Part shown: piece after piece, positions 1 through 64,000 of the stretch
Layout: every line of letters starts with the position of its first letter
How positions within the stretch are numbered: the stretch's first letter is position 1
Source: Auricularia sp. M13
Lineage: Eukaryota; Basidiomycota; Agaricomycetes; Auriculariales; Auriculariaceae
Assembly (NCBI GenBank): GCA_037042915.1
Contig: CM073199.1
Coordinates: 1 to 64,000 of the forward strand
Direction: 5' to 3'
DNA: 64,000 nt
The notes under the pieces: model-generated
Database searches by the model: none
Told to the model about the DNA's origin: nothing
What the model saw: the letters and a program-made list of their open reading frames with translations, nothing else
Made by a program: the position numbers and the translations under genes

Positions 1-840
1 GTCCAGCACGCCGGAAGACTCGGAAGGTAACCTCGGCAGGGTCTGCGGTCGCCCATTTCGGATTTTGTCGCATCGGCGAAATTGCGCGTTGCCATGACGG
101 CGCACTGCCTCGTGAGTGGTACCATCGCGTAGACCTCGCGAGAGCTCCTCGGAGATATATGGGTGTCCGACGATCGGGGTCCAACTGGGGTCGCGATTGG
201 CTCTTGTCGGTCCCTTGTCCATCATTTGTCCATCATTTGTTGGTGAACGGTTTGGTCTGGAATGTGTTTGCACCCGTCCCCGGTTTCAGCTGCACTCCTC
301 GTCGAGATACGGCTCCTTGTCGACGCCTTGTCCATCATTTGTCCATCATTTGTCGGGATTTGTTGGGCTCGTCCAGAATGCGTGCGCTCGTCGTCCCGCG
401 AGTTTAGCTGCTCCCCTCGCGGAGATACGGCTCCTTGTCCGGGTTTCGTGACATCGGCAGGTATTCCGGGTTGCTTTGGCAACGGACGGCCGAGGTAGCG
501 ACACCATCGCGTAGCCACGATCGTCAGCCTTCCGGAGATATATGGCTGTCGGGGTGTCTGCTCTCATTTGGAGTCCCTGGAAGCTCTTGACGGTCTCTTG
601 TCGGACAAATGATGGACAAATCGCGGACAAGTGATGGACAAATGATGGGCAAGTGATGGACAAGGCCAAACGCGCTTTGCACGCAGAGTGCCGTGGGGCT
701 CGCAAAATTCCGGCACCAACCCTCAATCGAACTGCCGGGCCCAACATAATTTTGCGAGTCAGCGCCAAGCCCCCTTCCTCGTTTCCGTGGCGCAGGAACC
801 TTTTGATCTCATACCATGAGATCCGGGCGACATATTAATA
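1..840 (+). repeat. Family A unit, 5' part outside the window
   Basis: This is the 3' part of a unit; its start is cut by the window edge. It ends with an 8-bp stem (805-812 with 816-823, loop ACC) and a tail ending at 840. Confidence 0.85.
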
Positions 841-2382
841 TCTTCCGGGACCTCGGCCCACTCGCAGCGGCACGACCGGTGCACCGATTCGCACGGTTGA
901 AACTGTTCCGGGAGCTGGAATTTTTCTCGTCGCGGATCCGACATGCGGCATCACGATCGCCAAGAAAGACGGGCACGCTTCCAATCGGCTTTGCTGACGA
1001 GACCAAGTCGGAAGAACGTATTCAGCCCCGGTTGAGTGGGACTTCCTTTCTCCTGGCCAAAGGTCGAGGATGCTCAGACTATCGGCAGGGTCCTTTTGCC
1101 TTCTGCCAGCCAAACACTGCCGATCGGTGGGCAGACCGACAGGCTCCCGAGCCGCGCACCCCCAAACCCCCAAATCGAGGCCAGTCCGACAGCGTCGGCG
1201 GGCTTCGGATTCTGCGATTTTGTGCCATTTCCCCTGCAAATGAGCCCCCAGTGTCCCGACATGGTGCGCAGAGAAGTTTCAGGCCTCGACGAGCGCCAGG
1301 GACAAAGCGAGACCCAGTTTGGCATCTGCAGATCTTGCAGCAGACTGCGATCAGTTCTGGACACGGTCCCTGCAGATCCAGGCTTCCTGTGCATCCGATC
1401 GGCGTCTTCGGCAGCTCTCAGGTCATATATGGATGTCTCTGACTCGGTCCCACAAGTCTCACGATCTGCCTTCGGCACTTCACAGCGCAGTCAAACCTCG
1501 ATCGGCAGGGTTCGTATTTTGGCACCGCCCATCGGATGGTCGTCCAGCACGCCGGGAAGACTCCGGAAGGTAACCTCGGCAGGGTCTGCGGTCGCCCATT
1601 TCGGATTTTGTCGCATCGGCGAAATTGCGCGTTGCCATGACGGCGCACAGCCTCGTGAGTGGTACCATCGCGTAGACCTCGGCGAGAGCTCCACGGAGAT
1701 ATATGGGTGTCCGACGATCGGGGTCCAACTGGGGTCGCGATTGGCTCTTGTCGGTCCCTTGTCCATCATTTGTCCATCATTTGTCTGGAACGTGTTTGGA
1801 ATGTGTTTGTCCCCCGCGGTTTCAGCTGCACTCCTCGTCGAGATACGGCTCCTTGTCGACGCCTTGTCCATCATTTGTCCATCATTTGTCGGGGATTTGT
1901 TGGGCTCTCGTCCAGAATGCGTGCGCTCGTCGTCCCGCGAGTTTAGCTGCTCCCCTCGCGGAGATACGGCTCCTTGTCCGGGTTTCGTGACATCGGCAGG
2001 TATTCCGGGTTGCTTTGGCAACGGACGGCCGAGGTAGCGACACCATCGCGTAGCCACGATCGTCAGCCTTCCGGAGATATATGGCTGTCGGGGTGTCTGC
2101 TCTCATTTGGAGTCCCTGGAAGCTCTTGACGGTCTCTTGTCGGACAAATGATGGACAAATCGCGGACAAGTGATGGACAAATGATGGGCAAGTGATGGAC
2201 AAGGCCAAAACGCGCTTTGCACGCAGAGTGCCGTGGGGCTCGCAAAATTCCGGCACCAACCCTCAATCGAACTGCCGGGCCCAACATAATTTTGCGAGTC
2301 AGCGCCAAGCCCCCCTTCCTCGTTTCCGTGGCGCAGGAACCTTTTTGATCTCATACCATGAGATCCGGGCGACATATTAATA
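841..2382 (+). repeat. Family A unit 1 (1542 bp)
   Basis: Full-length unit from TCTTCCGGGACCTCGG to the tail ending at 2382. Motif clusters lie near 1759-1785 and 1866-1892 (forward) and 2143-2203 (inverted). Confidence 0.88.
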
Positions 2383-3919
2383 TCTTCCGGGACCTCGGCC
2401 CACTCGCAGCGGCACGACCGGTGCACCGATTCGCACGGTTGAAACTGTTCCGGGGAGCTGGAATTTTTCTCGTCGCAGATCCGACATGCTGCATTCCGAT
2501 CGCCAAGAAAGACGGGCACGCTTCCAATCGGCTTTGCTGACGAGACCAAGTCGGAAGAACGTATTCAGCCCCGGTTGAGTGGGACTTCCTTTCTCCTGGA
2601 CAAAGGTCGAGGATGCTCAGACTATCGGCAGGGTCTTTTGCCTCTGCCAGCCAAACACAGCCGATCGGTGGGCAGACCGACAGGCTCCGAGCCGCGCACC
2701 CCCAAACCCCCAAATCGAGGCCAGTCCGACAGCGTCGGCGGGCTTCGGATTCTGCGATTTTGTGCCTTTTCCCCTGCAAATGAGCCCCCAGTGTCCCGAC
2801 ATGGTGCGCAGAGAAGTTTCAGGCCTCGACGAGCGCCAGGGACAAAGCGAGACACACAGTTGGCATCTGCAGATCTTGCAGCAGACTGCGATCAGGTCTG
2901 GACACGGTCCCTGCAGATCCAAGGCTTCCTGTGCATCGGATCGGCGTCTTCGGCAGCTCTCAGGTCATATATGGATGTCTCTGACTCGGTCCCACGAGTC
3001 TCACGATCTGCCTTCGGCACTTCACAGCGCAGTCAAACCTCGATCGGCAGGGTTCGTATTTTGGCACCGCCCATCGGATGGTCGTCCAGCACGCCGGGAA
3101 GACTCCGGAAGGTAACCTCGGCAGGGTCTGCGGTCGCCCATTTCGGATTTTGTCGCATCGGCGAAAATTGCGCGTTGCCATGACGGCGCACAGCCTCGTG
3201 AGTGGTACCATCGCGTAGACCCTCGCGAGAGCTCCTCGGAGATATATGGGTGTCCGACGATCGGGGTCCAACTGGGGTCGCGATTGGCTCTTGTCGGTCC
3301 CTTGTCCATCATTTGTCCATCATTTGTCTGGAACGTGTTTGGTCTTCGTCCCGCGGTTTCGGCTGCACTCCTCGTCGAGATACGGCTCCTTGTCGACGCC
3401 TTGTCCATCATTTGTCCATCATTTGTCGGGGATTTGTTGGGCTCTCGTCCAGAATGCGTGCGCTCGTCGTCCCGCAAGTTTAGCTGCACCCCTCGCGGAG
3501 ATACGGCTCCTTGTCCGGGTTTCGTGACATCGGCAGGTATTCCGGGTTGCTTTGGCAACGGACGGCCGAGGTAGCGACACCATCGCGTAGCCACGATCGT
3601 CAGCCTTCCGGAGATATATGGCTGTCGGGGTGTCTGCTCTCATTTGGAGTCCCTGGAAGCTCTTGACGGTCTCTTGTCGGACAAATGATGGACAAATCGC
3701 GGACAAGTGATGGACAAATGATGGGCAAGTGATGGACAAGGCCAAAACGCGCTTTGCACGCAGAGTGCCGTGGGGCTCGCAAAATTCCGGCACCAACCCT
3801 CAATCGAACTGCCGGGCCCAACATAATTTTGCGAGTCAGCGCCAAGCCCCCCTTCCTCGTTTCCGTGGCGCAGGAACCTTTTTGATCTCATACCATGAGA
3901 TCCGGGCGACATATTAATA
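2383..3919 (+). repeat. Family A unit 2 (1537 bp)
   Basis: Full-length unit with the same start and end as unit 1. It differs by scattered substitutions and small indels. Confidence 0.88.
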
Positions 3920-5460
3920 TCTTCCGGGACCTCGGCCCACTTCGCAGCGGCGCGACCGGTGCACCGATTCGCACGGTTGAAACTGTTCCGGGGAGCTGGA
4001 ATTTTTCTCGTCGCAGATCCGACATGCTGCATTCCGATCGCCAAGAAAGACGGGCACGCTTCCAATCGGCTTTGCTGACGAGACCAAGTCGGAAGAACGT
4101 ATTCAGCCCCGGTTGAGTGGGACTTCCTTTCTCCTGGACAAAGGTCGAGGATGCTCAGACTATCGGCAGGGTTCTTTTTGCCTGCTGCCAGCCAAACACG
4201 GCCGATCGGTGGGCAGACCGACAGGCTCCTGAGCCGCGCACCCCAAACCCCCAAATCGAGGCCAGTCCGACAGCGTCGGCGGGCTTCGGATTCTGCGATT
4301 TTGTGCCGTTTCCCCTGCAAATGAGCCCCCAGTGTCCCGACATGGTGCGTGCAGAGAAGTTTCAGGCCTCGACGAGCGCCAGGGACAAAGCGAGACACAG
4401 TTTGGCGTGTGCAGATCTTGCAGCAGACTGCGATCAGGTCTGGACACGGTCCCTGCAGATCCCAGGCTTCCTGTGCATCCGGATCGGCGTCTTCGGCAGC
4501 TCTCAGGTCATGTATGGATGTCCCCGACTCGGTCCCACGAGTCTCACGATCTGCCTTCGGCACTTCACAGCGCAGTCAAACCTCGATCGGCAGGGTTCGT
4601 ATTTTGGCACCGCCCATCGGATGGTCGTCCAGCACGCCGGGAAGACTCCGGAAGGTAACCTCGGCAGGGTCTGCGGTCGCCCATTTCGGATTTTGTCGCA
4701 TCGGCGAAAATTGCGCGTTGCCATGACGGCGCACAGCCTCGTGAGTGGTACCATCGCGTAGACCCTCGCGAGAGCTCCTCGGAGATATATGGGTGTCCGA
4801 CGATCGGGGTCCAACTGGGGTCGCGATTGGCTCTTGTCGGTCCCTTGTCCATCATTTGTCCATCATTTGTCTGGAACGTGTTTGGTCTTCGTCCCGCGGT
4901 TTCGGCTGCACTCCTCGTCGAGATACGGCTCCTTGTCGACGCCTTGTCCATCATTTGTCCATCATTTGTCGGGGATTTGTTGGGCTCTCGTCCAGAATGC
5001 GTGCGCTCGTCGTCCCGCAAGTTTAGCTGCACCCCTCGCGGAGATACGGCTCCTTGTCCGGGTTTCGTGACATCGGCAGGTATTCCGGGTTGCTTTGGCA
5101 ACGGACGGCCGAGGTAGCGACACCATCGCGTAGCCACGATCGTCAGCCTTCCGGAGATATATGGCTGTCGGGGTGTCTGCTCTCATTTGGAGTCCCTGGA
5201 AGCTCTTGACGGTCTCTTGTCGGACAAATGATGGACAAATCGCGGACAAGTGATGGACAAATGATGGGCAAGTGATGGACAAGGCCAAAACGCGCTTTGC
5301 ACGCAGAGTGCCGTGGGGCTCGCAAAATTCCGGCACCAACCCTCAATCGAACTGCCGGGCCCAACATAATTTTGAGTCAGCGCCAAGCCCCCCTTCCTCG
5401 TTTCCGTGGCGCAGGAACCTTTTTGATCTCATACCATGAGATCCGGGCGACATATTAATA
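3920..5460 (+). repeat. Family A unit 3 (1541 bp)
   Basis: Full-length unit that is very close to unit 2 over its second half, which suggests recent duplication or conversion within the array. Confidence 0.88.
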
Positions 5461-6998
5461 TCTTCCGGGACCTCGGCCCACTCGCAGCGGCACGACCGGT
5501 GCACCGATTCGCACGGTTGAAACTGTTCCGGGGAGCTGGAATTTTTCTCGTCGCAGATCCGACATGCTGCATTCCGATCGCCAAGAAAGACGGGCACGCT
5601 TCCAATCGGCTTTGCTGACGAGACCAAGTCGGAAGAACGTATTCAGCCCCGGTTGAGTGGGACTTCCTTTCTCCTGGACAAAGGTCGAGGATGCTCAGAC
5701 TATCGGCAGGGTTCTTTTTGCCTGCTGCCAGCCAAACACGGCCGATCGGTGGGCAGACCGACAGGCTCCCGAGCCGCGCACCCCCAAACCCCCAAATCGA
5801 GGCCAGTCCGACAGCGTCGGCGGGCTTCGGATTCTGCGATTTTGTGCCGTTTCCCCTGCAAATGAGCCCCCAGTGTCCCGACATGGTGCGCAGAGAAGTT
5901 TCAGGCCTCGACGAGCGCCAGGGACGAAGCGAGACACACTTTGGCGTGTGCAGATCTTGCAGCAGACTGCGATCAGGTCTGGACACGGTCCCTGCAGATC
6001 CCAGGCTTCCTGTGCATCCGATCGGCGTCTTCGGCAGCTCTCAGGTCATGTATGGATGTCCCCGACTCGGTCCCACGAGTCTCACGATCTGCCTTCGGCA
6101 CTTCACAGCGCAGTCAAACCTCGATCGGCAGGGTTCGTATTTTGGCACCGCCCATCGGATGGTCGTCCAGCACGCCGGGAAGACTCCGGAAGGTAACCTC
6201 GGCAGGGTCTGCGGTCGCCCATTTCGGATTTTGTCGCATCGGCGAAAATTGCGCGTTGCCATGACGGCGCACAGCCTCGTGAGTGGTACCATCGCGTAGA
6301 CCCTCGCGAGAGCTCCTCGGAGATATATGGGTGTCCGACGATCGGGGTCCAACTGGGGTCGCGATTGGCTCTTGTCGGTCCCTTGTCCATCATTTGTCCA
6401 TCATTTGTCTGGAACGTGTTTGGTCTTCGTCCCGCGGTTTCGGCTGCACTCCTCGTCGAGATACGGCTCCTTGTCGACGCCTTGTCCATCATTTGTCCAT
6501 CATTTGTCGGGATTTGTTGGGCTCTCGTCCAGAATGCGTGCGCTCGTCGTCCGCAAGTTTAGCTGCACCCCTCGCGGAGATACGGCTCCTTGTCCGGGTT
6601 TCGTGACATCGGCAGGTATTCCGGGTTGCTTTGGCAACGGACGGCCGAGGTAGCGACACCATCGCGTAGCCACGATCGTCAGCCTTCCGGAGATATATGG
6701 CTGTCGGGGTGTCTGCTCTCATTTGGAGTCCCTGGAAGCTCTTGACGGTCTCTTGTCGGACAAATGATGGACAAATCGCGGACAAGTGATGGACAAATGA
6801 TGGGCAAGTGATGGACAAGGCCAAAACGCGCTTTGCACGCAGAGTGCCGTGGGGCTCGCAAAATTCCGGCACCAACCCTCAATCGAACTGCCGGGCCCAA
6901 CATAATTTTGCGAGTCAGCGCCAAGCCCCCCTTCCTCGTTTCCGTGGCGCAGGAACCTTTTTGATCTCATACCATGAGATCCGGGCGACATATTAATA
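5461..6998 (+). repeat. Family A unit 4 (1538 bp)
   Basis: Full-length unit. Its tail is followed directly by a 5'-truncated subfamily B copy, giving the junction TTAATA/GGGTGTCC. Confidence 0.88.
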
Positions 6999-7681
6999 GG
7001 GTGTCCGGCGATCGGGATCCAACTGGCGTCGCAATTGGCTCTCGTCGGTCCCTCGTCCATCATTTGTCCATCATTTGTTGGTGATCGGTCGGCTTCATGT
7101 CTGGAATGGGTTTGCTCTTCGTCCCGTGGTTTCAGCTGCACTCCTCGTTGAGCTACGGCTCCTTGTTGAGCTCTTGTCCATCATTTGTTCATCATTCGTT
7201 GGGCTCTCGTCCAGAATGCGTTCGCTCGTCGTCCCGCGAGTTTAGCTGCACCCCTCGCGGAGATACGGCTCCTTGTTCGGGTTTTGTGACATCGGCAGGG
7301 ATTCCGGGTTGCTTTGGCAACGGACGGCCGAGGTAGCGACACCATCGCGTAGCCACGATCGTCAGCCTTCCGGAGATATATGGCTGTCGGGGTGTCTGCT
7401 CTCATCTGGAGTCCCTGGAAGCTCTTGACGGTCTCTTGTCGGACAAATGATGGACAAATCGCGGACAAGTGATGGACAAATGATGGGCAAGTGATGGACA
7501 AGGCCAAAACGCGCTTTGCACGCAGCCTGCCACGGGCCACACAAAATTCCGGCACCAACTCCGGAATGTTTTCTGAGGGCGTCGATAAATTTCTGACGTT
7601 CCGCCGACCGGCTATCTCCGATATTGCGTCCCCTGGAAGCTTTTCATCCTGATACCATCGGGATCGGGCGACATATTAAGA
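6999..7681 (+). repeat. Subfamily B unit, 5'-truncated (~683 bp)
   Basis: The copy starts at GGGTGTCCGGCG, which is internal in the full-length B unit that follows (at about 8546). It ends in a different hairpin, stem ATCCTGAT with ATCGGGAT (one G-T wobble) and loop ACC, then GGGCGACATATTAAGA. The region between about 7555 and 7640 differs from family A proper. Confidence 0.82.
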
Positions 7682-9230
7682 TGTTCTGGGACGTCGACCG
7701 ACTCGCAGCGGCACGACCGGTGCACCGGTCGCACGGTTGAAACTGTTCCGGGAGCTGGAATTTTCTCGTTGCAGATCAGACATGCGGCATCACGATCGCC
7801 GAGAAAGATGGGCACGCTTCCAATCGGCTTAGCTGACGAAACCAAGTCGGAAGAACGTATTCAGCCCCGGTTGAGTGTGACTTCCTTTCTCCTGGGCCAA
7901 AGGTCGAGGATGCTCAGACTATCGGCAGAGTCCTTTTGCCTTCTGCCAGCCAAACACAGCCGATCGGTGGGCAGACCGACAGGCTCCCTGAGCCGCGCAC
8001 CCCCAAAGCCCCAAATCGAGGCCAGTCCGACAGCGTCGGCGGGCTTCGGATTCTGCGAATTTGTGCCTTTTCCCCTGGATATGAGCCCCCAGTGTCCCGA
8101 CATGGCGCGCAGAGAAGTTTCAGGCCTCGACGAGCGCCAGGGACGAAGCCAGACCCAGTTCGGCATCTGCAAATCCTGCGGCAGAGTGCGATCAGGTCTG
8201 GACACGGTCCCTGCAGATCCCAGGCTTCCAGTGCATCGGATCGGCGTCTTCGGCAGCTCTCAGGTCATATATGGATGTCTCTGACTCGGTCCCGCGAGTC
8301 TCACGATTTGCCTTCGGCACTTCACAGCGCAGTCAAAACTCGATCGGCAGGGTTCGTATTTTGGCACCACCCATCGGATGGTCGTCCAGCACGCCGTGAA
8401 GACTCCGGAAGGTAACCTCGGCAGGGTCTGCGGTCGCCCATTTCGGATTTTGTCGCGTCGGCGGGAATTGCGTGTTGCCATGACGGCGCACAGCCTCGCA
8501 AAGGGTACCATCGCCTAGATCTCGGCGAGAGCTCCCCGGAGATATATGGGTGTCCGGCGATCGGGATCCAACTGGCGTCGCAATTGGCTCTCGTCGGTCC
8601 CTCGTCCATCATTTGTCCATCATTTGTTGGTGATCGGTCGGCTTCATGTCTGGAATGGGTTTGCTCTTCGTCCCGTGGTTTCAGCTGCACTCCTCGTTGA
8701 GCTACGGCTCCTTGTTGAGCTCTTGTCCATCATTTGTTCATCATTCGTTGGGCTCTCGTCCAGAATGCGTTCGCTCGTCGTCCCGCGAGTTTAGCTGCAC
8801 CCCTCGCGGAGATACGGCTCCTTGTTCGGGTTTTGTGACATCGGCAGGGATTCCGGGTTGCTTTGGCAACGGACGGCCGAGGTAGCGACACCATCGCGTA
8901 GCCACGATCGTCAGCCTTCCGGAGATATATGGCTGTCGGGGTGTCTGCTCTCATCTGGAGTCCCTGGAAGCTCTTGACGGTCTCTTGTCGGACAAATGAT
9001 GGACAAATCGCGGACAAGTGATGGACAAATGATGGGCAAGTGATGGACAAGGCCAAAACGCGCTTTGCACGCAGCCTGCCACGGGCCACACAAAATTCCG
9101 GCACCAACTCCGGAATGTTTTCTGAGGGCGTCGATAAATTTCTGACGTTCCGCCGACCGGCTATCTCCGATATTGCGTCCCCTGGAAGCTTTTCATCCTG
9201 ATACCATCGGGATCGGGCGACATATTAAGA
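7682..9230 (+). repeat. Subfamily B unit, full length (1549 bp)
   Basis: It starts ATGTTCTGGGACGTCG, the counterpart of the family A start, and ends in the same B hairpin and tail as the preceding copy. It is the last unit of the array. Confidence 0.85.
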
Positions 9231-9798
9231 GGTAGGCGGACAGCGGCGAGGCGGATTGGCGCGAACCGCCTACCCGCGTGCTGCTGTCCGTAGATGCCGC
9301 GTCTGGCGGGCGCCCCCCTGGCTCGACCTCCGGGGGCAGCCCCGCGCCGTGCGCGCTGGACGAGCGGCTCGACGAGAACATGGCCGGAGTAGAGGACGCG
9401 GTTAATCGGGATTCACCGGTGAAATTTTCCGGGACAGCGCGCTGGGCTCAGAGACCTTCCCCAAATTGTCCACCTCTGTAACGAGTGAGGGAACGCTCGT
9501 TAAGGGTCGCGAGGGGAGGTCTGACTGAACCCGTGATAGCGGCCGTCAGGGGTGTAACTATGCTCCCTAGTCGGGAAGCGTCGAGTGCGGATGGTACGAG
9601 GAGACGCGAGTATCGCGGCTCCGAGGGCAAGACTGTAGGCGCGAAGTACGGTAGCTGGCCTCGCAGTTCACGGTTCACGGTTCAAGCTTCTCGGCCTGAA
9701 CGTGAGAGTGAGCGAAGACGGGTAAGAAGTAGATTGCGCAAACAAGACATAACAACGCTAGTAAGAGCGGGCCTCGGAGTATCTAAGTTCCCCTTACA
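9231..9798 (-). mobile_element. Ty3/Gypsy 5' end fragment (LTR + leader + gag start)
   Basis: Read on the minus strand, an LTR-like block (9798-9477) begins TGTAAGG and ends TTACA (TG...CA). It is followed by GAGGTGGAC and a 95-base leader, then an ATG at 9381 that opens Ser/Pro/Gly-rich coding sequence (MFSSSRSSSAHGAG...). The intact Gypsy element at 21709-33376 has the same layout: a 321-bp LTR, then GAGGTGGAC, an 83-base leader and a similar low-complexity gag start. The fragment is cut at 9231 by the family A array and abuts Gypsy-1 gag at 9799. The orientation is inferred from this resemblance. The alternative, that it is the 5' LTR of plus-strand Gypsy-1, fits less well because no matching 3' LTR is present. 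Confidence 0.55.
9477..9798 (-). repeat. LTR of the truncated Gypsy fragment
   Basis: This 322-bp block is bounded by TG and CA. It has the same length class and end sequence (CCTTACA on the plus strand) as the 321-bp LTRs of Gypsy-2, but different internal sequence. No second copy was found in the window. Confidence 0.5.
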
Positions 9799-9800
9799 GT

Positions 9801-11140
9801 GAGTACTGGCATTATGGCAGAAAGAACCGACGGTCTCACCGTCGCGAATCGAGCCCACATGTCGAACAAGGGCGAGGAGGTCCGCCATCAACTCCTCCTA
9901 GTTCAAGCTCGAGTTCGAGTCGAAGCTCGAGTAGAGATTCGACTCGATCGGCTGGAACACAAGGAAACGGTGGGGGCGGACATCCACCTGGTCCGCTGCC
10001 CGTACCACCAGCTGCGCCGCCGCCCGGACAACCGGGTGGTGGAGGTGGTGGAGGTGGCGGGGGTGGCGGAGGCGGCGGACCAAACCCGCCGGCTCCTCCT
10101 CCTGGACAGCCCGCTGGTGGTCCAGTTCCCGTCGTGGTACAGCCCGTTCAAAATGCTGAACATTGGCGAGACGTTAAGATGGATAAGCCAAAATACTCAG
10201 GTAGTTCGGACTTGGATGAATTCGATGCTTACATTGCGAAATGGAATCTGTGGCGTGAAGTAAAGCAAGTCGATGGATTAATGGCAGTGCGTATCATGAT
10301 GGAGACACTCACTGGGAAAGCCTTAAAATGGTACATGAGACATGTAGCGCGTACGCCGCAACGATGGGATGTAAACCAAATCTATCGCGCGCTATTTGAA
10401 CACTGATTCCCACGCGATTTTAGAGCGAAACTTCGTGAGAAACTTATGACATCAAAGCAGAACGGACGTACGGTGAAGGATTTTGCACAGGACCTCGAGA
10501 ACCTGCAGTTCAGGTTTCCAGAGGTGTCTGAATGGGAGATCAAACGGATTCTGTGGTACGGAGTGGATCCGTACATCCGAATGTTCTGGCGGGAAAAGCG
10601 ACGTTCAATCGAATGGGACACGCTCGAAACTCTGGTTGACTATGCGGATCGCGCTGAGATGCGTGAAAATGAGCGGAGGGATCAGCTAGAAGAAGAACGC
10701 AAGATACAGCGTCTGAATGAGACGGGACAGAGAAATTCGACGCGTACCTGGGGTGGCGGCGATTTACTCGGCGTCAGACAACTCAGACGACTACTCAGCA
10801 GACTACCATACCTAAGAGAACGACCGAGAACGCTGCAACTGGTTCAGCAAAACCAAAAACGGGAAATGCTCGCGCACCAAGTGTAGCAGCTGTATTACCC
10901 GTAGGTGCGAAACTGACGAGATCTCAAAGAGATGAGCATCGAGCAAAAAATCAGTGTTTTCATTGTCACGAACAAGGGCATGATGCGAAGTCTTGTCCGC
11001 AGCTGCGCGAGGCAAAACCCAAAGGTCCACGAGTTTCGGGGTCAAATCCGAACAGGGAACGAGACTCAGCGAAAAGCTATAAAGGCGGGAGGGAGAAAAG
11101 GGCAACGAACCTCATCCCCTCAGGTGCCATTCGCCTAGCC
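9801..11140 (+). pseudogene. Gypsy-1 gag, with internal stop and frameshifts
   Basis: The frame at 9801-10403 gives an Arg/Ser-rich start, a Pro/Gly-rich linker with a long Gly run (about 10035-10080), then the capsid-like segment ...KMDKPKYSGSSDLDEFD..., which is typical of fungal Gypsy Gag. A TGA at 10404-10406 interrupts it (…ALFEH*FPRDFRAKL…) and the same frame continues beyond the stop. After a frame change, a CCHC zinc knuckle CFHCHEQGHDAKSC (about 10949-10990) follows. The protein would bind element RNA and form the particle; here it is a relic. The N-terminal end may be lost to the neighbouring LTR at 9798. Confidence 0.8.
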
Positions 11141-12700
11141 AGCATGTTCCCAGTCAACCAAGTCTCCGACATTGACATGCGTCAAGCGACGACGGAGCGT
11201 CTTGTCACGCACATCGGCGATATCTTCGAGGCGTTCCACGACGCCAGCACGGCCTGGCGTATCGGCATGCGTCCTCACCAGCGCTTCATTGTCACGGCAC
11301 CTGGCGAGGACCTGAGCCGCAGCCGGCGCGGACACGTTCACGTCTTCGACCAAGTCGCGCGTGGTCATCGTCATCCAGCGCACCGATCTCACCGAGTTCG
11401 GATTCGACGTTCGCAAATACGTTTACGAGAGCTTCTACCTGAGCTCTGGCGACGATGACGAGATTATTCAAGCTACGGTACCGCGTCTGCCGTGGATTGA
11501 GGGCGACTACAGTATGTTGCATGCTGAACGCACCCTCATCGACCGCAAGTTCCACCATGTTACGAGCTGGGAGGAAGCGGTTGTCGCTGGATTCCCTGAG
11601 ATGGAGCGTTGGATGATTCAGGGCAACGGCCAGGAATACTGGATTCGTGACCTACTCACCGACGTTGCGTTTGAAGTTGCGCGGCACGACCTCGTGCAAG
11701 GCATTCGCGTTGCCGATCTTCTCAGGGCGCCGCACTTCGACAAATGGACTGTCAAGATGGTAAGCACGACTTGCGATCAGCTCAAGCGTGCGAGATCTCA
11801 CACGTCATTTCGCAGTCTTGCTACCCCGGAGACGATGAGGATGCAGACCCGTGCGCTGGACGCGAGTGGCACGAATTGCGACTTGCTGGAGGGCGTAAGC
11901 TCGCCGCTTGGGTAGGCAAGACTGCTATGCAGAAACCTTTCGCCGACGCAGACAGGCCGATGCCGTTCGCGGGACGCACCGTTGAGATCGGTAGGTTGCT
12001 GGTCAGTCCCAAGTGGTTCGCCGAGTTCGACAGGCTGGACGACAACTGGTGGACCGCCATCTTCGGGGCCACTGGCAACAGTTTCAACGACCAGTACGAG
12101 CGTCCCCGTCAGATCGGCGAGCGCATTCCGCAGTGGGGTTCTCGCGAGGACCTGGAGAGCCGCGGAAATTGGAAGAACCTGCAGGATTGTAGGTTGTCAA
12201 CTTGCGGACATGGCGAGACTACGACGTGAGTTCACCTGGTCACCGGCACACCGTCATGTTTCTGACTGGCAATTAGCGCCGACGGATTCGCGCTGGTGTG
12301 TCCAGAGGACTTCACCGGTAACTGGGAGTTCGTCGCGTTCAGGCACGACGTCGCTACTCCTAGCATGTGTGCCGGCAGCAGCAACGAATCCGATGACGAC
12401 GAGTGCTTCGGCCGTTGTCAGCAGTATGTTCTCTATTTAATATCTATTCTGTCCTTACTTGTCATCCCGTCATTCCGGAGAATCCCGCATTCCTTTACAG
12501 TCATCGTATCGGACTTTGTAATGCCTTAGCTGCTTGCTCAGTAGCTGAGGCGTACGTGATCTTATTACCGTGTCTATTTATTGTACTCACCTGCGCATGT
12601 AGTTACTTACGCTAACAGGTTAGATACCATTATACACGAGCTGCTTGCTCAGTAGCTGAGGCTTACTTACGCTAACAGCCGTCTCTGCGTCGAAGACAGC
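11141..12700 (+). pseudogene. Captured host-like gene fragment with introns
   Basis: This coding-like sequence interrupts Gypsy-1 between the zinc knuckle and the protease. Segments in order include ASMFPVNQVSDIDMRQ (from 11141), VVIVIQRTDLTEFGFDVRKY (from about 11358), WIRDLLTDVAFEVARHDL, FDKWTVKM ending at about 11758, then after a candidate intron (GTAAGC...TTTCGCAG, about 11759-11816) SCYPGDDEDADPC... and WFAEFDRLDDNWWTAIFG. A second candidate intron (about 12190-12276, GTAGGT...AATTAG) precedes GFALVCPEDFTGNWEFVAF and an acidic Cys-containing end. One frame change near 11310 remains unexplained. I recognise no domain. Introns inside a retroelement argue for capture or insertion of genomic DNA rather than an element gene. 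Short direct repeats (CTGCTTGCTCAGTAGCTGAG at about 12532 and 12642; TTACTTACGCTAACAG at about 12603 and 12664) mark its right side. Confidence 0.55.
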
Positions 12701-15700
12701 AGCGAGTAAGGCGACCAATGAAGTGGGAACTGCGGTCTTGCGGGGCGGGATGCGCTTACGGGCTGATAAACGAGTTTTTCCTTTACCTGTGATAGTCAAT
12801 GTGTCAGTGAATGGTTATAGCGCGCGCGCGCTCATCGATTCAGGGTCACTCACAGACTTCATGAGTACTACGCTCGTTGATCAGTTGAGTCTCAAGACGA
12901 AGAAGAAAGATGAGCCACTTACGTTGCAAATCGCGATCGCGGGTTCTCGGTCTAAAGTGAACGTTGAAAGCGACTGTGAAGTTCAAGTATCAGACGATTG
13001 ATGAAGAACGAACTTTCGAAGTCGCGAATATAGATACGTACGATATCATTCTTGGGACCAAGTTCATGTGGGAGCATGAGGTGCTCGTCGGCTTGAATCC
13101 GACTCGCGTGCACGTCGGCAGTGCGCGAGCTAGGCCGCTGAAGGGACCCGGGATGCTGACAGTGCATTCTGCGCGCATCGAAGTAGCTGAGAAGCAAATA
13201 GATCAGTTACGGAAAGTCATTTTCGGTGAGGCTCACGATTTGTTCAAAGTCGCAGCGAACGAGCCGTTGCCACCGATGCGAGCAATCAATCATGAGATAC
13301 CGCTTTTGGACGAGAAGAAAGTGTATCCTTACCGAGTTTCTAGATGGCCAGACGCGATGAGAGCTCAGTGGAATGAGAAGAAGATGGGTTACTTACGAAC
13401 AGGACGTTGGGAGCTTGCGCGGGTGGCAACTGTTCTCCAATGTTGATCATTCCGAAGCGAAGTCTAAGGACGGCAAAGTGAAGATTAGGACTGTAATAGA
13501 TTGTCGTGCTCACAATGCGAACACGAAGAAGATTGCCGCACCTTTACGGACATTGAGGCGATCCTACGGAATGTGGTCCGTAAGCCGTGGCGCAGTCTCA
13601 TAGACGGTAAAGATGCTTACGAGCAAATACGAATTGTGCCAGAGCATGTTCGCGTACTTTATTCAATACGCCTGACGGGACAATGGTTAGCCAGGTACTG
13701 CAAATCGGGGACTGCAATGGTCCGGCAACGTACCAAACATTAATGAACCATGTGTTCGCGCCATACATTGGCGTCTTCATGGGCGTCTATCTCGATGACA
13801 TTATCGTCTATTCAGACACTCCTGAAGATCACTTACAGCACCTGAGGCTGATTTTGGACGTGCTTCGAAGGAAAAGTTCTATTTGAATCCTGAGAAGATG
13901 CAGCTCTTTGCACGAGCTGAACATCCTCGGTCATGTGATAGACGATGAGGGCATTAAAATGGACCCAGGCAAAGTGACGACGGTACTTGCCTGGCCGGCA
14001 CCCACGAATAAAGGCCTTTTGATGAGTTTCCTGGGTGCGGTTGGCTTTCTGGCACCAGACTGTAAAGGAATCCGCGTACCCATGGGAGTTCTCACACGGC
14101 TTGTTGGATCGACGAAAAGCTGGCGCTGGGGATTCACTGAGCAGCGCGCGTTCGAGCGAATTAAGGAGATAGTGCATCAGTCACGTGAGAATCGACGTCA
14201 CGCAATCGACTACTCACTGAAGGCTGGGCCAATTAACTTGATTACAGATGCCTCGCTGACAGGAGCGAGTGGCTACATTGCTCAGGGTGAGAATATCAAA
14301 ACGGCGAAGGCGATTACATTCTGGAGTGGTAAATTCAACAGTGCTCAGCAAAATTATCCCGTTCATGAACGAGCTACTTGCCATCGTTGAGTCTCTCAAA
14401 CGGTTCCGAGGCCTATTGCTCGGCGTGCGATTCGGATTTGCACGGACCATCGCACGCTGCAGCATTTTCTCACACAGAAGGATCTTAGCGCGCGACAGAC
14501 GCGCTGGTTACACTTGCTGAGTGAATTTGACTACGACATAGTATACATACCGGGTGAGGACAACGTACTTGCTGATGGGCTCTCGCGCTTGTACAGCGAT
14601 GAGCAGCCGGGGACTGTTCGATCGCCGGGCACGTATGTCGACGATCGAACGGACGGTTCAGAAGTCACGAGCGATGACGGCGAGAGCAAGTCTCGGCGCC
14701 CGTGTTCGTGGGGCGTGCTGTAGTGCTTCCTACGAAGTGGAGTGAGTCTTCGCGAAGGCGGCCTGGCGTCAACGATGGTACATACCAATCTGATGACGCC
14801 AGTGTACAGTCGCGAGAGAGGGAGAACGGTGAGACGATCCAAGCGCCTTCAGGAGAACGCGCACCTCCGATCACGGAGTTGCGCTTGCAGACCGTCTGCA
14901 ATGAAGAAATCGAGATCGATGAGCACGATCTCGACACATAGCGAGGCCGATAGCGTACCTGACGAACGGACGGACGTGTCGTCATCCACCGATGATGAAC
15001 TCATAGGGCCGAGACGTTCACGACGCCTTGCTAAGAAGACTGCTAGAGATCAGATCTCTAGAGAGCAGCGGTGGACGAGGTCACGCACCGCGGAAAACGC
15101 GGATAAGTCCAGGCGCGGAATTTCGCCAAACGGAGAAAGACGCTGACGCTGGAACAGCGATTAGCGATCATAGCGAAGGTGACACGAATTTGGAGGGCGT
15201 ACCTGGGCACAGGCGGGATGCCGGTGGGAACGGACAGCGCGAGGTACAGAATGAGCGAACCGATGCAGATCACGGTCTGACGGATCTGCTGTCGACTATC
15301 GAGCCCAAGCTGTCGCTGCCAAAGTCAATCGTGGGATTGTATCGACGCGATAAATTCTTCAGGGTCATACTAGAAAAACCTGAGACGTACCGTAACTTCC
15401 GAGTTGAAGGAAAGCCAGGAGCGGAGGTCATTTATATGACCAGCGCTGAGAGTAAGTTACTCTGCATTCCTGACGTTAAAATAAACGGAAGAAGCGTACG
15501 TGAAGCGATTATATCGCAGGCTCACAGTATTCTAGCACATTTAGGAGCTCAAAAAACCCTACATTACATGCGTGAGCAGGTGTGGTGGAAGAAAATGATC
15601 AGGGACGTACGCGATTACGTTGAAACGTGTTCAATTTGCCGGACGACGAAGGATAACACCCAAAAAGTATACGGGCTGTTGAAAACACTGCCCGTGCCGC

Positions 15701-16840
15701 GGCGACCATGGCAGGTCGTAGGTATTGACCAGTGGGTCCGCTGCCAATGTCGACAGGACAGGGCGGACGTTACGACAGGATCTGCGTAGTAATTGATCAT
15801 CTCAGTTCCATGGTGCACTTAATACCGGTGAAAATGAAGGACAAGGCTCACCAGACGGCGGAGATGTTCTTTAGTAATATATACAAGTTGCACGGGATGC
15901 CTGAGGCAATAGTAAGCGACCGCGACACACTGTTTACGAGCACTTTTTGGCAGAAGCTGCACGAGCTCACCGGTGTAGAATTGCGGATGTCTTCGGCGTA
16001 TCATCCTGAAACGGACGGTGCGACGGAGCGCGCGAATAGGACGCTGGGGCAGATGGTCCGTCAGTGTGTCTCGCAGACACAGAAGGACTGGGTGCAGAAG
16101 CTGCCAGCGATTGAGTTCGCTATGAACAGCGCGAGATCGGCGACGACAGGGTACACACCATTTTTCCTGAATTACGGTCAGAATCCGCGATCGGTCTTGT
16201 GGGACAGCGATAGCGAGTTTCCCGGCGTGCAGGCATTTGCTGAACGGATGCGCGACGCGATTATGGAGGCACATGATGCTATAATTGCGGCGCGTGTTCA
16301 GCAAACGACGCAAGCAAACAAGAAACGGCGAAACGCACCGTTCGCGACGGGAGACTGGGTGTATTTGAGCACAAAGAACATGTCGCTTCCATGGCGCACT
16401 CGCGAAAGCTGACGCCTAAGTATATAGGACCGTTCAAGATAACGGACACGATTCAGGAGGCGCGACGTACCGATTACAATTGAGCAAAGAGATGCTCAAA
16501 CGAGGCATTCACCCCGTTTTTCACGCGTCGTTACTGCGCGAGCATGTTCGAATGACGATAGCAGGTTCCCTGGAAGGCAATGGCATCAAATCTCGGGTTT
16601 AGGACAGCGGCCGGTGAACGACGAGTGAACAGAGTCATCTCCCATACCGGCGCTGGTGTGAACGCAGTTTTTGAAGTCGAATGGTCAACAGGTGATAGGA
16701 CCCTTGAAAAATACGAGGACATTGCGCACCTGAACCAGCTCCAGGACTACTGCGAGGCAATGGGCCTGAACGCGAATCGCGCATTCGGGAAGAGGACAAG
16801 CGCCAATCGGCCGGAGCCGGCACGGATTGCCGCAATTGGT
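12701..16840 (+). pseudogene. Gypsy-1 pol (protease-RT-RNase H-integrase-chromodomain), broken
   Basis: Protease: ARALIDSGSLTDFMS near 12820-12865 with the catalytic DSG. Reverse transcriptase: pieces in three frames between about 13440 and 13880, including GVYLDDIIVYSDT (active-site YLDD, about 13786-13824). RNase H: LITDASLTGASGY near 14236-14275. Integrase: zinc-binding HSILAHLGAQKTLHY...CSICRTTKD (about 15525-15650), then the DDE core with VVIDHLSSMVHLIP, VSDRDTLFTS and YHPETDGATERANRT (about 15790-16045). A C-terminal segment FEVEWSTGDRTLEKYEDIAH (16670-16730) resembles the chromodomain-like tail of fungal chromoviruses. At least six frame changes or stops break the reading frame. Confidence 0.85.
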
Positions 16841-18005
16841 TTTGCACCGGCGGTGGTTGATCCCGCGCACAGACCTCTCGGCGTGACGCGTAACGGTTCA
16901 AACATGAGGCAGGCCGATGACTTCGGTCATAAAGCATATGGCGCAGGTTCCGTGACCTGCGCCCATCCTCAATTCTTCCCCATGGTCAAGGACAAGAGAG
17001 ACCGCGACGACCGACCGACTTACGTGCGCCTCGACAACGCAATCGACACGTTTGCACGCGCGCAGAACCAGACCATTGGTGCGCTGCTCGAAGGAGTTGC
17101 GCGCATGTTTGGTGGTCGTCTCAGGGTTGATCAGCTCAGATCTTCCGCTTCGGAGACTGGCTACGCGTCGGACACGGAAGAGCGCAAGCCATCGCACAAG
17201 AAGCACAGTAAGAAGAAAGATCGGTCTGAGAGGGGTTTGGTTCATTCAGGATGCAGTAGGAGCAATACTAACATTACACGTAGATGCGGTCGACGCGAAG
17301 AAGAAAAGGAAGAAGCAGCGCTCGAAACACAAGCGCGCGAGCGGTCAAGACAGTACCGCGATGGAGGTCGACACCTCTCCGCAGGCTACGAGCTCGGCGA
17401 TTGTTCAACAGGCATCGATTACGCAGCAGCCAGAAGATACGACCATGAACGACGACTTCACGGCCCAACAGTCGAATGCGGCGTTTATGGCGGCAGCACA
17501 AGGACACGCGCGTTACGAGGCCAGATCCCCATCAGTCATGGGATATCGGGCGACGTCGCCCAAGTACCCGCTGATGGCGATGGGGCATGGTACGCAGAAT
17601 CGCGCGGCAGGAGGGAAGCAGGTGCTGACCGCGGACAACCAAGATATGGCACCGCTGCTCAACGGATCGATGGGCGGAGGCATGTACAGCTTGCGCGACG
17701 CGGATCTCATGTCAGCACTATCAGCGCAGGATGCGGGTGTCGTGAGCGACCTCGGCCAGTTCAGCCGAGTCGCATCGCCTGGTCCGGCGTGCATAGATCC
17801 GGGCCTGATCACGAGTACGGCGATCTTGTCGCTCGACGGCGTGCCTGCCGGCAACGACGTCATGCCAAGGGACGCGCCAACGCAGCGGGACGAAATCAGC
17901 AACGGCGTGCAGAACCTCGATGGTGACGCGCTCGCCACAGCGCCGGTGAACATCGCGCTTACGGGCGACAGCGCCGCGTGCACAGCGGATGAACAGGCTG
18001 CGTAA
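16841..18005 (+). pseudogene. Gypsy-1 extra ORF downstream of pol
   Basis: After the chromodomain-like tail, coding sequence continues (…HPQFFPMVKDKRDRDDRPTY…) to about 17240, changes frame, and runs to a TAA at 18003-18005. The second part has a Lys-rich stretch (KKKRKKQRSKHKR, about 17296-17335) followed by Ser/Gln/Ala-rich sequence. I recognise no domain. It is unclear whether this was the C-terminus of Pol or a separate product. The frame change near 17230 means it is not intact. Confidence 0.5.
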
Positions 18006-18073
18006 ACGTGCGTGCTATACAAGGTCTATCTGGGTTTATGAACTCGCGTTGCCGAGCAACGCGGGAGGGCGTA

Positions 18074-18430
18074 TGGAAGGATTCGGTGCACTCAGGGTTG
18101 GGGCGCGGCCGAGCCGCCGCTGGTCACGCTTCATTCACGATTCTTCCAGTTTTAGGTAGTAGAACTTTCTGTACGGCCTGAGGGCCTTCTCGTATGTTCT
18201 CCTATTTTCTATACAAGTCATTTCTGGCGTACCCGACTTGAGATTAAGAACGAGTCATCTTATCTTATCGGCTCCGCCAGGGAATCTCTATGTATTTAAG
18301 GAGCCTCTGTCTTGATAGACGAGCTCCAGCTTTTGCTAACAGAGACCCACGTCTCCACTCACGACACGAGCGCGAGTCGCTCTGATTAGCAAGACTCTAA
18401 CGCAAGGTCCCGAAGGTACGAGACCTTACA
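18074..18430 (+). repeat. Candidate 3' LTR of Gypsy-1
   Basis: The block follows a purine-rich tract (GCGGGAGGG at 18061-18069), starts TG, and ends ACCTTACA (CA). It holds a TATA-like TATTTAAG at 18293-18300, and GAG/CTC-rich repeats downstream of it. The boundaries are estimated because no partner LTR was found in the window. Confidence 0.35.
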
Positions 18431-20025
18431 CTCGTTGTGCTGCTTGACGTGGATGAAGTTCACGATCGTCGTAGGTTCCATCGAAGCGCAGGACGGACTG
18501 TTGAGCTTGGTGACCAGCAACATTGTCCGCTCCTCCGGCATGTCATTTGGTTAGGTTAAGACGAGACGAAGAGTCGAAGTGGCACGGAGCTGGGAATGTT
18601 GTGCGCATGTTTCAGATGCACAAGAATATCATTGACGGTCATGGCGGTGGTGACAGCTAAATCTAATATCAGACATGGAGTACGAACAGACAACTTCCGA
18701 GCGAGAGCCAATGCCACGGACAAAGAGTTGCCACCCAGGTACGACAGATGAGCACGATGATGATGGGTGCAAGGGCGAGAGCACTGATACTAGGCCGGAA
18801 AGCCTGGAGAAACAGCCATATAAGGCGTAGTAGAGCACCTGAATGACTTTCTTGAGATTGCAGCGAGACGCGCACAGCATGCGCTTGACCGGCGATGATC
18901 TAGATGTCACCAGCAAATGTAACAACAGCAATGCGTAAAGTGCACCTGAATTCCGCGTTCCCGGATGCTGTGTCGGGCTCCTGAGACCAGAACAAGTCGA
19001 CGGGTTGAACGCGATTTCGTCCAAGATGTCAGGACACGGCCGGACGGGAGATGGGGTGCAGCGATGAAGCGAGCAGACCGATCCGGGCGATGCACAGGCC
19101 AGAGGATATAGAGCACAAGAGTAAGCGAGTACAAGACATGCAGCCGTATGGCCGAGCATTTTGATGGTAGGTTGCTGGATGCTTTGGTGGGTGTGTGCCG
19201 CCGACTTATAGCTCAACGTCATCAACGAGAACTAGCACAAGCAGCATACCATTGCACAACCAATATGACCAAAAACCTGCTGTACGTTTGACGACCAGGT
19301 ACGCAAAAGTCTCTCGTCAGCCGTACACTTGACGACGAGCACGGCATCGGCCAAACCAGTACAAAATAAGTCGTATTGCACGAGACAGACACCACTTCTG
19401 CATTTGCCTCTCAAAAATGAACCGTACCTGTGTGCCGGGACAGACTAGTGCAGGAGGGAGAGCGGCCGGTGACGTGGCCTGAGCCAGGGAATGCAGATGT
19501 CTGACGTCAGCTCGGTACCGTTCGGGGGCTTTTATATACCTCCGGTGTTTCTAACACCAAGTGCTCGCCGAACCAAGTGTTAATAAGAGGTTATTAAGAC
19601 ATGTTTATAAACGAGGTTTATAAACATATGTTTCACACAGAGCCCTAGCCGCATCCGCTCCAAACCGCAAGACGTTGCGTATAACAGGTTCGTCCTATGC
19701 GGTGCAGTCGCTGCACTGAGGCAATGAACGGGATCCACTTATTACTGCAGCCGAGTACTTCCGTTCTGCAGCCTAACCCAGCATGCTACCGCAATGGCCC
19801 AGCGCACCTCAGGCATTCTATTTGGGACTGGCGCGACCCACTGCTGGGATTGCTCTCGGACGCCGCAACTTGACGAGAAATCTCGACGCAGACCACGCCG
19901 CGCGTACTCTCGGCGTCCGTGAATCCGCAAGCATCCCATGCCTGACCAGCATTGCCTCGGGCAAGCGGAGCCACTCGCGGCGTCCGCGAGCCCCCGCGCG
20001 TCTTGTCACGTGCGGCACGCGCCCT
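18431..20025. other. Gene-poor stretch, no confident gene
   Basis: Nothing here is securely coding. A 198-codon minus-strand frame (19225-18629) contains an internal Met followed by a hydrophobic stretch (CLVLAYSCALYPLACA) like a signal peptide, and hydrophobic sequence recurs in another frame (LALAPIIIVLICRTW). This may be the remains of a membrane-protein gene with introns, but the frames cannot be joined convincingly. The right half holds a set of short palindromes, described separately. Confidence 0.4.
19501..19625. repeat. Cluster of short palindromes with a TATA-like box
   Basis: Within 125 bases there are CTGACGTCAG (19501-19510), TTTATATACC (about 19531-19540), GGTGTT-TCT-AACACC (19554-19568), TAATAA-GAGG-TTATTA (19581-19596) and GTTTATAAAC twice (19603-19612 and 19616-19625). 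This could be a promoter or LTR remnant, or a cruciform-prone site. There is no neighbouring gene that I can assign it to. Confidence 0.5.
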
Positions 20026-20140
20026 TTACTTTGTACATAATAGTAGTGGTAGTTGTCTAATCAGTTTACTATGTACATAATAGTAGTAGTAGGTCTCTAA
20101 TTATTTGACTACATACATAATAGTAATGGTAGGTCTCAGG
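20026..20140 (+). repeat. 40-bp tandem repeat, about 3 copies
   Basis: The block containing TACATAATAGTAGTGGTAG recurs at 20034, 20074 and 20114 (period 40), with substitutions. No coding or end signal is attached. Confidence 0.75.
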
Positions 20141-20344
20141 ACAATCTTGTTCGTTAACAGGTAGAGCCATCCGACGCTGCGGTCAGCGTAGAGGCATCAC
20201 TAACAGCCATCTTGCTTTATCTCATCTACGAACATCACGACGATTGGTGCGATATCACACAACAACCGCAGTCATGTTCATTAATGAGAAAGAACACAAA
20301 TGGGCCACGGTGTGTACCAACTGTCCCAGCGGTGCAGAAAGCCG

Positions 20345-21442
20345 ATGTGATGGGCAAATTTTTGTGATGGACAAATTTTGATGATGGTCAAATTTTGGTG
20401 ATGGCAGCGCCTCTGAGGGTTCAGCAAATATACGTGATGGGCAAATTTCGGTGATGGGCAAATTTCGGTGATGGCAGCGCGTCTGTGGGTTCAGCAAATA
20501 TACGTGATGGGCAAATTTCGGTGATGGCAGCGCGTCTGTGGGTTCAGCAAATATACGTGATGGGCAAATTTTCGTGATGGACAAATTTCGGTGATGGGCA
20601 AATTTCGGTGATGGCAGCGCGTCTGTGGGTTCAGCAAATATTCGTGATGGGCAAATTTCGGTGATGGGCAAATTTCGGTGATGGCAGCGCGTCTGTGGGT
20701 TCAGCAAATATCGTGATGGGCAAATTTTCGTGATGGACAAATTTCGGTGATGGGCAAATTTCGGTGATGGCAGCGCGTCTGTGGGTTCAGCAAATATTCG
20801 TGATGGGCAAATTTTGGTGATGGGCAAATTTTGGTGATGGACAAATTTTGATGATGGACAAATTTCGGTGATGGCAGCGCCTCTGTGGGTTCAGCAAATA
20901 TACGTGATGGGCAAATTTCGGTGATGGGCAAATTTCGGTGATGGGCAAATTTCGGTGATGGGCAAATTTTGGTGATGGGCAAATTTTGGTGATGGACAAA
21001 TTTCGGTGATGGCAGCGCCTCTGTGGGTTCAGCAAATATACGTGATGGGCAAATTTTCGTGATGGACAAATTTCGGTGATGGGCAAATTTCGGTGATGGG
21101 CAAATTTTCATGATGGGCAAATCTACCTGATGGCAGCACCTGTATGCATAGTCACAGAGCCCATCACAAACATTTGTGCATCACCAAAATTTGCTGGTTT
21201 GCTGGTTTGCTGGTTTGCTGGTTTGCTGGTTTGCTGGTTTGCTGGCGCTGGCTGGAATACACCATTATTTTGGATAATTTCCCCTGAGATGAATATTGAT
21301 CAGAAAAATCTCGGACCAAATGCAGAGATTTCTTAAGACATTGGGCTATATGGAGGATTTTCATTTTGGGTCACAGCGTGCGATACCCCCCCTCAGGAAG
21401 CTTTTTTCTTTGATGTCATCAAAGAAAGGCGACATATTAATA
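20345..21442 (+). repeat. Family C minisatellite element
   Basis: This is an array of GTGATGGGCAAATTTCG blocks (17 bp, variants GATGGACAAATTT) interspersed with eight copies of a longer block, ATGGCAGCGCGTCTGTGGG plus TTCAGCAAATAT (starting near 20401, 20472, 20524, 20611, 20683, 20767, 20871 and 21009). After the array comes a short inverted stretch (CATCACCAAAATTTGC, about 21179-21194), then about 6.5 copies of the 8-mer GCTGGTTT (21193-21246), and about 160 bases of unique sequence. The element ends in the shared 3' module at 21394-21442. The long minus-strand frames across the array are simple translations of the repeat. Confidence 0.85.
21394..21442 (+). repeat. Shared 3' module, family C version
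   Basis: CAGGAAGC, then a perfect 10-bp stem (TTTCTTTGAT at 21405-21414 with ATCAAAGAAA at 21418-21427) with loop GTC, then GGCGACATATTAATA ending at 21442. The stem shares no primary sequence with the family A stem, yet the flanks match. Confidence 0.85.
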
Positions 21443-21708
21443 GGTATTCCGGGTTGCTTTGGCAACGGACGGCCGAGGTAGCGACACCATCGCGTAGCCA
21501 CGATCGTCAGCCTTCCGGAGATATATGGCTGTCGGGGTGTCTGCTCTCATTTGGAGTCCCTGGAAGCTCTTGACGGTCTCTTGTCGGACAAATGATGGAC
21601 AAATCGCGGACAAGTGATGGACAAATGATGGGCAAGTGATGGACAAGGCCAAAACGCGCTTTGCACGCAGAGTGCCGTGGGGCTCGCAAAATTCTGGCAC
21701 CAACCCTC
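21443..21708 (+). repeat. 5'-truncated family A copy, left part
   Basis: It starts GGTATTCCGGGTTGC, internal to the full unit, directly after the family C tail. It runs to CCCTC at 21704-21708, where Gypsy-2 is inserted. The copy resumes at 33382. Confidence 0.9.
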
Positions 21709-22029
21709 TGTGAGAGGTATCCGCGGTGAGGATTCACCAGAGGATGCGGATGGCTAGCAAGGGCCGAACAGCTGTAAGCAGTGAGCGCCCGTCAGAGGTC
21801 AGGAGACCGCTGTCAAGCGTCAAGGGCGGATAGAGCTAGTACTCGAGGGCGGGTAGCGCTCGAGGATAGCGGGGCACAGACACTCGCTAGCTCACAGTGC
21901 ACGGGGCGTCGTGCGCGGGGTGAGGGTTTGTGCGAGTAAAATGTCTAAGTGTGTATTCCTAATACGACCAAACATCGGAACAGAGATGGCGGATGTATCT
22001 ACGAACAATAGTAAGACCTACTCCTTACA
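21709..22029 (-). repeat. 3' LTR of Gypsy-2 (321 bp)
   Basis: TGTGAG...TTACA on the plus strand. By eye, no difference from the copy at 33056-33376. Confidence 0.93.
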
Positions 22030-22049
22030 GAGCCCCCCAGAGTAGAGCA

Positions 22050-24524
22050 TCAGCCATGCTTCGAGCTTGAGTCACTGTCCTTGCCACCGTTGCGGCCCTT
22101 TCGCTGACCCCCATTGGCCTCGAAGTCTGCGCGGCGAAGGATGGTGCGGAAAGCGGGTCTGAGACGCAAGATGCCCGCGGTAGGGTTATCCATCATGTCG
22201 CGCAGGTGCTGCTCGAACCACGCCTCGTGTCCTTCGGTCCATACGCCTTGCCACCAGTTGCGCGACAGCACGATAAGATCGGGCCAGATGGACTCGGTGC
22301 CATCGATGATCTCCCCGCGCAGTGTGTCCTCTTCCTCGACCGAAAGCCAATCATCCACGGCGGGTACGAGCCGACCGCCTTCGTGCCGCGTCGTGACGCG
22401 ACGAGAGCCTTCCTCGCGGACCTCGGCCGACGGACCTGCGAGAGCGTGGTCAATTGTTAGACCACCCCATCTCGCTATACGCCAGATAAGACCTCCTCTC
22501 GCCAGAGCGGCGCGCGCGTGGGGCCGGTTGAGTACCAAGTGGACGCCCCTTGCCCAGACTCGATAGCGCTGCTCGCGAGGGGTATCCCTCGTGATTCGAT
22601 ACTCGCGCGGCACGATGTGCGCTCCCTCGTCACCAGACGGGACACGTTCGTGTTCGGCGGTGCGGGCGCTGCGACGAGGAAGCAAGCGGTCTTCAGGGAA
22701 GGTGGCCACCGTCAAGTAAGCCATGCCGCGCTGGTAGACGTATTCTAAGCGGTCGACGGCTGAGGGTAGATTCCCCTGCCCAATCTGCTCGAAGTATCCA
22801 ATGGCGGCGGGCGACTCCGAGCTCTCGTCGATCAGCAGCGTCCAGTCCTCACGGCCAGCTCCTTGGCGTCGAGCAGGGAGTACGAGCGCGCCGTTGTCCG
22901 CGGCGTTGACTGGTCCCTGTAGGAAGTCGTACAGCTGGGGTACCGGTCCTGCAGCGATGTTATTCAGCGCCACGCTCGGGACTTCGTCCATAGATAGACG
23001 TTCAGCGAGCGTAGGAGGAGGGGGCGCTTGTACCCGACGAGAAAGGCGTTGGGCCAGCGGGGACATGCTTCGTTCCTCGCGAAGGTTGTCCGAGATGCGA
23101 TCGAGGAGCTGGGGCACGCGAATGGCCGTTTCAGTGGCAGCGAGGCTGGAGTTCAAACTGAGGTCGTCAGTGTCCATAGTGTCGTCCGATGAGCTGTCCC
23201 CGAGACTGATAGGAGTCGAGCCGCGAGCGTGCGGGACGTGCGGGACGACGACAGCCGCGCTATCTTCAGGGTGCGCCGGCGGCGAGCGATCGGGGTCCAA
23301 GTCTCTCAAGATATGCAGGTCACGGTCGTCAGCGACATAGGGAGATCCGTCCAGGTTCGTGGCTGCGACGGGCGGGACGCGGATCGTGTCGAAGTGGTTG
23401 ATGATGCGCTGCGTAGACGGTCCCGGGCGCCCAGCTCGAGTGCGACGAGGAGTGGCAGGAGGGCAGTAGCGAGGATCGCCGGGAGATGGAGCTTCAGGAG
23501 GGGCAAGGTCGGCTAGGAAGGGAAGAGCTTCGTATTCGGCGCGCCAGCGGTAGTATACTGGGACGCCGTCCAGGAGGAATTGGCGAATTGTCCCAGCGTG
23601 CTCGATCACGTCGTCGAACCAGGCTCCTTGCGGGCAAGCACCGAAGTACTGCTGTTGCCTGAGCTGCTCCAGCCTTGCGCCCGTCCCGAGCCGGAGAGCC
23701 CTGGCTGCGAGACGAGCGACGAGCTCGTAGATAATGTGCGCGCGCCGCGAAAGCAGAGAGTAAACCCACATAGCCCAGCGGTCGCGTAGAACAGCGATGT
23801 CTTGTGCGCCGTCGTACACCAGGCGACTCACGACGGGAAGGATCCCTCGTCGGTGAGCCGGGAAGGCGAGGGGGATGAGTAGGTCGTCGAATTGCTCCTG
23901 CTGCTCCATCTCGCGACGCGCGGCATCAGCGACCCATACCCAAGGTTCTTCCGGGTCCTCGTTGACCTGGATGGCTGGCAGGCGATGGAGAACGGAGTTG
24001 AGGCCCATGCGGGGGCAGGGGCCCATGCCGTTCCAGATATTGGCGGCGTAGGGACGGACGGGTTCGCGCGGGTCGTACCAATCAGCCATCCACGGCCACA
24101 TACGCATGTTCTCGCGCTGTCCGTACACCGTAACGAATCGGCCGTGGCGGTCGGGGCAGCCGCAGGGTCGTGGGCCCCGTTCCGAGGGCGCGAGAGGCAT
24201 GCGGCGCGTCAGGGAGTTTGGCGAGATCCAAGCTTCGTCAGCCGAGATCCAACGGCGAACAAAGAACCGGTTTTCGTTAGTGAAGAGGCCAAGGTTGGAC
24301 ACGTCGTCGACGGCCCACGACTCAGGTAGCCTGGCGTTTGGCGGGTCCTGGACGACTGAGGTGGTGATGCCCTCGTCCTCGTCGATCATGGGAGTGACGG
24401 CGGGGAGGCTGCGATCGGGCGTCTGAGGAGGGTCGCCGGGGTTGGCCGTCGCGAGCGTCGCCATGAACCCGAGCCAGAAGAGGATGAGAACAGCGAGGGC
24501 TGGCAGGCGCGAAGGGGTCGTCAT
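22050..24524 (-). CDS. Gypsy-2 ORF2: 824-residue protein in the env position
   Basis: This is an intact ORF between the Gag-Pol stop and the 3' LTR. The start at 24524 gives a short polar lead and a hydrophobic core (residues 8-24, ALAVLILFWLGFMATLA) followed by NPGDPP, which looks like a signal peptide or anchor. The rest is soluble in character: a Cys pair in RGPRPCGCPDRHGRF (about 110-125), Trp-rich segments, a Ser/Asp-rich low-complexity middle (about 430-480) and a C-terminal region with LIWRIARWGGLTIDHALAG (about 695-715). It ends in a Lys/Gly/Ser tail. I recognise no known domain, fusion peptide or C-terminal membrane anchor, so calling it an envelope protein is not justified; only the position is env-like. 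The ORF is uninterrupted over 2.5 kb in a young element, which argues that it is functional for the element. Confidence 0.8.
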   Translation of the reverse strand: MTTPSRLPALAVLILFWLGFMATLATANPGDPPQTPDRSLPAVTPMIDEDEGITTSVVQDPPNARLPESWAVDDVSNLGLFTNENRFFVRRWISADEAWISPNSLTRRMPLAPSERGPRPCGCPDRHGRFVTVYGQRENMRMWPWMADWYDPREPVRPYAANIWNGMGPCPRMGLNSVLHRLPAIQVNEDPEEPWVWVADAARREMEQQEQFDDLLIPLAFPAHRRGILPVVSRLVYDGAQDIAVLRDRWAMWVYSLLSRRAHIIYELVARLAARALRLGTGARLEQLRQQQYFGACPQGAWFDDVIEHAGTIRQFLLDGVPVYYRWRAEYEALPFLADLAPPEAPSPGDPRYCPPATPRRTRAGRPGPSTQRIINHFDTIRVPPVAATNLDGSPYVADDRDLHILRDLDPDRSPPAHPEDSAAVVVPHVPHARGSTPISLGDSSSDDTMDTDDLSLNSSLAATETAIRVPQLLDRISDNLREERSMSPLAQRLSRRVQAPPPPTLAERLSMDEVPSVALNNIAAGPVPQLYDFLQGPVNAADNGALVLPARRQGAGREDWTLLIDESSESPAAIGYFEQIGQGNLPSAVDRLEYVYQRGMAYLTVATFPEDRLLPRRSARTAEHERVPSGDEGAHIVPREYRITRDTPREQRYRVWARGVHLVLNRPHARAALARGGLIWRIARWGGLTIDHALAGPSAEVREEGSRRVTTRHEGGRLVPAVDDWLSVEEEDTLRGEIIDGTESIWPDLIVLSRNWWQGVWTEGHEAWFEQHLRDMMDNPTAGILRLRPAFRTILRRADFEANGGQRKGRNGGKDSDSSSKHG

Positions 24525-24722
24525 CGCAAGCAGGTGGTGCGAGGGAGAAGAGCGAAAAGGCGGAGTCTAAACTAATGTAACTATGCGAGCTTAATGGAAA
24601 GTCGTACGAGCGAGCGCGAACTACATGAGAGAGCATGAGAAAGAGAGAGAATGAGGAAAAGGAAAGAAAATAGAAGGAGAAAGGAAAAGATAACATAGTG
24701 GGGAGAGCATAGGAGGGGCATA

Positions 24723-27700
24723 TCATATGCCGTGAGCCCGCCGGTAGTCGATCAAGACAGCGGGAGCGTCCCGCAGTTCGCGAGTCGTGAGCCAGCTGTC
24801 GTGTTCTGGCCCGTACCCCACCCAGCGAGTGAGATACTCCATTTGCTTTCGCGAGCGGTTGCGTCGGTGGGCCACGATCTTCTCGACTTCGTATACTTCC
24901 TCCGCGAGGTCATCCCATCGCGGATTGGGCAAGCTAACGCGGTGGCCGAAGTGCTTCGGCGAGGGGAAGTACTTCTTGAGATGGCTGGCGTGTATCACGT
25001 TGGACATCGGGAAGCTGGGCGGTAGATTTATGCGGTACGTGGCGTCGCTGACGCGCTCCTGCACCGTGAAAGGGCCGAACGCGCGCTGTAGCAGCTTCTT
25101 GCCCTCGCCGTGCGTTTCGACCAGCTCTAGGGAATGGGGCTTGAGTAGAACGAGCTGGCCAGGCTCAAGCGCGAATTCGTGCCGGCCAGCATTGTAAGCC
25201 TGAGCCTGACGGTGTTGAGCTGCCGCGATGGCGTCGCGCGCGGCGTGGCGATGGTTTTGAATCGCGATTAGAAACTCGTCCGCGTCCTTGTGAGCCGTTA
25301 GGTGGCGCGGGATGTCAGCCTTGCGTCCCGGAGCAAATAGGTCTACCGCGCTGCGCGGCTGGTACCCATACAAGGCCGAATACGGAGACATCGTCGTAGA
25401 CTTGTGCGCTGTCGAGTTATAGGCGAACTCCATGGAAGGCAGCCATCTGTCCCACGCGTCCGGATCGGACGCGGCGTAGTGCCTGAGCATGGTTTTGAGC
25501 GTGCGGTTAGTGCGCTCCGTCTGGCCGTCGTGCTGAGGATGATGGGCTGACGACAGCAACATGTGTACGCCCATATGCTTGGTTAGGGCCTCAAAGAAGC
25601 GCGACAACCAACGCCCATCGCGGTCAGCGATAAACTCCTTGGGCAGCCCGAAACGGCAGACGACCTCGTTCACGAATAGCCGGGCGAAACCCTCGGTATC
25701 CAGTCCGGTGTCTGTGGGGATGAATTGAGCGTGCTTGGTGCAGAGATCTACCACGACGAGTATCGCGTTATAGAGCCCCGACCAAGGCAGGCCAGTAATG
25801 AGGTCGAAAGAGATGCGCTCATACGGCAGCGAAGGGATATTGTGCGAGCGCAAGAGCCCGTGCTTCGTATTGCTGTCCGACTTGTTCTTCTGACAGACAT
25901 CGCAAGTCGCGCAGAAGGAGGCTACGTCGGTACGCATACGTGGCCAGTAAAACTGCGCCGACATTCGAAGATAGAGTTTCTCGGCCCCAGCGTGCGCGGT
26001 CTCGAATGCGGATTCGTGCAGCTGCTTCAGGAGAGCAGGCTGTTCGCTGCGCGGGACGCATAGTCGAGGCATCAAGTCCGCGTCCCTGAAGAAGAGCAGG
26101 CCGTCATTGCCTCGATAGAATCGATTTCCGGCGTACCAAGAACGTTCATCGGAGGTGTAGCCCTTGCCTTTGAACGCCGGGTCGCGATCGTAACCGGTCG
26201 AGTAGCGTTTCTTGAGTTCGCCATTCATGGACACGAGCAGAGTGGGAGGGGGGTTCGCCGCTTTCCACTCAAGTTGATCCTCGTAGCGCAGCCCCGCTGC
26301 TTCGGCATCAGGTCTGCCTTCGCCGGCTGGTCGCGACAATTCGAGGACGGGCGCGCCCTCCTTTGAAGGGGAGGTAGGCCTGACGGGATCGTTCGGACGC
26401 AGGGAGGACCCCTCTGCGTCTAGGGTAGCTGAGTCCGGAACGGCTTTCACCTCCGTCTCGGCGAGCTTTCTCTTCTGCCTTCTCGTCAGAACGGCGTGCG
26501 CGCAGGCCTCGAGGGCTACTGGTTCGGCCAGGTCGTCTAGGGACGACGCGAAGAAGACCGTTTCCATACGGGCGGCCGGTTTGTTGCCAGCTACGCGTTC
26601 CAGTAACTCGGCCGCGTCGACGTCCGTTCGTATCGCTGGTATGGTGTCTTTTGCGGGACTAATGAAGGCTGGCGGGCTTCGTACCCCTTCACTGTCTCTT
26701 GGTAGTCTGGAGAGCGGATCAACATTAGAATGAAGTCTTCCCGCTCGGTGGACGATTTCCAAGCCTGAAAAAGCAGAGAACACCGCCCCCCATGCTGCCA
26801 GCCTTCTGTTAGTGTTTTCCCAGGTGCGGGCCCACTGCAAGGCGGCATGGTCGGTGATAAGAATGACTGATTCGCCCTCGACAAACGGCTGGAACTTAAT
26901 GAGCGCCTCCTTCGCAGCCAAGCCTTCGCGCTCCGTCGCGGAGTAATTACGCTCGGCGTTCTTGAAAGTTCTACTCCAATAGCAGACGACCCTCTCGACG
27001 TAGACCTCAGTGTCGTCGAGGTCTGCAGCCCATGGCCCCGGTTCGGGGACGTCCTGTAGCTTGGTGGATAGCTTTGAGCAGAGCAGCGGTACCGGCTCTT
27101 TGTTGTCAAAGGCTCGTCGCAGGCGGTCGTAGACTTGCGTGCCCACCAAGTCGCCTACGCGGATGGGCTGTATCTGCTGCAGGCAAGCGCCTAGTGCTTC
27201 GTCCGAGGCGTCCGTGTAAAGGCGGTACGTCTGGCCCCTGATCGGATGACCCAGAACAGGGGCTTTCTGGAGGGCTGCTTTGGCTTCCTCGAAGGCGTGC
27301 TGCTCTTCGTCGCCCCAGCGCCAGGCTACGTCCTTCCGGAGCAGCTTGAACAACGGGGCGACGACGAACGAGTAGTACGGAATAAATGCTTGGAAGTACA
27401 CTACCATTCCTAGGAAGGTTTGCAGCGCGCTGAGTTTGGCCGGGGGTAGCAGGTCGACGATGGCCGCTACTTTCTCGTCGTGCGTGGACAGTCCTAACCG
27501 TGAAACTTTATGGCCAAGCAGGAGAATGGACGAATAGAAAAAGTGGCATTTCTTGAGCGAAAGGGTAAGACCCGCTTTCTCGATGGCGGATAGGACTTTG
27601 TCGAGATGCTCCAAGTGCTCGCCGTAGGTCGCGGAGTACACGACGATATCGTCGATGTACACCAGCGTGAAGATCCACAGGAACGGCGAAAGGATATGCT

Positions 27701-30700
27701 GCATTACGCGCTGGAAGATCGCGGGCCCATTGCGCAAGCCGAAGGGCATCCTCTTGAACTGGTAGAGGCCCTTGTGCGTTCGGAACGCTGTTTTCTCGAC
27801 GTCGTCCGGGTTGATCTCCATCTGGTTAAAACCCGCGAGCGCGTCGAGCGACGAAAGGACCTGGGCACCTGAAAGCGCGGAAAGAATGTCGGATTGGCGA
27901 GGGATTGGAAACTCGTCAGCTATAGTTACTGCGTTGAGCTTCCGGTAGTCCACGCAGAAGCGCGGTTTCCCATTCCTGAAGACTATGACGACGGGAGCAG
28001 CCCATGGGCTAATGGACTCTTCCACCACCCCCAGCTGAAGCCAGCTTTCGAGCTGTTCCTCAATGACCTGCTTCTTCTCGGGCGACGCACCGTGCATTGG
28101 CACAGCGATAGGTTCCACGTCGGGCTTCGTACGCACGCGCGCATTGACGTTAAGGTGGCCTAACCTTCCGTCAAGACCGAACGCGAGCTGATGTTTGTGC
28201 AGCATTTCTATCGCTTCATCCCTGACCTTCTGCGGGAGGTCGGGCGACAGGTCGAGCAGCTTGTTGAAGTCCGCTGACGAGTAGATGGTAGGGTCAGGAG
28301 CGTCGGCCGTGGAAGGCGGCTCGAGTTCATCAGACTCGTCCTGGGCGTCGGGCGGTTTCTTCGGCTCTTCAGGCAGTACTGGTACGTCCTGCGCGCGCGC
28401 GTCCGCCTTGTCATTCGTAGCGTTTGTGGAACCGACAGTAGCGTCGCGCTCTTCAGGAGCTGCGCTAGCCCTGCAGGCGAAGGCGTGTATCGCGCGCTCT
28501 TCTTCTGAACGAGAATCCATCTCTTGCACAAGCGCGGCGAGACCCTGCGCTTGCGCTAGCAGAGCAGACCGTTCGTCGTCATTTCGGGGAACCGTCAGCG
28601 ACCGGGCGGGGTCTTTGGCAACGCCCAACAGAGTTCCTGAGCTGATCAACCAAGGGCGGCTAGTTGGATTGGACACCGCAATAGCTGACCGGCGCGGCAG
28701 TTGTAGGCCGTTCTCGTCGTGTACCGGTCCTCTAGCCGTAGATATCAAGCAGTTCGCGACCGTTAGAAACGTGTCCTCGCCTACGCAGATGAGGTTACGT
28801 TCTACGAACCAATCGCGATCGTGCGGAAGTTCGCTGGAATAGTCGACGAGCGCAGTCGAGTTGGCGCTGACGATGGTATCCTCGTACGCTCGAAGCTCTC
28901 CATTGCCCGAAGCTTTCTTGCGACGGTGTCGCGCTGCTTTCGCTCGACGGTGATTCTTCGCCCTGATGAAGAAGGCCGCGCGCGGATCTGTGACAGTGAA
29001 GCTGCGCGCTAGCGCTGAAGCTGCGCGCACGGGCGGAAAGGCCGCGCTGGACTTTGAGACAGAGGAGGCTGCGAAGTGGTAGCCCGAGTCGCTGACTTTG
29101 ACGCGGGTTCCTTTGGTGACGTTACGGAGGACTTGTAGCTCGTAGTTCAGATGCCAGTCTTCGCCCAGTAAAAGGTTGACCGCCATTTTAGGGACGACGT
29201 ACGCCTCGACGTCGAATTCCAGCGTAGCGCCATCCTCCGCCCGAATGAAGACTGGCAGCTTTACGTAGCCTTCGATGTCGCAAGTCTTCGTGGTTAGCTG
29301 CGCGATCTGAACGTTCAGCCCCTTCCTGATTCTAGGAGGGTTCTTCAGCGACATAAGGAAGGCTTTGTCGATGATAGATAGGCTAGCTCCAGAGTCAAGC
29401 GTAAGATCCGCGAGCTTGTCCTCCAGTGATCCCAGACGGCCGCGGCAGGTGAGCACCGATATCCCTACTGACGAACGACCGCTTGGGGTTAAACGGCGCA
29501 GCGGCATGCGAAGCACACACTCAGGCGGGGGAGCTTCTGGGTCGCGGACGGGCACGTCACGAGCAGGAGGCCCCGCGGCGTTCGCAATATTAGCTGCGGC
29601 AGCTAGGGCCTGCGCGAAGACGGCAGCCTGCACCGAAGGGCCACCCTCGGGGAACTCGTCGTCGGAGTTTTCCTCTTCCGAGTCGCTGGTGGCAAGCAAG
29701 TCCGGGAGGTCGTCTTTTTCCGCGGTGAAGCTTTGAGCTAGGGGTAGGGGGCCGTCTGTGGATGCTCGAGGGCGGACGACGGGGTCGTCGGCGTCCCCGT
29801 CCTCTTCATCCTCTGTGTCACTGCTCGCTAGCAGGTCCGGAAGGTCATCCCTTTCCGGCCTGCTCTCAGCATTCGTAGCCGTGAGCGCGGAAGTTGGGAT
29901 AGCTGCGCTAGCGGATAGCACGGGTCGAAGGTCAAGAGGTTCGGGGTCCGAAGCTGACTCAGGTTCGACCTCATGTAGCAACCCCGGACCGTTCCAAGTT
30001 TCTATCCTGTTAAGATATGAAGCTTCTGTATCTTCCACTTCTTCTAAACTGGGTTTCGAGCGAGCAGCCAGGGGAGCGAGATCGAGAGCTTCAAAGGTAG
30101 CGCCCACGGATCCGTACGAGGAGAAAGCGAGTTCATTGGAGTATAACGTGTAGACAGCGTCGTACATTTTCTCCTCTTCGGGAGTGCGGTCCATAGCGAA
30201 CAGGACGTTTTGCTTCTTTCGAGCGAGATACGAAGGGAAGTGCCCGCAATCGCGATCCCAATGCTTTGCGCTGCCGCACACCTTGCAAGGCGACGGCGGC
30301 GCGCGTTTGCTGACAACGCTGCTCGTCGGGAAAGGGTACCCCCCCACTGGCGGCGGACGGGTTTTCCCTCCGTTCGCCAGTACCGCGAAAACCGATTGCA
30401 GAACGGCGGCGTTGGCACCCGCAACTTCAGGCGTCTGCTCTGGCGTTTGGTCGATGAGCGCCGAGTCGTCGTACGAGTTGAAGTAGACGTCGTCTGCGGA
30501 GACAGCCACGTGTGCTGAACGGAAGGGTTTTGCGGGCGGCGCCGTCTTGTAAGGGTTGCCGCTGGTGCTCGGGCGCCATACGGACCTCTTTTGGGAGAGC
30601 TGCGCCTCCAGAGCCTCGAGCCGGTCGCGGATCGCGGCGGCGTCGTGCCCCCCGCTCGACGCAGCGTGAGCCGAAGACAGCGCGTCGGCCATGTTCTTGA

Positions 30701-32972
30701 CGCGCGTCATCAGGATGTCGGTGTTGACGATATTGTGCTCGCCGATAACGAACGACCATTCGGCGGGCGCGTTAGCCATGACTTGAGCGACCATCCTTTC
30801 GGGCGGAAGGTCGAACAGCACTCGCGCTAAGAAAATGCGGCGGTTAATGTATTCGAAAGGCGTCTCGCGCTCATGCCCTCGTTGCCGGAAGTGCATGGCG
30901 GCAAATTCGATCCCCTTCTTCTGGGCCCATGGCGCGGAGAGGAAGTTCCTGCGTATGCCGGCCAGGAAGGTGAAGAAGGACTGTTGCATATCGTTGCGCT
31001 CCGGGTCGGACAGGTTGGACCACCACATGGCCGCGGGTCCGCTCCACCGGAGAGGGGCAGCTTCCGCGAGCTGGTTGATGAGCTCGCCGTTTTTTCCAGC
31101 GCGAGCCCACTCGTTCAGCGCGTTGAAGTAAACGAGCGCGCTTTCGTCCTGGCCGTCCCACGCGGGCAACTCGTCGCGTTTGACGCGCGTGTCGATGGAG
31201 AGCCCTCTGCGTGCGTTGCGATCGTAATCTTGACCGTAGCCGTCCCCCGGGTCATCGTCCGGATCGTCTGGGCGGTGGGGAGGCCCTCCACCGCCTCCTT
31301 GGCCGAAGTTGCGACGTTGTCCTTCGCGAGAGTCATCGCGTTGCCCGCGAAAGCCTCCTCGCCTTCCGCCGCCGTTTCCGCCGCCGCCACCACCGCCGCC
31401 TTCATCATCTCCGTCGTCATCGTCATCCCCGCCGCCGCCTCCGCCGCCAAAACCTCCAGGGCCCAACCTTCCTTTAGCGAAATGGGGAGGAGTAGCCCGT
31501 CCCGCAGTGCGGAAAGGGTTAGGGGATTTGACGGGAGCGGGCGCGCCAGGGGAAGCGACTCTCGTGGCCGCTTCAGCGTCCACGAGATGGCTGAGGAACA
31601 CAGGATCCAGCGGGGCAGGTTGCGAGCGAGCGACTGCGACGACAGCGTCCAGCGTATGCGTCTGCAGAGCTGGATGGACCGGTTGTTGACGTTTAAGGTA
31701 AGACGGCGAGCCTAAGCCCGTGAGCGCATCACCCCATGCCGAAAAGTCAGCAGGGTTACGCGCGAAGGTCGGGCGGCGGTTGCCAGGTCTCTGCTTTGCG
31801 CCGTAGAATGGGTCAGGCTCTTCGCGCATCATTTTTGACATCGCGACTGAGTCCTTCGTAGTCCAGGTGCCCTGAGCGGTAGCGGCCTGGCGGATAGTGG
31901 GCGAGGCAGCGGCTGAGCGCGACGGCGTGTTAGCGTTCGTCGCGGCGCGGAATGACGCCTCCATGAAGCTGTTGAAATAGCCTTGGATGGAGACGTCCAA
32001 AGGGCCGGGCAGCGGCGGCAACTCGGTATCGGGCACGAGCTCGACCATCACTTGAAGAAAGATGTCCGCAAACGTCACCCATTCCGTGAGGCGCTTGAAG
32101 GCGCGGACGGCGTCACCATATTTATCGAAATCCGAGTTGCACAGCAAGGCGAGCGGCTCGTTCCATTCGTCGGCCAAGTAACGTTTGCCTTCGGGGATCG
32201 CGAGCGTAACGTAGGCCCGTTCAATAAAGACATGCAAGTGACCGATAGCCGTTTCGAACTGGCCTACGACGCCTAGAATGAAGCAGTATCGCGACCCGGA
32301 CCTCGTGAAGTATTCCAAGCACGGCTGGAGGGCCCTAGCGCGCGCTATGAGCACTTGAGGCGTTTCTTCGAGCACAGCAGTGCCTTGAGTACCATCGCTG
32401 GCTACTTCGTCGCTGACATCGACTGCAACTTTGATAGCAGCGTATTCGACGATAATAGCGTCCCGAGCCAGTTGGCCGGGAGTGGCTGCCGAAGTCGGCG
32501 TGACGACACGATTGGGGCGCGCCGGGGTTACCGTCTCCGAGCTGTCATTCCCAGTCGTAGGCGCTGGAGGAGGAGCCGACCGAGGAGCTGCCGGGGCAGC
32601 GCGGAGCGGCATCGTAGCGGCGACACGAGCAAGACGAGCGGTGGGTGTGTCGAGAGGATTTCTGGCACGGATCGGCACTGGAGCGGCGATCCCTACTCCT
32701 AGAGTGCGAGTCGTGCGGTATAGAGAGGCGCGAGAAGGCGCCTGGGGCGGCGCGGGATCCGCTGCAGGAACGGAAGCCGTAGTCGGCTGAGCGGGAGGCG
32801 CGCGAAGGGGCGTGTGTAGACCGGGGGCTGCTGAGAGCCCGGGGTTGTAGGCTTCGAAGTCAGATTCGGGCCGTTTTGCGCGGGCGCGGTCGAGTTCGTC
32901 CGTAGACGATAATCCGAGAGTCGGAGAAGACGTAGGAGGGCCGGGGTTCGTAGCAGATGGGCCCCGACTCAT
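24723..32972 (-). CDS. gag-pol: Gypsy-2 Gag-Pol polyprotein with chromodomain (2749 aa)
   Basis: Single intact frame. Residues 1-350 are Pro/Ala-rich. An Asp/Gly-rich linker lies near 500-580, and a retrotransposon Gag domain at about 600-830 (AWDGQDESALVYFNALNEWA). There is a CCHC-like knuckle CKVCGSAKHWDRDCGHF near 900 and an aspartic protease with LTLDSGASLSIIDK near 1190. The reverse transcriptase (about 1640-1800) has CVDYRKLN and the catalytic LVYIDDIVVYS near 1770. RNase H has YTDASDEALG near 1915. The integrase has an HHCC zinc domain (HAGAEKLY...CATCDVCQKN, near 2320-2365) and a DDE core (FDLITGLPW near 2387, IADRDGRW near 2450, HHPQHDGQTERTN near 2480). The C-terminal chromodomain YEVEKIVAHR...YLTRWVGYG...SWLT is at about 2690-2749. 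Gag and Pol share one frame with no stop or shift between them. The protein replicates and integrates the element; chromodomains of this class can steer integration to modified histones. Confidence 0.95.
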   Translation of the reverse strand: MSRGPSATNPGPPTSSPTLGLSSTDELDRARAKRPESDFEAYNPGLSAAPGLHTPLRAPPAQPTTASVPAADPAPPQAPSRASLYRTTRTLGVGIAAPVPIRARNPLDTPTARLARVAATMPLRAAPAAPRSAPPPAPTTGNDSSETVTPARPNRVVTPTSAATPGQLARDAIIVEYAAIKVAVDVSDEVASDGTQGTAVLEETPQVLIARARALQPCLEYFTRSGSRYCFILGVVGQFETAIGHLHVFIERAYVTLAIPEGKRYLADEWNEPLALLCNSDFDKYGDAVRAFKRLTEWVTFADIFLQVMVELVPDTELPPLPGPLDVSIQGYFNSFMEASFRAATNANTPSRSAAASPTIRQAATAQGTWTTKDSVAMSKMMREEPDPFYGAKQRPGNRRPTFARNPADFSAWGDALTGLGSPSYLKRQQPVHPALQTHTLDAVVAVARSQPAPLDPVFLSHLVDAEAATRVASPGAPAPVKSPNPFRTAGRATPPHFAKGRLGPGGFGGGGGGGDDDDDGDDEGGGGGGGGNGGGRRGGFRGQRDDSREGQRRNFGQGGGGGPPHRPDDPDDDPGDGYGQDYDRNARRGLSIDTRVKRDELPAWDGQDESALVYFNALNEWARAGKNGELINQLAEAAPLRWSGPAAMWWSNLSDPERNDMQQSFFTFLAGIRRNFLSAPWAQKKGIEFAAMHFRQRGHERETPFEYINRRIFLARVLFDLPPERMVAQVMANAPAEWSFVIGEHNIVNTDILMTRVKNMADALSSAHAASSGGHDAAAIRDRLEALEAQLSQKRSVWRPSTSGNPYKTAPPAKPFRSAHVAVSADDVYFNSYDDSALIDQTPEQTPEVAGANAAVLQSVFAVLANGGKTRPPPVGGYPFPTSSVVSKRAPPSPCKVCGSAKHWDRDCGHFPSYLARKKQNVLFAMDRTPEEEKMYDAVYTLYSNELAFSSYGSVGATFEALDLAPLAARSKPSLEEVEDTEASYLNRIETWNGPGLLHEVEPESASDPEPLDLRPVLSASAAIPTSALTATNAESRPERDDLPDLLASSDTEDEEDGDADDPVVRPRASTDGPLPLAQSFTAEKDDLPDLLATSDSEEENSDDEFPEGGPSVQAAVFAQALAAAANIANAAGPPARDVPVRDPEAPPPECVLRMPLRRLTPSGRSSVGISVLTCRGRLGSLEDKLADLTLDSGASLSIIDKAFLMSLKNPPRIRKGLNVQIAQLTTKTCDIEGYVKLPVFIRAEDGATLEFDVEAYVVPKMAVNLLLGEDWHLNYELQVLRNVTKGTRVKVSDSGYHFAASSVSKSSAAFPPVRAASALARSFTVTDPRAAFFIRAKNHRRAKAARHRRKKASGNGELRAYEDTIVSANSTALVDYSSELPHDRDWFVERNLICVGEDTFLTVANCLISTARGPVHDENGLQLPRRSAIAVSNPTSRPWLISSGTLLGVAKDPARSLTVPRNDDERSALLAQAQGLAALVQEMDSRSEEERAIHAFACRASAAPEERDATVGSTNATNDKADARAQDVPVLPEEPKKPPDAQDESDELEPPSTADAPDPTIYSSADFNKLLDLSPDLPQKVRDEAIEMLHKHQLAFGLDGRLGHLNVNARVRTKPDVEPIAVPMHGASPEKKQVIEEQLESWLQLGVVEESISPWAAPVVIVFRNGKPRFCVDYRKLNAVTIADEFPIPRQSDILSALSGAQVLSSLDALAGFNQMEINPDDVEKTAFRTHKGLYQFKRMPFGLRNGPAIFQRVMQHILSPFLWIFTLVYIDDIVVYSATYGEHLEHLDKVLSAIEKAGLTLSLKKCHFFYSSILLLGHKVSRLGLSTHDEKVAAIVDLLPPAKLSALQTFLGMVVYFQAFIPYYSFVVAPLFKLLRKDVAWRWGDEEQHAFEEAKAALQKAPVLGHPIRGQTYRLYTDASDEALGACLQQIQPIRVGDLVGTQVYDRLRRAFDNKEPVPLLCSKLSTKLQDVPEPGPWAADLDDTEVYVERVVCYWSRTFKNAERNYSATEREGLAAKEALIKFQPFVEGESVILITDHAALQWARTWENTNRRLAAWGAVFSAFSGLEIVHRAGRLHSNVDPLSRLPRDSEGVRSPPAFISPAKDTIPAIRTDVDAAELLERVAGNKPAARMETVFFASSLDDLAEPVALEACAHAVLTRRQKRKLAETEVKAVPDSATLDAEGSSLRPNDPVRPTSPSKEGAPVLELSRPAGEGRPDAEAAGLRYEDQLEWKAANPPPTLLVSMNGELKKRYSTGYDRDPAFKGKGYTSDERSWYAGNRFYRGNDGLLFFRDADLMPRLCVPRSEQPALLKQLHESAFETAHAGAEKLYLRMSAQFYWPRMRTDVASFCATCDVCQKNKSDSNTKHGLLRSHNIPSLPYERISFDLITGLPWSGLYNAILVVVDLCTKHAQFIPTDTGLDTEGFARLFVNEVVCRFGLPKEFIADRDGRWLSRFFEALTKHMGVHMLLSSAHHPQHDGQTERTNRTLKTMLRHYAASDPDAWDRWLPSMEFAYNSTAHKSTTMSPYSALYGYQPRSAVDLFAPGRKADIPRHLTAHKDADEFLIAIQNHRHAARDAIAAAQHRQAQAYNAGRHEFALEPGQLVLLKPHSLELVETHGEGKKLLQRAFGPFTVQERVSDATYRINLPPSFPMSNVIHASHLKKYFPSPKHFGHRVSLPNPRWDDLAEEVYEVEKIVAHRRNRSRKQMEYLTRWVGYGPEHDSWLTTRELRDAPAVLIDYRRAHGI

Positions 32973-33055
32973 TCACTTCGAGTATGATAATGGGAATTTT
33001 CCTGAGGATGCCTGACGTTGCTGGTCTGGCTAGCCGATCCGGATTCGTCCACCTC

Positions 33056-33376
33056 TGTGAGAGGTATCCGCGGTGAGGATTCACCAGAGGATGCGGATGG
33101 CTAGCAAGGGCCGAACAGCTGTAAGCAGTGAGCGCCCGTCAGAGGTCAGGAGACCGCTGTCAAGCGTCAAGGGCGGATAGAGCTAGTACTCGAGGGCGGG
33201 TAGCGCTCGAGGATAGCGGGGCACAGACACTCGCTAGCTCACAGTGCACGGGGCGTCGTGCGCGGGGTGAGGGTTTGTGCGAGTAAAATGTCTAAGTGTG
33301 TATTCCTAATACGACCAAACATCGGAACAGAGATGGCGGATGTATCTACGAACAATAGTAAGACCTACTCCTTACA
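33056..33376 (-). repeat. 5' LTR of Gypsy-2 (321 bp)
   Basis: Second LTR copy, followed on the minus strand by GAGGTGGACGAATCC, where the primer-binding site should lie. The identity of the priming tRNA was not determined. Confidence 0.93.
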
Positions 33377-33381
33377 CCCTC

Positions 33382-33499
33382 AATCGAACTGCCGGGCCCA
33401 ACATAATTTTGCGAGTCGGCGCCAAGCCCCCCTTCCTCGTTTCCGTGGCGCAGGAACCTTTTGGATCTCATACCATGAGATCCGGGCGACATATTAATA
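33382..33499 (+). repeat. 5'-truncated family A copy, right part
   Basis: Continuation of the copy split by Gypsy-2, from AATCGAACTGCCGGG to the module and tail ending at 33499. The stem here is 9 bp (GGATCTCAT with ATGAGATCC, loop ACC), one pair longer than in the first array. Confidence 0.9.
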
Positions 33500-33593
33500 G
33501 GAACCTTTTGGATCTCATACCATGAGATCCGGGCGACATATTAATAGGAACCTTTTGGATCTCATACCATGAGATCCGGGCGACATATTAATA
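33500..33593 (+). repeat. Two extra tandem 47-bp copies of the 3' module
   Basis: 33500-33546 and 33547-33593 each consist only of GGAACCTTTT, the hairpin and the tail GGGCGACATATTAATA. With the end of the preceding copy this makes three modules in a row, exact to the base as read. Confidence 0.92.
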
Positions 33594-35156
33594 TCTTCCG
33601 GGACCTCGGCCCACTCGCAGCGGCACGACCGGTGCACCGATTCGCACGGTTGAAACTGTTCCGGGGAGCTGGAATTTTTCTCGTCGCAGATCCGACATGC
33701 TGCATTCCGATCGCCGAGAAAGACGGGCACGCTTCCAATCGGCTTTGCTGACGAGACCAAGTCGGAAGAACGTATTCAGCCCCGGTTGAGTGGGACTTCC
33801 TTTCTCCTGGCCAAAGGTCGAGGATGCTCAGACTATCGGCAGGGTCCTTTTGCCTGCTGCCAGCCAAACACGGCCGATTGGTGGGCAGACCGACAGGCTC
33901 CCGAGCCGCGCACCGCCCAAACCCCCCAAATCGAGGCCAGTCCGACAGCGTCGGCGGGCTTCGGATTCTGCGATTTTGTGCCGTTTCCCCTGCAAATGAG
34001 CCCCCAGTGTCCCGACATGGTGCGCAGAGAAGTTTCAGGCCTCGACGAGCGCCAGGGACGAAGCGAGACACACTTTGGCATGTGCAGATCTTGCAGCAGA
34101 CTGCGATCAGGTCTGGACACGGTCCCTGCAGATCCCAGGCTTCCTGTGCATCCGATCGGCGTCTTCGGCAGCTCTCAGGTCAGGTATGGATGTCTCTGAC
34201 TCGGTCCCACGAGTCTCACGATCTGCCTTCGGCACTTCACAGCGCAGTCAAACCTCGATCGGCAGGGTTCGTATTTTGGCGCCGCCCATCGGATGGTCGT
34301 CCAGCACGCCGGGAAGACTCCGGAAGGTAACCTCGGCAGGGTCTGCGGTCGCCCATTTCGGATTTTGTCGCATCGGCGAAAATTGCGCGTTGCCATGACG
34401 GCGCACAGCCTCGTGAATGGTACCATCGCGTAGACCCTCGCGAGAGCTCCCCGGAGATATATGGGTGTCCGGCGATCGGGGTCCAACTGGGGTCGCAATC
34501 GGCTCTTGTCGGTCCCTTGTCCATCATTTGTCCATCATTTGTCGGCAATCGGTCGGGCTCACGTCTGGAACGTGTTTGGTCTTCGTCCCGCGGTTTCGGC
34601 TGCACTCCTCGTCGAGATACGGCTCCTTGTCGACGCCTTGTCCATCATTTGTCCATCATTTGTCGGGGATTTGTTGGGCTCTCGTCCAGAATGCGTGCGC
34701 TCGTCGTCCCGCGAGTTTAGCTGCACCCCTCGCGGAGATACGGCTCCTTGTCCGGGTTTCGTGACATCGGCAGGTATTCCGGGTTGCTTTGGCAACGGAC
34801 GGCCGAGGTAGCGACACCATCGCGTAGCCACGATCGTCAGCCTTCCGGAGATATATGGCTGTCGGGGTGTCTGCTCTCATTTGGAGTCCCTGGAAGCTCT
34901 TGACGGTCTCTTGTCGGACAAATGATGGACAAATCGCGGACAAGTGATGGACAAATGATGGGCAAGTGATGGACAAGGCCAAAACGCGCTTTGCACGCAG
35001 AGTGCCGTGGGGCTCGCAAAATTCTGGCACCAACCCTCAATCGAACTGCCGGGCCCAACATAATTTTGCGAGTCGGCGCCAAGCCCCCCTTCCTCGTTTC
35101 CGTGGCGCAGGAACCTTTTGGATCTCATACCATGAGATCCGGGCGACATATTAATA
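33594..35156 (+). repeat. Family A unit, full length (1563 bp)
   Basis: It starts TCTTCCGGGACC and ends in the 9-bp-stem module. It carries a small extra segment (GGCAATCGGTCGGGCTCACG, about 34544-34563) compared with the first-array units. Confidence 0.88.
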
Positions 35157-36154
35157 GGCCTCGACGAGCGCCAGGGACGAAGCGAGACTCACTTTGGCAC
35201 GTGCAGATCCTCCAGCAGAGTGCGATCGGATCAGGACACGGTCCCTGCAGATCACGGGCATCCATGGCTTCGGATCGGCGTCGTCGGCAGCTCTCGGGTC
35301 ATATGTGGATGTCTCTGACTTGGTCCCACGAGTCTCATGTTCTGCCTTCGGCACTGCACAGCGCAGTCAAAACTCGATCGGCAGGGTTCGTATTTTGGCA
35401 CCGCCCATCGGATGGTCGTCCAGCACGCCGGGAGGACTCCGGAAGGTAACCTCGGCAGGGTCTGCGGTCGCCCATTTCGGATTTTGTCGCATCGGCGGAA
35501 ATTGCGCGTTGCCATGACGGCGCACAGCCTCGCGAAGGGTACCATCGCGTAGACCTCGGCGAGCGCTCCCCGGAGATATATGGGTGTCCGGCGATCGGGA
35601 TCCAGTTGGGGTCGCAATTGGCTCTTGTCGGTCCCTTGTCCATCATTTGTCCATCATTTGTCGGGGATTTGTTGGGCTCTCGTCCAGGATGCGTGCGCTC
35701 GTCGTCCCGCGAGTTTAGCTGCACCCCTCGCGGAGATACGGCTCGTTGTCCGGGTTTCGTGACATCGGCTGGTATTCCGGGTTGCTTTGGCAACGGACGG
35801 CCGAGGTAGCGACACCATCGCGTAGCCACGATCGTCAGCCTTCCGGAGATATATGGCTGTCGGGGTGTCTGCTCTCATTTGGGGTCCCTGGAAGCTCTTG
35901 ACGGTCTCTTGTCGGACAAATGATGGACAAATCGCGGACAAGTGATGGACAAATGATGGGCAAGTGATGGACAAGGCCAAAACGCGCTTTGCACGCAGAG
36001 TGCCGTGGGGCTCGCAAAATTCCGGCACCAACCCTCAATCGGACTGCCGGGCCCAACATAATTTTGCGAGTCAGCGCCAAGCCCCCCTTCCTCGTTTCCG
36101 TGGCGCAGGAACCTTTTGGATCTCATACCATGAGATCCGGGCGACATATTAATA
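35157..36154 (+). repeat. 5'-truncated family A unit (998 bp)
   Basis: It begins GGCCTCGACGAGCGCC, internal to the full unit, immediately after the previous tail. It ends with the module at 36112-36154. Confidence 0.88.
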
Positions 36155-37080
36155 GGAAAGCAGCCCAAGGTAGGATTAATAGTGTACTTCTTTCTGCGGT
36201 GCTGACGGACATTTGTGTAGGTCGTCGACAAGCTGCGTTGGATGTGTTTGGATTGTGTTAAGACGGGGAAAAGACCGGGAGGGGCTCACAAGCGACTTTG
36301 GAAGTGATAGAGGAAATCCTGTGACGCTTTGGCTGAATGTTTCGAGTGCATTGATGACTGACTGATTGTTGATATTTATGGAAAAAGACAGCGCGAAGCA
36401 CGGCTTCAGACTTCGAGTCTTCGTTTGGGTGTTTGGGTTAGATGACACGTGTCACAAACGAATAGACTGGCAGACAAGTTTCCGCTGCCTGTGGATGCAG
36501 TGCGAGGTGCGAGAATCAGTGCATGACGCCGTGAGACCGCGACGGGCATATGACGCATGTTTAGGCAGCGCCTCATGTGCCGGCGTCAGTGATAATATCG
36601 GCAATCAAAGCTGGAGATTGTGACTGTGATTCTGTGTCGATGCGGTCTTCTCATACTGTGAGGACAACGAATTCAAGATTGATTACGCCCGATTCAGCGG
36701 ACACGATTCATCAGCGGAGAGAATAGAGATTCGGAGGCTGGAACCTGAATTGACTAGAGGAGTCGTTTCGCAAAATCTTGTGAATCGGCGGATTGGTGTC
36801 AATTTTGATTCAGGTCTGGTCCCACAAGGCGGCTCCGATTCTGGTCGAGTATCAACCTCGATTCAACAACTTGGATTTCCCAAATGATAATGATTCTGTA
36901 GCTATGAAAGCATCTCGCTCACAGACAGTAATGCAGGAACTGCAGGAACTGCAGAGGTGATAGCACGATGGGATGGAAGACGCATCAACGCACCACCAGA
37001 AGGCATATTCTCCAGGCGGATTGTACAAGCAGATGGGGAGGAAAGTTTGTTTGATTGCAAGACATTATACACTTTGTTAA
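36155..37080. other. AT-richer non-coding stretch
   Basis: No frame longer than about 90 codons and no recognisable similarity. It may be the 5' part of the family D element that follows, since no other boundary is visible. Confidence 0.5.
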
Positions 37081-38877
37081 GGGAATGTGAAGCAGCCATT
37101 GCAGTGTTTTCTTTGGGAGCACTTCCCACCTAATGTGAAGCATCTCCCCCAGCAACTTAGAGCAGCAGCGTTTCCCACCACAGCGTTTCCAACCGAAGGG
37201 CTTCCCATCGATTGGAGTTCCCATCGTTTTGTCTTACCATCGAATCTGAAGCACCTTCGCCTCAGCAACTCTGAGCTGCAGCGTTTCCCGCCGCAGCACT
37301 TCCCATCATTTGCGCTTACCATCATTTTCGCTTCCCATCGAATCTGAAGCACCTTCGCCTCAGCAACTCTGAGCTGCAGCGTTTCCCGCCGCAGCACTTC
37401 CCATCATTTGCGCTTCCCATCAATTCTACTTCCCATCATTTTCACTTACCATCAAATCTGAAGCACCTTCACCTTAGCAACTGTGAGCCGCAGCGTTTCC
37501 CGCCGCAGCACTTCCCATCATTTGCGCTTCCCATCATTTGCGCTTACCATCATTTGCGCTTCCCATCATTTTCGCTTCCCATCATTTGCGCTTCCCGTCA
37601 TTTTCACTTACCATCGAATCTGAAGCACCTTCGCCTCAGCAACTCTGAGCTGCAGCGGTTCCCGCCGCAGTGCTTCCGATCATTTGCGCTTCCCATCATT
37701 TGCGCTTCCCATCATGTTCACTTACCATCGAATCTGAAGCACCTTCGCCTCAGCAACTCTGAGCTGCAGAGTTTCCCGCCGCAGCACTTCCCATCATTTG
37801 CGCTTCCCATCATTTGCGCTTACCATCATTTTTGCTTCCCATCATTTGTGCTTCCCATCATTTTCACTTACCATCGAATCTGAAGCACCTTCGCCTCAGC
37901 AACTCTGAGCTGCAGCGGTTCCCGCCGCAGTGCTTCCGATCATTTGCGCTTCCCATCATTTGCGCTTACCATCATTTTCGCTTCCCATCATTTTCCCTTA
38001 CCATCGAATCTGAAGCACCTTCGCCTCAGCAACTCTGAGCTGCAGCGGTTCCCGCCGCAGTGCTTCCGATCATTTGCGCTTCCCATCATTTGCGCTTACC
38101 ATCATTTTCGCTTACCATCATTTGCGCTTCCCATCATTTTCGCTTGCCATCGAATCTGAAGCACCTTCGCCTCAGCAACTCTGAGCTGCAGCGTTTCCCG
38201 CCACAGCACTTCCCATCATTTGCGCTTACCATCATTTTCGCTTACCATCATTTGCGCTTCCCATCATTTTCACTTACCATCGAATCTGAAGCACCTTCGC
38301 CTCAGCAACTCTGAGCTGCAGCGGTTCCCGCCGCAGTGCTTCCGATCATTTGCGCTTCCCATCATTTGCGCTTACCATCATTTGCGCTTCCCATCATTTT
38401 CACTTACCATTGAATCTGAAGCACCTTTGCCTCAGCAACTCTGAGCTGCAGCGTTTCCCGCCGCAGCACTTCCCATCATTTGCGCTTCCCATCATTTTCG
38501 CTTACCATCATTTGCGCTTCCCATCATTTTCACTTACCATCGAATCTGAAGCATCTTCGCCTCAGCAACTCTAACTCACTGCATTCCCCATCATCTGTGC
38601 TTCCCATCACGAGCCCTTACCATCTGCTGTGCTTCCCCTGATGGTAAGGCGAGTGTGATGGTAAGGATTGACTTCCCATCACCTCACCATGATGGGAAGC
38701 GCAAATGATGAAGTGCTGTCAAAGGCTCAATATTGCATGTGAACCCACCAGAAAAAAAAACTGATGTCGCAGATGGCAATCATAATTTTTGAGCAGAAAA
38801 ATTTGATGGTAAGTGCAGTAATTGGTCCTCAGGAAGCAAACGGGCTTGATGGTATCAAGCCGGGCGACATAGTAATA
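37081..38877 (+). repeat. Family D minisatellite element
   Basis: Eleven copies of a block around CTGAAGCACCTTCGCC / TCAGCAACTCTGAGCTGCAG (starting near 37246, 37347, 37459, 37620, 37734, 37879, 38009, 38157, 38287, 38417 and 38547). They are separated by runs of CCATCATTTGCGCTTC units, giving periods of about 100-160 bases. Near 38640-38720 the same core appears inverted (GATGGGAAGCGCAAATGATG). The element ends in the shared 3' module at 38830-38877. Frames across the array are repeat translations, not genes. The left boundary is uncertain. Confidence 0.85.
38830..38877 (+). repeat. Shared 3' module, family D version
   Basis: CAGGAAGC (38830-38837), then an 8-bp perfect stem (GGCTTGAT 38843-38850 with ATCAAGCC 38854-38861) with loop GGT, then GGGCGACATAGTAATA ending at 38877. 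This is a third unrelated stem with the same flanks. Confidence 0.85.
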
Positions 38878-41210
38878 GGCTTTGTATAGCAGATGATGAG
38901 AGCCGAAGAGGGATCGATGGGTTCGCCCAGTTTCTGGAGCTCAATTTATAGTCTTCTGCACTTGCTATCCGGCTGATTCGCACCTCACTCTACGAAGCCA
39001 GATGATATGCCCGCGAGTTCGAGCTGTTGAAGCCATCGGACCGCGCGAGGCCAAGACTGACCATAAACACCGTAGCGCCATTCTCAGTCATAACGACCCT
39101 CATCATCCGCTCGCACCAGCCTCAGATAGCGATAGTGACCGCCAACTCACAAACGGCGATGAAATTCACACATATAATTGACTCATGCGGACCTTCTGAA
39201 TGAATCGCGCTCGCGACTCCTGCGTACAGTCGAGATCTGAGCAACATTATGTATTCACCATCCAACTCGTTGGCGCGGAAACACAGCGGCGCCGTCGCAC
39301 GACGACGAGCGAGCACGGATGTGGTGATTCTGTGCGCGCCCGTGTCATCGCCGCATGCCGCGCCGAGTTCACCGATACATCAATACGGACAGGTGCGCTG
39401 GCGTCGGTATTCCCGGGAAGGAGGCCTGTCTCTCGCTCGCGCGCCCAGAGGAGCGATCCAGCTTTATCGCGGCGCAACGATCGCTGGTACCGCAACGCCG
39501 GCGCCACAGCGGCCAGGCGTTGTCGAGGCTTCACAGCGATTGCTGTTACTGCCCGCTGGAAGCAGGCGGCGTGCCGCTCTTGAACTGCGTCAAGAGCGCG
39601 CTGGCGGACAGTAGCAGATGGGCTGGAACACGACGCTCTCGCAGAAACTGAGTCACGCAAAAAAACGACGTCAGACGCACCGGTGCAGACGCGAGGCGAC
39701 GAACCGCAGCCATTCTGCAGTCTTGCATCAGCCTCGACCTCGGCCGAAATCTGAGCAGTTGCTTACCTTTAACAATATTCCATACCATGCGGTCGTCGTG
39801 AAGCTGATGCATTGGTGCTTGCTTCGCGTGCGCGAGATTTCTGCGAGCAACGTCACTATGTGGCCAAAAACGGACAGACAAAGAGCGCGCGTAGTGCCTG
39901 CAGCTAAGGTACTTGCTGGCGCGGGCTAGGACAAAGAGCGCGAGCGGCCCCCTGTCGCGCGAGGCGGCTTTGACTCGCGTGGGATTAATTACGCACCTTC
40001 CCTTTGTTGCAGGAATTGGACGCGCAGCGAGCACCACCGCCGCAAACAGAATGTCGAAGGCGCGCTAGGCCGCGGGCCGACCGCAGAGCCTATATCACAA
40101 AAAAGCATAAGTACAGCGCGCATTTCCAGCAAATGAAGAATGCAAACCGTATTGGCACTCAGCAACATCCGTTGTTGTCAATCAGACAGCGCATAGTGAA
40201 TCGTGCGCTTTCCACTCGCGAGGAGTGGGATGCGCCCCATAAAGCATAGTGCTGGTTCAGTGACTTGCCAGCTTCGACGAAAAAGCAAAGGTGAGGCGAA
40301 GGCGTACCGAGCCGGTCAGAGCAGACGACGCGTGCGTCGTGGAAGAAGGCAGCCGATTCCGAGTCGTCGCCTCCCACATTGATTCATGGGACCGGATGCA
40401 GCGGCACGAGCGTCAGGTGAGAGCAATCGTCATGACTGGGTCCAAGTAAGTGAGCAGAGAAACGATATGAAATGGAGACGTGAAGCTGACAGTCCTCGCG
40501 ATAGTAACCGGTGAGTCCGGGGCTGTAGGGCTTCGCGTCTGAGAGATGGAGAAAGCCGCGATTCTTGACGTCTGAGGTGCGATCGCAGCTCGTCGCTATC
40601 GCCAAGCACGGCGAAGAACTCATAGCAAGGGCCCTGTTGCGAACCACACAGTCGATAGGCTGCGCTGCAAGCGGGAAGCTCGGACAGGACCAGCGATCGC
40701 GTGTTGTCTACACCGCAAGGAACAGCACCCGTCAGGGAAACAGAACAAGGAGAATCGCACCGCACGCAGGCCTTCAGCGACCGTTACAGTAGCCACGTGC
40801 GACGGGCCCGAGAACGCACGCACTGTTTGGGCGCAGGCCGCAGTTGGCGAGCGGGGCAGAAATAAGCGCGGCGACGGTGTTGATGGCCGCGGCTTGGTCA
40901 TCGCGTGCGAGTGCAGGGGCCCCTAGCAGCCAGGAACCCGCAGGAGTGTCGTTGTCGTTGTCACATCCTTGCGGTGCAGCACGCCCGACAGATATAACAA
41001 TGACGGGCGGGGACAAGGGAAAGGTGGATTAAAAAACAAGATTCGCGCAGAACGGGCGCCGGGCCGGCGGAAGGTTGTCGGAGTGTGAAGCGTCCTAGAA
41101 GGCCCCGTTCGTTGGTCGTTCAACGGGTCGTCGAGCTCGACGGCGCTGCCGTACTCGCCTGCTTTTCCCCCGCCTTTTCTTGATTGGACGGTAGCGTAGC
41201 CGAGCCTGAT
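38878..41210. other. Gene-poor stretch upstream of the RasGEF gene
   Basis: Short overlapping frames occur on both strands (for example 39546-40037 minus and 40430-40765 minus), but none has a recognisable domain or a consistent exon structure. The last ~200 bases are presumably promoter and 5' UTR of the gene at 41211. Confidence 0.5.
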
Positions 41211-44200
41211 ATGAGCGCGATGGGCGGCGTCGGGCACGGGTCGCAGGGCAGCATCGACGGGCAGCTGGCCAGCCCGCAGTCCGCGCACAACGACGCTATC
41301 AGCTCAGAAATCGCGCGCGCTGAACTGTACATTGCCGGTACGCCTTTGCTCGCTGTCCGCGGCGTCCTTGGGCATGGCTGACTGGGCTGGCTGCAGCGGA
41401 CGGCAGTTATGTGGAGACGACGAGCGCGCACGCCGCGCGCGAGCTCAAGCGGCGGTACGACATCCTCCTTGGCGTCGGCAAGGGCGCGTTCCTGCGCTCG
41501 CCGTATGCCATCACCGCCGTCGACGTCCACCAGAGCAAGATGTTCCGTATCTCGTACGTCTGCGCGCGGCGCGTTCGAACCCGGCCAAAGGCGCTGTCGT
41601 TGACATTTTTATCATTGTGCAGACGCCGAATCGACGACGCGGACGTGCTGGACCGCCAGCAGCAGCCGCCGTCGCCGCAGGAGCCCGCGCGGCCGAACAC
41701 GGCGGGCAGCGGAACGGGCAGGCACCGCAAGAGCCGGCTCAGCATGCACACGCTGCTGCCCGGCTCGCTCTTCAAGTCGCCGCCGCAGCACCGCGACACG
41801 CAGCACCAGCACCACCAGCAGACGACGAGCCCCGAGGCGCCGCGCAAGCTGCGCAAGAGCCGCTCCAACTCGGACCTCCATCGCGACCGCGGCCACAGCC
41901 AATTCGCGCACGCCCCGCCGTCCGAGCGCGACGACCACTCCACGGCGGACTCGCACACCCACCACCCGCGCCAGCCGGTCTTCGTCAGCGTCGCCGCGAA
42001 CAGCACGGACCCGTTCGCGGACGTCGTGGGCCTCAACGACGCGCCGCACCCGCCGGGCAGCGCGAGCGTCTCCTCGGCGTCGCTTCTCGGCGTGCCAGGC
42101 TCGAGCTCGGCCCTGGGCGGCGCGCCGGCCTCGCCCTTCGGCCCCGGCGTCGTCTTCCACTCGCCCGCGCTGCCGGCGGGCAGGAACGACGATACGCTAC
42201 GCCCGCACGGCGCGGGCCGCGAGCGCAAGGGCGTGCGCGAGATGGCGTCCTTCGAGTCGGGGCGCACGGCCACCGCCACCGCGCGCAGCAGCTCGTCCGA
42301 CGACGACGACGAGGACGACGACGACCCGAACGCGAGCACCGAGTCGCTCATCCCGCTCGCGCCGGCGAACGTGCTGATTGACCCCGCGCGGCCCCCAGCA
42401 GCCTCATCGTCGACGTGCTGCAGACGTACTCCGGGTCGAGACCGTCAAGCTGAGCAGCACGCAGACGCCCACGCCCAAGGATGACCCGCGGTTCGTGCTG
42501 TGGTCGCCGCGACGCTCGAGCGGTGGGTCGCGCAGCTCACCAGCGAGCTCGACTACGATGCCTTGCTGGACTTCTTCCTCACGTACCGCTCGTATGTCCG
42601 CGCGCGCGACCTGCTGCAGCTGCTGCAGGCGCGCTTCGCGTGGACGCTCGACGAGCCTGGGAGCACTGTGCGCCGCATCGTGCGCGTGCGGACGTTCCTT
42701 GCCATGCGGTACTGGATGGTCACGTTCTTCCGCGTCGATTTCCTGCGCGACGAGGAGCTCAGGCGGGAGGTGGTGGACTGGGTCAACGGCCTGCCGCGCG
42801 ACGAGCGGGTGCGCGCTGCGCCCGATGCCCTGGTACGTTCTGTTCCTCATCGACTTCATTCTGCTGCTAACCGCGCGCGCGCAGAGCATCGTGCGCAAAC
42901 TCAAGAAGCTCATCATCGAGTGCAAATCGATCTACGCCGCGCCCTCCTCACCCACCACGACCAACAACAACGCCAGCGCGCCGCCCACCGAAGAAGGCGC
43001 CGCCGCCGTGGACCCGTCGGACCCCGTCTCGCTTGCCGCGTCGCTCAGCAAAGCCGCGCACCGCGCGCAGGCGCAGCTCGAGGCGACGGACGTCGACCTC
43101 GACCTGGGGCCCATCACGGTCACGGCCGCGCCGATGCACATCGGCGGCTTCGCGAACGCGCCGAGCGACCTGCTCCCGCCCACGCGCACGCGCGCGAGCA
43201 GCCATTTGCTGCTCAGCGGTGCGCTGCTCGGGCCCGTTGAGCAGGACTCCTCGGAGACGCGGCAGCCGGGCGGCGGGGCGCAGGTTGAGCGCAGGACGAG
43301 CGGGGTGAGCAGGGCGCTTGTGAATACGCTGGGAAAGATTGGGCGGTGGAAGCGCGCGTTTAGTGCCAGTGCCGGTGGGGCGGGGCGCGAGAGCGCTTCG
43401 ACCCCTGTGCCTGGTGCGCGTGGGGAGGGACGGGAGAGGGAGAGGGAGAGGGAGGTGTTGGCTGTGCGCGGAGGTGTGGAGGAGTATTTGCGGCTCCTTG
43501 GCGGTGGTGGGCAGGACAAGGACGTCGCCAGGGAGGAGAGGAGGGAGGAGGTCGTCGCGCCTACGCCGTCGCCGGCTGCTGTGGCCGAGGAGGTGTTGGA
43601 TATCGCGCCGCCGACGCCCTCACCGCCGCCGAAGGATACGACACCCGCGCCCGCGCCCGCGCTGCAGGACGATACGGACGCCGACGCCGAGGACAACGCG
43701 CTCTGGACACACCGCGACGTGCCGCGCGACAGCTTTGCGAGCGAGAGCTCGTACGGCGACGTGCTTCCACCCGGGCTCGCGACGACGCGCAGGCTGTTCG
43801 TAGGCTCTGCGGAAGACGGGGATGACGAGTCGGAGGCGGGACCCGCGCTACCGCCAGGACTCGAGGATGTTGCCGTCGCTGGGACCAGTCGGCGCGCGGC
43901 GAATACTAGCACGGATAGCGGGAGCAGCTATGGGCAGGTCATCACGCGGGAGGGAAGTTCTGGAGCTGATGGTACGTTTCATCGCGCTTCATTTTGCGGG
44001 TTGATGTTAACGCGACGCAGAAGAGAAGGATGGCAGCCCGACGGTGACGCTCAGCGCCGCGCAGACGATACCGCCGCCCGCACCGCCGCCGCTGCCGACG
44101 GTGGTGACGCCCGCGCCGAACCTGCCCGCGGATCCGCTGACGCCGCCGAACCCACGCGCGTCGTTCGTGTCGTCGACGGGCAGCGACTCGTCGTACGGCT

Positions 44201-46068
44201 CGGGCGTCGTGCACCGCACGCTCTTCCCGCCCGGCTTGGTGCTCAGCTCGCCGTACGGCGGCACGACGTCGAGCTTTGGCGGCCCGCCCGAGCTCGTGGA
44301 CGATGTCGACCTGAGTGACTCCGAGGCCGAGTCTGTCAACGGCGCGGTGCCTGCGGCGTCGGCCAACCATCCCGCTGCGCGCCGCCTGCCTAAGCGGCGC
44401 GACTTCGAGTTTGTGCGGCACTCGGGCACGACGACGGGCAGCATCAGCTCGCGCGCGCCGAGCGAGAGCGAGGGCGCCACGGGCGAGCTGGGCTACGACG
44501 GGCCGATTCAGCAGTGGCAGATTGATATGATCAACGAGCATCTGAGCGAGGACGAGGGCGGGGAGCAGGGCGACGCGGAGTTTGCGCTGCGCAAGCTCGA
44601 GGGGCGCATCGACAGCGAGACGCAGCGCGCGAAGATGCGCAAGGTCGACGGGTGGCTGCAGGCGATGCAGCGCCGCATGGCCGAGGGCGGCGCGGCGGAC
44701 GAGGAGGGCGGGAATGGGGACGGTGACGAGGAGGACGAGGACGACGCGCCGCGCGAGCGCGACGAGGACCAGGCGCGCGCGGACGAGGAGGAGGAGCAGG
44801 CGGAGCGCGAGCGCGGCGAGGACGAGGAGGCTGCGCAGGCGGGCCGGATGCTCGATGTGGGCACGCTGGACGACGGGTCCATGCTCGGCGCGACGACGCC
44901 CACCGGCGAGCCGCACCAGCCATCGCCGCCGCCGCCGCCCGCGCCTGCGGAGGAGGTACACGCGCCGTCGTTGCCCGCGGCCGCGCTCGCCCCGCTGCCC
45001 GCGTCGCGCCGGCCGTCGGTGTCGCGCGCGCCGGCGCTGCCGCATCACCAGTCGTTCGTGCTGGTGAGCCGCAGCGAGGCCATCGCGCAGCATCTCGCCG
45101 CGGTGGACCGCGAGCTCTTCATTGCGGTGCGGTTCGAGGAGATCGTGGTGCATGATTGGGAGGCGCCCGCGCAGGACGAGGAGACGAGCCCGACGGACTG
45201 GGCGGCGTTCATGCGCGCGCGGAGGGCGCTGGGAGCGGCGGCGAGCGACGTGCTTGCTGTCAAGGCGCGCTTCAATATCGTCGTCAGCTGGGTCGCGAGC
45301 GAGATCGCGCTCACCCATCCTGGGCAGCGCGCGATGCTTGCTGCGAAGTTTATTCGCGTTGCATGGGTGCGGCATCTCTGTTCTGATCCTCGCCGTGACA
45401 GTGCTAACGCGATCTTGTGCAGAAATCGTATCTGCAAAATAACTATGCCGGTGTTGTGGCGATTATGGCTGGCTTGCAGAGCCAGTGGGCGCAGCGCGCG
45501 ATGGGCCGCGCGTGGCACAAGGTCGGCATGTGGGAGATGCGCGTCTTCGACGACCTGCGCGCGTTCACGAGCCGCGAGGGCAACTTCCGGTTTGTCCGCG
45601 ACGCGACGCTCGAGGCGAGCGCCGAGGGCAAGGGGTGCATTCCTTTCCTCGGTGCGTCCTTGTTCATTTGGCGCGCATGCATCGTTCTCACGGCGCTTTC
45701 TAGGATTGTACTTGTCTCAACTTCACGACCTGGGCCAACTACCCGACTTCATCGACGCGACGAGCCCCGCGCACCCCGTGACGCTCGACCCGGAGACCGG
45801 CGCGCTCTCGCCGCCGCGCGCGCCCGAGGTGTTCAGCAACCTCGCGCCGCTGCCGGAAGGTGTGGCGCTCGAGCCGCTCGTCAACGTGCATAAGCAGCGC
45901 CGGATTGCGCGCGTCATCAAGGCGCTCGTCGCGGGCCAGCATCTCGCGGACGCGGTGCGGCCGACGGACTCGGCGCAGAACCTGAACGTCGACCGGCGGC
46001 TCATGCAGCGCTGCGTGCGGCTCAAGGCCCTCGACGCGCAGGGCTTCGCGCAGGCGCTGGGCATGTGA
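41211..46068 (+). CDS. Ras guanine-nucleotide exchange factor (REM + Cdc25/RasGEF)
   Basis: It should activate a Ras-type GTPase by exchanging GDP for GTP. Exons: 41211-41337, 41397-41553, 41623-42832, 42885-43971, 44021-45366, 45423-45651, 45704-46068 (stop TGA); all introns are GT...AG, 49-69 nt; about 1507 residues. The N-terminal REM domain (residues ~350-500) shows LIVDVLQTYSG and LDYDALLDFFLTYRSYV. A long low-complexity middle (Ser/Pro/acidic) precedes the catalytic domain at ~1200-1450, with FNIVVSWVASEIALTHPGQR, YLQNNYAGVVAIMAGLQS and CIPFLGLYLSQLHDL across two intron junctions. An N-terminal REM with a distant C-terminal RasGEF recalls yeast Lte1. Three one-base frame breaks lie between about 42390 and 42500, each next to a G or C run. 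They are discussed as a finding. Confidence 0.9.
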
Positions 46069-46499
46069 TCTAATGGCCGCTCTCGTTCTCATCTTTATCA
46101 TGGACGGATCGGTGACTGTGACGCTCTCCTCTTATACTCTGTTTCCTTCCTTCTATTCCTCACGTCTTTCTTATGCTTTCTTTGCTAGCTGCTTCCCTCC
46201 TCCCCTTCTCGCTCCCACTCCCGTGCTTGGGTGTTATGTCTTTTGTCTTTGTCTTTTGTTGCTTGCTTGCTCTGCTATGTGATTTTACTGTGCGGTGATG
46301 CGTATCTCGTAGTACTGAATAGAGGTGGCCTGTCTTGGCCGGATGGTTACGATCTTCGACGTGTGTTTGAAATAGTGGTGACTCGGTTCAGGGTGCGCAC
46401 TATGGAGCTGGCAGGAGCGTTTGCGATCTATTATTCCTGCGCGTGCACAGTATTGGCGAAGGCGGCTTGGAGAGGTTCAAGTTCGCATTTCTAGGCGTG
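46069..46499. other. Interval between convergent gene ends
   Basis: This pyrimidine-rich sequence lies between the RasGEF stop (plus strand) and the stop of the Zn2Cys6 gene (minus strand). It should hold both 3' UTRs. No other feature seen. Confidence 0.5.
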
Positions 46500-47278
46500 C
46501 TACAACTGCGAGGGATGCGCGGTTTCATCTAACATGAGCCAGCCAGACTCGAGCTGCGTGTACGCAGCATCTCCGGAGAAGAGCGGTGGGTATGTATCAT
46601 AGGGGAAGTTGTTTATATCGTTCTGGGTAAAGCAGACTGGAGGATGGGGTAGGAAGGGATGCGAATGAATGTGCATTGTGGAGAGGTTCTTGGCGCAGGG
46701 CTGCGCGAAGAGCGGTTGAGTGCTCGCAGAGCCCAGGAGCATGCCATCTGGCGTCCTTGGCGGTGACTCTGCGTCCGCCTGCAATGCTTGAGCTTGAGGG
46801 GACTGCTTAGCGGTCAATCAGCGGTCTGAACGCGCGTCACACGCGGTAGTAGATGTAGCCGGTACGCACCTTCGCCGCCTCAGCGTTCGCGCGCAGGGCC
46901 TCTGCCAGTGCTTCTCGTAGCTGAGCGTTCTCGGCGCGGAGGGACGCGCACTGATGACAGGCTGAGGAGCGCCCGGGTATCGTGCGGCGGTCTTGCTCTG
47001 GCTTCCAGACGCACTGCGAGCGACGCGTCCGTTAGATACCACGCGAGTTCAGAAATAGCGCAGCGTACCTGCAGTCCTTTTGCAGCACACGCGGAGCAGG
47101 TTCCAGGGCGACCTCCCCTGCATTTGGTCTTTCTGCCAGATGAGAGGTAAGTTGAGACTGGGCATGTAGCTAGTTGAAACGGGGGAAAAGCGTACTTGGC
47201 GCGGCAGCTCATACACGCACTCGACGTGTGGGCGTCGTTCCTCCTGGTGCGAGCTGAGGGCTCGCTCTGAGTGGACAT
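46500..47278 (-). CDS. Small Zn2Cys6 (Gal4-type) transcription factor, 198 aa
   Basis: Exons on the minus strand: 47278-47196, 47132-47069, 47013-46870, 46805-46500, with introns of 63, 55 and 64 nt. The spliced protein has a complete binuclear zinc cluster at about residues 23-50. Its six cysteines are spaced C-X2-C-X6-C-X7-C-X2-C-X6-C (CMSCRAKKTKC, then TCSACAAKGLQC); two introns interrupt this domain. A heptad-like helix follows (SLRAENAQLREALAEALRAN), as in the dimerisation segment of Gal4-type factors, then a His/Pro-rich tail. The ATG at 47278 is the first in frame. There is no fungal-specific TF middle domain, so the protein is short for the family. The last intron (46869-46806) is the least certain; without it the protein would end at 46837 with 107 residues. 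Likely a nuclear DNA-binding regulator; target unknown. Confidence 0.8.
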
Positions 47279-50200
47279 CTCAAGAGGAGCGGGGCGGTTG
47301 AAGGAGTTGGAAAAGAAGGGTGGTTGTGAAGTTCTCCGATCCGCGCCGCTGTTCCATTGACATCCGCTCACTAACAGTCGACTCTAGGAGTGGTTGGACA
47401 TGCAATGGAACAAATTCTACCTTGTACTTCAGTATCGAGCTATACAATCCAAAATACAGGAGTGCTGGTCGGAACATTCAGGCACATGAGATATGAAGAC
47501 TGTGTTTCTGGTGAGCATTTGATGTTAAGTGTAATTGAAATGGAAATGGGACTCACAGTACCTTATCCCATGGGTAAAATGTCGACTCTGCTCCTCTTTC
47601 TCCGTGTGTTGTGAGGGACGGACGATCCCATCAGCGCTAGCGGCAGGCTTGAAACCGGAAGCGCCCGCTGCCGGCCGTTGCTGCTCTCGACCATGACCAT
47701 GCACCCTGCTGCCTGCCTCGGTAACGCGCTAGGCAACACAGACGTCTGCAGTAGGAGAGGAACGCCATACGAGGACGCGATGGACATTCTGAACTGTTGT
47801 CTGCCACATGGCGCTGGCCGAACGTGGCGCCCTTGCTATGCTCGTGCTCTTCGCGGGTCGGCTCGGACACGACGAACTCGCAGCAGCGCGCTCTATTTCC
47901 ATATGACGGTATCCTCGACCCTGGGCGTGGCGGCAGTTGATCACCAGGCTTTATATCTCTCTGAGCGCGCCTGATGACACCGGCGCGTCTTGGCGCAATT
48001 ACAATTCTGGGCCGGTACGCATAGCTTACTACTGGAAGTTCTCGTAGTATTTACGCTTCATTTGTGCCCTAGGTTCTCTGTCGATACGCGGTCACCGTGT
48101 GGGCGCAGCGCGCAAGGCCAACCGCGCCATATCCTGCTTTCGCTGGTTAGGGTGTAGCAGCAGAAGGCGGCGCTCGTCGAGTGGCTAAGTTCTTAGAAAT
48201 GCAGCAAAGTAAGTAATCAACGTCCGTGTCATTTCTTGAGCTCGAGCGTCCCCGAATGCTGACTGTCTACAATATTTAGCTGGGCCGCTGCGAAGACATT
48301 TCAGCACGACGCCACGCCCTCGCACTACGGGACCGACTCGCAGTCAGCCCAGTCTTTGCAGCAGCGGACAACGCGGCAGCCAGCGCTTCAAGTCGACGCC
48401 TACGTGTTAAAAGACAAGCGCTGCAGGCTGCGCGAGCAATGTAAGCATCGAGGCGAACTGGTCCGTATGCGCCCGTCGCGTTGCGCTCTTGTCGCCCAGG
48501 GGCTGCAAGCCTACACGCTATACCAGGACGCTGCACTCCCGCAGGACCTGTGCGGCTGCACACGTCGCACGGCTGTCATTCTACGCAGTAGCGGCAGCCG
48601 GAAAGTCACCAACGCCATCGGTGAATCGACATCGACAGGCGCGCCCGCTTTGCGCTACATCGTGCCCGGCGCATGGTGCGCGTGGCCTCGCGCAACGCAC
48701 ACATTCGGCGTGTCGTCGCCCGCCCTCAGGTCGCTTGAACGCGCGCGAGAACTCGCCCCGCTGCTGGACTCACCAGGGCGAGCCGAATTTCGCTCTGCCT
48801 CCAATACAACGTGGGCGCCGCTCGCGCCGCCTTCCTGAACGACAGCGTCGGCAGCGCGCTCTGCCAATCCCTCCAACTATTCCGCTTCGAGTGTCAACAC
48901 GCGCTGTCCGCGCTGCTGCACATGGCCCTCGTCCTGTTGAAGCAGCACGCTGCGCGCACCTATCTTTGCTAGCACCTCGTCCCCGTCGTCATCGATAACC
49001 TTCTGAGTGCATCGCGCGCTGCGCATGCACAGAAAATCGACGAGGCGTCGCGGATGGCTCGCCGCTTCCTTACGATGCAGCAGGCACCGCCCACCGATTT
49101 AACTCAACGTCAACGCGCCTGCCGATGCGGCTTTCGTCCGGGCTGCGCAAGCTCTGTGCACGCCCCTTCACCGGTGTTCTTGAGCGGCGCAGACGCTTCG
49201 TGCGCGTTTCGACATTGAGATGGATGAGCTTCGTCATGCATGGCTTACAACTCTCCCCCGAAGAAGCACGAGCGGGCTCTCACCCGTCTTCAACTCAGCA
49301 CCGCCGCGCCTGACGATGCAAGCTCCATCCTGGCTGCGCCAGCTTTATACAGGTGTTCATGCGACGCGGGTGCTGTGTTCGTGACGACCCAGCTCGTGCG
49401 CGCGCCGACCCAAGCGCGCGCAGCAGCACATTGTCCGTCGCAGCAGGCCGAGCACCAGGCGTCGTCAGCTACGCGCCGCGCGTCATCCAGGCACTCAAGC
49501 ATCCTCTGAACTTGGGAGCTTGCCCGTGGACGTTTACTGAGCGCGCCGTCGCGCGCTGTGTCGGTCGTGCACCCTCTTCCTGCCTCTCGCTCGTCACACG
49601 GCGCATCCAACTCGTCGCGCAAGTCGCTGCGCCATTGAGCTCGTGCGCAGGAGTATCGCCCGTAGAACGCGACTCTCTGCGGACAGCTGCTCTGCGCTGC
49701 CCGTCGCTGTTGGTCGATTTAAGGCTGTGAGCGGCATTAGCCCGCCTGACCCGCTTGAGGACGGCCCGGTCGCGTCGCTGCGCGGGTTGGAGGTGTCCGC
49801 GCTGGCTCAACCGCAAACCGCCTCTGTCCATGGTCAATGTTTCCGCGGCGTGGGTTCGGCGAGGCAAGGGCGGAGTGCGCACGGTCCGCGTCGCCCCTTG
49901 GTCAACCGCGCCTGTATACCACGCTGGATTCGAACTTCGACCGCCGCCGGGCAGAAGTCGAGCCCGCTCCGCCAATCACGATTGCATCGTGTTGCGCGCG
50001 CCCGCCGACAGCCGCTCTGCCCGTCAAGCTCGTACGGGCCTGCGAATGCTGCGAGCGCGGAAAGCTTCGTACAGCCTCTCGACTCACCCGTCTGGTACAT
50101 TCGCGGCTGGCCTGCTCGTCTTGCCCCGTGGATTGGATAGGCGGGCCGCGCGTCTCTCGAGCAGGCGTTGCCTCGGTGCAGGTTCTGCAGCTGCTGAAGT

Positions 50201-50586
50201 GCATACTGTGCATTGGAGTATCCTTTCCGCCCTCGCCTTGCTGGACCATGGCTCGTCGACCAATTGGGAGTGTCAAGTGCTCGCGGAAAGCGTGCTCTCT
50301 CGCGCCCCCGTCGCTACCCACATCGCGATGCGCGCGCTCACCGTGGGACATACTCGTGCGGATGTGAAACGTCTTAGCAAATGCTGCGAGCGCGGGTTAG
50401 GCGGAAGGATAAGGTGCTCGCGACGGCCATTTGGTCGGTGCTGCACCTAGACCGACGCCGCGCAGACCGCTGGACGATATTCGGGACCTTGTCCGCCTTC
50501 GTGAACGCGGGCAACATGGCATCTGCGCGCGGAAGGTTTCGAATTCCCAAGCGCGAGCGTTGCATCGCCCGTTCAGTATTTGAGTC
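47279..50586. other. 3.3 kb without a recognisable gene
   Basis: From about 48300 to 50560 there are many overlapping GC-rich frames on both strands (up to 231 codons at 49755-50450). None carries a known motif or a plausible exon chain. This may be decayed coding sequence. No tRNA was found; the GTTCGAATCC-like string near 49925 on the minus strand lacks a complementary arm. Confidence 0.4.
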
Positions 50587-51900
50587 GTGAGCCCTGGGTT
50601 TGCTGAGGGCAGACCACGTCATCATGGGTGTTGCGCCGCACGCTGGGGTAGCCTGAAGCCGGGAACCAGGTGCGACCTCGGCTGCAAAGGAGGCGCTCTC
50701 AGGCAGAGACTTTGGGCCCCATGGACGCGCTGCGCGGGCCCGACCGTCAGTAATCCCTCAGCGGCTCAGGCGCCATGAATTGCGCGGCGTACGCTGGGGC
50801 TGTAGAGTCGGGAATGGATATTGATACTGGCGCGTACTAAACTCCTCGGAAAGTTTACTATTTCATTGCACATCCATTCATGAATGTCAAAAAGAACGTA
50901 CATCGGTGAATGCATGCTTCGCAGATACCACACACAATGTGTCCGTAGGACCATCACTATTGAATCACCAGCGCAGCTCCTTGCCTATCTCCCAGAGGGC
51001 AGGATCGAACGTGAGAACGTCCGGCAAATATGGATAGATCAGGTTCGGCAGGGAAGGATCAAGCTCATCGGGCTGAGCAGGATGCTGCACGTCGCCCGTC
51101 ATGACCAGCGGCAAGCGCTCTTCATCCCCAATCAAGCGGATGCGACGATCCAGGTGCGTTTTGGCGAAAGCATCGAGCGGCACATGGACCGTACCACGAA
51201 ACCACCGCGCCTCCCAGACTGCGACGCGCTGCACGGTGGGCGACGCGAAGAACCACGGCAGCACCGCGGCGGCGAACTGCGGGCAGATCTGTACGACGAC
51301 GTGCGTCAGCGCCGCCTCAAGCGGCAGCGGCAGCGGTGGCCCCCGGGCAGCCCAGTTCCAGCCGTCCGTAGCGAGGTGCAGATGCGTGATGCTGCTAAAG
51401 ACGCGCGTCCAGAACATGGGGTAGAACATGCTCGTGCAGGTGAAGCGCGTCGGCCGGAAGCCCGCGTGCCCGTTGATAAGCTGTTCCAGCTCCTCCATAT
51501 CGCTTATAACATGCTGCACGCGGTGAAGCGCACGTGCCAGAGCCGGCGCGTCGGCCAAAGACGTGTGAATGCAGATTCGCAGGTTCTTTGTGAACCGCCA
51601 GTGCTCGCTGGAGTTGGAGCTCTGGACGGAGGCGACGATACTGTTGATGTTGTACCAGTTGATGGTCACGGTTTCGTAAAGAATAGGCCGCACAAGAATC
51701 CAGACGAAGCGTGAGGTTCGCGCCAGCGCGCAAAGCCAGGATCGGTCGTGTATTGCGGCATGCTGCGCGGCCGGACGAAGAATATCGCAGACGATCTCTA
51801 TGGGAAGGTCAGAAGCACGTTGCATGCAGCCAACAACTCAAAAATCCTGGGAAAAATGAATGCCTGCGAGGTACGAGGAAGAGTGCTGGAGCGGAGTTTG
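50587..51900. repeat. Segmental duplication, copy 1
   Basis: This block matches 53465-54790 over the F-box-like gene and more than 300 bases of its 3' flank. The shared flank includes GGAAAGTTTACTATTTCATT and CATCCATTCATGAATGTC (near 50849-50885 and 53738-53777). Copies differ by substitutions and small indels. Confidence 0.85.
50965..51825 (-). CDS. F-box-like protein, 286 aa (copy 1)
   Basis: An intact single-exon frame with start ATG at 51825. Residues 7-17 (LPIEIVCDILR) form the start of an F-box-like helix, followed by LCALARTSRFVWILVRPILYETVTI. This is the arrangement seen in the large F-box-like families of mushroom-forming fungi. F-box proteins usually dock substrates to an SCF ubiquitin ligase through Skp1; here that role is inferred from the motif only. 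The rest of the protein (HVISDMEELEQL, FTCTSMFYPMFW, THLHLATDGWNW, TVQRVAVWEARWF) is conserved in the second copy at 53860-54702 and looks like a degenerate repeat domain. The C-terminus is FDPALWEIGKELRW. Confidence 0.75.
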   Translation of the reverse strand: MQRASDLPIEIVCDILRPAAQHAAIHDRSWLCALARTSRFVWILVRPILYETVTINWYNINSIVASVQSSNSSEHWRFTKNLRICIHTSLADAPALARALHRVQHVISDMEELEQLINGHAGFRPTRFTCTSMFYPMFWTRVFSSITHLHLATDGWNWAARGPPLPLPLEAALTHVVVQICPQFAAAVLPWFFASPTVQRVAVWEARWFRGTVHVPLDAFAKTHLDRRIRLIGDEERLPLVMTGDVQHPAQPDELDPSLPNLIYPYLPDVLTFDPALWEIGKELRW

Positions 51901-51926
51901 CGGGCCTTGAACACTCCCTTACATTA

Positions 51927-52202
51927 GGGCGTTTCACGGTACGTTTTTTGAGCCGTTTTTGATGTGTTTTTGATCTCGTTTTTTGTTTCGTTTTTTGTCC
52001 ATTTCCAAAGAACTGGATCAAAAAAGACCTAAAAACGAGCACAGAAACGACTCATGACTCGTTTTAGCCTGGCCATGCTTTTTTGCGCCATTTTTCGAGT
52101 TCGTTTTGATGGTTTCTCAGTTGAATCTCTGCTAAAATGAACACGAAAAACGCAATCAAAATGGCCCAAAAACGACGTCAAAAACGCTACCGTGAAACGC
52201 CC
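51927..52202. mobile_element. MITE, 276 bp, TA target duplication
   Basis: Perfect 15-bp terminal inverted repeats, GGGCGTTTCACGGTA at 51927-51941 and its complement at 52188-52202, are flanked by TA on both sides (51925-51926 and 52203-52204). The interior is AT-rich with many GTTTTT/AAAAAC runs and has no ORF. The TA duplication suggests mobilisation by a Tc1/mariner-type transposase in trans. Confidence 0.9.
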
Positions 52203-52224
52203 TATTGTGCTCTTCGCCTTTTCA

Positions 52225-53227
52225 TAGGCCTACCGGAGGGACATGCCTCAACATACTTCGTGTCACTGCTTTCGCCGCAACCGTGCTCGACATAGCCTGG
52301 CATGACTCTAACCGCATCAAGGCGCGCTGTTTGTGCGCTGTTTGGTCTGCAGCTCAACTGCAGCTTGTCTTCGACCTTCGACGTCAAGCCCATGCGTCGC
52401 GCGCCTACCTCCAGAGCTGTGCGCAGACAGGTTTGCAATTTTTGCCTGTGCAGCACTGGAGACGATAAACATGGCTATTGCTGCTAGCAACAACCTCACA
52501 ACTCGCGCTCAACACCATCAAACCGATCCTGTACGACACAGTCTTACTGACCGATTCCAACTTCGAACAAGTCCTTTCGACCGCTCACACTAAGTACTGG
52601 CAACTTCTCCCTGACGCGGCGGCTATGGATCCGCACTGCGTCTGCTGCCACGCCAGTTGCAGCTGCACTTTCGCTCGTATCGAGCATTTCTCCGGCTGGC
52701 ATAAGCTTCAATTTCGCCTGCGCGCGCAGAACGACCTGTTCTGCCCTTGTGCACTTACGCTGCGCTCGAATATGTACCTCGCGGACTGGTTTGGTAAGTA
52801 CAACGTCTGTGCAATGCGGCATATCGTGTCGCGCATCTGCACTTCGCCATATGATCGAGCCATGCTATCTCCTCCATGCCGACCTCGGAGCACTGGGCAA
52901 TTTCATGGTACTGAAATTCGTGACCATCGAGGCACTAACCGCGGGCTGGAACATCTCGCGTCTGATCAACAGCATGCTGCCCTTATTCCTCTTGAGCGCG
53001 ACTGCTCGTGTGCGCGACGACGAATCGGGGATGATCAAGTCGACGTATGTCGTACTGGAGGATTTTGTGGCCTCTCGGAGTGAACGGAGGCTGTGGATCT
53101 TGGATATGCCGACGATCATGGGATGCCGTTTCGCCCGGGCGTCACGTTCGACGAGGATAAATGGACCGCGGGGCGTCAGCTCTATGCATATCTGCGAGGC
53201 CACCTTGAATCAAATTTTGTGCAGTAG
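52225..53227 (+). pseudogene. Possible broken F-box-like gene
   Basis: Plus-strand frames here contain LLLATTSQLALNTIKPILYDTVLLTD (from 52478), which resembles the PILYETV segment of the two intact neighbours. Another frame has a plausible C-terminus, GVTFDEDKWTAGRQLYAYLRG (about 53139-53203), ending at a TAG at 53225-53227. The pieces lie in different frames and I could not join them with introns, so this is either a decayed gene or a multi-exon gene that I failed to resolve. The opposite orientation to its neighbours means it is not part of the segmental duplication. Confidence 0.35.
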
Positions 53228-53464
53228 TACGACCACGGCGCATGGCGGTAGCACTTCGACGCTGTCCTGGATGCGGAACAGTAATGGGCTCGCGACTGCT
53301 ATCCTGGTCGACGCTGCGCGCAACGCTGACCGGTATTTGATTCCTCGGCCGTCTTTGTGAACACTCCAAGACGGTCAGCGCGGCATTGACGCGCGGAGGG
53401 CTTCGATGTCCTGATGAGTGAGGCCATGCGAGCGTGTGCCTCCCGTCCGGCATTGGAGTCGCGG

Positions 53465-54790
53465 GTCACTCCTGGGTTCGCTGAGAGGGACACGTCATCT
53501 CGGGTGCGGCAGCGTGCGTGGGCGGGGGTGACTTCTGAAGGCGCCAACAAGCTGAAGGGTCGGTAGCGAAGGAGGTGCTCTCGGGTAGAAGCGTTAAACC
53601 CTCAAACATACTGCCCAGGTCGGCCCGTCGGCCAGCAGTGATCCCTCAGCGCTCGGGCGCCATAAACTGCGCAGCGTGCGCCGGGGTTGTAGAGTCGGGA
53701 ACGGATATAGGTACCGGCGCCTACTAAATTCCAAATCCTCGGAAAGTTTACTATTTCATTGCACATCCATTCATGAATGTCAAAAAGAACGTACATCGGT
53801 GAATACATTTGCTTCGCAGATACCACGCACTATATGCATGTTGTACCATCAGTATTGAATCACCAGCGCAGCTCCTTGCCTATCTCCCAGAGGGCAGGAT
53901 CAAACGTGAGAAAGTCCGGCAAATGTGGATTAATCACGTTTGGATCTGGCTCATCGGGCCGTTTGAAGTCCCTCTCGATGACCAGCGGTATGCGCTCTTC
54001 ATCCTCTATGAAGCGGATGCGACGATCCAGGTTCGCTCTGGCGAAAGCATCGAGCGGCTCATCTACCGGACCTTGGTACCAGAGCGCCTCCCAGACGGCG
54101 ACGCGCTGTACGGTGGGCGACGCAAAGAACCACGGCAACACCGCGGCGGCGAACTGCGGGCAAAGCTGGACAACGACGTGTGTGAGCGCCGCGTCGGGCG
54201 GCAGCGGTGGCGGCTGCCCCAGGGCGGTCCAGCTCCAGCCGTTTGTCGCGAGATGCAGGTGTGTGATGCCGCCAAAGTCGCGCGCCCAGAACATGGGGTA
54301 GAACATGCTCGTGCAGGTGAAGCGTGTGGGCCGGAAGCCCGCGTGCGCGTTCCGGAGCTGTTTGAGGTCTGCAATATCGCAGATCACGTGCTGGACGCGG
54401 TGCAGCGCGCGCGCAAGAGCCGGAGCGTCGGACCGAGACGTTGGTATGGTGATGTGCAGATTTATTGTGAACTGCCAGTGTTCTTTGGAGCTGGCGCCCT
54501 GAACGGAGTCGACGATATGGTTGATGTTGTGCGATGTGATGGTCAGCGCTTCGTACAGAATGGGCCGCACGATGGTCCAGACGAAGCTTGAGGTGCGTGC
54601 GAGGGCGCAAAGCCATGTTCGGTCGTGCTGTACGGCATGCCGCGCGGCCAGACGAAGAATGTCGCAGATCAATTCTACGGGCATGTCTGACTTACGTTTC
54701 ATCCAGTCCATAACTCGAAAATTCTGGGCAGATTCAAGGGCAGATGTATACGAGGAAGAGTGCCGGAGCGGAGTTTGCGGGCTTGAACGC
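53465..54790. repeat. Segmental duplication, copy 2
   Basis: Counterpart of 50587-51900, same orientation, about 2.87 kb away. It includes the F-box-like gene, its 3' flank and about 80 bases upstream of the start. Confidence 0.85.
53860..54702 (-). CDS. F-box-like protein, 280 aa (copy 2)
   Basis: Paralogue of the gene at 50965-51825, colinear over its whole length (MPVELICDILR, LCALARTSSFVWTIVRPILYEA, FTCTSMFYPMFW, THLHLATNGWSW, C-terminus FDPALWEIGKELRW). An in-frame ATG exists further upstream at 54810, but the start at 54702 is preferred because it aligns with the start of copy 1; the longer form would have 316 residues. Both copies are intact, so both may be expressed. Confidence 0.75.
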   Translation of the reverse strand: MKRKSDMPVELICDILRLAARHAVQHDRTWLCALARTSSFVWTIVRPILYEALTITSHNINHIVDSVQGASSKEHWQFTINLHITIPTSRSDAPALARALHRVQHVICDIADLKQLRNAHAGFRPTRFTCTSMFYPMFWARDFGGITHLHLATNGWSWTALGQPPPLPPDAALTHVVVQLCPQFAAAVLPWFFASPTVQRVAVWEALWYQGPVDEPLDAFARANLDRRIRFIEDEERIPLVIERDFKRPDEPDPNVINPHLPDFLTFDPALWEIGKELRW

Positions 54791-54810
54791 TCTCTTGCTC
54801 GAACGGTCAT

Positions 54811-56127
54811 CTTCCAGCCCGGCCTTCATTTTCAGAGCACTGATCCATTGTGGCACATACTATACAACACCGTCTCCTTCTCCCACTTTTGTTACGATTT
54901 TTTAGCTCTTCAACTTTTTCCGCTGACACGGCGGCTCCACTGCAACATGACCAGTGCGATGTTCTTCTCCGCGAGCATCTAGTGCGTGTTCAGCGGTGTG
55001 GTGCACTTCGAGGGCTCGTAAACACACTCCCTCAGTCATTCAGAAAAGGCCGGGATGTTCTTCTGCTCGAGGCGCATGAATACGGCGGATAATATGGCGC
55101 ATTATCGCGCTCCTGACTCCTAAAATACAGTCCTCATAATGCATCCTGCGACTTCAATACGATTGCTCCAAGTCCCGCAATCCGCTCGCCAACGTTGAAC
55201 GCTGAACGCGATCCCAAGCCTATGCACCGGGACAATACTTAGTCATACGCGCGGGTGCCGCACTGACCCAGAGCGCTGGCTTCGTCTGCCAGATACGTGT
55301 CGAGGGGCCCGTGCAGCGGGCCGAAGAAAGGGGGGAGCGTCTCGTGTCTCGTGGTTCACGCACGGCGTCGGCGCGTGCACCCAAACCTCACGCTCCAGTC
55401 AGTATTACGGCGCATCGCGGAGCGGATGCAGGGGGCTCTGCGCATACATCCGCGGGTGACGATGACGCGCCGCGTATAGCAAGTAGCTGGCAGTTCTGCT
55501 AGTTGAACATACCCCCTATTTTCATGGAATCAGAAGACTACAGTACTGTCAGCGCGGTTTCGAAATTCACCAAACACCAACTTCCATCGCGGAAACTGCA
55601 ATGCTGCCGTGGAATGGCTGAGGAGGCTGGTAGCCACAGCTGGCACCAAGACGGACCGCAACTGAACACAACTGTCGATTAGGGACTCGCACAGAACAGA
55701 GTGGCTACGACTCCGAGGAAGCCGCAACTCCAGCCCGAGTGCCACGCCCTGCCAACGAAACCAGAAACCAACAAACTCTTTACAAAGTTCATTCAATGCG
55801 ATTTTTATGTCAGGACCCCCCATCTGACACCGCGGCCAGTCAAAGACAAAGACCACAGAAAGCAACGCGCAAACACCAAAAGAAAGAAAGAGAGAAAGAA
55901 AACGACGGGACACAGAGATACTTTATACAAACAAACTGTATGTTCAACGAGATGCGGGATGAGAGGCCGGAAAGTTGGAGGGTTATGTAGATCGCGCGGG
56001 GCGCGCCAAAAGAGATGCGGTAGCTTTGATTCGGAGATAAGCTGGGTACTTTGATTCGGTCGGTGGGATATGATGCGGGTAGGGCAGATTTTCTAAGGAC
56101 AACGCCGCGAGCACCTCGACGGCGCGG
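54811..56127. other. 1.3 kb without a recognisable gene
   Basis: Only short frames (up to 127 codons, minus strand near 55530-55913) with no motif. The last bases are probably the 3' UTR of the minus-strand gene ending at 56128. Confidence 0.5.
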
Positions 56128-57508
56128 CTAGACGGTCGGGTCGGGCGACCCGACGGCGTCCTCGTCTGCCGAGCCGTCCGCGTCGGCGTCGTCGCCCAGG
56201 CCGTCGTTTTCGTGCGGCAGTCGAGAGGACGATGATGACGATCTACATTAGCACACATCAGCGACGCGAAGCAAGAGACGCGGGGACGCACAGAGCGGCC
56301 GGCGCCACATGTTGCGGGAGCTGGGGTATATGTGTCTGTTGCTGAGGCAGGAAATGTTGCGGCATCATCCCAGGCGGCTGTTGCAGTTGTTGCTGCTGTT
56401 GCTGCGGAGGAAAAGTCATGAAGACGGGCTGGCCGCCGAGCATGGGCCCGTCGAGCACGGGCATGTAGCCGCCGCCGCCGCCGCCGTACACGTCCGGCGC
56501 GGGGGTATACGCCTGCTGTGGGTATGCGAACGGGGGCGGGGCAGGCATGAAGTTGAAACTGGGCGCGTAGGTGAGGCGTGAGTGTCGAAGGAGAAGGGGA
56601 GGAGAGGGCGTACTTTTGGGCGGTCAGGACGGTCCATTGTGGGTCCATAATCGGTTGCTGCGGCGGGAGGGACGGCACGGGTTGCGGTGCGGGCGGTGGC
56701 TGTCGAGGCGCGGGCGGCCGGGGAGCCAGCGCGGGTGGCGGCGGCGGTGCGGGTTGGACCGGCGCCGGCGCCGGCGCTGGAGTTGGAGGAGGAGGGGCGG
56801 CGGCGGGAGGGAGGGCAGACGAGGAGGAGGACTGCGCGCCGTTCGCAGACGCGCGGCGGGACGGGCGCGGGCTGGCACCGCCGGCGGCGGCGGCTTTAGC
56901 TGCGTTGGCAACGCCCTCGGCTTCAATCGCGTCTGCCGTCGCCCTGTGGCGCGCGCGGTCGTCGTCAGCATCAGCGCCGAGCGAGCACCAGTATATGCGC
57001 CGACGTACTTGTCGCGTTTGTGGACGAGGGCGCAGTGGCCGGCCCAGTGCTTGACGCGGTAGCGCACGCCCTCGCCGAGCTTGACCCACTTCTTGCACTC
57101 GGCGCAGAAGACCCGGTTCGGCTCGACGTTGCGCCCCAGCGGGTCCGCCTTCAGCACCGCCCGCCGCTGGTGCTCGTCTAGCTTGCCCTTGTTGTTCGCT
57201 GCCGCCGACGACGACGAAGGCTGGTTGCTGGCGCTGGCGTTCGACACGCGCGCCCGCTTGCGCGCCGGCGGCGGGGTGGGCGACGGCGAGGCCTCGTCGG
57301 CCGAGCGCTTCATGGACGACGGCGCGGCGGCCGGGGCGTCGTCCGGCACGTCCGACAGCGGCGAGTCCGGGAAGATGGCCGCGATGTACGACGTCGACGT
57401 CGACGGCGGCGGCGGCGCCCTGCAAACAGCCAGTCTGCGCGTCAGCTACACAGCTCGGCGTCAGCGGCGCCGGCCTGCTCACCCGGGCTCGGCGGCGCGG
57501 TCGTCCAT
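56128..57508 (-). CDS. Cys/His-motif protein with proline-rich tail, 382 aa
   Basis: Minus-strand exons 57508-57483, 57419-57009, 56943-56614, 56558-56292 and 56242-56128; introns of 62, 65, 55 and 49 nt, all GT...AG and phase-consistent, give 382 residues. The N-terminus is acidic/Pro-rich, followed by a basic patch (ARKRARV) that could be a nuclear localisation signal. Residues ~118-147 hold a possible metal site, FCAECKKWVKLGEGVRY then KHWAGHCALVHKRDK: two Cys in CX2C, then W..H.C...H. The second half is Pro/Ala-rich, then Gly-rich and Gln-rich (FPPQQQQQQLQQPPG), and the protein ends in an acidic tail (DDADADGSADEDAVGSPD). This composition suggests a nuclear or transcription-related protein. 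No named family is claimed. Confidence 0.75.
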
Positions 57509-58432
57509 GGCGTGGCGGCGAGGAGAGCAGAGGAGGGAGAGCAGCGAACACGCGTGATGTCACAGTCACGCCGCCCAGCCTCCGGCCTCGGACAATACAA
57601 AACGGGTCTTCCGCCAGAACAAGAACAACCAACTCTGTTTTTCTGCAGAATATTCGGCCGCCGTCCAGTCATCGCCTGTCCCCGCCACAGTCACACGCCC
57701 GCGGCCTCGTGCCCACGAGGCTGTACACCCCCGACGCTTCCCTCCGAGTCCGACTCCCCCACCAACAGCCGCGACCCTGCAATCCCATCATCATCGTCGT
57801 CAGCGCTGTTTACACTTAAACTACGCGCGCGCGACTGCGATCACTGACCACTGTTCCCAGATCGCCTCCGAACTGTGAATCTCGCGCGCGCGCCGCACTT
57901 CTCCTCGTCCGGCGCGCCCGAGTCCTGTGCATCTCACACGGCCCCGAACACGTGAAGCTTCCTGAATAGATAGTAATCCAACCTCTGAACGGTGTTCTTC
58001 TTGGCTGTGACGGCACGCGCAGACACTTAGACTCTTCCGTGAATCCTCCCGGGCCGGACTGTGCGCCGTCCCCATCCTATGGCTCACGACACTGGTGGTG
58101 AGTGATATATACATCACCGTCCTGGAGCAATACGCGTGCAGGAAGCCCAGCAGCAACGCGATCTTTGGTCTGGTGGACCCGAGGCAGGCGTTATTAACAT
58201 GTTAATAACGTACTTGAAGTTAATTATAACATTGTTACTAACTTTCGGTAACTAACTGAGCGCTATCGTAGCCAAGAGGCAGCGAAGTTACTTCGACTCC
58301 GCCTGCGCGAACTTAAACGTTTTGTGGACTCGAAGGCTTGAAGTTGGCCTGGCTCTACGGCTACTGCCTGACATGTGCTGGCCAACCGAGTATACCTGTC
58401 AACTATATCCCGTGAACTATCATAGCGACAAC
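57509..58432. other. Intergenic stretch before the copia element
   Basis: No gene seen. The left part is presumably promoter of the minus-strand gene starting at 57508. Near 58190-58260 there is AT-rich sequence with GTTAATAACG repeats (TAACATGTTAATAACG). Confidence 0.5.
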
Positions 58433-58714
58433 TGTTAGACGTGTAGATCTTGATGATCTGTTATGCTCGTGGATCATTTCCCCGTTGGGTTTGCACGACG
58501 TCATTTCCTATTTGGTCATTCCGAGATTCATTCCCCGACCTCCGTCTCGTTGTTCATACACTTGACGGAGGTACGTGTCACATCACACATTCATGGACTA
58601 CGCACACTCATACACATCCTGTAGGACTCACACTTGTTCGTCTTACAGGTATACAATATATTCCGTCTCGTTGTTCATACACTTGACGGAGGACTCACAC
58701 TTGTTCGTCTTACA
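58433..58714 (+). repeat. 5' LTR of the copia element
   Basis: 282 bp. It contains a 31-bp direct repeat (58541-58571 and 58662-58692), each copy itself bounded by the inverted pair CCGTC...GACGG, and a second repeat (GGACTCACACTTGTTCGTCT at 58624 and 58691). A TATA-like TATACAATATATT is at 58650-58662, between the repeat copies. Confidence 0.93.
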
Positions 58715-58855
58715 GGTTATGAGCCCCGAGGCGTAGCCTCGTTATCCTGCAATCATAGACGTTCATATTCCGTCATACAAGAACACGATCTGCGCTCGGC
58801 TTTGCGACGCGAACTGCAGTCGTACGAAGCATACACGCGTTCCGCCCCTATCACC

Positions 58856-61800
58856 ATGTCGGTCAATCTACGCGCGCTGCCGTCCTCGTTCACACGCCTG
58901 GGCTCCAACTCGGACTACGACCTATGGGAGGATGAGCTATTCGATCACCTCAGCATCCAGGGCGTACTCAGCTATGTCGACGGTATCAACATCACGTACC
59001 CGCCAACGCTCAGAAAGTCCAAAGCGAAGTCGAAGAAGGGAGCTGCGCTGGTGACGCCTGTGACGCCTCTACCGCTCGACGAAGACGCCGATGCCGAAGG
59101 CAGTCCTGATCCAGATGCGCAAGGCTACGTACACTTCGATGTGCCGCCACTGCCCGACAGCGACGACGACGCGCAAGAGACCATCGACGATGTCGCGTGG
59201 GGTGCTGCGTCGTGCTTTGAGGAGTGGGCGACAAAGCGCCGTGCCATCGCCGCCCTGATACGCTCAGCGGTCGACCCTGGATTGCGCGCCGCGATACCGC
59301 AGGATAGCAAGAACGACCCTCGTCAGATGATTCTCGAGCTGCGCAAACAGTATCGCAAGACCGCACCTATTACTCGTATTATCAAGCTGAAGAATCTACT
59401 GTCCTCGAAGAAGCCAGATAGCGAGACCTGGGCCGCACACATCAATAAGTTGCAGGGCCTGGGGAGCGAGGCGTACAAGAAACCGATAGACTTGAAGACG
59501 CTCATCTCCATCGGAATCATCTTGTCTGCGTCGCCGGACTGGGACGAGTTCATGGGGACGTGCATGCAGCAATGCAAGCTGGGCGAGCCAGAGTCCTTCC
59601 GCGCAGCGCTACAAGCCGAGGAGGACCGCCGTGCCGACGCAGTTAAGCAGCAGGAAGAGATCCAGGCCATGGTCGCGCGCGTCAACCCGAAGTCGAGCAA
59701 GTCGTCCAAGAGGTCGAAGGACAAACGTGACGACTGCCCGCACCCGACGTGTATCGAACGCAACGTGCAGTCGACGCACAACGCCCAGAACTGTCATAGG
59801 TTCAAGAAAGAGCGCAAGGAGAAGGAGGCCAAGCAGAAGAAAGCGCTGTTGGCGGCCAAAGTTAAGGCAGAAGAGAGCGAGTCCGGATCCGACACAACGG
59901 CGAGCCTGATGGCCGTTTTCGATGCTGCGCATGCACTGCCTGCCGCTTCTGACGCTGCCGCCGATTCGTCTCCATTTGCTGGGGTCGCGGGATCAGTTGC
60001 TGCGGACGCACTGCCGACACTGTCGCAGTCAGGTGTCGCGGTATCAACTGCGCAGATCCCGGTTGGCTCCATCGCTCTTCCCTCCTCCATCACGTCGCTC
60101 AATCCGCTCGACGGCCACGGCAAGATGATCGCGCTCAGCGCGAAAGACAGGGCTAACGTCGGGACACTCGACTCTGGGTGTACGGCGCACTACGAGCCTG
60201 ACATCGAACGCTTCTACGAGTACAAGACGCTCGCCACGCCTGTCGCGATCTCCGGCTTCACTGGCGACAAGCTATTCGCTATCGGCTTCGGGAAGGTCGA
60301 GTACCGGATGGGCAAGAGTCGCCGCATCAAGCTGCGCAACGTCTATCATGTTCCCGGTGCTGCGGCTTCGCTCATTTCTGTTGGCGCGCTCACGGACAAC
60401 GACAACATCGAGGTTATTTTCCGCAAGACTACGTGTCTGGTGCGCACCATCAGCGGTCACAAGGAGATCGCCAGCGGCACGCGCTCGCGCAATGGGCTAT
60501 ATATTATCAGCAATGTGCCGCAGGCCATCTCGGCTTCTTGTGCGGCTTTCTGGTCTGCTCGTCGCGCTCCATGTGACTTGCTCACGTGGCACCGCCGTCT
60601 AGGACACCCCAGCATGGACGCCGTCGTATCGCTCGTGCACGCCGGCGCTATCAAAGACGTCTCTATTCCCTCTACTCTCCCTATCTGCGAAGATTGCCTG
60701 CAAACGAAATCGAAAGTCAAGAACCGCGCGAAACGCTCGACGGAGACGACCACGAAGTGCCTGGAGACCGTCTGCTCAGATCTTACTGGTCCTATGCGTA
60801 CTGCGTCGTTGTCTGGTAACCGCTACGCCGTCAACCATATAGACATGCATTCACGCTATCTGTCGTACGACTTCATGCGCCACAAGAAGAACACGGTGAA
60901 GGTCGCCGAGGTCCGACTCAAGACGCTCGAGGCTGAGTGCGGCGAGAAGCTGCGCGCCGTTCGCACGGACAACGGCGGGGAGTTCACTGGCGCGGCATAC
61001 GAGCGCATGTTGCTTGAGATGCGGGCCGTCCATGAGACGACCGCGCCTGAGTCCTCGGCGCAGAATGGGCTTGCTGAACGCGCGCACCAGACGATAGCTC
61101 GGCGCGCGAACGCGATGTTGAAGTCTGCTGGTCTTTCGGATGGTTTCTGGGCAGAGGCCTGGGCGACGGCGACTTATCTCCACAACCGCACTCCGAACAA
61201 GGCACTCGATTGGAAGACGCCTTACGAGGCTTTCTATGGCAAGCCACCAGAGTATACGAAGCTCGCTGAGTTCGGCTGCGACGCATGGGTCCTACGGTCG
61301 GAGAAGGATCGTCTACCGAAGCAAGAGAAGAAGGCGATCAAATGCAAGTTCATCGGGTACTACGACCACAGCAAGGCGTACAGATTCTGGGATCCCGAGA
61401 ACCACAAGATGTTCAAGTCCCGTAACGTTTCTTTCATTGAACTTAAAGATTTACCAAATGTTTCCTCGTGCATTGATGATTCTGTTTTAGAACAATATCC
61501 CGCTTCTTCTTCATCGCACACTTCCTCATCCCCACGCTATACTTCTACCTCGTCGCATGACGCTTCTTCGGGAGCCGCACGTTCTGACGCCTCCCCGCGT
61601 GGGGCCGCAAGCCGCGCTCACACGCGCATGCAAGAAGTGGGATCTGGGGGGGTTGACGAGTCGCAAGACGAGTCAGATGGGATCGAGTTCGAGTTCTCAC
61701 TGCCATTGGGCCAAGATGCGAGTTCGGAAAGTCCTCTTGTAGGCACGACTACGACCGCGGAGTCTAGGGCAGGGGATTCTCAGCAGACTGATGACGAGGT

Positions 61801-63682
61801 TCGAACGCATGGACGCGCAGAAGACACCGTACAACCTCCCGCTTCAGGGGGGGCGGGTCAACCTGCAGCTGACAGTGCGCCTCGGAGGTCTGGGCGTGAG
61901 CGCGTGACGGCGCAGATGCCAGCCAGTGAAGCGGAGCGGCTGAGGAATGAGCTGAAGGAGAAACGCAACGAAGCGTTCCGAGATGGCCACATCGGACTCC
62001 AAGCCTTCCTTGCTGCCATGACCGCCGGCGCTGAGTTTCCTGAGAGGATACCACGCACTTTTGAGGAAGCAATGAGCACCCCGTTCGCTGATGACTGGCG
62101 AGCCGCCACGGATGCAGAAATGCAATCGATGGCGGACCATAAGGTCTTCGAGTACGTTGATCGTGCCGAGGTACCGGGCGGGAAGAACATCGTCGACTGC
62201 AGATGGGTTTTCTCCATCAAGTTTGACGAAAACGGCAAAGCCGTAAAGCTCAAAGCACGCCTCTGTGCGAAGGGTTTCTCTCAGAGACCAGGCATGGACT
62301 TCGTGGAGACGGCCGCTCCGACGTGCCGCCCCGAGTCTGTGAGGGCACTCCTCAGTCTTGCTGCGAAGAATGACTGGGAGGTAGACCACCTGGACGTCAA
62401 AACCGCGTTTCTCAATGCGGAACTCGAAGAAGAGGTCTACATGAAGTTGCCGCCCGGCTACACGCTGGGCAGCAAGGTCGTTCGCCTGCGACGAGCCATT
62501 TATGGTCTCAAGCAGGCGAGTCGCCAGTGGTACAAGAAGCTCCGCAAGTCGCTCGAGTCCATAGGCTTTAAGGCCTGTAAGAGCGACCAATGCGTCTTCT
62601 ACCGGAAGGACGAGTCCGGGACCGATTTCATTGCGGTCCACGTCGATGACATGCTCGCCGTAGCTGAGACGTCTGAGCGGACAAAGCGCCTGAAGGAGGA
62701 ACTGGCGAGGATGTTCACCATCACCGACCTCGGAGCTGTGCGCTGGTTCCTTGGGTTGAAAATCGCCCGGGATCGGCAGAAGCGCGTCTTGACGATCTCG
62801 CAAGGCGCGTACGTGGACTCATTGCTGGAGAAATTCGGCATGGGAGACTGTAAAAGTCTTACCACGCCGTGTGTTGCTGGACAGTACCTACTGGCCGGTG
62901 ACGAGCTGTCTTCGGATGAAGCTGCTCTAATGGAACGCACACCCTTCCGGGAACTAGTCGGCGGCCTTACATGGCTGGGGATGAACTCGCGTCCTGACAT
63001 CATGTTTGCGCTTATGCAGGTGTCGCAATTCAACGCGCACCCTAAGCCCGTGCACTGGACTGCGGCGAAGCGCATACTGCGTTACGTCAAGTGCTCGCAA
63101 GACCTTAGTCTGGTGTACGATCACTCGTCGAAAGATGATGCTGGTCTCACTGGACTCGTATCCCCGCAGACTGCTCAGTATCATGATCACCATGGTCCGG
63201 TATGCTTTACGGATGCTGACTGGGCAAATTGCCCGGACTCCCGGAAGAGTGTATCGGGCTATGCGTTCCTCCTCAACGGCGATCTTATTTCGTGGTCGTC
63301 GCGGAAGCAGGATACGATCGCGTTATCCTCTACGGAGGCTGAGTACCAGGCGGCAACGTCTGGCGGTAAAGAAGCCATCTGGCTGGCCGGTCTGTTGCGA
63401 GAACTCGGTGTTCAATTCGACGCTTGCCCGTTGAAGATGGACAACCAAAGCTCGATCTCTATCTCCAAGAACCCTAATTTCACCGCGCGGTCCAAGCACA
63501 TCGCCACTCAGGCGGCTTGGCTGCGCGAGCGTGTTGAGGCTCGTGACTTCGCCGTGGACTATGTCCCGACGGATCTCATGATTGCGGATATATTCACAAA
63601 ACCCCTTGCCTCAGTGAAGTTTCTGCGTTTTGTGGAACTCCTGGGGCTACGCTCCACTCGAGGGGGGGTGTTAGACGTGTAG
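58856..63682 (+). CDS. gag-pol: Copia Gag-Pol polyprotein (1608 aa)
   Basis: The ATG at 58856 opens the Gag part (MSVNLRALPSSFTRLGSNSD); frame upstream of it is open but runs back into the LTR. A Cys/His cluster CPHPTCIERN...HNAQNCH lies near residue 292 in place of a standard knuckle. Protease DSGCTAHY is near 440. The integrase zinc domain (WHRRLGHPSMDAV...CEDCLQTK, ~577-625) is followed by the DDE core: CSDLTGP near 642, RTDNGGEF near 704 and SAQNGLAERAHQ near 735. Reverse transcriptase (~1110-1270) has DVKTAFLNAELEEEVYM, AIYGLKQASRQWYKKL and the catalytic VHVDDM. RNase H has FTDADWANCPDSRKS and SSTEAEYQA (~1455-1510). No stop or shift separates Gag and Pol. The C-terminus TRGGVLDV overlaps the 3' LTR. 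Confidence 0.95.
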   Translation: MSVNLRALPSSFTRLGSNSDYDLWEDELFDHLSIQGVLSYVDGINITYPPTLRKSKAKSKKGAALVTPVTPLPLDEDADAEGSPDPDAQGYVHFDVPPLPDSDDDAQETIDDVAWGAASCFEEWATKRRAIAALIRSAVDPGLRAAIPQDSKNDPRQMILELRKQYRKTAPITRIIKLKNLLSSKKPDSETWAAHINKLQGLGSEAYKKPIDLKTLISIGIILSASPDWDEFMGTCMQQCKLGEPESFRAALQAEEDRRADAVKQQEEIQAMVARVNPKSSKSSKRSKDKRDDCPHPTCIERNVQSTHNAQNCHRFKKERKEKEAKQKKALLAAKVKAEESESGSDTTASLMAVFDAAHALPAASDAAADSSPFAGVAGSVAADALPTLSQSGVAVSTAQIPVGSIALPSSITSLNPLDGHGKMIALSAKDRANVGTLDSGCTAHYEPDIERFYEYKTLATPVAISGFTGDKLFAIGFGKVEYRMGKSRRIKLRNVYHVPGAAASLISVGALTDNDNIEVIFRKTTCLVRTISGHKEIASGTRSRNGLYIISNVPQAISASCAAFWSARRAPCDLLTWHRRLGHPSMDAVVSLVHAGAIKDVSIPSTLPICEDCLQTKSKVKNRAKRSTETTTKCLETVCSDLTGPMRTASLSGNRYAVNHIDMHSRYLSYDFMRHKKNTVKVAEVRLKTLEAECGEKLRAVRTDNGGEFTGAAYERMLLEMRAVHETTAPESSAQNGLAERAHQTIARRANAMLKSAGLSDGFWAEAWATATYLHNRTPNKALDWKTPYEAFYGKPPEYTKLAEFGCDAWVLRSEKDRLPKQEKKAIKCKFIGYYDHSKAYRFWDPENHKMFKSRNVSFIELKDLPNVSSCIDDSVLEQYPASSSSHTSSSPRYTSTSSHDASSGAARSDASPRGAASRAHTRMQEVGSGGVDESQDESDGIEFEFSLPLGQDASSESPLVGTTTTAESRAGDSQQTDDEVRTHGRAEDTVQPPASGGAGQPAADSAPRRSGRERVTAQMPASEAERLRNELKEKRNEAFRDGHIGLQAFLAAMTAGAEFPERIPRTFEEAMSTPFADDWRAATDAEMQSMADHKVFEYVDRAEVPGGKNIVDCRWVFSIKFDENGKAVKLKARLCAKGFSQRPGMDFVETAAPTCRPESVRALLSLAAKNDWEVDHLDVKTAFLNAELEEEVYMKLPPGYTLGSKVVRLRRAIYGLKQASRQWYKKLRKSLESIGFKACKSDQCVFYRKDESGTDFIAVHVDDMLAVAETSERTKRLKEELARMFTITDLGAVRWFLGLKIARDRQKRVLTISQGAYVDSLLEKFGMGDCKSLTTPCVAGQYLLAGDELSSDEAALMERTPFRELVGGLTWLGMNSRPDIMFALMQVSQFNAHPKPVHWTAAKRILRYVKCSQDLSLVYDHSSKDDAGLTGLVSPQTAQYHDHHGPVCFTDADWANCPDSRKSVSGYAFLLNGDLISWSSRKQDTIALSSTEAEYQAATSGGKEAIWLAGLLRELGVQFDACPLKMDNQSSISISKNPNFTARSKHIATQAAWLRERVEARDFAVDYVPTDLMIADIFTKPLASVKFLRFVELLGLRSTRGGVLDV

Positions 63683-63950
63683 ATCTTGATGATCTGTTAT
63701 GCTCGTGGATCATTTCCCCGTTGGGTTTGCACGACGTCATTTCCTATTTGGTCATTCCGAGATTCATTCCCCGACCTCCGTCTCGTTGTTCATACACTTG
63801 ACGGAGGTACGTGTCACATCACACATTCATGGACTACGCACACTCATACACATCCTGTAGGACTCACACTTGTTCGTCTTACAGGTATACAATATATTCC
63901 GTCTCGTTGTTCATACACTTGACGGAGGACTCACACTTGTTCGTCTTACA
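63669..63950 (+). repeat. 3' LTR of the copia element
   Basis: Second LTR, same length and repeat structure as the first. The last four codons and stop of the polyprotein lie inside it. Confidence 0.93.
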
Positions 63951-64000
63951 ACAACTTCCTTAACGTTACTACAACCTGGTATCCGAGACAAACGCTTCGA

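Follow-up and report, generated by a model that had tools for sequence, protein, structure and literature searches.

A covarying 3′ hairpin module at the inner edge of non-coding subtelomeric elements that were possibly added to chromosome ends in Auricularia sp. M13

Several repeat families at the left end of contig CM073199.1 of Auricularia sp. M13, within the 64,000-nucleotide stretch analysed here (the window), finish in a common structured module, which is best explained, from sequence comparison, as the exact 3′ edge by which each element joined a worn chromosome end. We regard families A to F as retroelements, non-coding and probably non-autonomous, that joined chromosome ends whose telomere had been lost, a reading to which we give a probability of roughly 55%. 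We count in its favour the exact 3′ edge, the GG that follows it, the lost outer part of the neighbouring sequence, 5′ truncations, orientation, telomere caps and stem covariation; counted against it are the failure to find a reverse transcriptase, the orientation of a cluster on C5, the internal clusters on C1 and C2, a GA junction, stem mismatches and ordinary folding energies, together with the fact that recombination alone can also produce tandem arrays.

All 14 modules that a preliminary description had placed in the window were recovered on the + strand with precisely the ends given there (Table 1), both with a tail pattern (14 matches on the + strand, 0 on the − strand) and with a covariance model based on 15 types of module, whose strong matches in the window are these 14 modules only (44.6-75.6 bits); the next match reaches 18.1 bits and comes from one of these hairpins read on the opposite strand. 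Each module comprises a flank, AGGAASC, a hairpin with a 3-nt loop whose innermost two stem pairs are constant across families, and the tail GGCGACATAKTAAKA. The flank, previously thought common to all, is so in the other families but not in B, which starts TGGAAGC, and the ends at 33499, 33546 and 33593, described as separate modules, are indeed present but represent one copy and two 47-bp tandem copies. Sixteen bases separate the hairpin from the 3′ end; the elements end in TAATA or TAAGA, and poly(A) is absent at the module end. Rfam 15 covariance models gave no match of note in window positions 1-40000 (the sole match, inside a Gypsy element, is at chance level, E 0.86), and the module does not appear to be an internal part of a larger known element.

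Table 1. Features at the left end of the window (positions are those of the window)
Feature	Positions	Strand	Module	Remarks
A copy	1..840	+	791-840	Cut by contig start
A unit	841..2382	+	2332-2382	Tandem
A unit	2383..3919	+	3869-3919	Tandem
A unit	3920..5460	+	5410-5460	Tandem
A unit	5461..6998	+	6948-6998	GG after it is internal B-copy sequence
B copy	6999..7681	+	7631-7681	5′-truncated at GG; 99.9% the same as 8548-9230
Full B unit	7682..9230	+	9180-9230	
Gypsy-like LTR element (from frames)	9231..18550	+		Begins at GG where B attached; 3′ LTR about 18066-18550; interrupts C; outside module finding
C copy	18551..21442	+	21392-21442	Left limit is LTR element; minisatellite 20331-21126
A copy, piece 1	21443..21708	+		Truncated at 5′ GG; resumes at 33376-33499 past LTR insertion
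Gypsy element with chromodomain	21705..33376	-		Within A copy; identical LTRs at 21705-22029 and 33052-33376; outside module finding
A copy, piece 2	33376..33499	+	33449-33499	Piece 1 is 21443..21708
47-bp module copy	33500..33546	+		Cut at GG
47-bp module copy	33547..33593	+		Cut at GG
Full A unit	33594..35156	+	35106-35156	
A-type copy	35157..36154	+	36104-36154	5′-truncated at GG
D copy	36155..38877	+	38828-38877	Starts at GG; minisatellite about 37120-38640; then GG of non-repeated DNA

The DNA examined contains 22 distinct modules, all within four stem classes (A/F, B, C and D/E), and compensating changes between these classes affect 6 of the 9 stem pairs. The covariation alignment used 15 of the 22 as rows, leaving out the first window A copy, the L073 loop variant, the L023 GGGTGAC variant, the L072 double end, the L027 C variant, the L032 tandem copy and the L080 B module ending TTAATA; the L027 and L032 modules are identical to rows already included along most or all of the aligned length. 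As described previously, the stems differ and yet pair, with 93.1% of 131 cells paired; shifting one arm by 1-3 columns lowers this to 26.7-43.7%. None of 500 shuffles reached the observed paired-cell count, number of both-side-changed cells or covariation score; the count of pairs with a both-side change and that of further pair types did not exceed shuffles (reached by 61 and 180 of 500, respectively). Of the 24 possible assignments of 3′ arms to the four families, the true one pairs 32/32 and the next best 28. Folding energy by itself is unremarkable (z -0.05 to -1.92, five sequences), the stem of E, the unit of two large arrays, carries an A-G mismatch, and mismatches are also present in the B3, E3 and F2 stems. 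The comparison supports a stem that is more than chance pairing, in which fold and fixed flanks are kept at a 3′ end while the stem letters vary, as proposed earlier.

The module-ended families, all non-coding and subtelomeric, are A/B/E, C, D and F. Three unrelated families had been described, but A and B are related (90.6% identical over 1444 aligned columns), the bodies being otherwise different. The 3′ boundary is exact at the module, whereas 5′ truncation points vary, the extreme cases retaining 47 and 21 bases cut at GG; as to 5′ starts, A units begin with TC, B units with TG and E units with GG or TG. We rejected F as a long autonomous element, its upstream frames looking host-like. Across the genome, exact flanks (AGGAASC and GACATANTAANAGG with 8-30 free bases between them) occur at 58 places, each with the 49- or 50-base length of the known modules (letters were read for 8 of the 58), in a search blind to families with altered flanks, B itself being missed. 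Since this search gave no further stem class, the wide undescribed superfamily with many new stems that had been envisaged is not supported: in this search the flanks lie only in these families and their close kin E and F, and covariation is essentially between the four stem classes, which largely matches an outcome that the preliminary description had itself set against its proposal.

Joins of the module to different DNA, as proposed previously, are borne out by the junctions, 39 of the 40 distinct non-tandem ones continuing with GG, in a set biased by the retrieval of 30 loci with a GG pattern; the exception has GA (L077). Two sets not chosen by GG, which share one copy, agree: in the window GG follows the tail at 8/8 non-tandem places (background frequency 0.075), the six tandem places having TC (5) or TG (1), and 8/8 copies of family C have GG next to eight different flanks. 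GG also follows a module of L075 with an internal deletion, which was left out of the 53-pair junction set, and the ranking of the best 100 of 268 matches listed implies that neither A nor C comes directly after an exact tail. In all 21 rows that could be read, a relative of the target carries the GG natively, preceded by A in 15, T in 5 and C in 1; attachment is mostly at GG with A or T before it (WGG), and inner flanks are non-telomeric. The outer part of the neighbouring sequence is absent wherever this can be checked: although C adjoins an A copy at 21443, no A 16-mers occur between 9231 and 21392, and left target halves are likewise missing at the sites open to this check, among them the A copies at 33594-36154.

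Like the GG attachment, chromosome-end location and single orientation are new relative to the preliminary description. The genome (52 Mb) has TTAGG/TTAGGG repeats and a Telomerase_RBD match on C10. Among the clusters within 100 kb of contig ends, 12 of 13 point head-out with the 3′ end inward, the exception being a C5 cluster at 58-60 kb that points the opposite way. Internal clusters exist on C1 (1.08 Mb), C2 (2.52-2.60 Mb), C6 and C11, those on C6 and C11 having a 100-N gap on the head side. Telomere repeats adjoin truncated C on C4, truncated B on C11 and A-type sequence on C1. A separate repeat of the same genome, 'G', looks nearer to MoTeR with regard to telomere repeats and the inner flank.

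Addition to chromosome ends could proceed as follows. A reverse transcriptase would grip, by the hairpin and fixed flanks, an RNA whose 3′ end lies at TTAATA or slightly beyond it (TTAATA or TTAATAGG), and outward cDNA synthesis would be primed by a chromosome 3′ terminus with CC or CCT as its last bases, perhaps aided by 2-3 bp of pairing with the (A)GG on the RNA. The new copy would become the new end, erode, and then be extended by a further element or by telomerase repeats; tandem arrays would begin with the addition of an RNA to a copy of full length and grow later by recombination. The RNA step is one that we infer, since no reverse transcriptase partner was found: frame lists (L075, L082, L081, L041, L091, L092, L093, the C locus L073, L094+L082 and window 9231-21442), Pfam searches (4 and 10 window frames and 8 frames of L082, L091 and L081) and reading of copies and flanks gave no module-bounded reverse transcriptase in or near the elements. 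The frames matched Gypsy, Copia, a gag, a RasGEF domain and, weakly, PHD/C1 fingers in Pfam, and hAT-like and F-box-like pieces were recognised on reading. Genome-wide, GIY-YIG gave one short match of 37 positions; in the RVT_1 search 150 of 348 candidates were scored, filled by strong families. Tentatively, we extend this reading to a second end-repair route beside telomerase, in which several non-coding RNAs that share the covarying 3′ hairpin would be copied onto telomere-less CC ends by a reverse transcriptase that may belong to the Penelope/telomerase lineage; the hairpin would be independent of the RNA body and would have been acquired by unrelated bodies, turning them into builders of chromosome ends.

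Target-primed retrotransposition offers an unlikely alternative, in which a MoTeR/FoTeR-like or LINE endonuclease nicks internal subtelomeric W^GG sites, the outer halves are lost later, and the non-coding families borrow that element's enzyme through a common 3′ end. The short target rule would suit it, long-frame reverse transcriptase genes are plentiful among the candidates scored, and MoTeR2 rides on MoTeR1 via common ends, according to passages of PMC7367193; yet it sits poorly with the missing left target halves and the single orientation per chromosome end. Moreover, among the matches listed, the 15-base tail with at most one mismatch occurs only at ends or joined ends, bar chance matches of the GGCGACATAGCAAGA type, and dispersed LINEs thus apparently lack it. 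Quite unlikely, in our view, is an RNA-free origin in which recombination or break-induced replication carried subtelomeric satellites from one chromosome end to another, the module being only a shared boundary or a protein-binding dyad. Such exchange is described at Pyricularia chromosome ends in parts of PMC7367193 and PMC8381367 and would account for long homogeneous arrays, such as the 56 consecutive A modules on C2, but not readily for an identical 3′ base joined to unrelated sequences with GG alone in common, nor for stem changes that compensate one another across families whose bodies otherwise differ.

The 3′ hairpin might also be read as the terminator of Helitron-type rolling-circle elements, which we regard as very improbable. 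Helitron_like_N has 51 matches in the genome, of which 12 fall in frames longer than 2000 aa, and the TC start of A units, the position of the hairpin and the tandem arrays are reminiscent of such elements. Helitrons have a fixed 5′ TC, a 3′ CTRR and an A-T target, with the 5′ end fixed and the 3′ end variable; the elements described here show the reverse, with the different starts of B and E, no CTRR end and a WGG target, and the Helitron matches are spread along contigs whereas the modules are not.

If addition to chromosome ends is correct, these families would show how end-attached retroelements recognise RNA and primer, through a swappable hairpin, fixed flanks and a two- to three-base rule, and that such elements coexist with an apparent telomerase in the same genome. 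It would also tie subtelomeric satellites to non-coding RNAs that may seed them, and provide a testable repair route for chromosome ends without a telomere.

Among the matches listed in a search of literature titles, no such elements appeared outside Penelope-like, MoTeR/FoTeR and HeT-A-type systems. Endonuclease-deficient Penelope-like elements, named Coprina in fungi, were reportedly noted by Gladyshev and Arkhipova in 2007 to carry short telomeric stretches near their 3′ end. Here too we find chromosome-end location and truncated 5′ ends capped by telomere repeats, whereas no reverse transcriptase was seen in our elements or the flanks read, and they attach at WGG and have a fixed tail followed by GG, without telomere repeats. 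Passages of PMC3846280 describe these Penelope-like elements (Athena of rotifers, with others reported in fungi) as largely confined to chromosome ends, where they are thought to prime on exposed 3′ ends and their truncated 5′ ends gain telomere repeats. MoTeR1 and MoTeR2 of Pyricularia oryzae and FoTeR of Fusarium oxysporum have 5′ ends that face the terminus, truncated copies, head-to-tail arrays and LTR elements inserted into those arrays, and the non-coding MoTeR2 has ends in common with MoTeR1 (860 bp and 77 bp), as described in parts of PMC7367193 and PMC12857005. Orientation, 5′ truncation, head-to-tail arrays and LTR insertions are likewise present here; however, MoTeR and FoTeR lie within telomere repeats, with TTAGGG-separated units and an autonomous member encoding a reverse transcriptase, whereas the units here are joined directly, with a non-telomeric GG inner flank, and no such member was found in the copies read. 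Drosophila HeT-A has no reverse transcriptase of its own. With TART and TAHRE it occupies chromosome ends in head-to-tail arrays whose members have their 3′ ends facing the centromere (part of PMC10088271). The head-out arrays near contig ends resemble these; in contrast to the poly(A) 3′ ends and absence of telomerase in Drosophila, the elements described here combine a hairpin and fixed tail with a telomerase-domain match and telomere repeats in the same genome.

All 14 modules listed for the window in the preliminary description, each a 3′ end made up of a fixed flank, a variable-stem hairpin and a fixed tail, were recovered in place and on a single strand, and a covariance-model search of the whole window gave no further strong matches. 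The genome comprises 52.1 Mb in 14 contigs, of which C7 begins with the 64-kb window. An alignment of 1444 columns gives 90.6% identity between units of families A (~1.54 kb) and B (1.55 kb), and the 1.15-kb E unit, sited at other contig ends, has its first ~880-900 bases in common with both at 88% identity. The bodies of C, D and F (the latter at locus L082, contig C2) differ from those of A, B and E. Despite otherwise different bodies, all six families and the separate subtelomeric repeat G have a CCATCA/TGATGG minisatellite motif in common, with a density of 4.5-21 per kb where three comparison sequences have 0.3-0.6 per kb. Analysis of frames and domains recognised no coding partner in the units read, a reverse transcriptase being the missing piece.

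The claim that a structured 3′ end is under selection is supported by an alignment of 15 of the 22 distinct modules. Across nine stem pairs, six of which show change on both sides, 93.1% of 131 cells are paired, and sliding one arm by 1-3 columns leaves only 26.7-43.7% paired. Paired cells, both-side-changed cells and the covariation score each exceeded 500 of 500 shuffles; the numbers of both-side-changed pairs and of additional pair types were unremarkable (reached in 61 and 180 of 500, respectively), as was folding energy alone (z -0.05 to -1.92). When the 3′ arms were dealt over four families in all 24 ways, only the true arrangement paired 32/32. Variation lies mainly between four stem classes, within which we observed one-sided changes and mismatches (E1 A-G, E3 C-A, B3 T-C, F2 G-G). 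Stem complementarity is real, though backed by few independent events. One module, at locus L075, carries an internal deletion.

The 15-base tail occurs at 272 places genome-wide with ≤1 mismatch, and the matches listed include runs of 56 consecutive A-type modules on C2 and 20 on C3. Tail plus GG occurs at 87 places, including E arrays, one at the right end of C7 with 17 modules and one on C13 with nine exact modules. A wide superfamily with new stems, as proposed earlier, did not emerge: a pattern with exact flanks and free spacing, by design blind to B and altered-flank families, matched 58 places, each of 49 or 50 bases, with letters seen for eight. Of 13 clusters no more than 100 kb from a contig end, 12 have the 3′ end pointing inward. 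The sole exception (C5:57995-60025) contains C, F and A copies with G repeats, oriented away from a near contig end that starts with telomere repeats, and reflects either a misjoin or a real inversion. Five clusters are internal (C1 1.08 Mb; C2 2.43-2.52 Mb; C2 2.595-2.61 Mb; C6 0.94 Mb; C11 2.01 Mb). The 5′ sides (heads) of the two on C2 face each other, and those on C6 and C11 have a 100-N gap on the head side, as expected if scaffolding joined chromosome ends.

Among 53 distinct module-plus-flank pairs from the window and fetched loci, 12 are tandem junctions starting TC or TG and one is an E tandem starting GG; the remaining 40 start with GG in 39 cases and GA in one. Since 30 loci were chosen by the GG pattern, the weight falls on sets picked without it: GG follows 8/8 non-tandem window junctions and 8/8 C copies with eight different flanks (15 distinct junctions, as the window C copy sits in both). 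GG makes up 0.075 of window dinucleotides. The ranking of matches (best 100 of 268) implies that no exact tail continues with A or C. The neighbour in 21 rows, one a near-duplicate, is a known repeat whose relative has GG at the join point, preceded by A in 15, T in five and C in one. A in the window and C on C6 share the attachment point GGCCTCGACGAG. Where checked, the outer portion of the neighbour is absent; there are no A 16-mers between 9231 and 21392, yet C abuts an A copy at 21443. Very short copies cut at GG are present too: the window has two, each of 47 bp, and L078 has a 21-base end piece sitting between two junctions.

Telomere repeats here are TTAGG and some TTAGGG, and a Telomerase_RBD match (58 bits) lies on C10. 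Similarity to C begins ~10 bases within the telomere repeats at the right end of C4; such repeats also cap B on C11 (a 131-bp copy) and, judged by eye, A-type sequence on C1. Repeat G was found at 16 places with a pattern itself ending in AACC, three of them in the C5 58-60 kb cluster; a telomere tract follows at 5/5 sites read further (C1, C4, C5, C6, C11), and G looks like a telomere-repeat-attached element. Telomere-attached and GG-attached repeats thus coexist. A second such repeat, ending GGCATCTATGAGCATT then AACCTAACC, was seen at L042, L078 and L091. Among other window features, the 824-aa frame had no Pfam match at 1e-3.

Locations of repeat G and of other features in the window
Feature	Location	Strand	Details
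824-aa open frame	22050-24524	-	inside Gypsy element 21705-33376, beyond 2749-aa pol frame
Copia element	58433-63950		identical 282-bp repeats at both ends, 1682-aa frame
Duplication, ~1.5 kb	50453-51920 and 53309-54796		77% identity
Repeat G	C1, C2, C4, C5, C6, C11, C13; e.g. L041 1-3590		ends GGAACCCCCTCTAT then AACCTAACC

The preliminary observation is right, and richer than stated. Anatomy, orientation, the GG rule and covariation are read directly from the DNA, and the module families are best read as end-attached retroelements, probably non-autonomous, whose ticket is a covarying hairpin and whose attachment rule is non-telomeric. Helitrons, with 51 Helitron_like_N matches genome-wide (12 in frames >2000 aa), look recently active in this genome. 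The module elements are constant at the 3′ end and variable at the 5′ end, opposite to the pattern that Helitrons leave, and a Helitron origin is disfavoured. Reverse transcription primed on open chromosome ends would be expected to leave such traces as exact 3′ ends, 5′ ends that vary, stacking outward and capping by telomere repeats; on such an end-attachment route, an RNA intermediate would be copied by an enzyme supplied in trans, with CC(T) of the chromosome end pairing with (A)GG of the RNA. Priming on open chromosome ends has been proposed for endonuclease-deficient Penelope-like elements (PMC3846280), and the account would also fit the modules. The geometry resembles that of HeT-A (PMC10088271) and of MoTeR/FoTeR (PMC7367193, PMC12857005).
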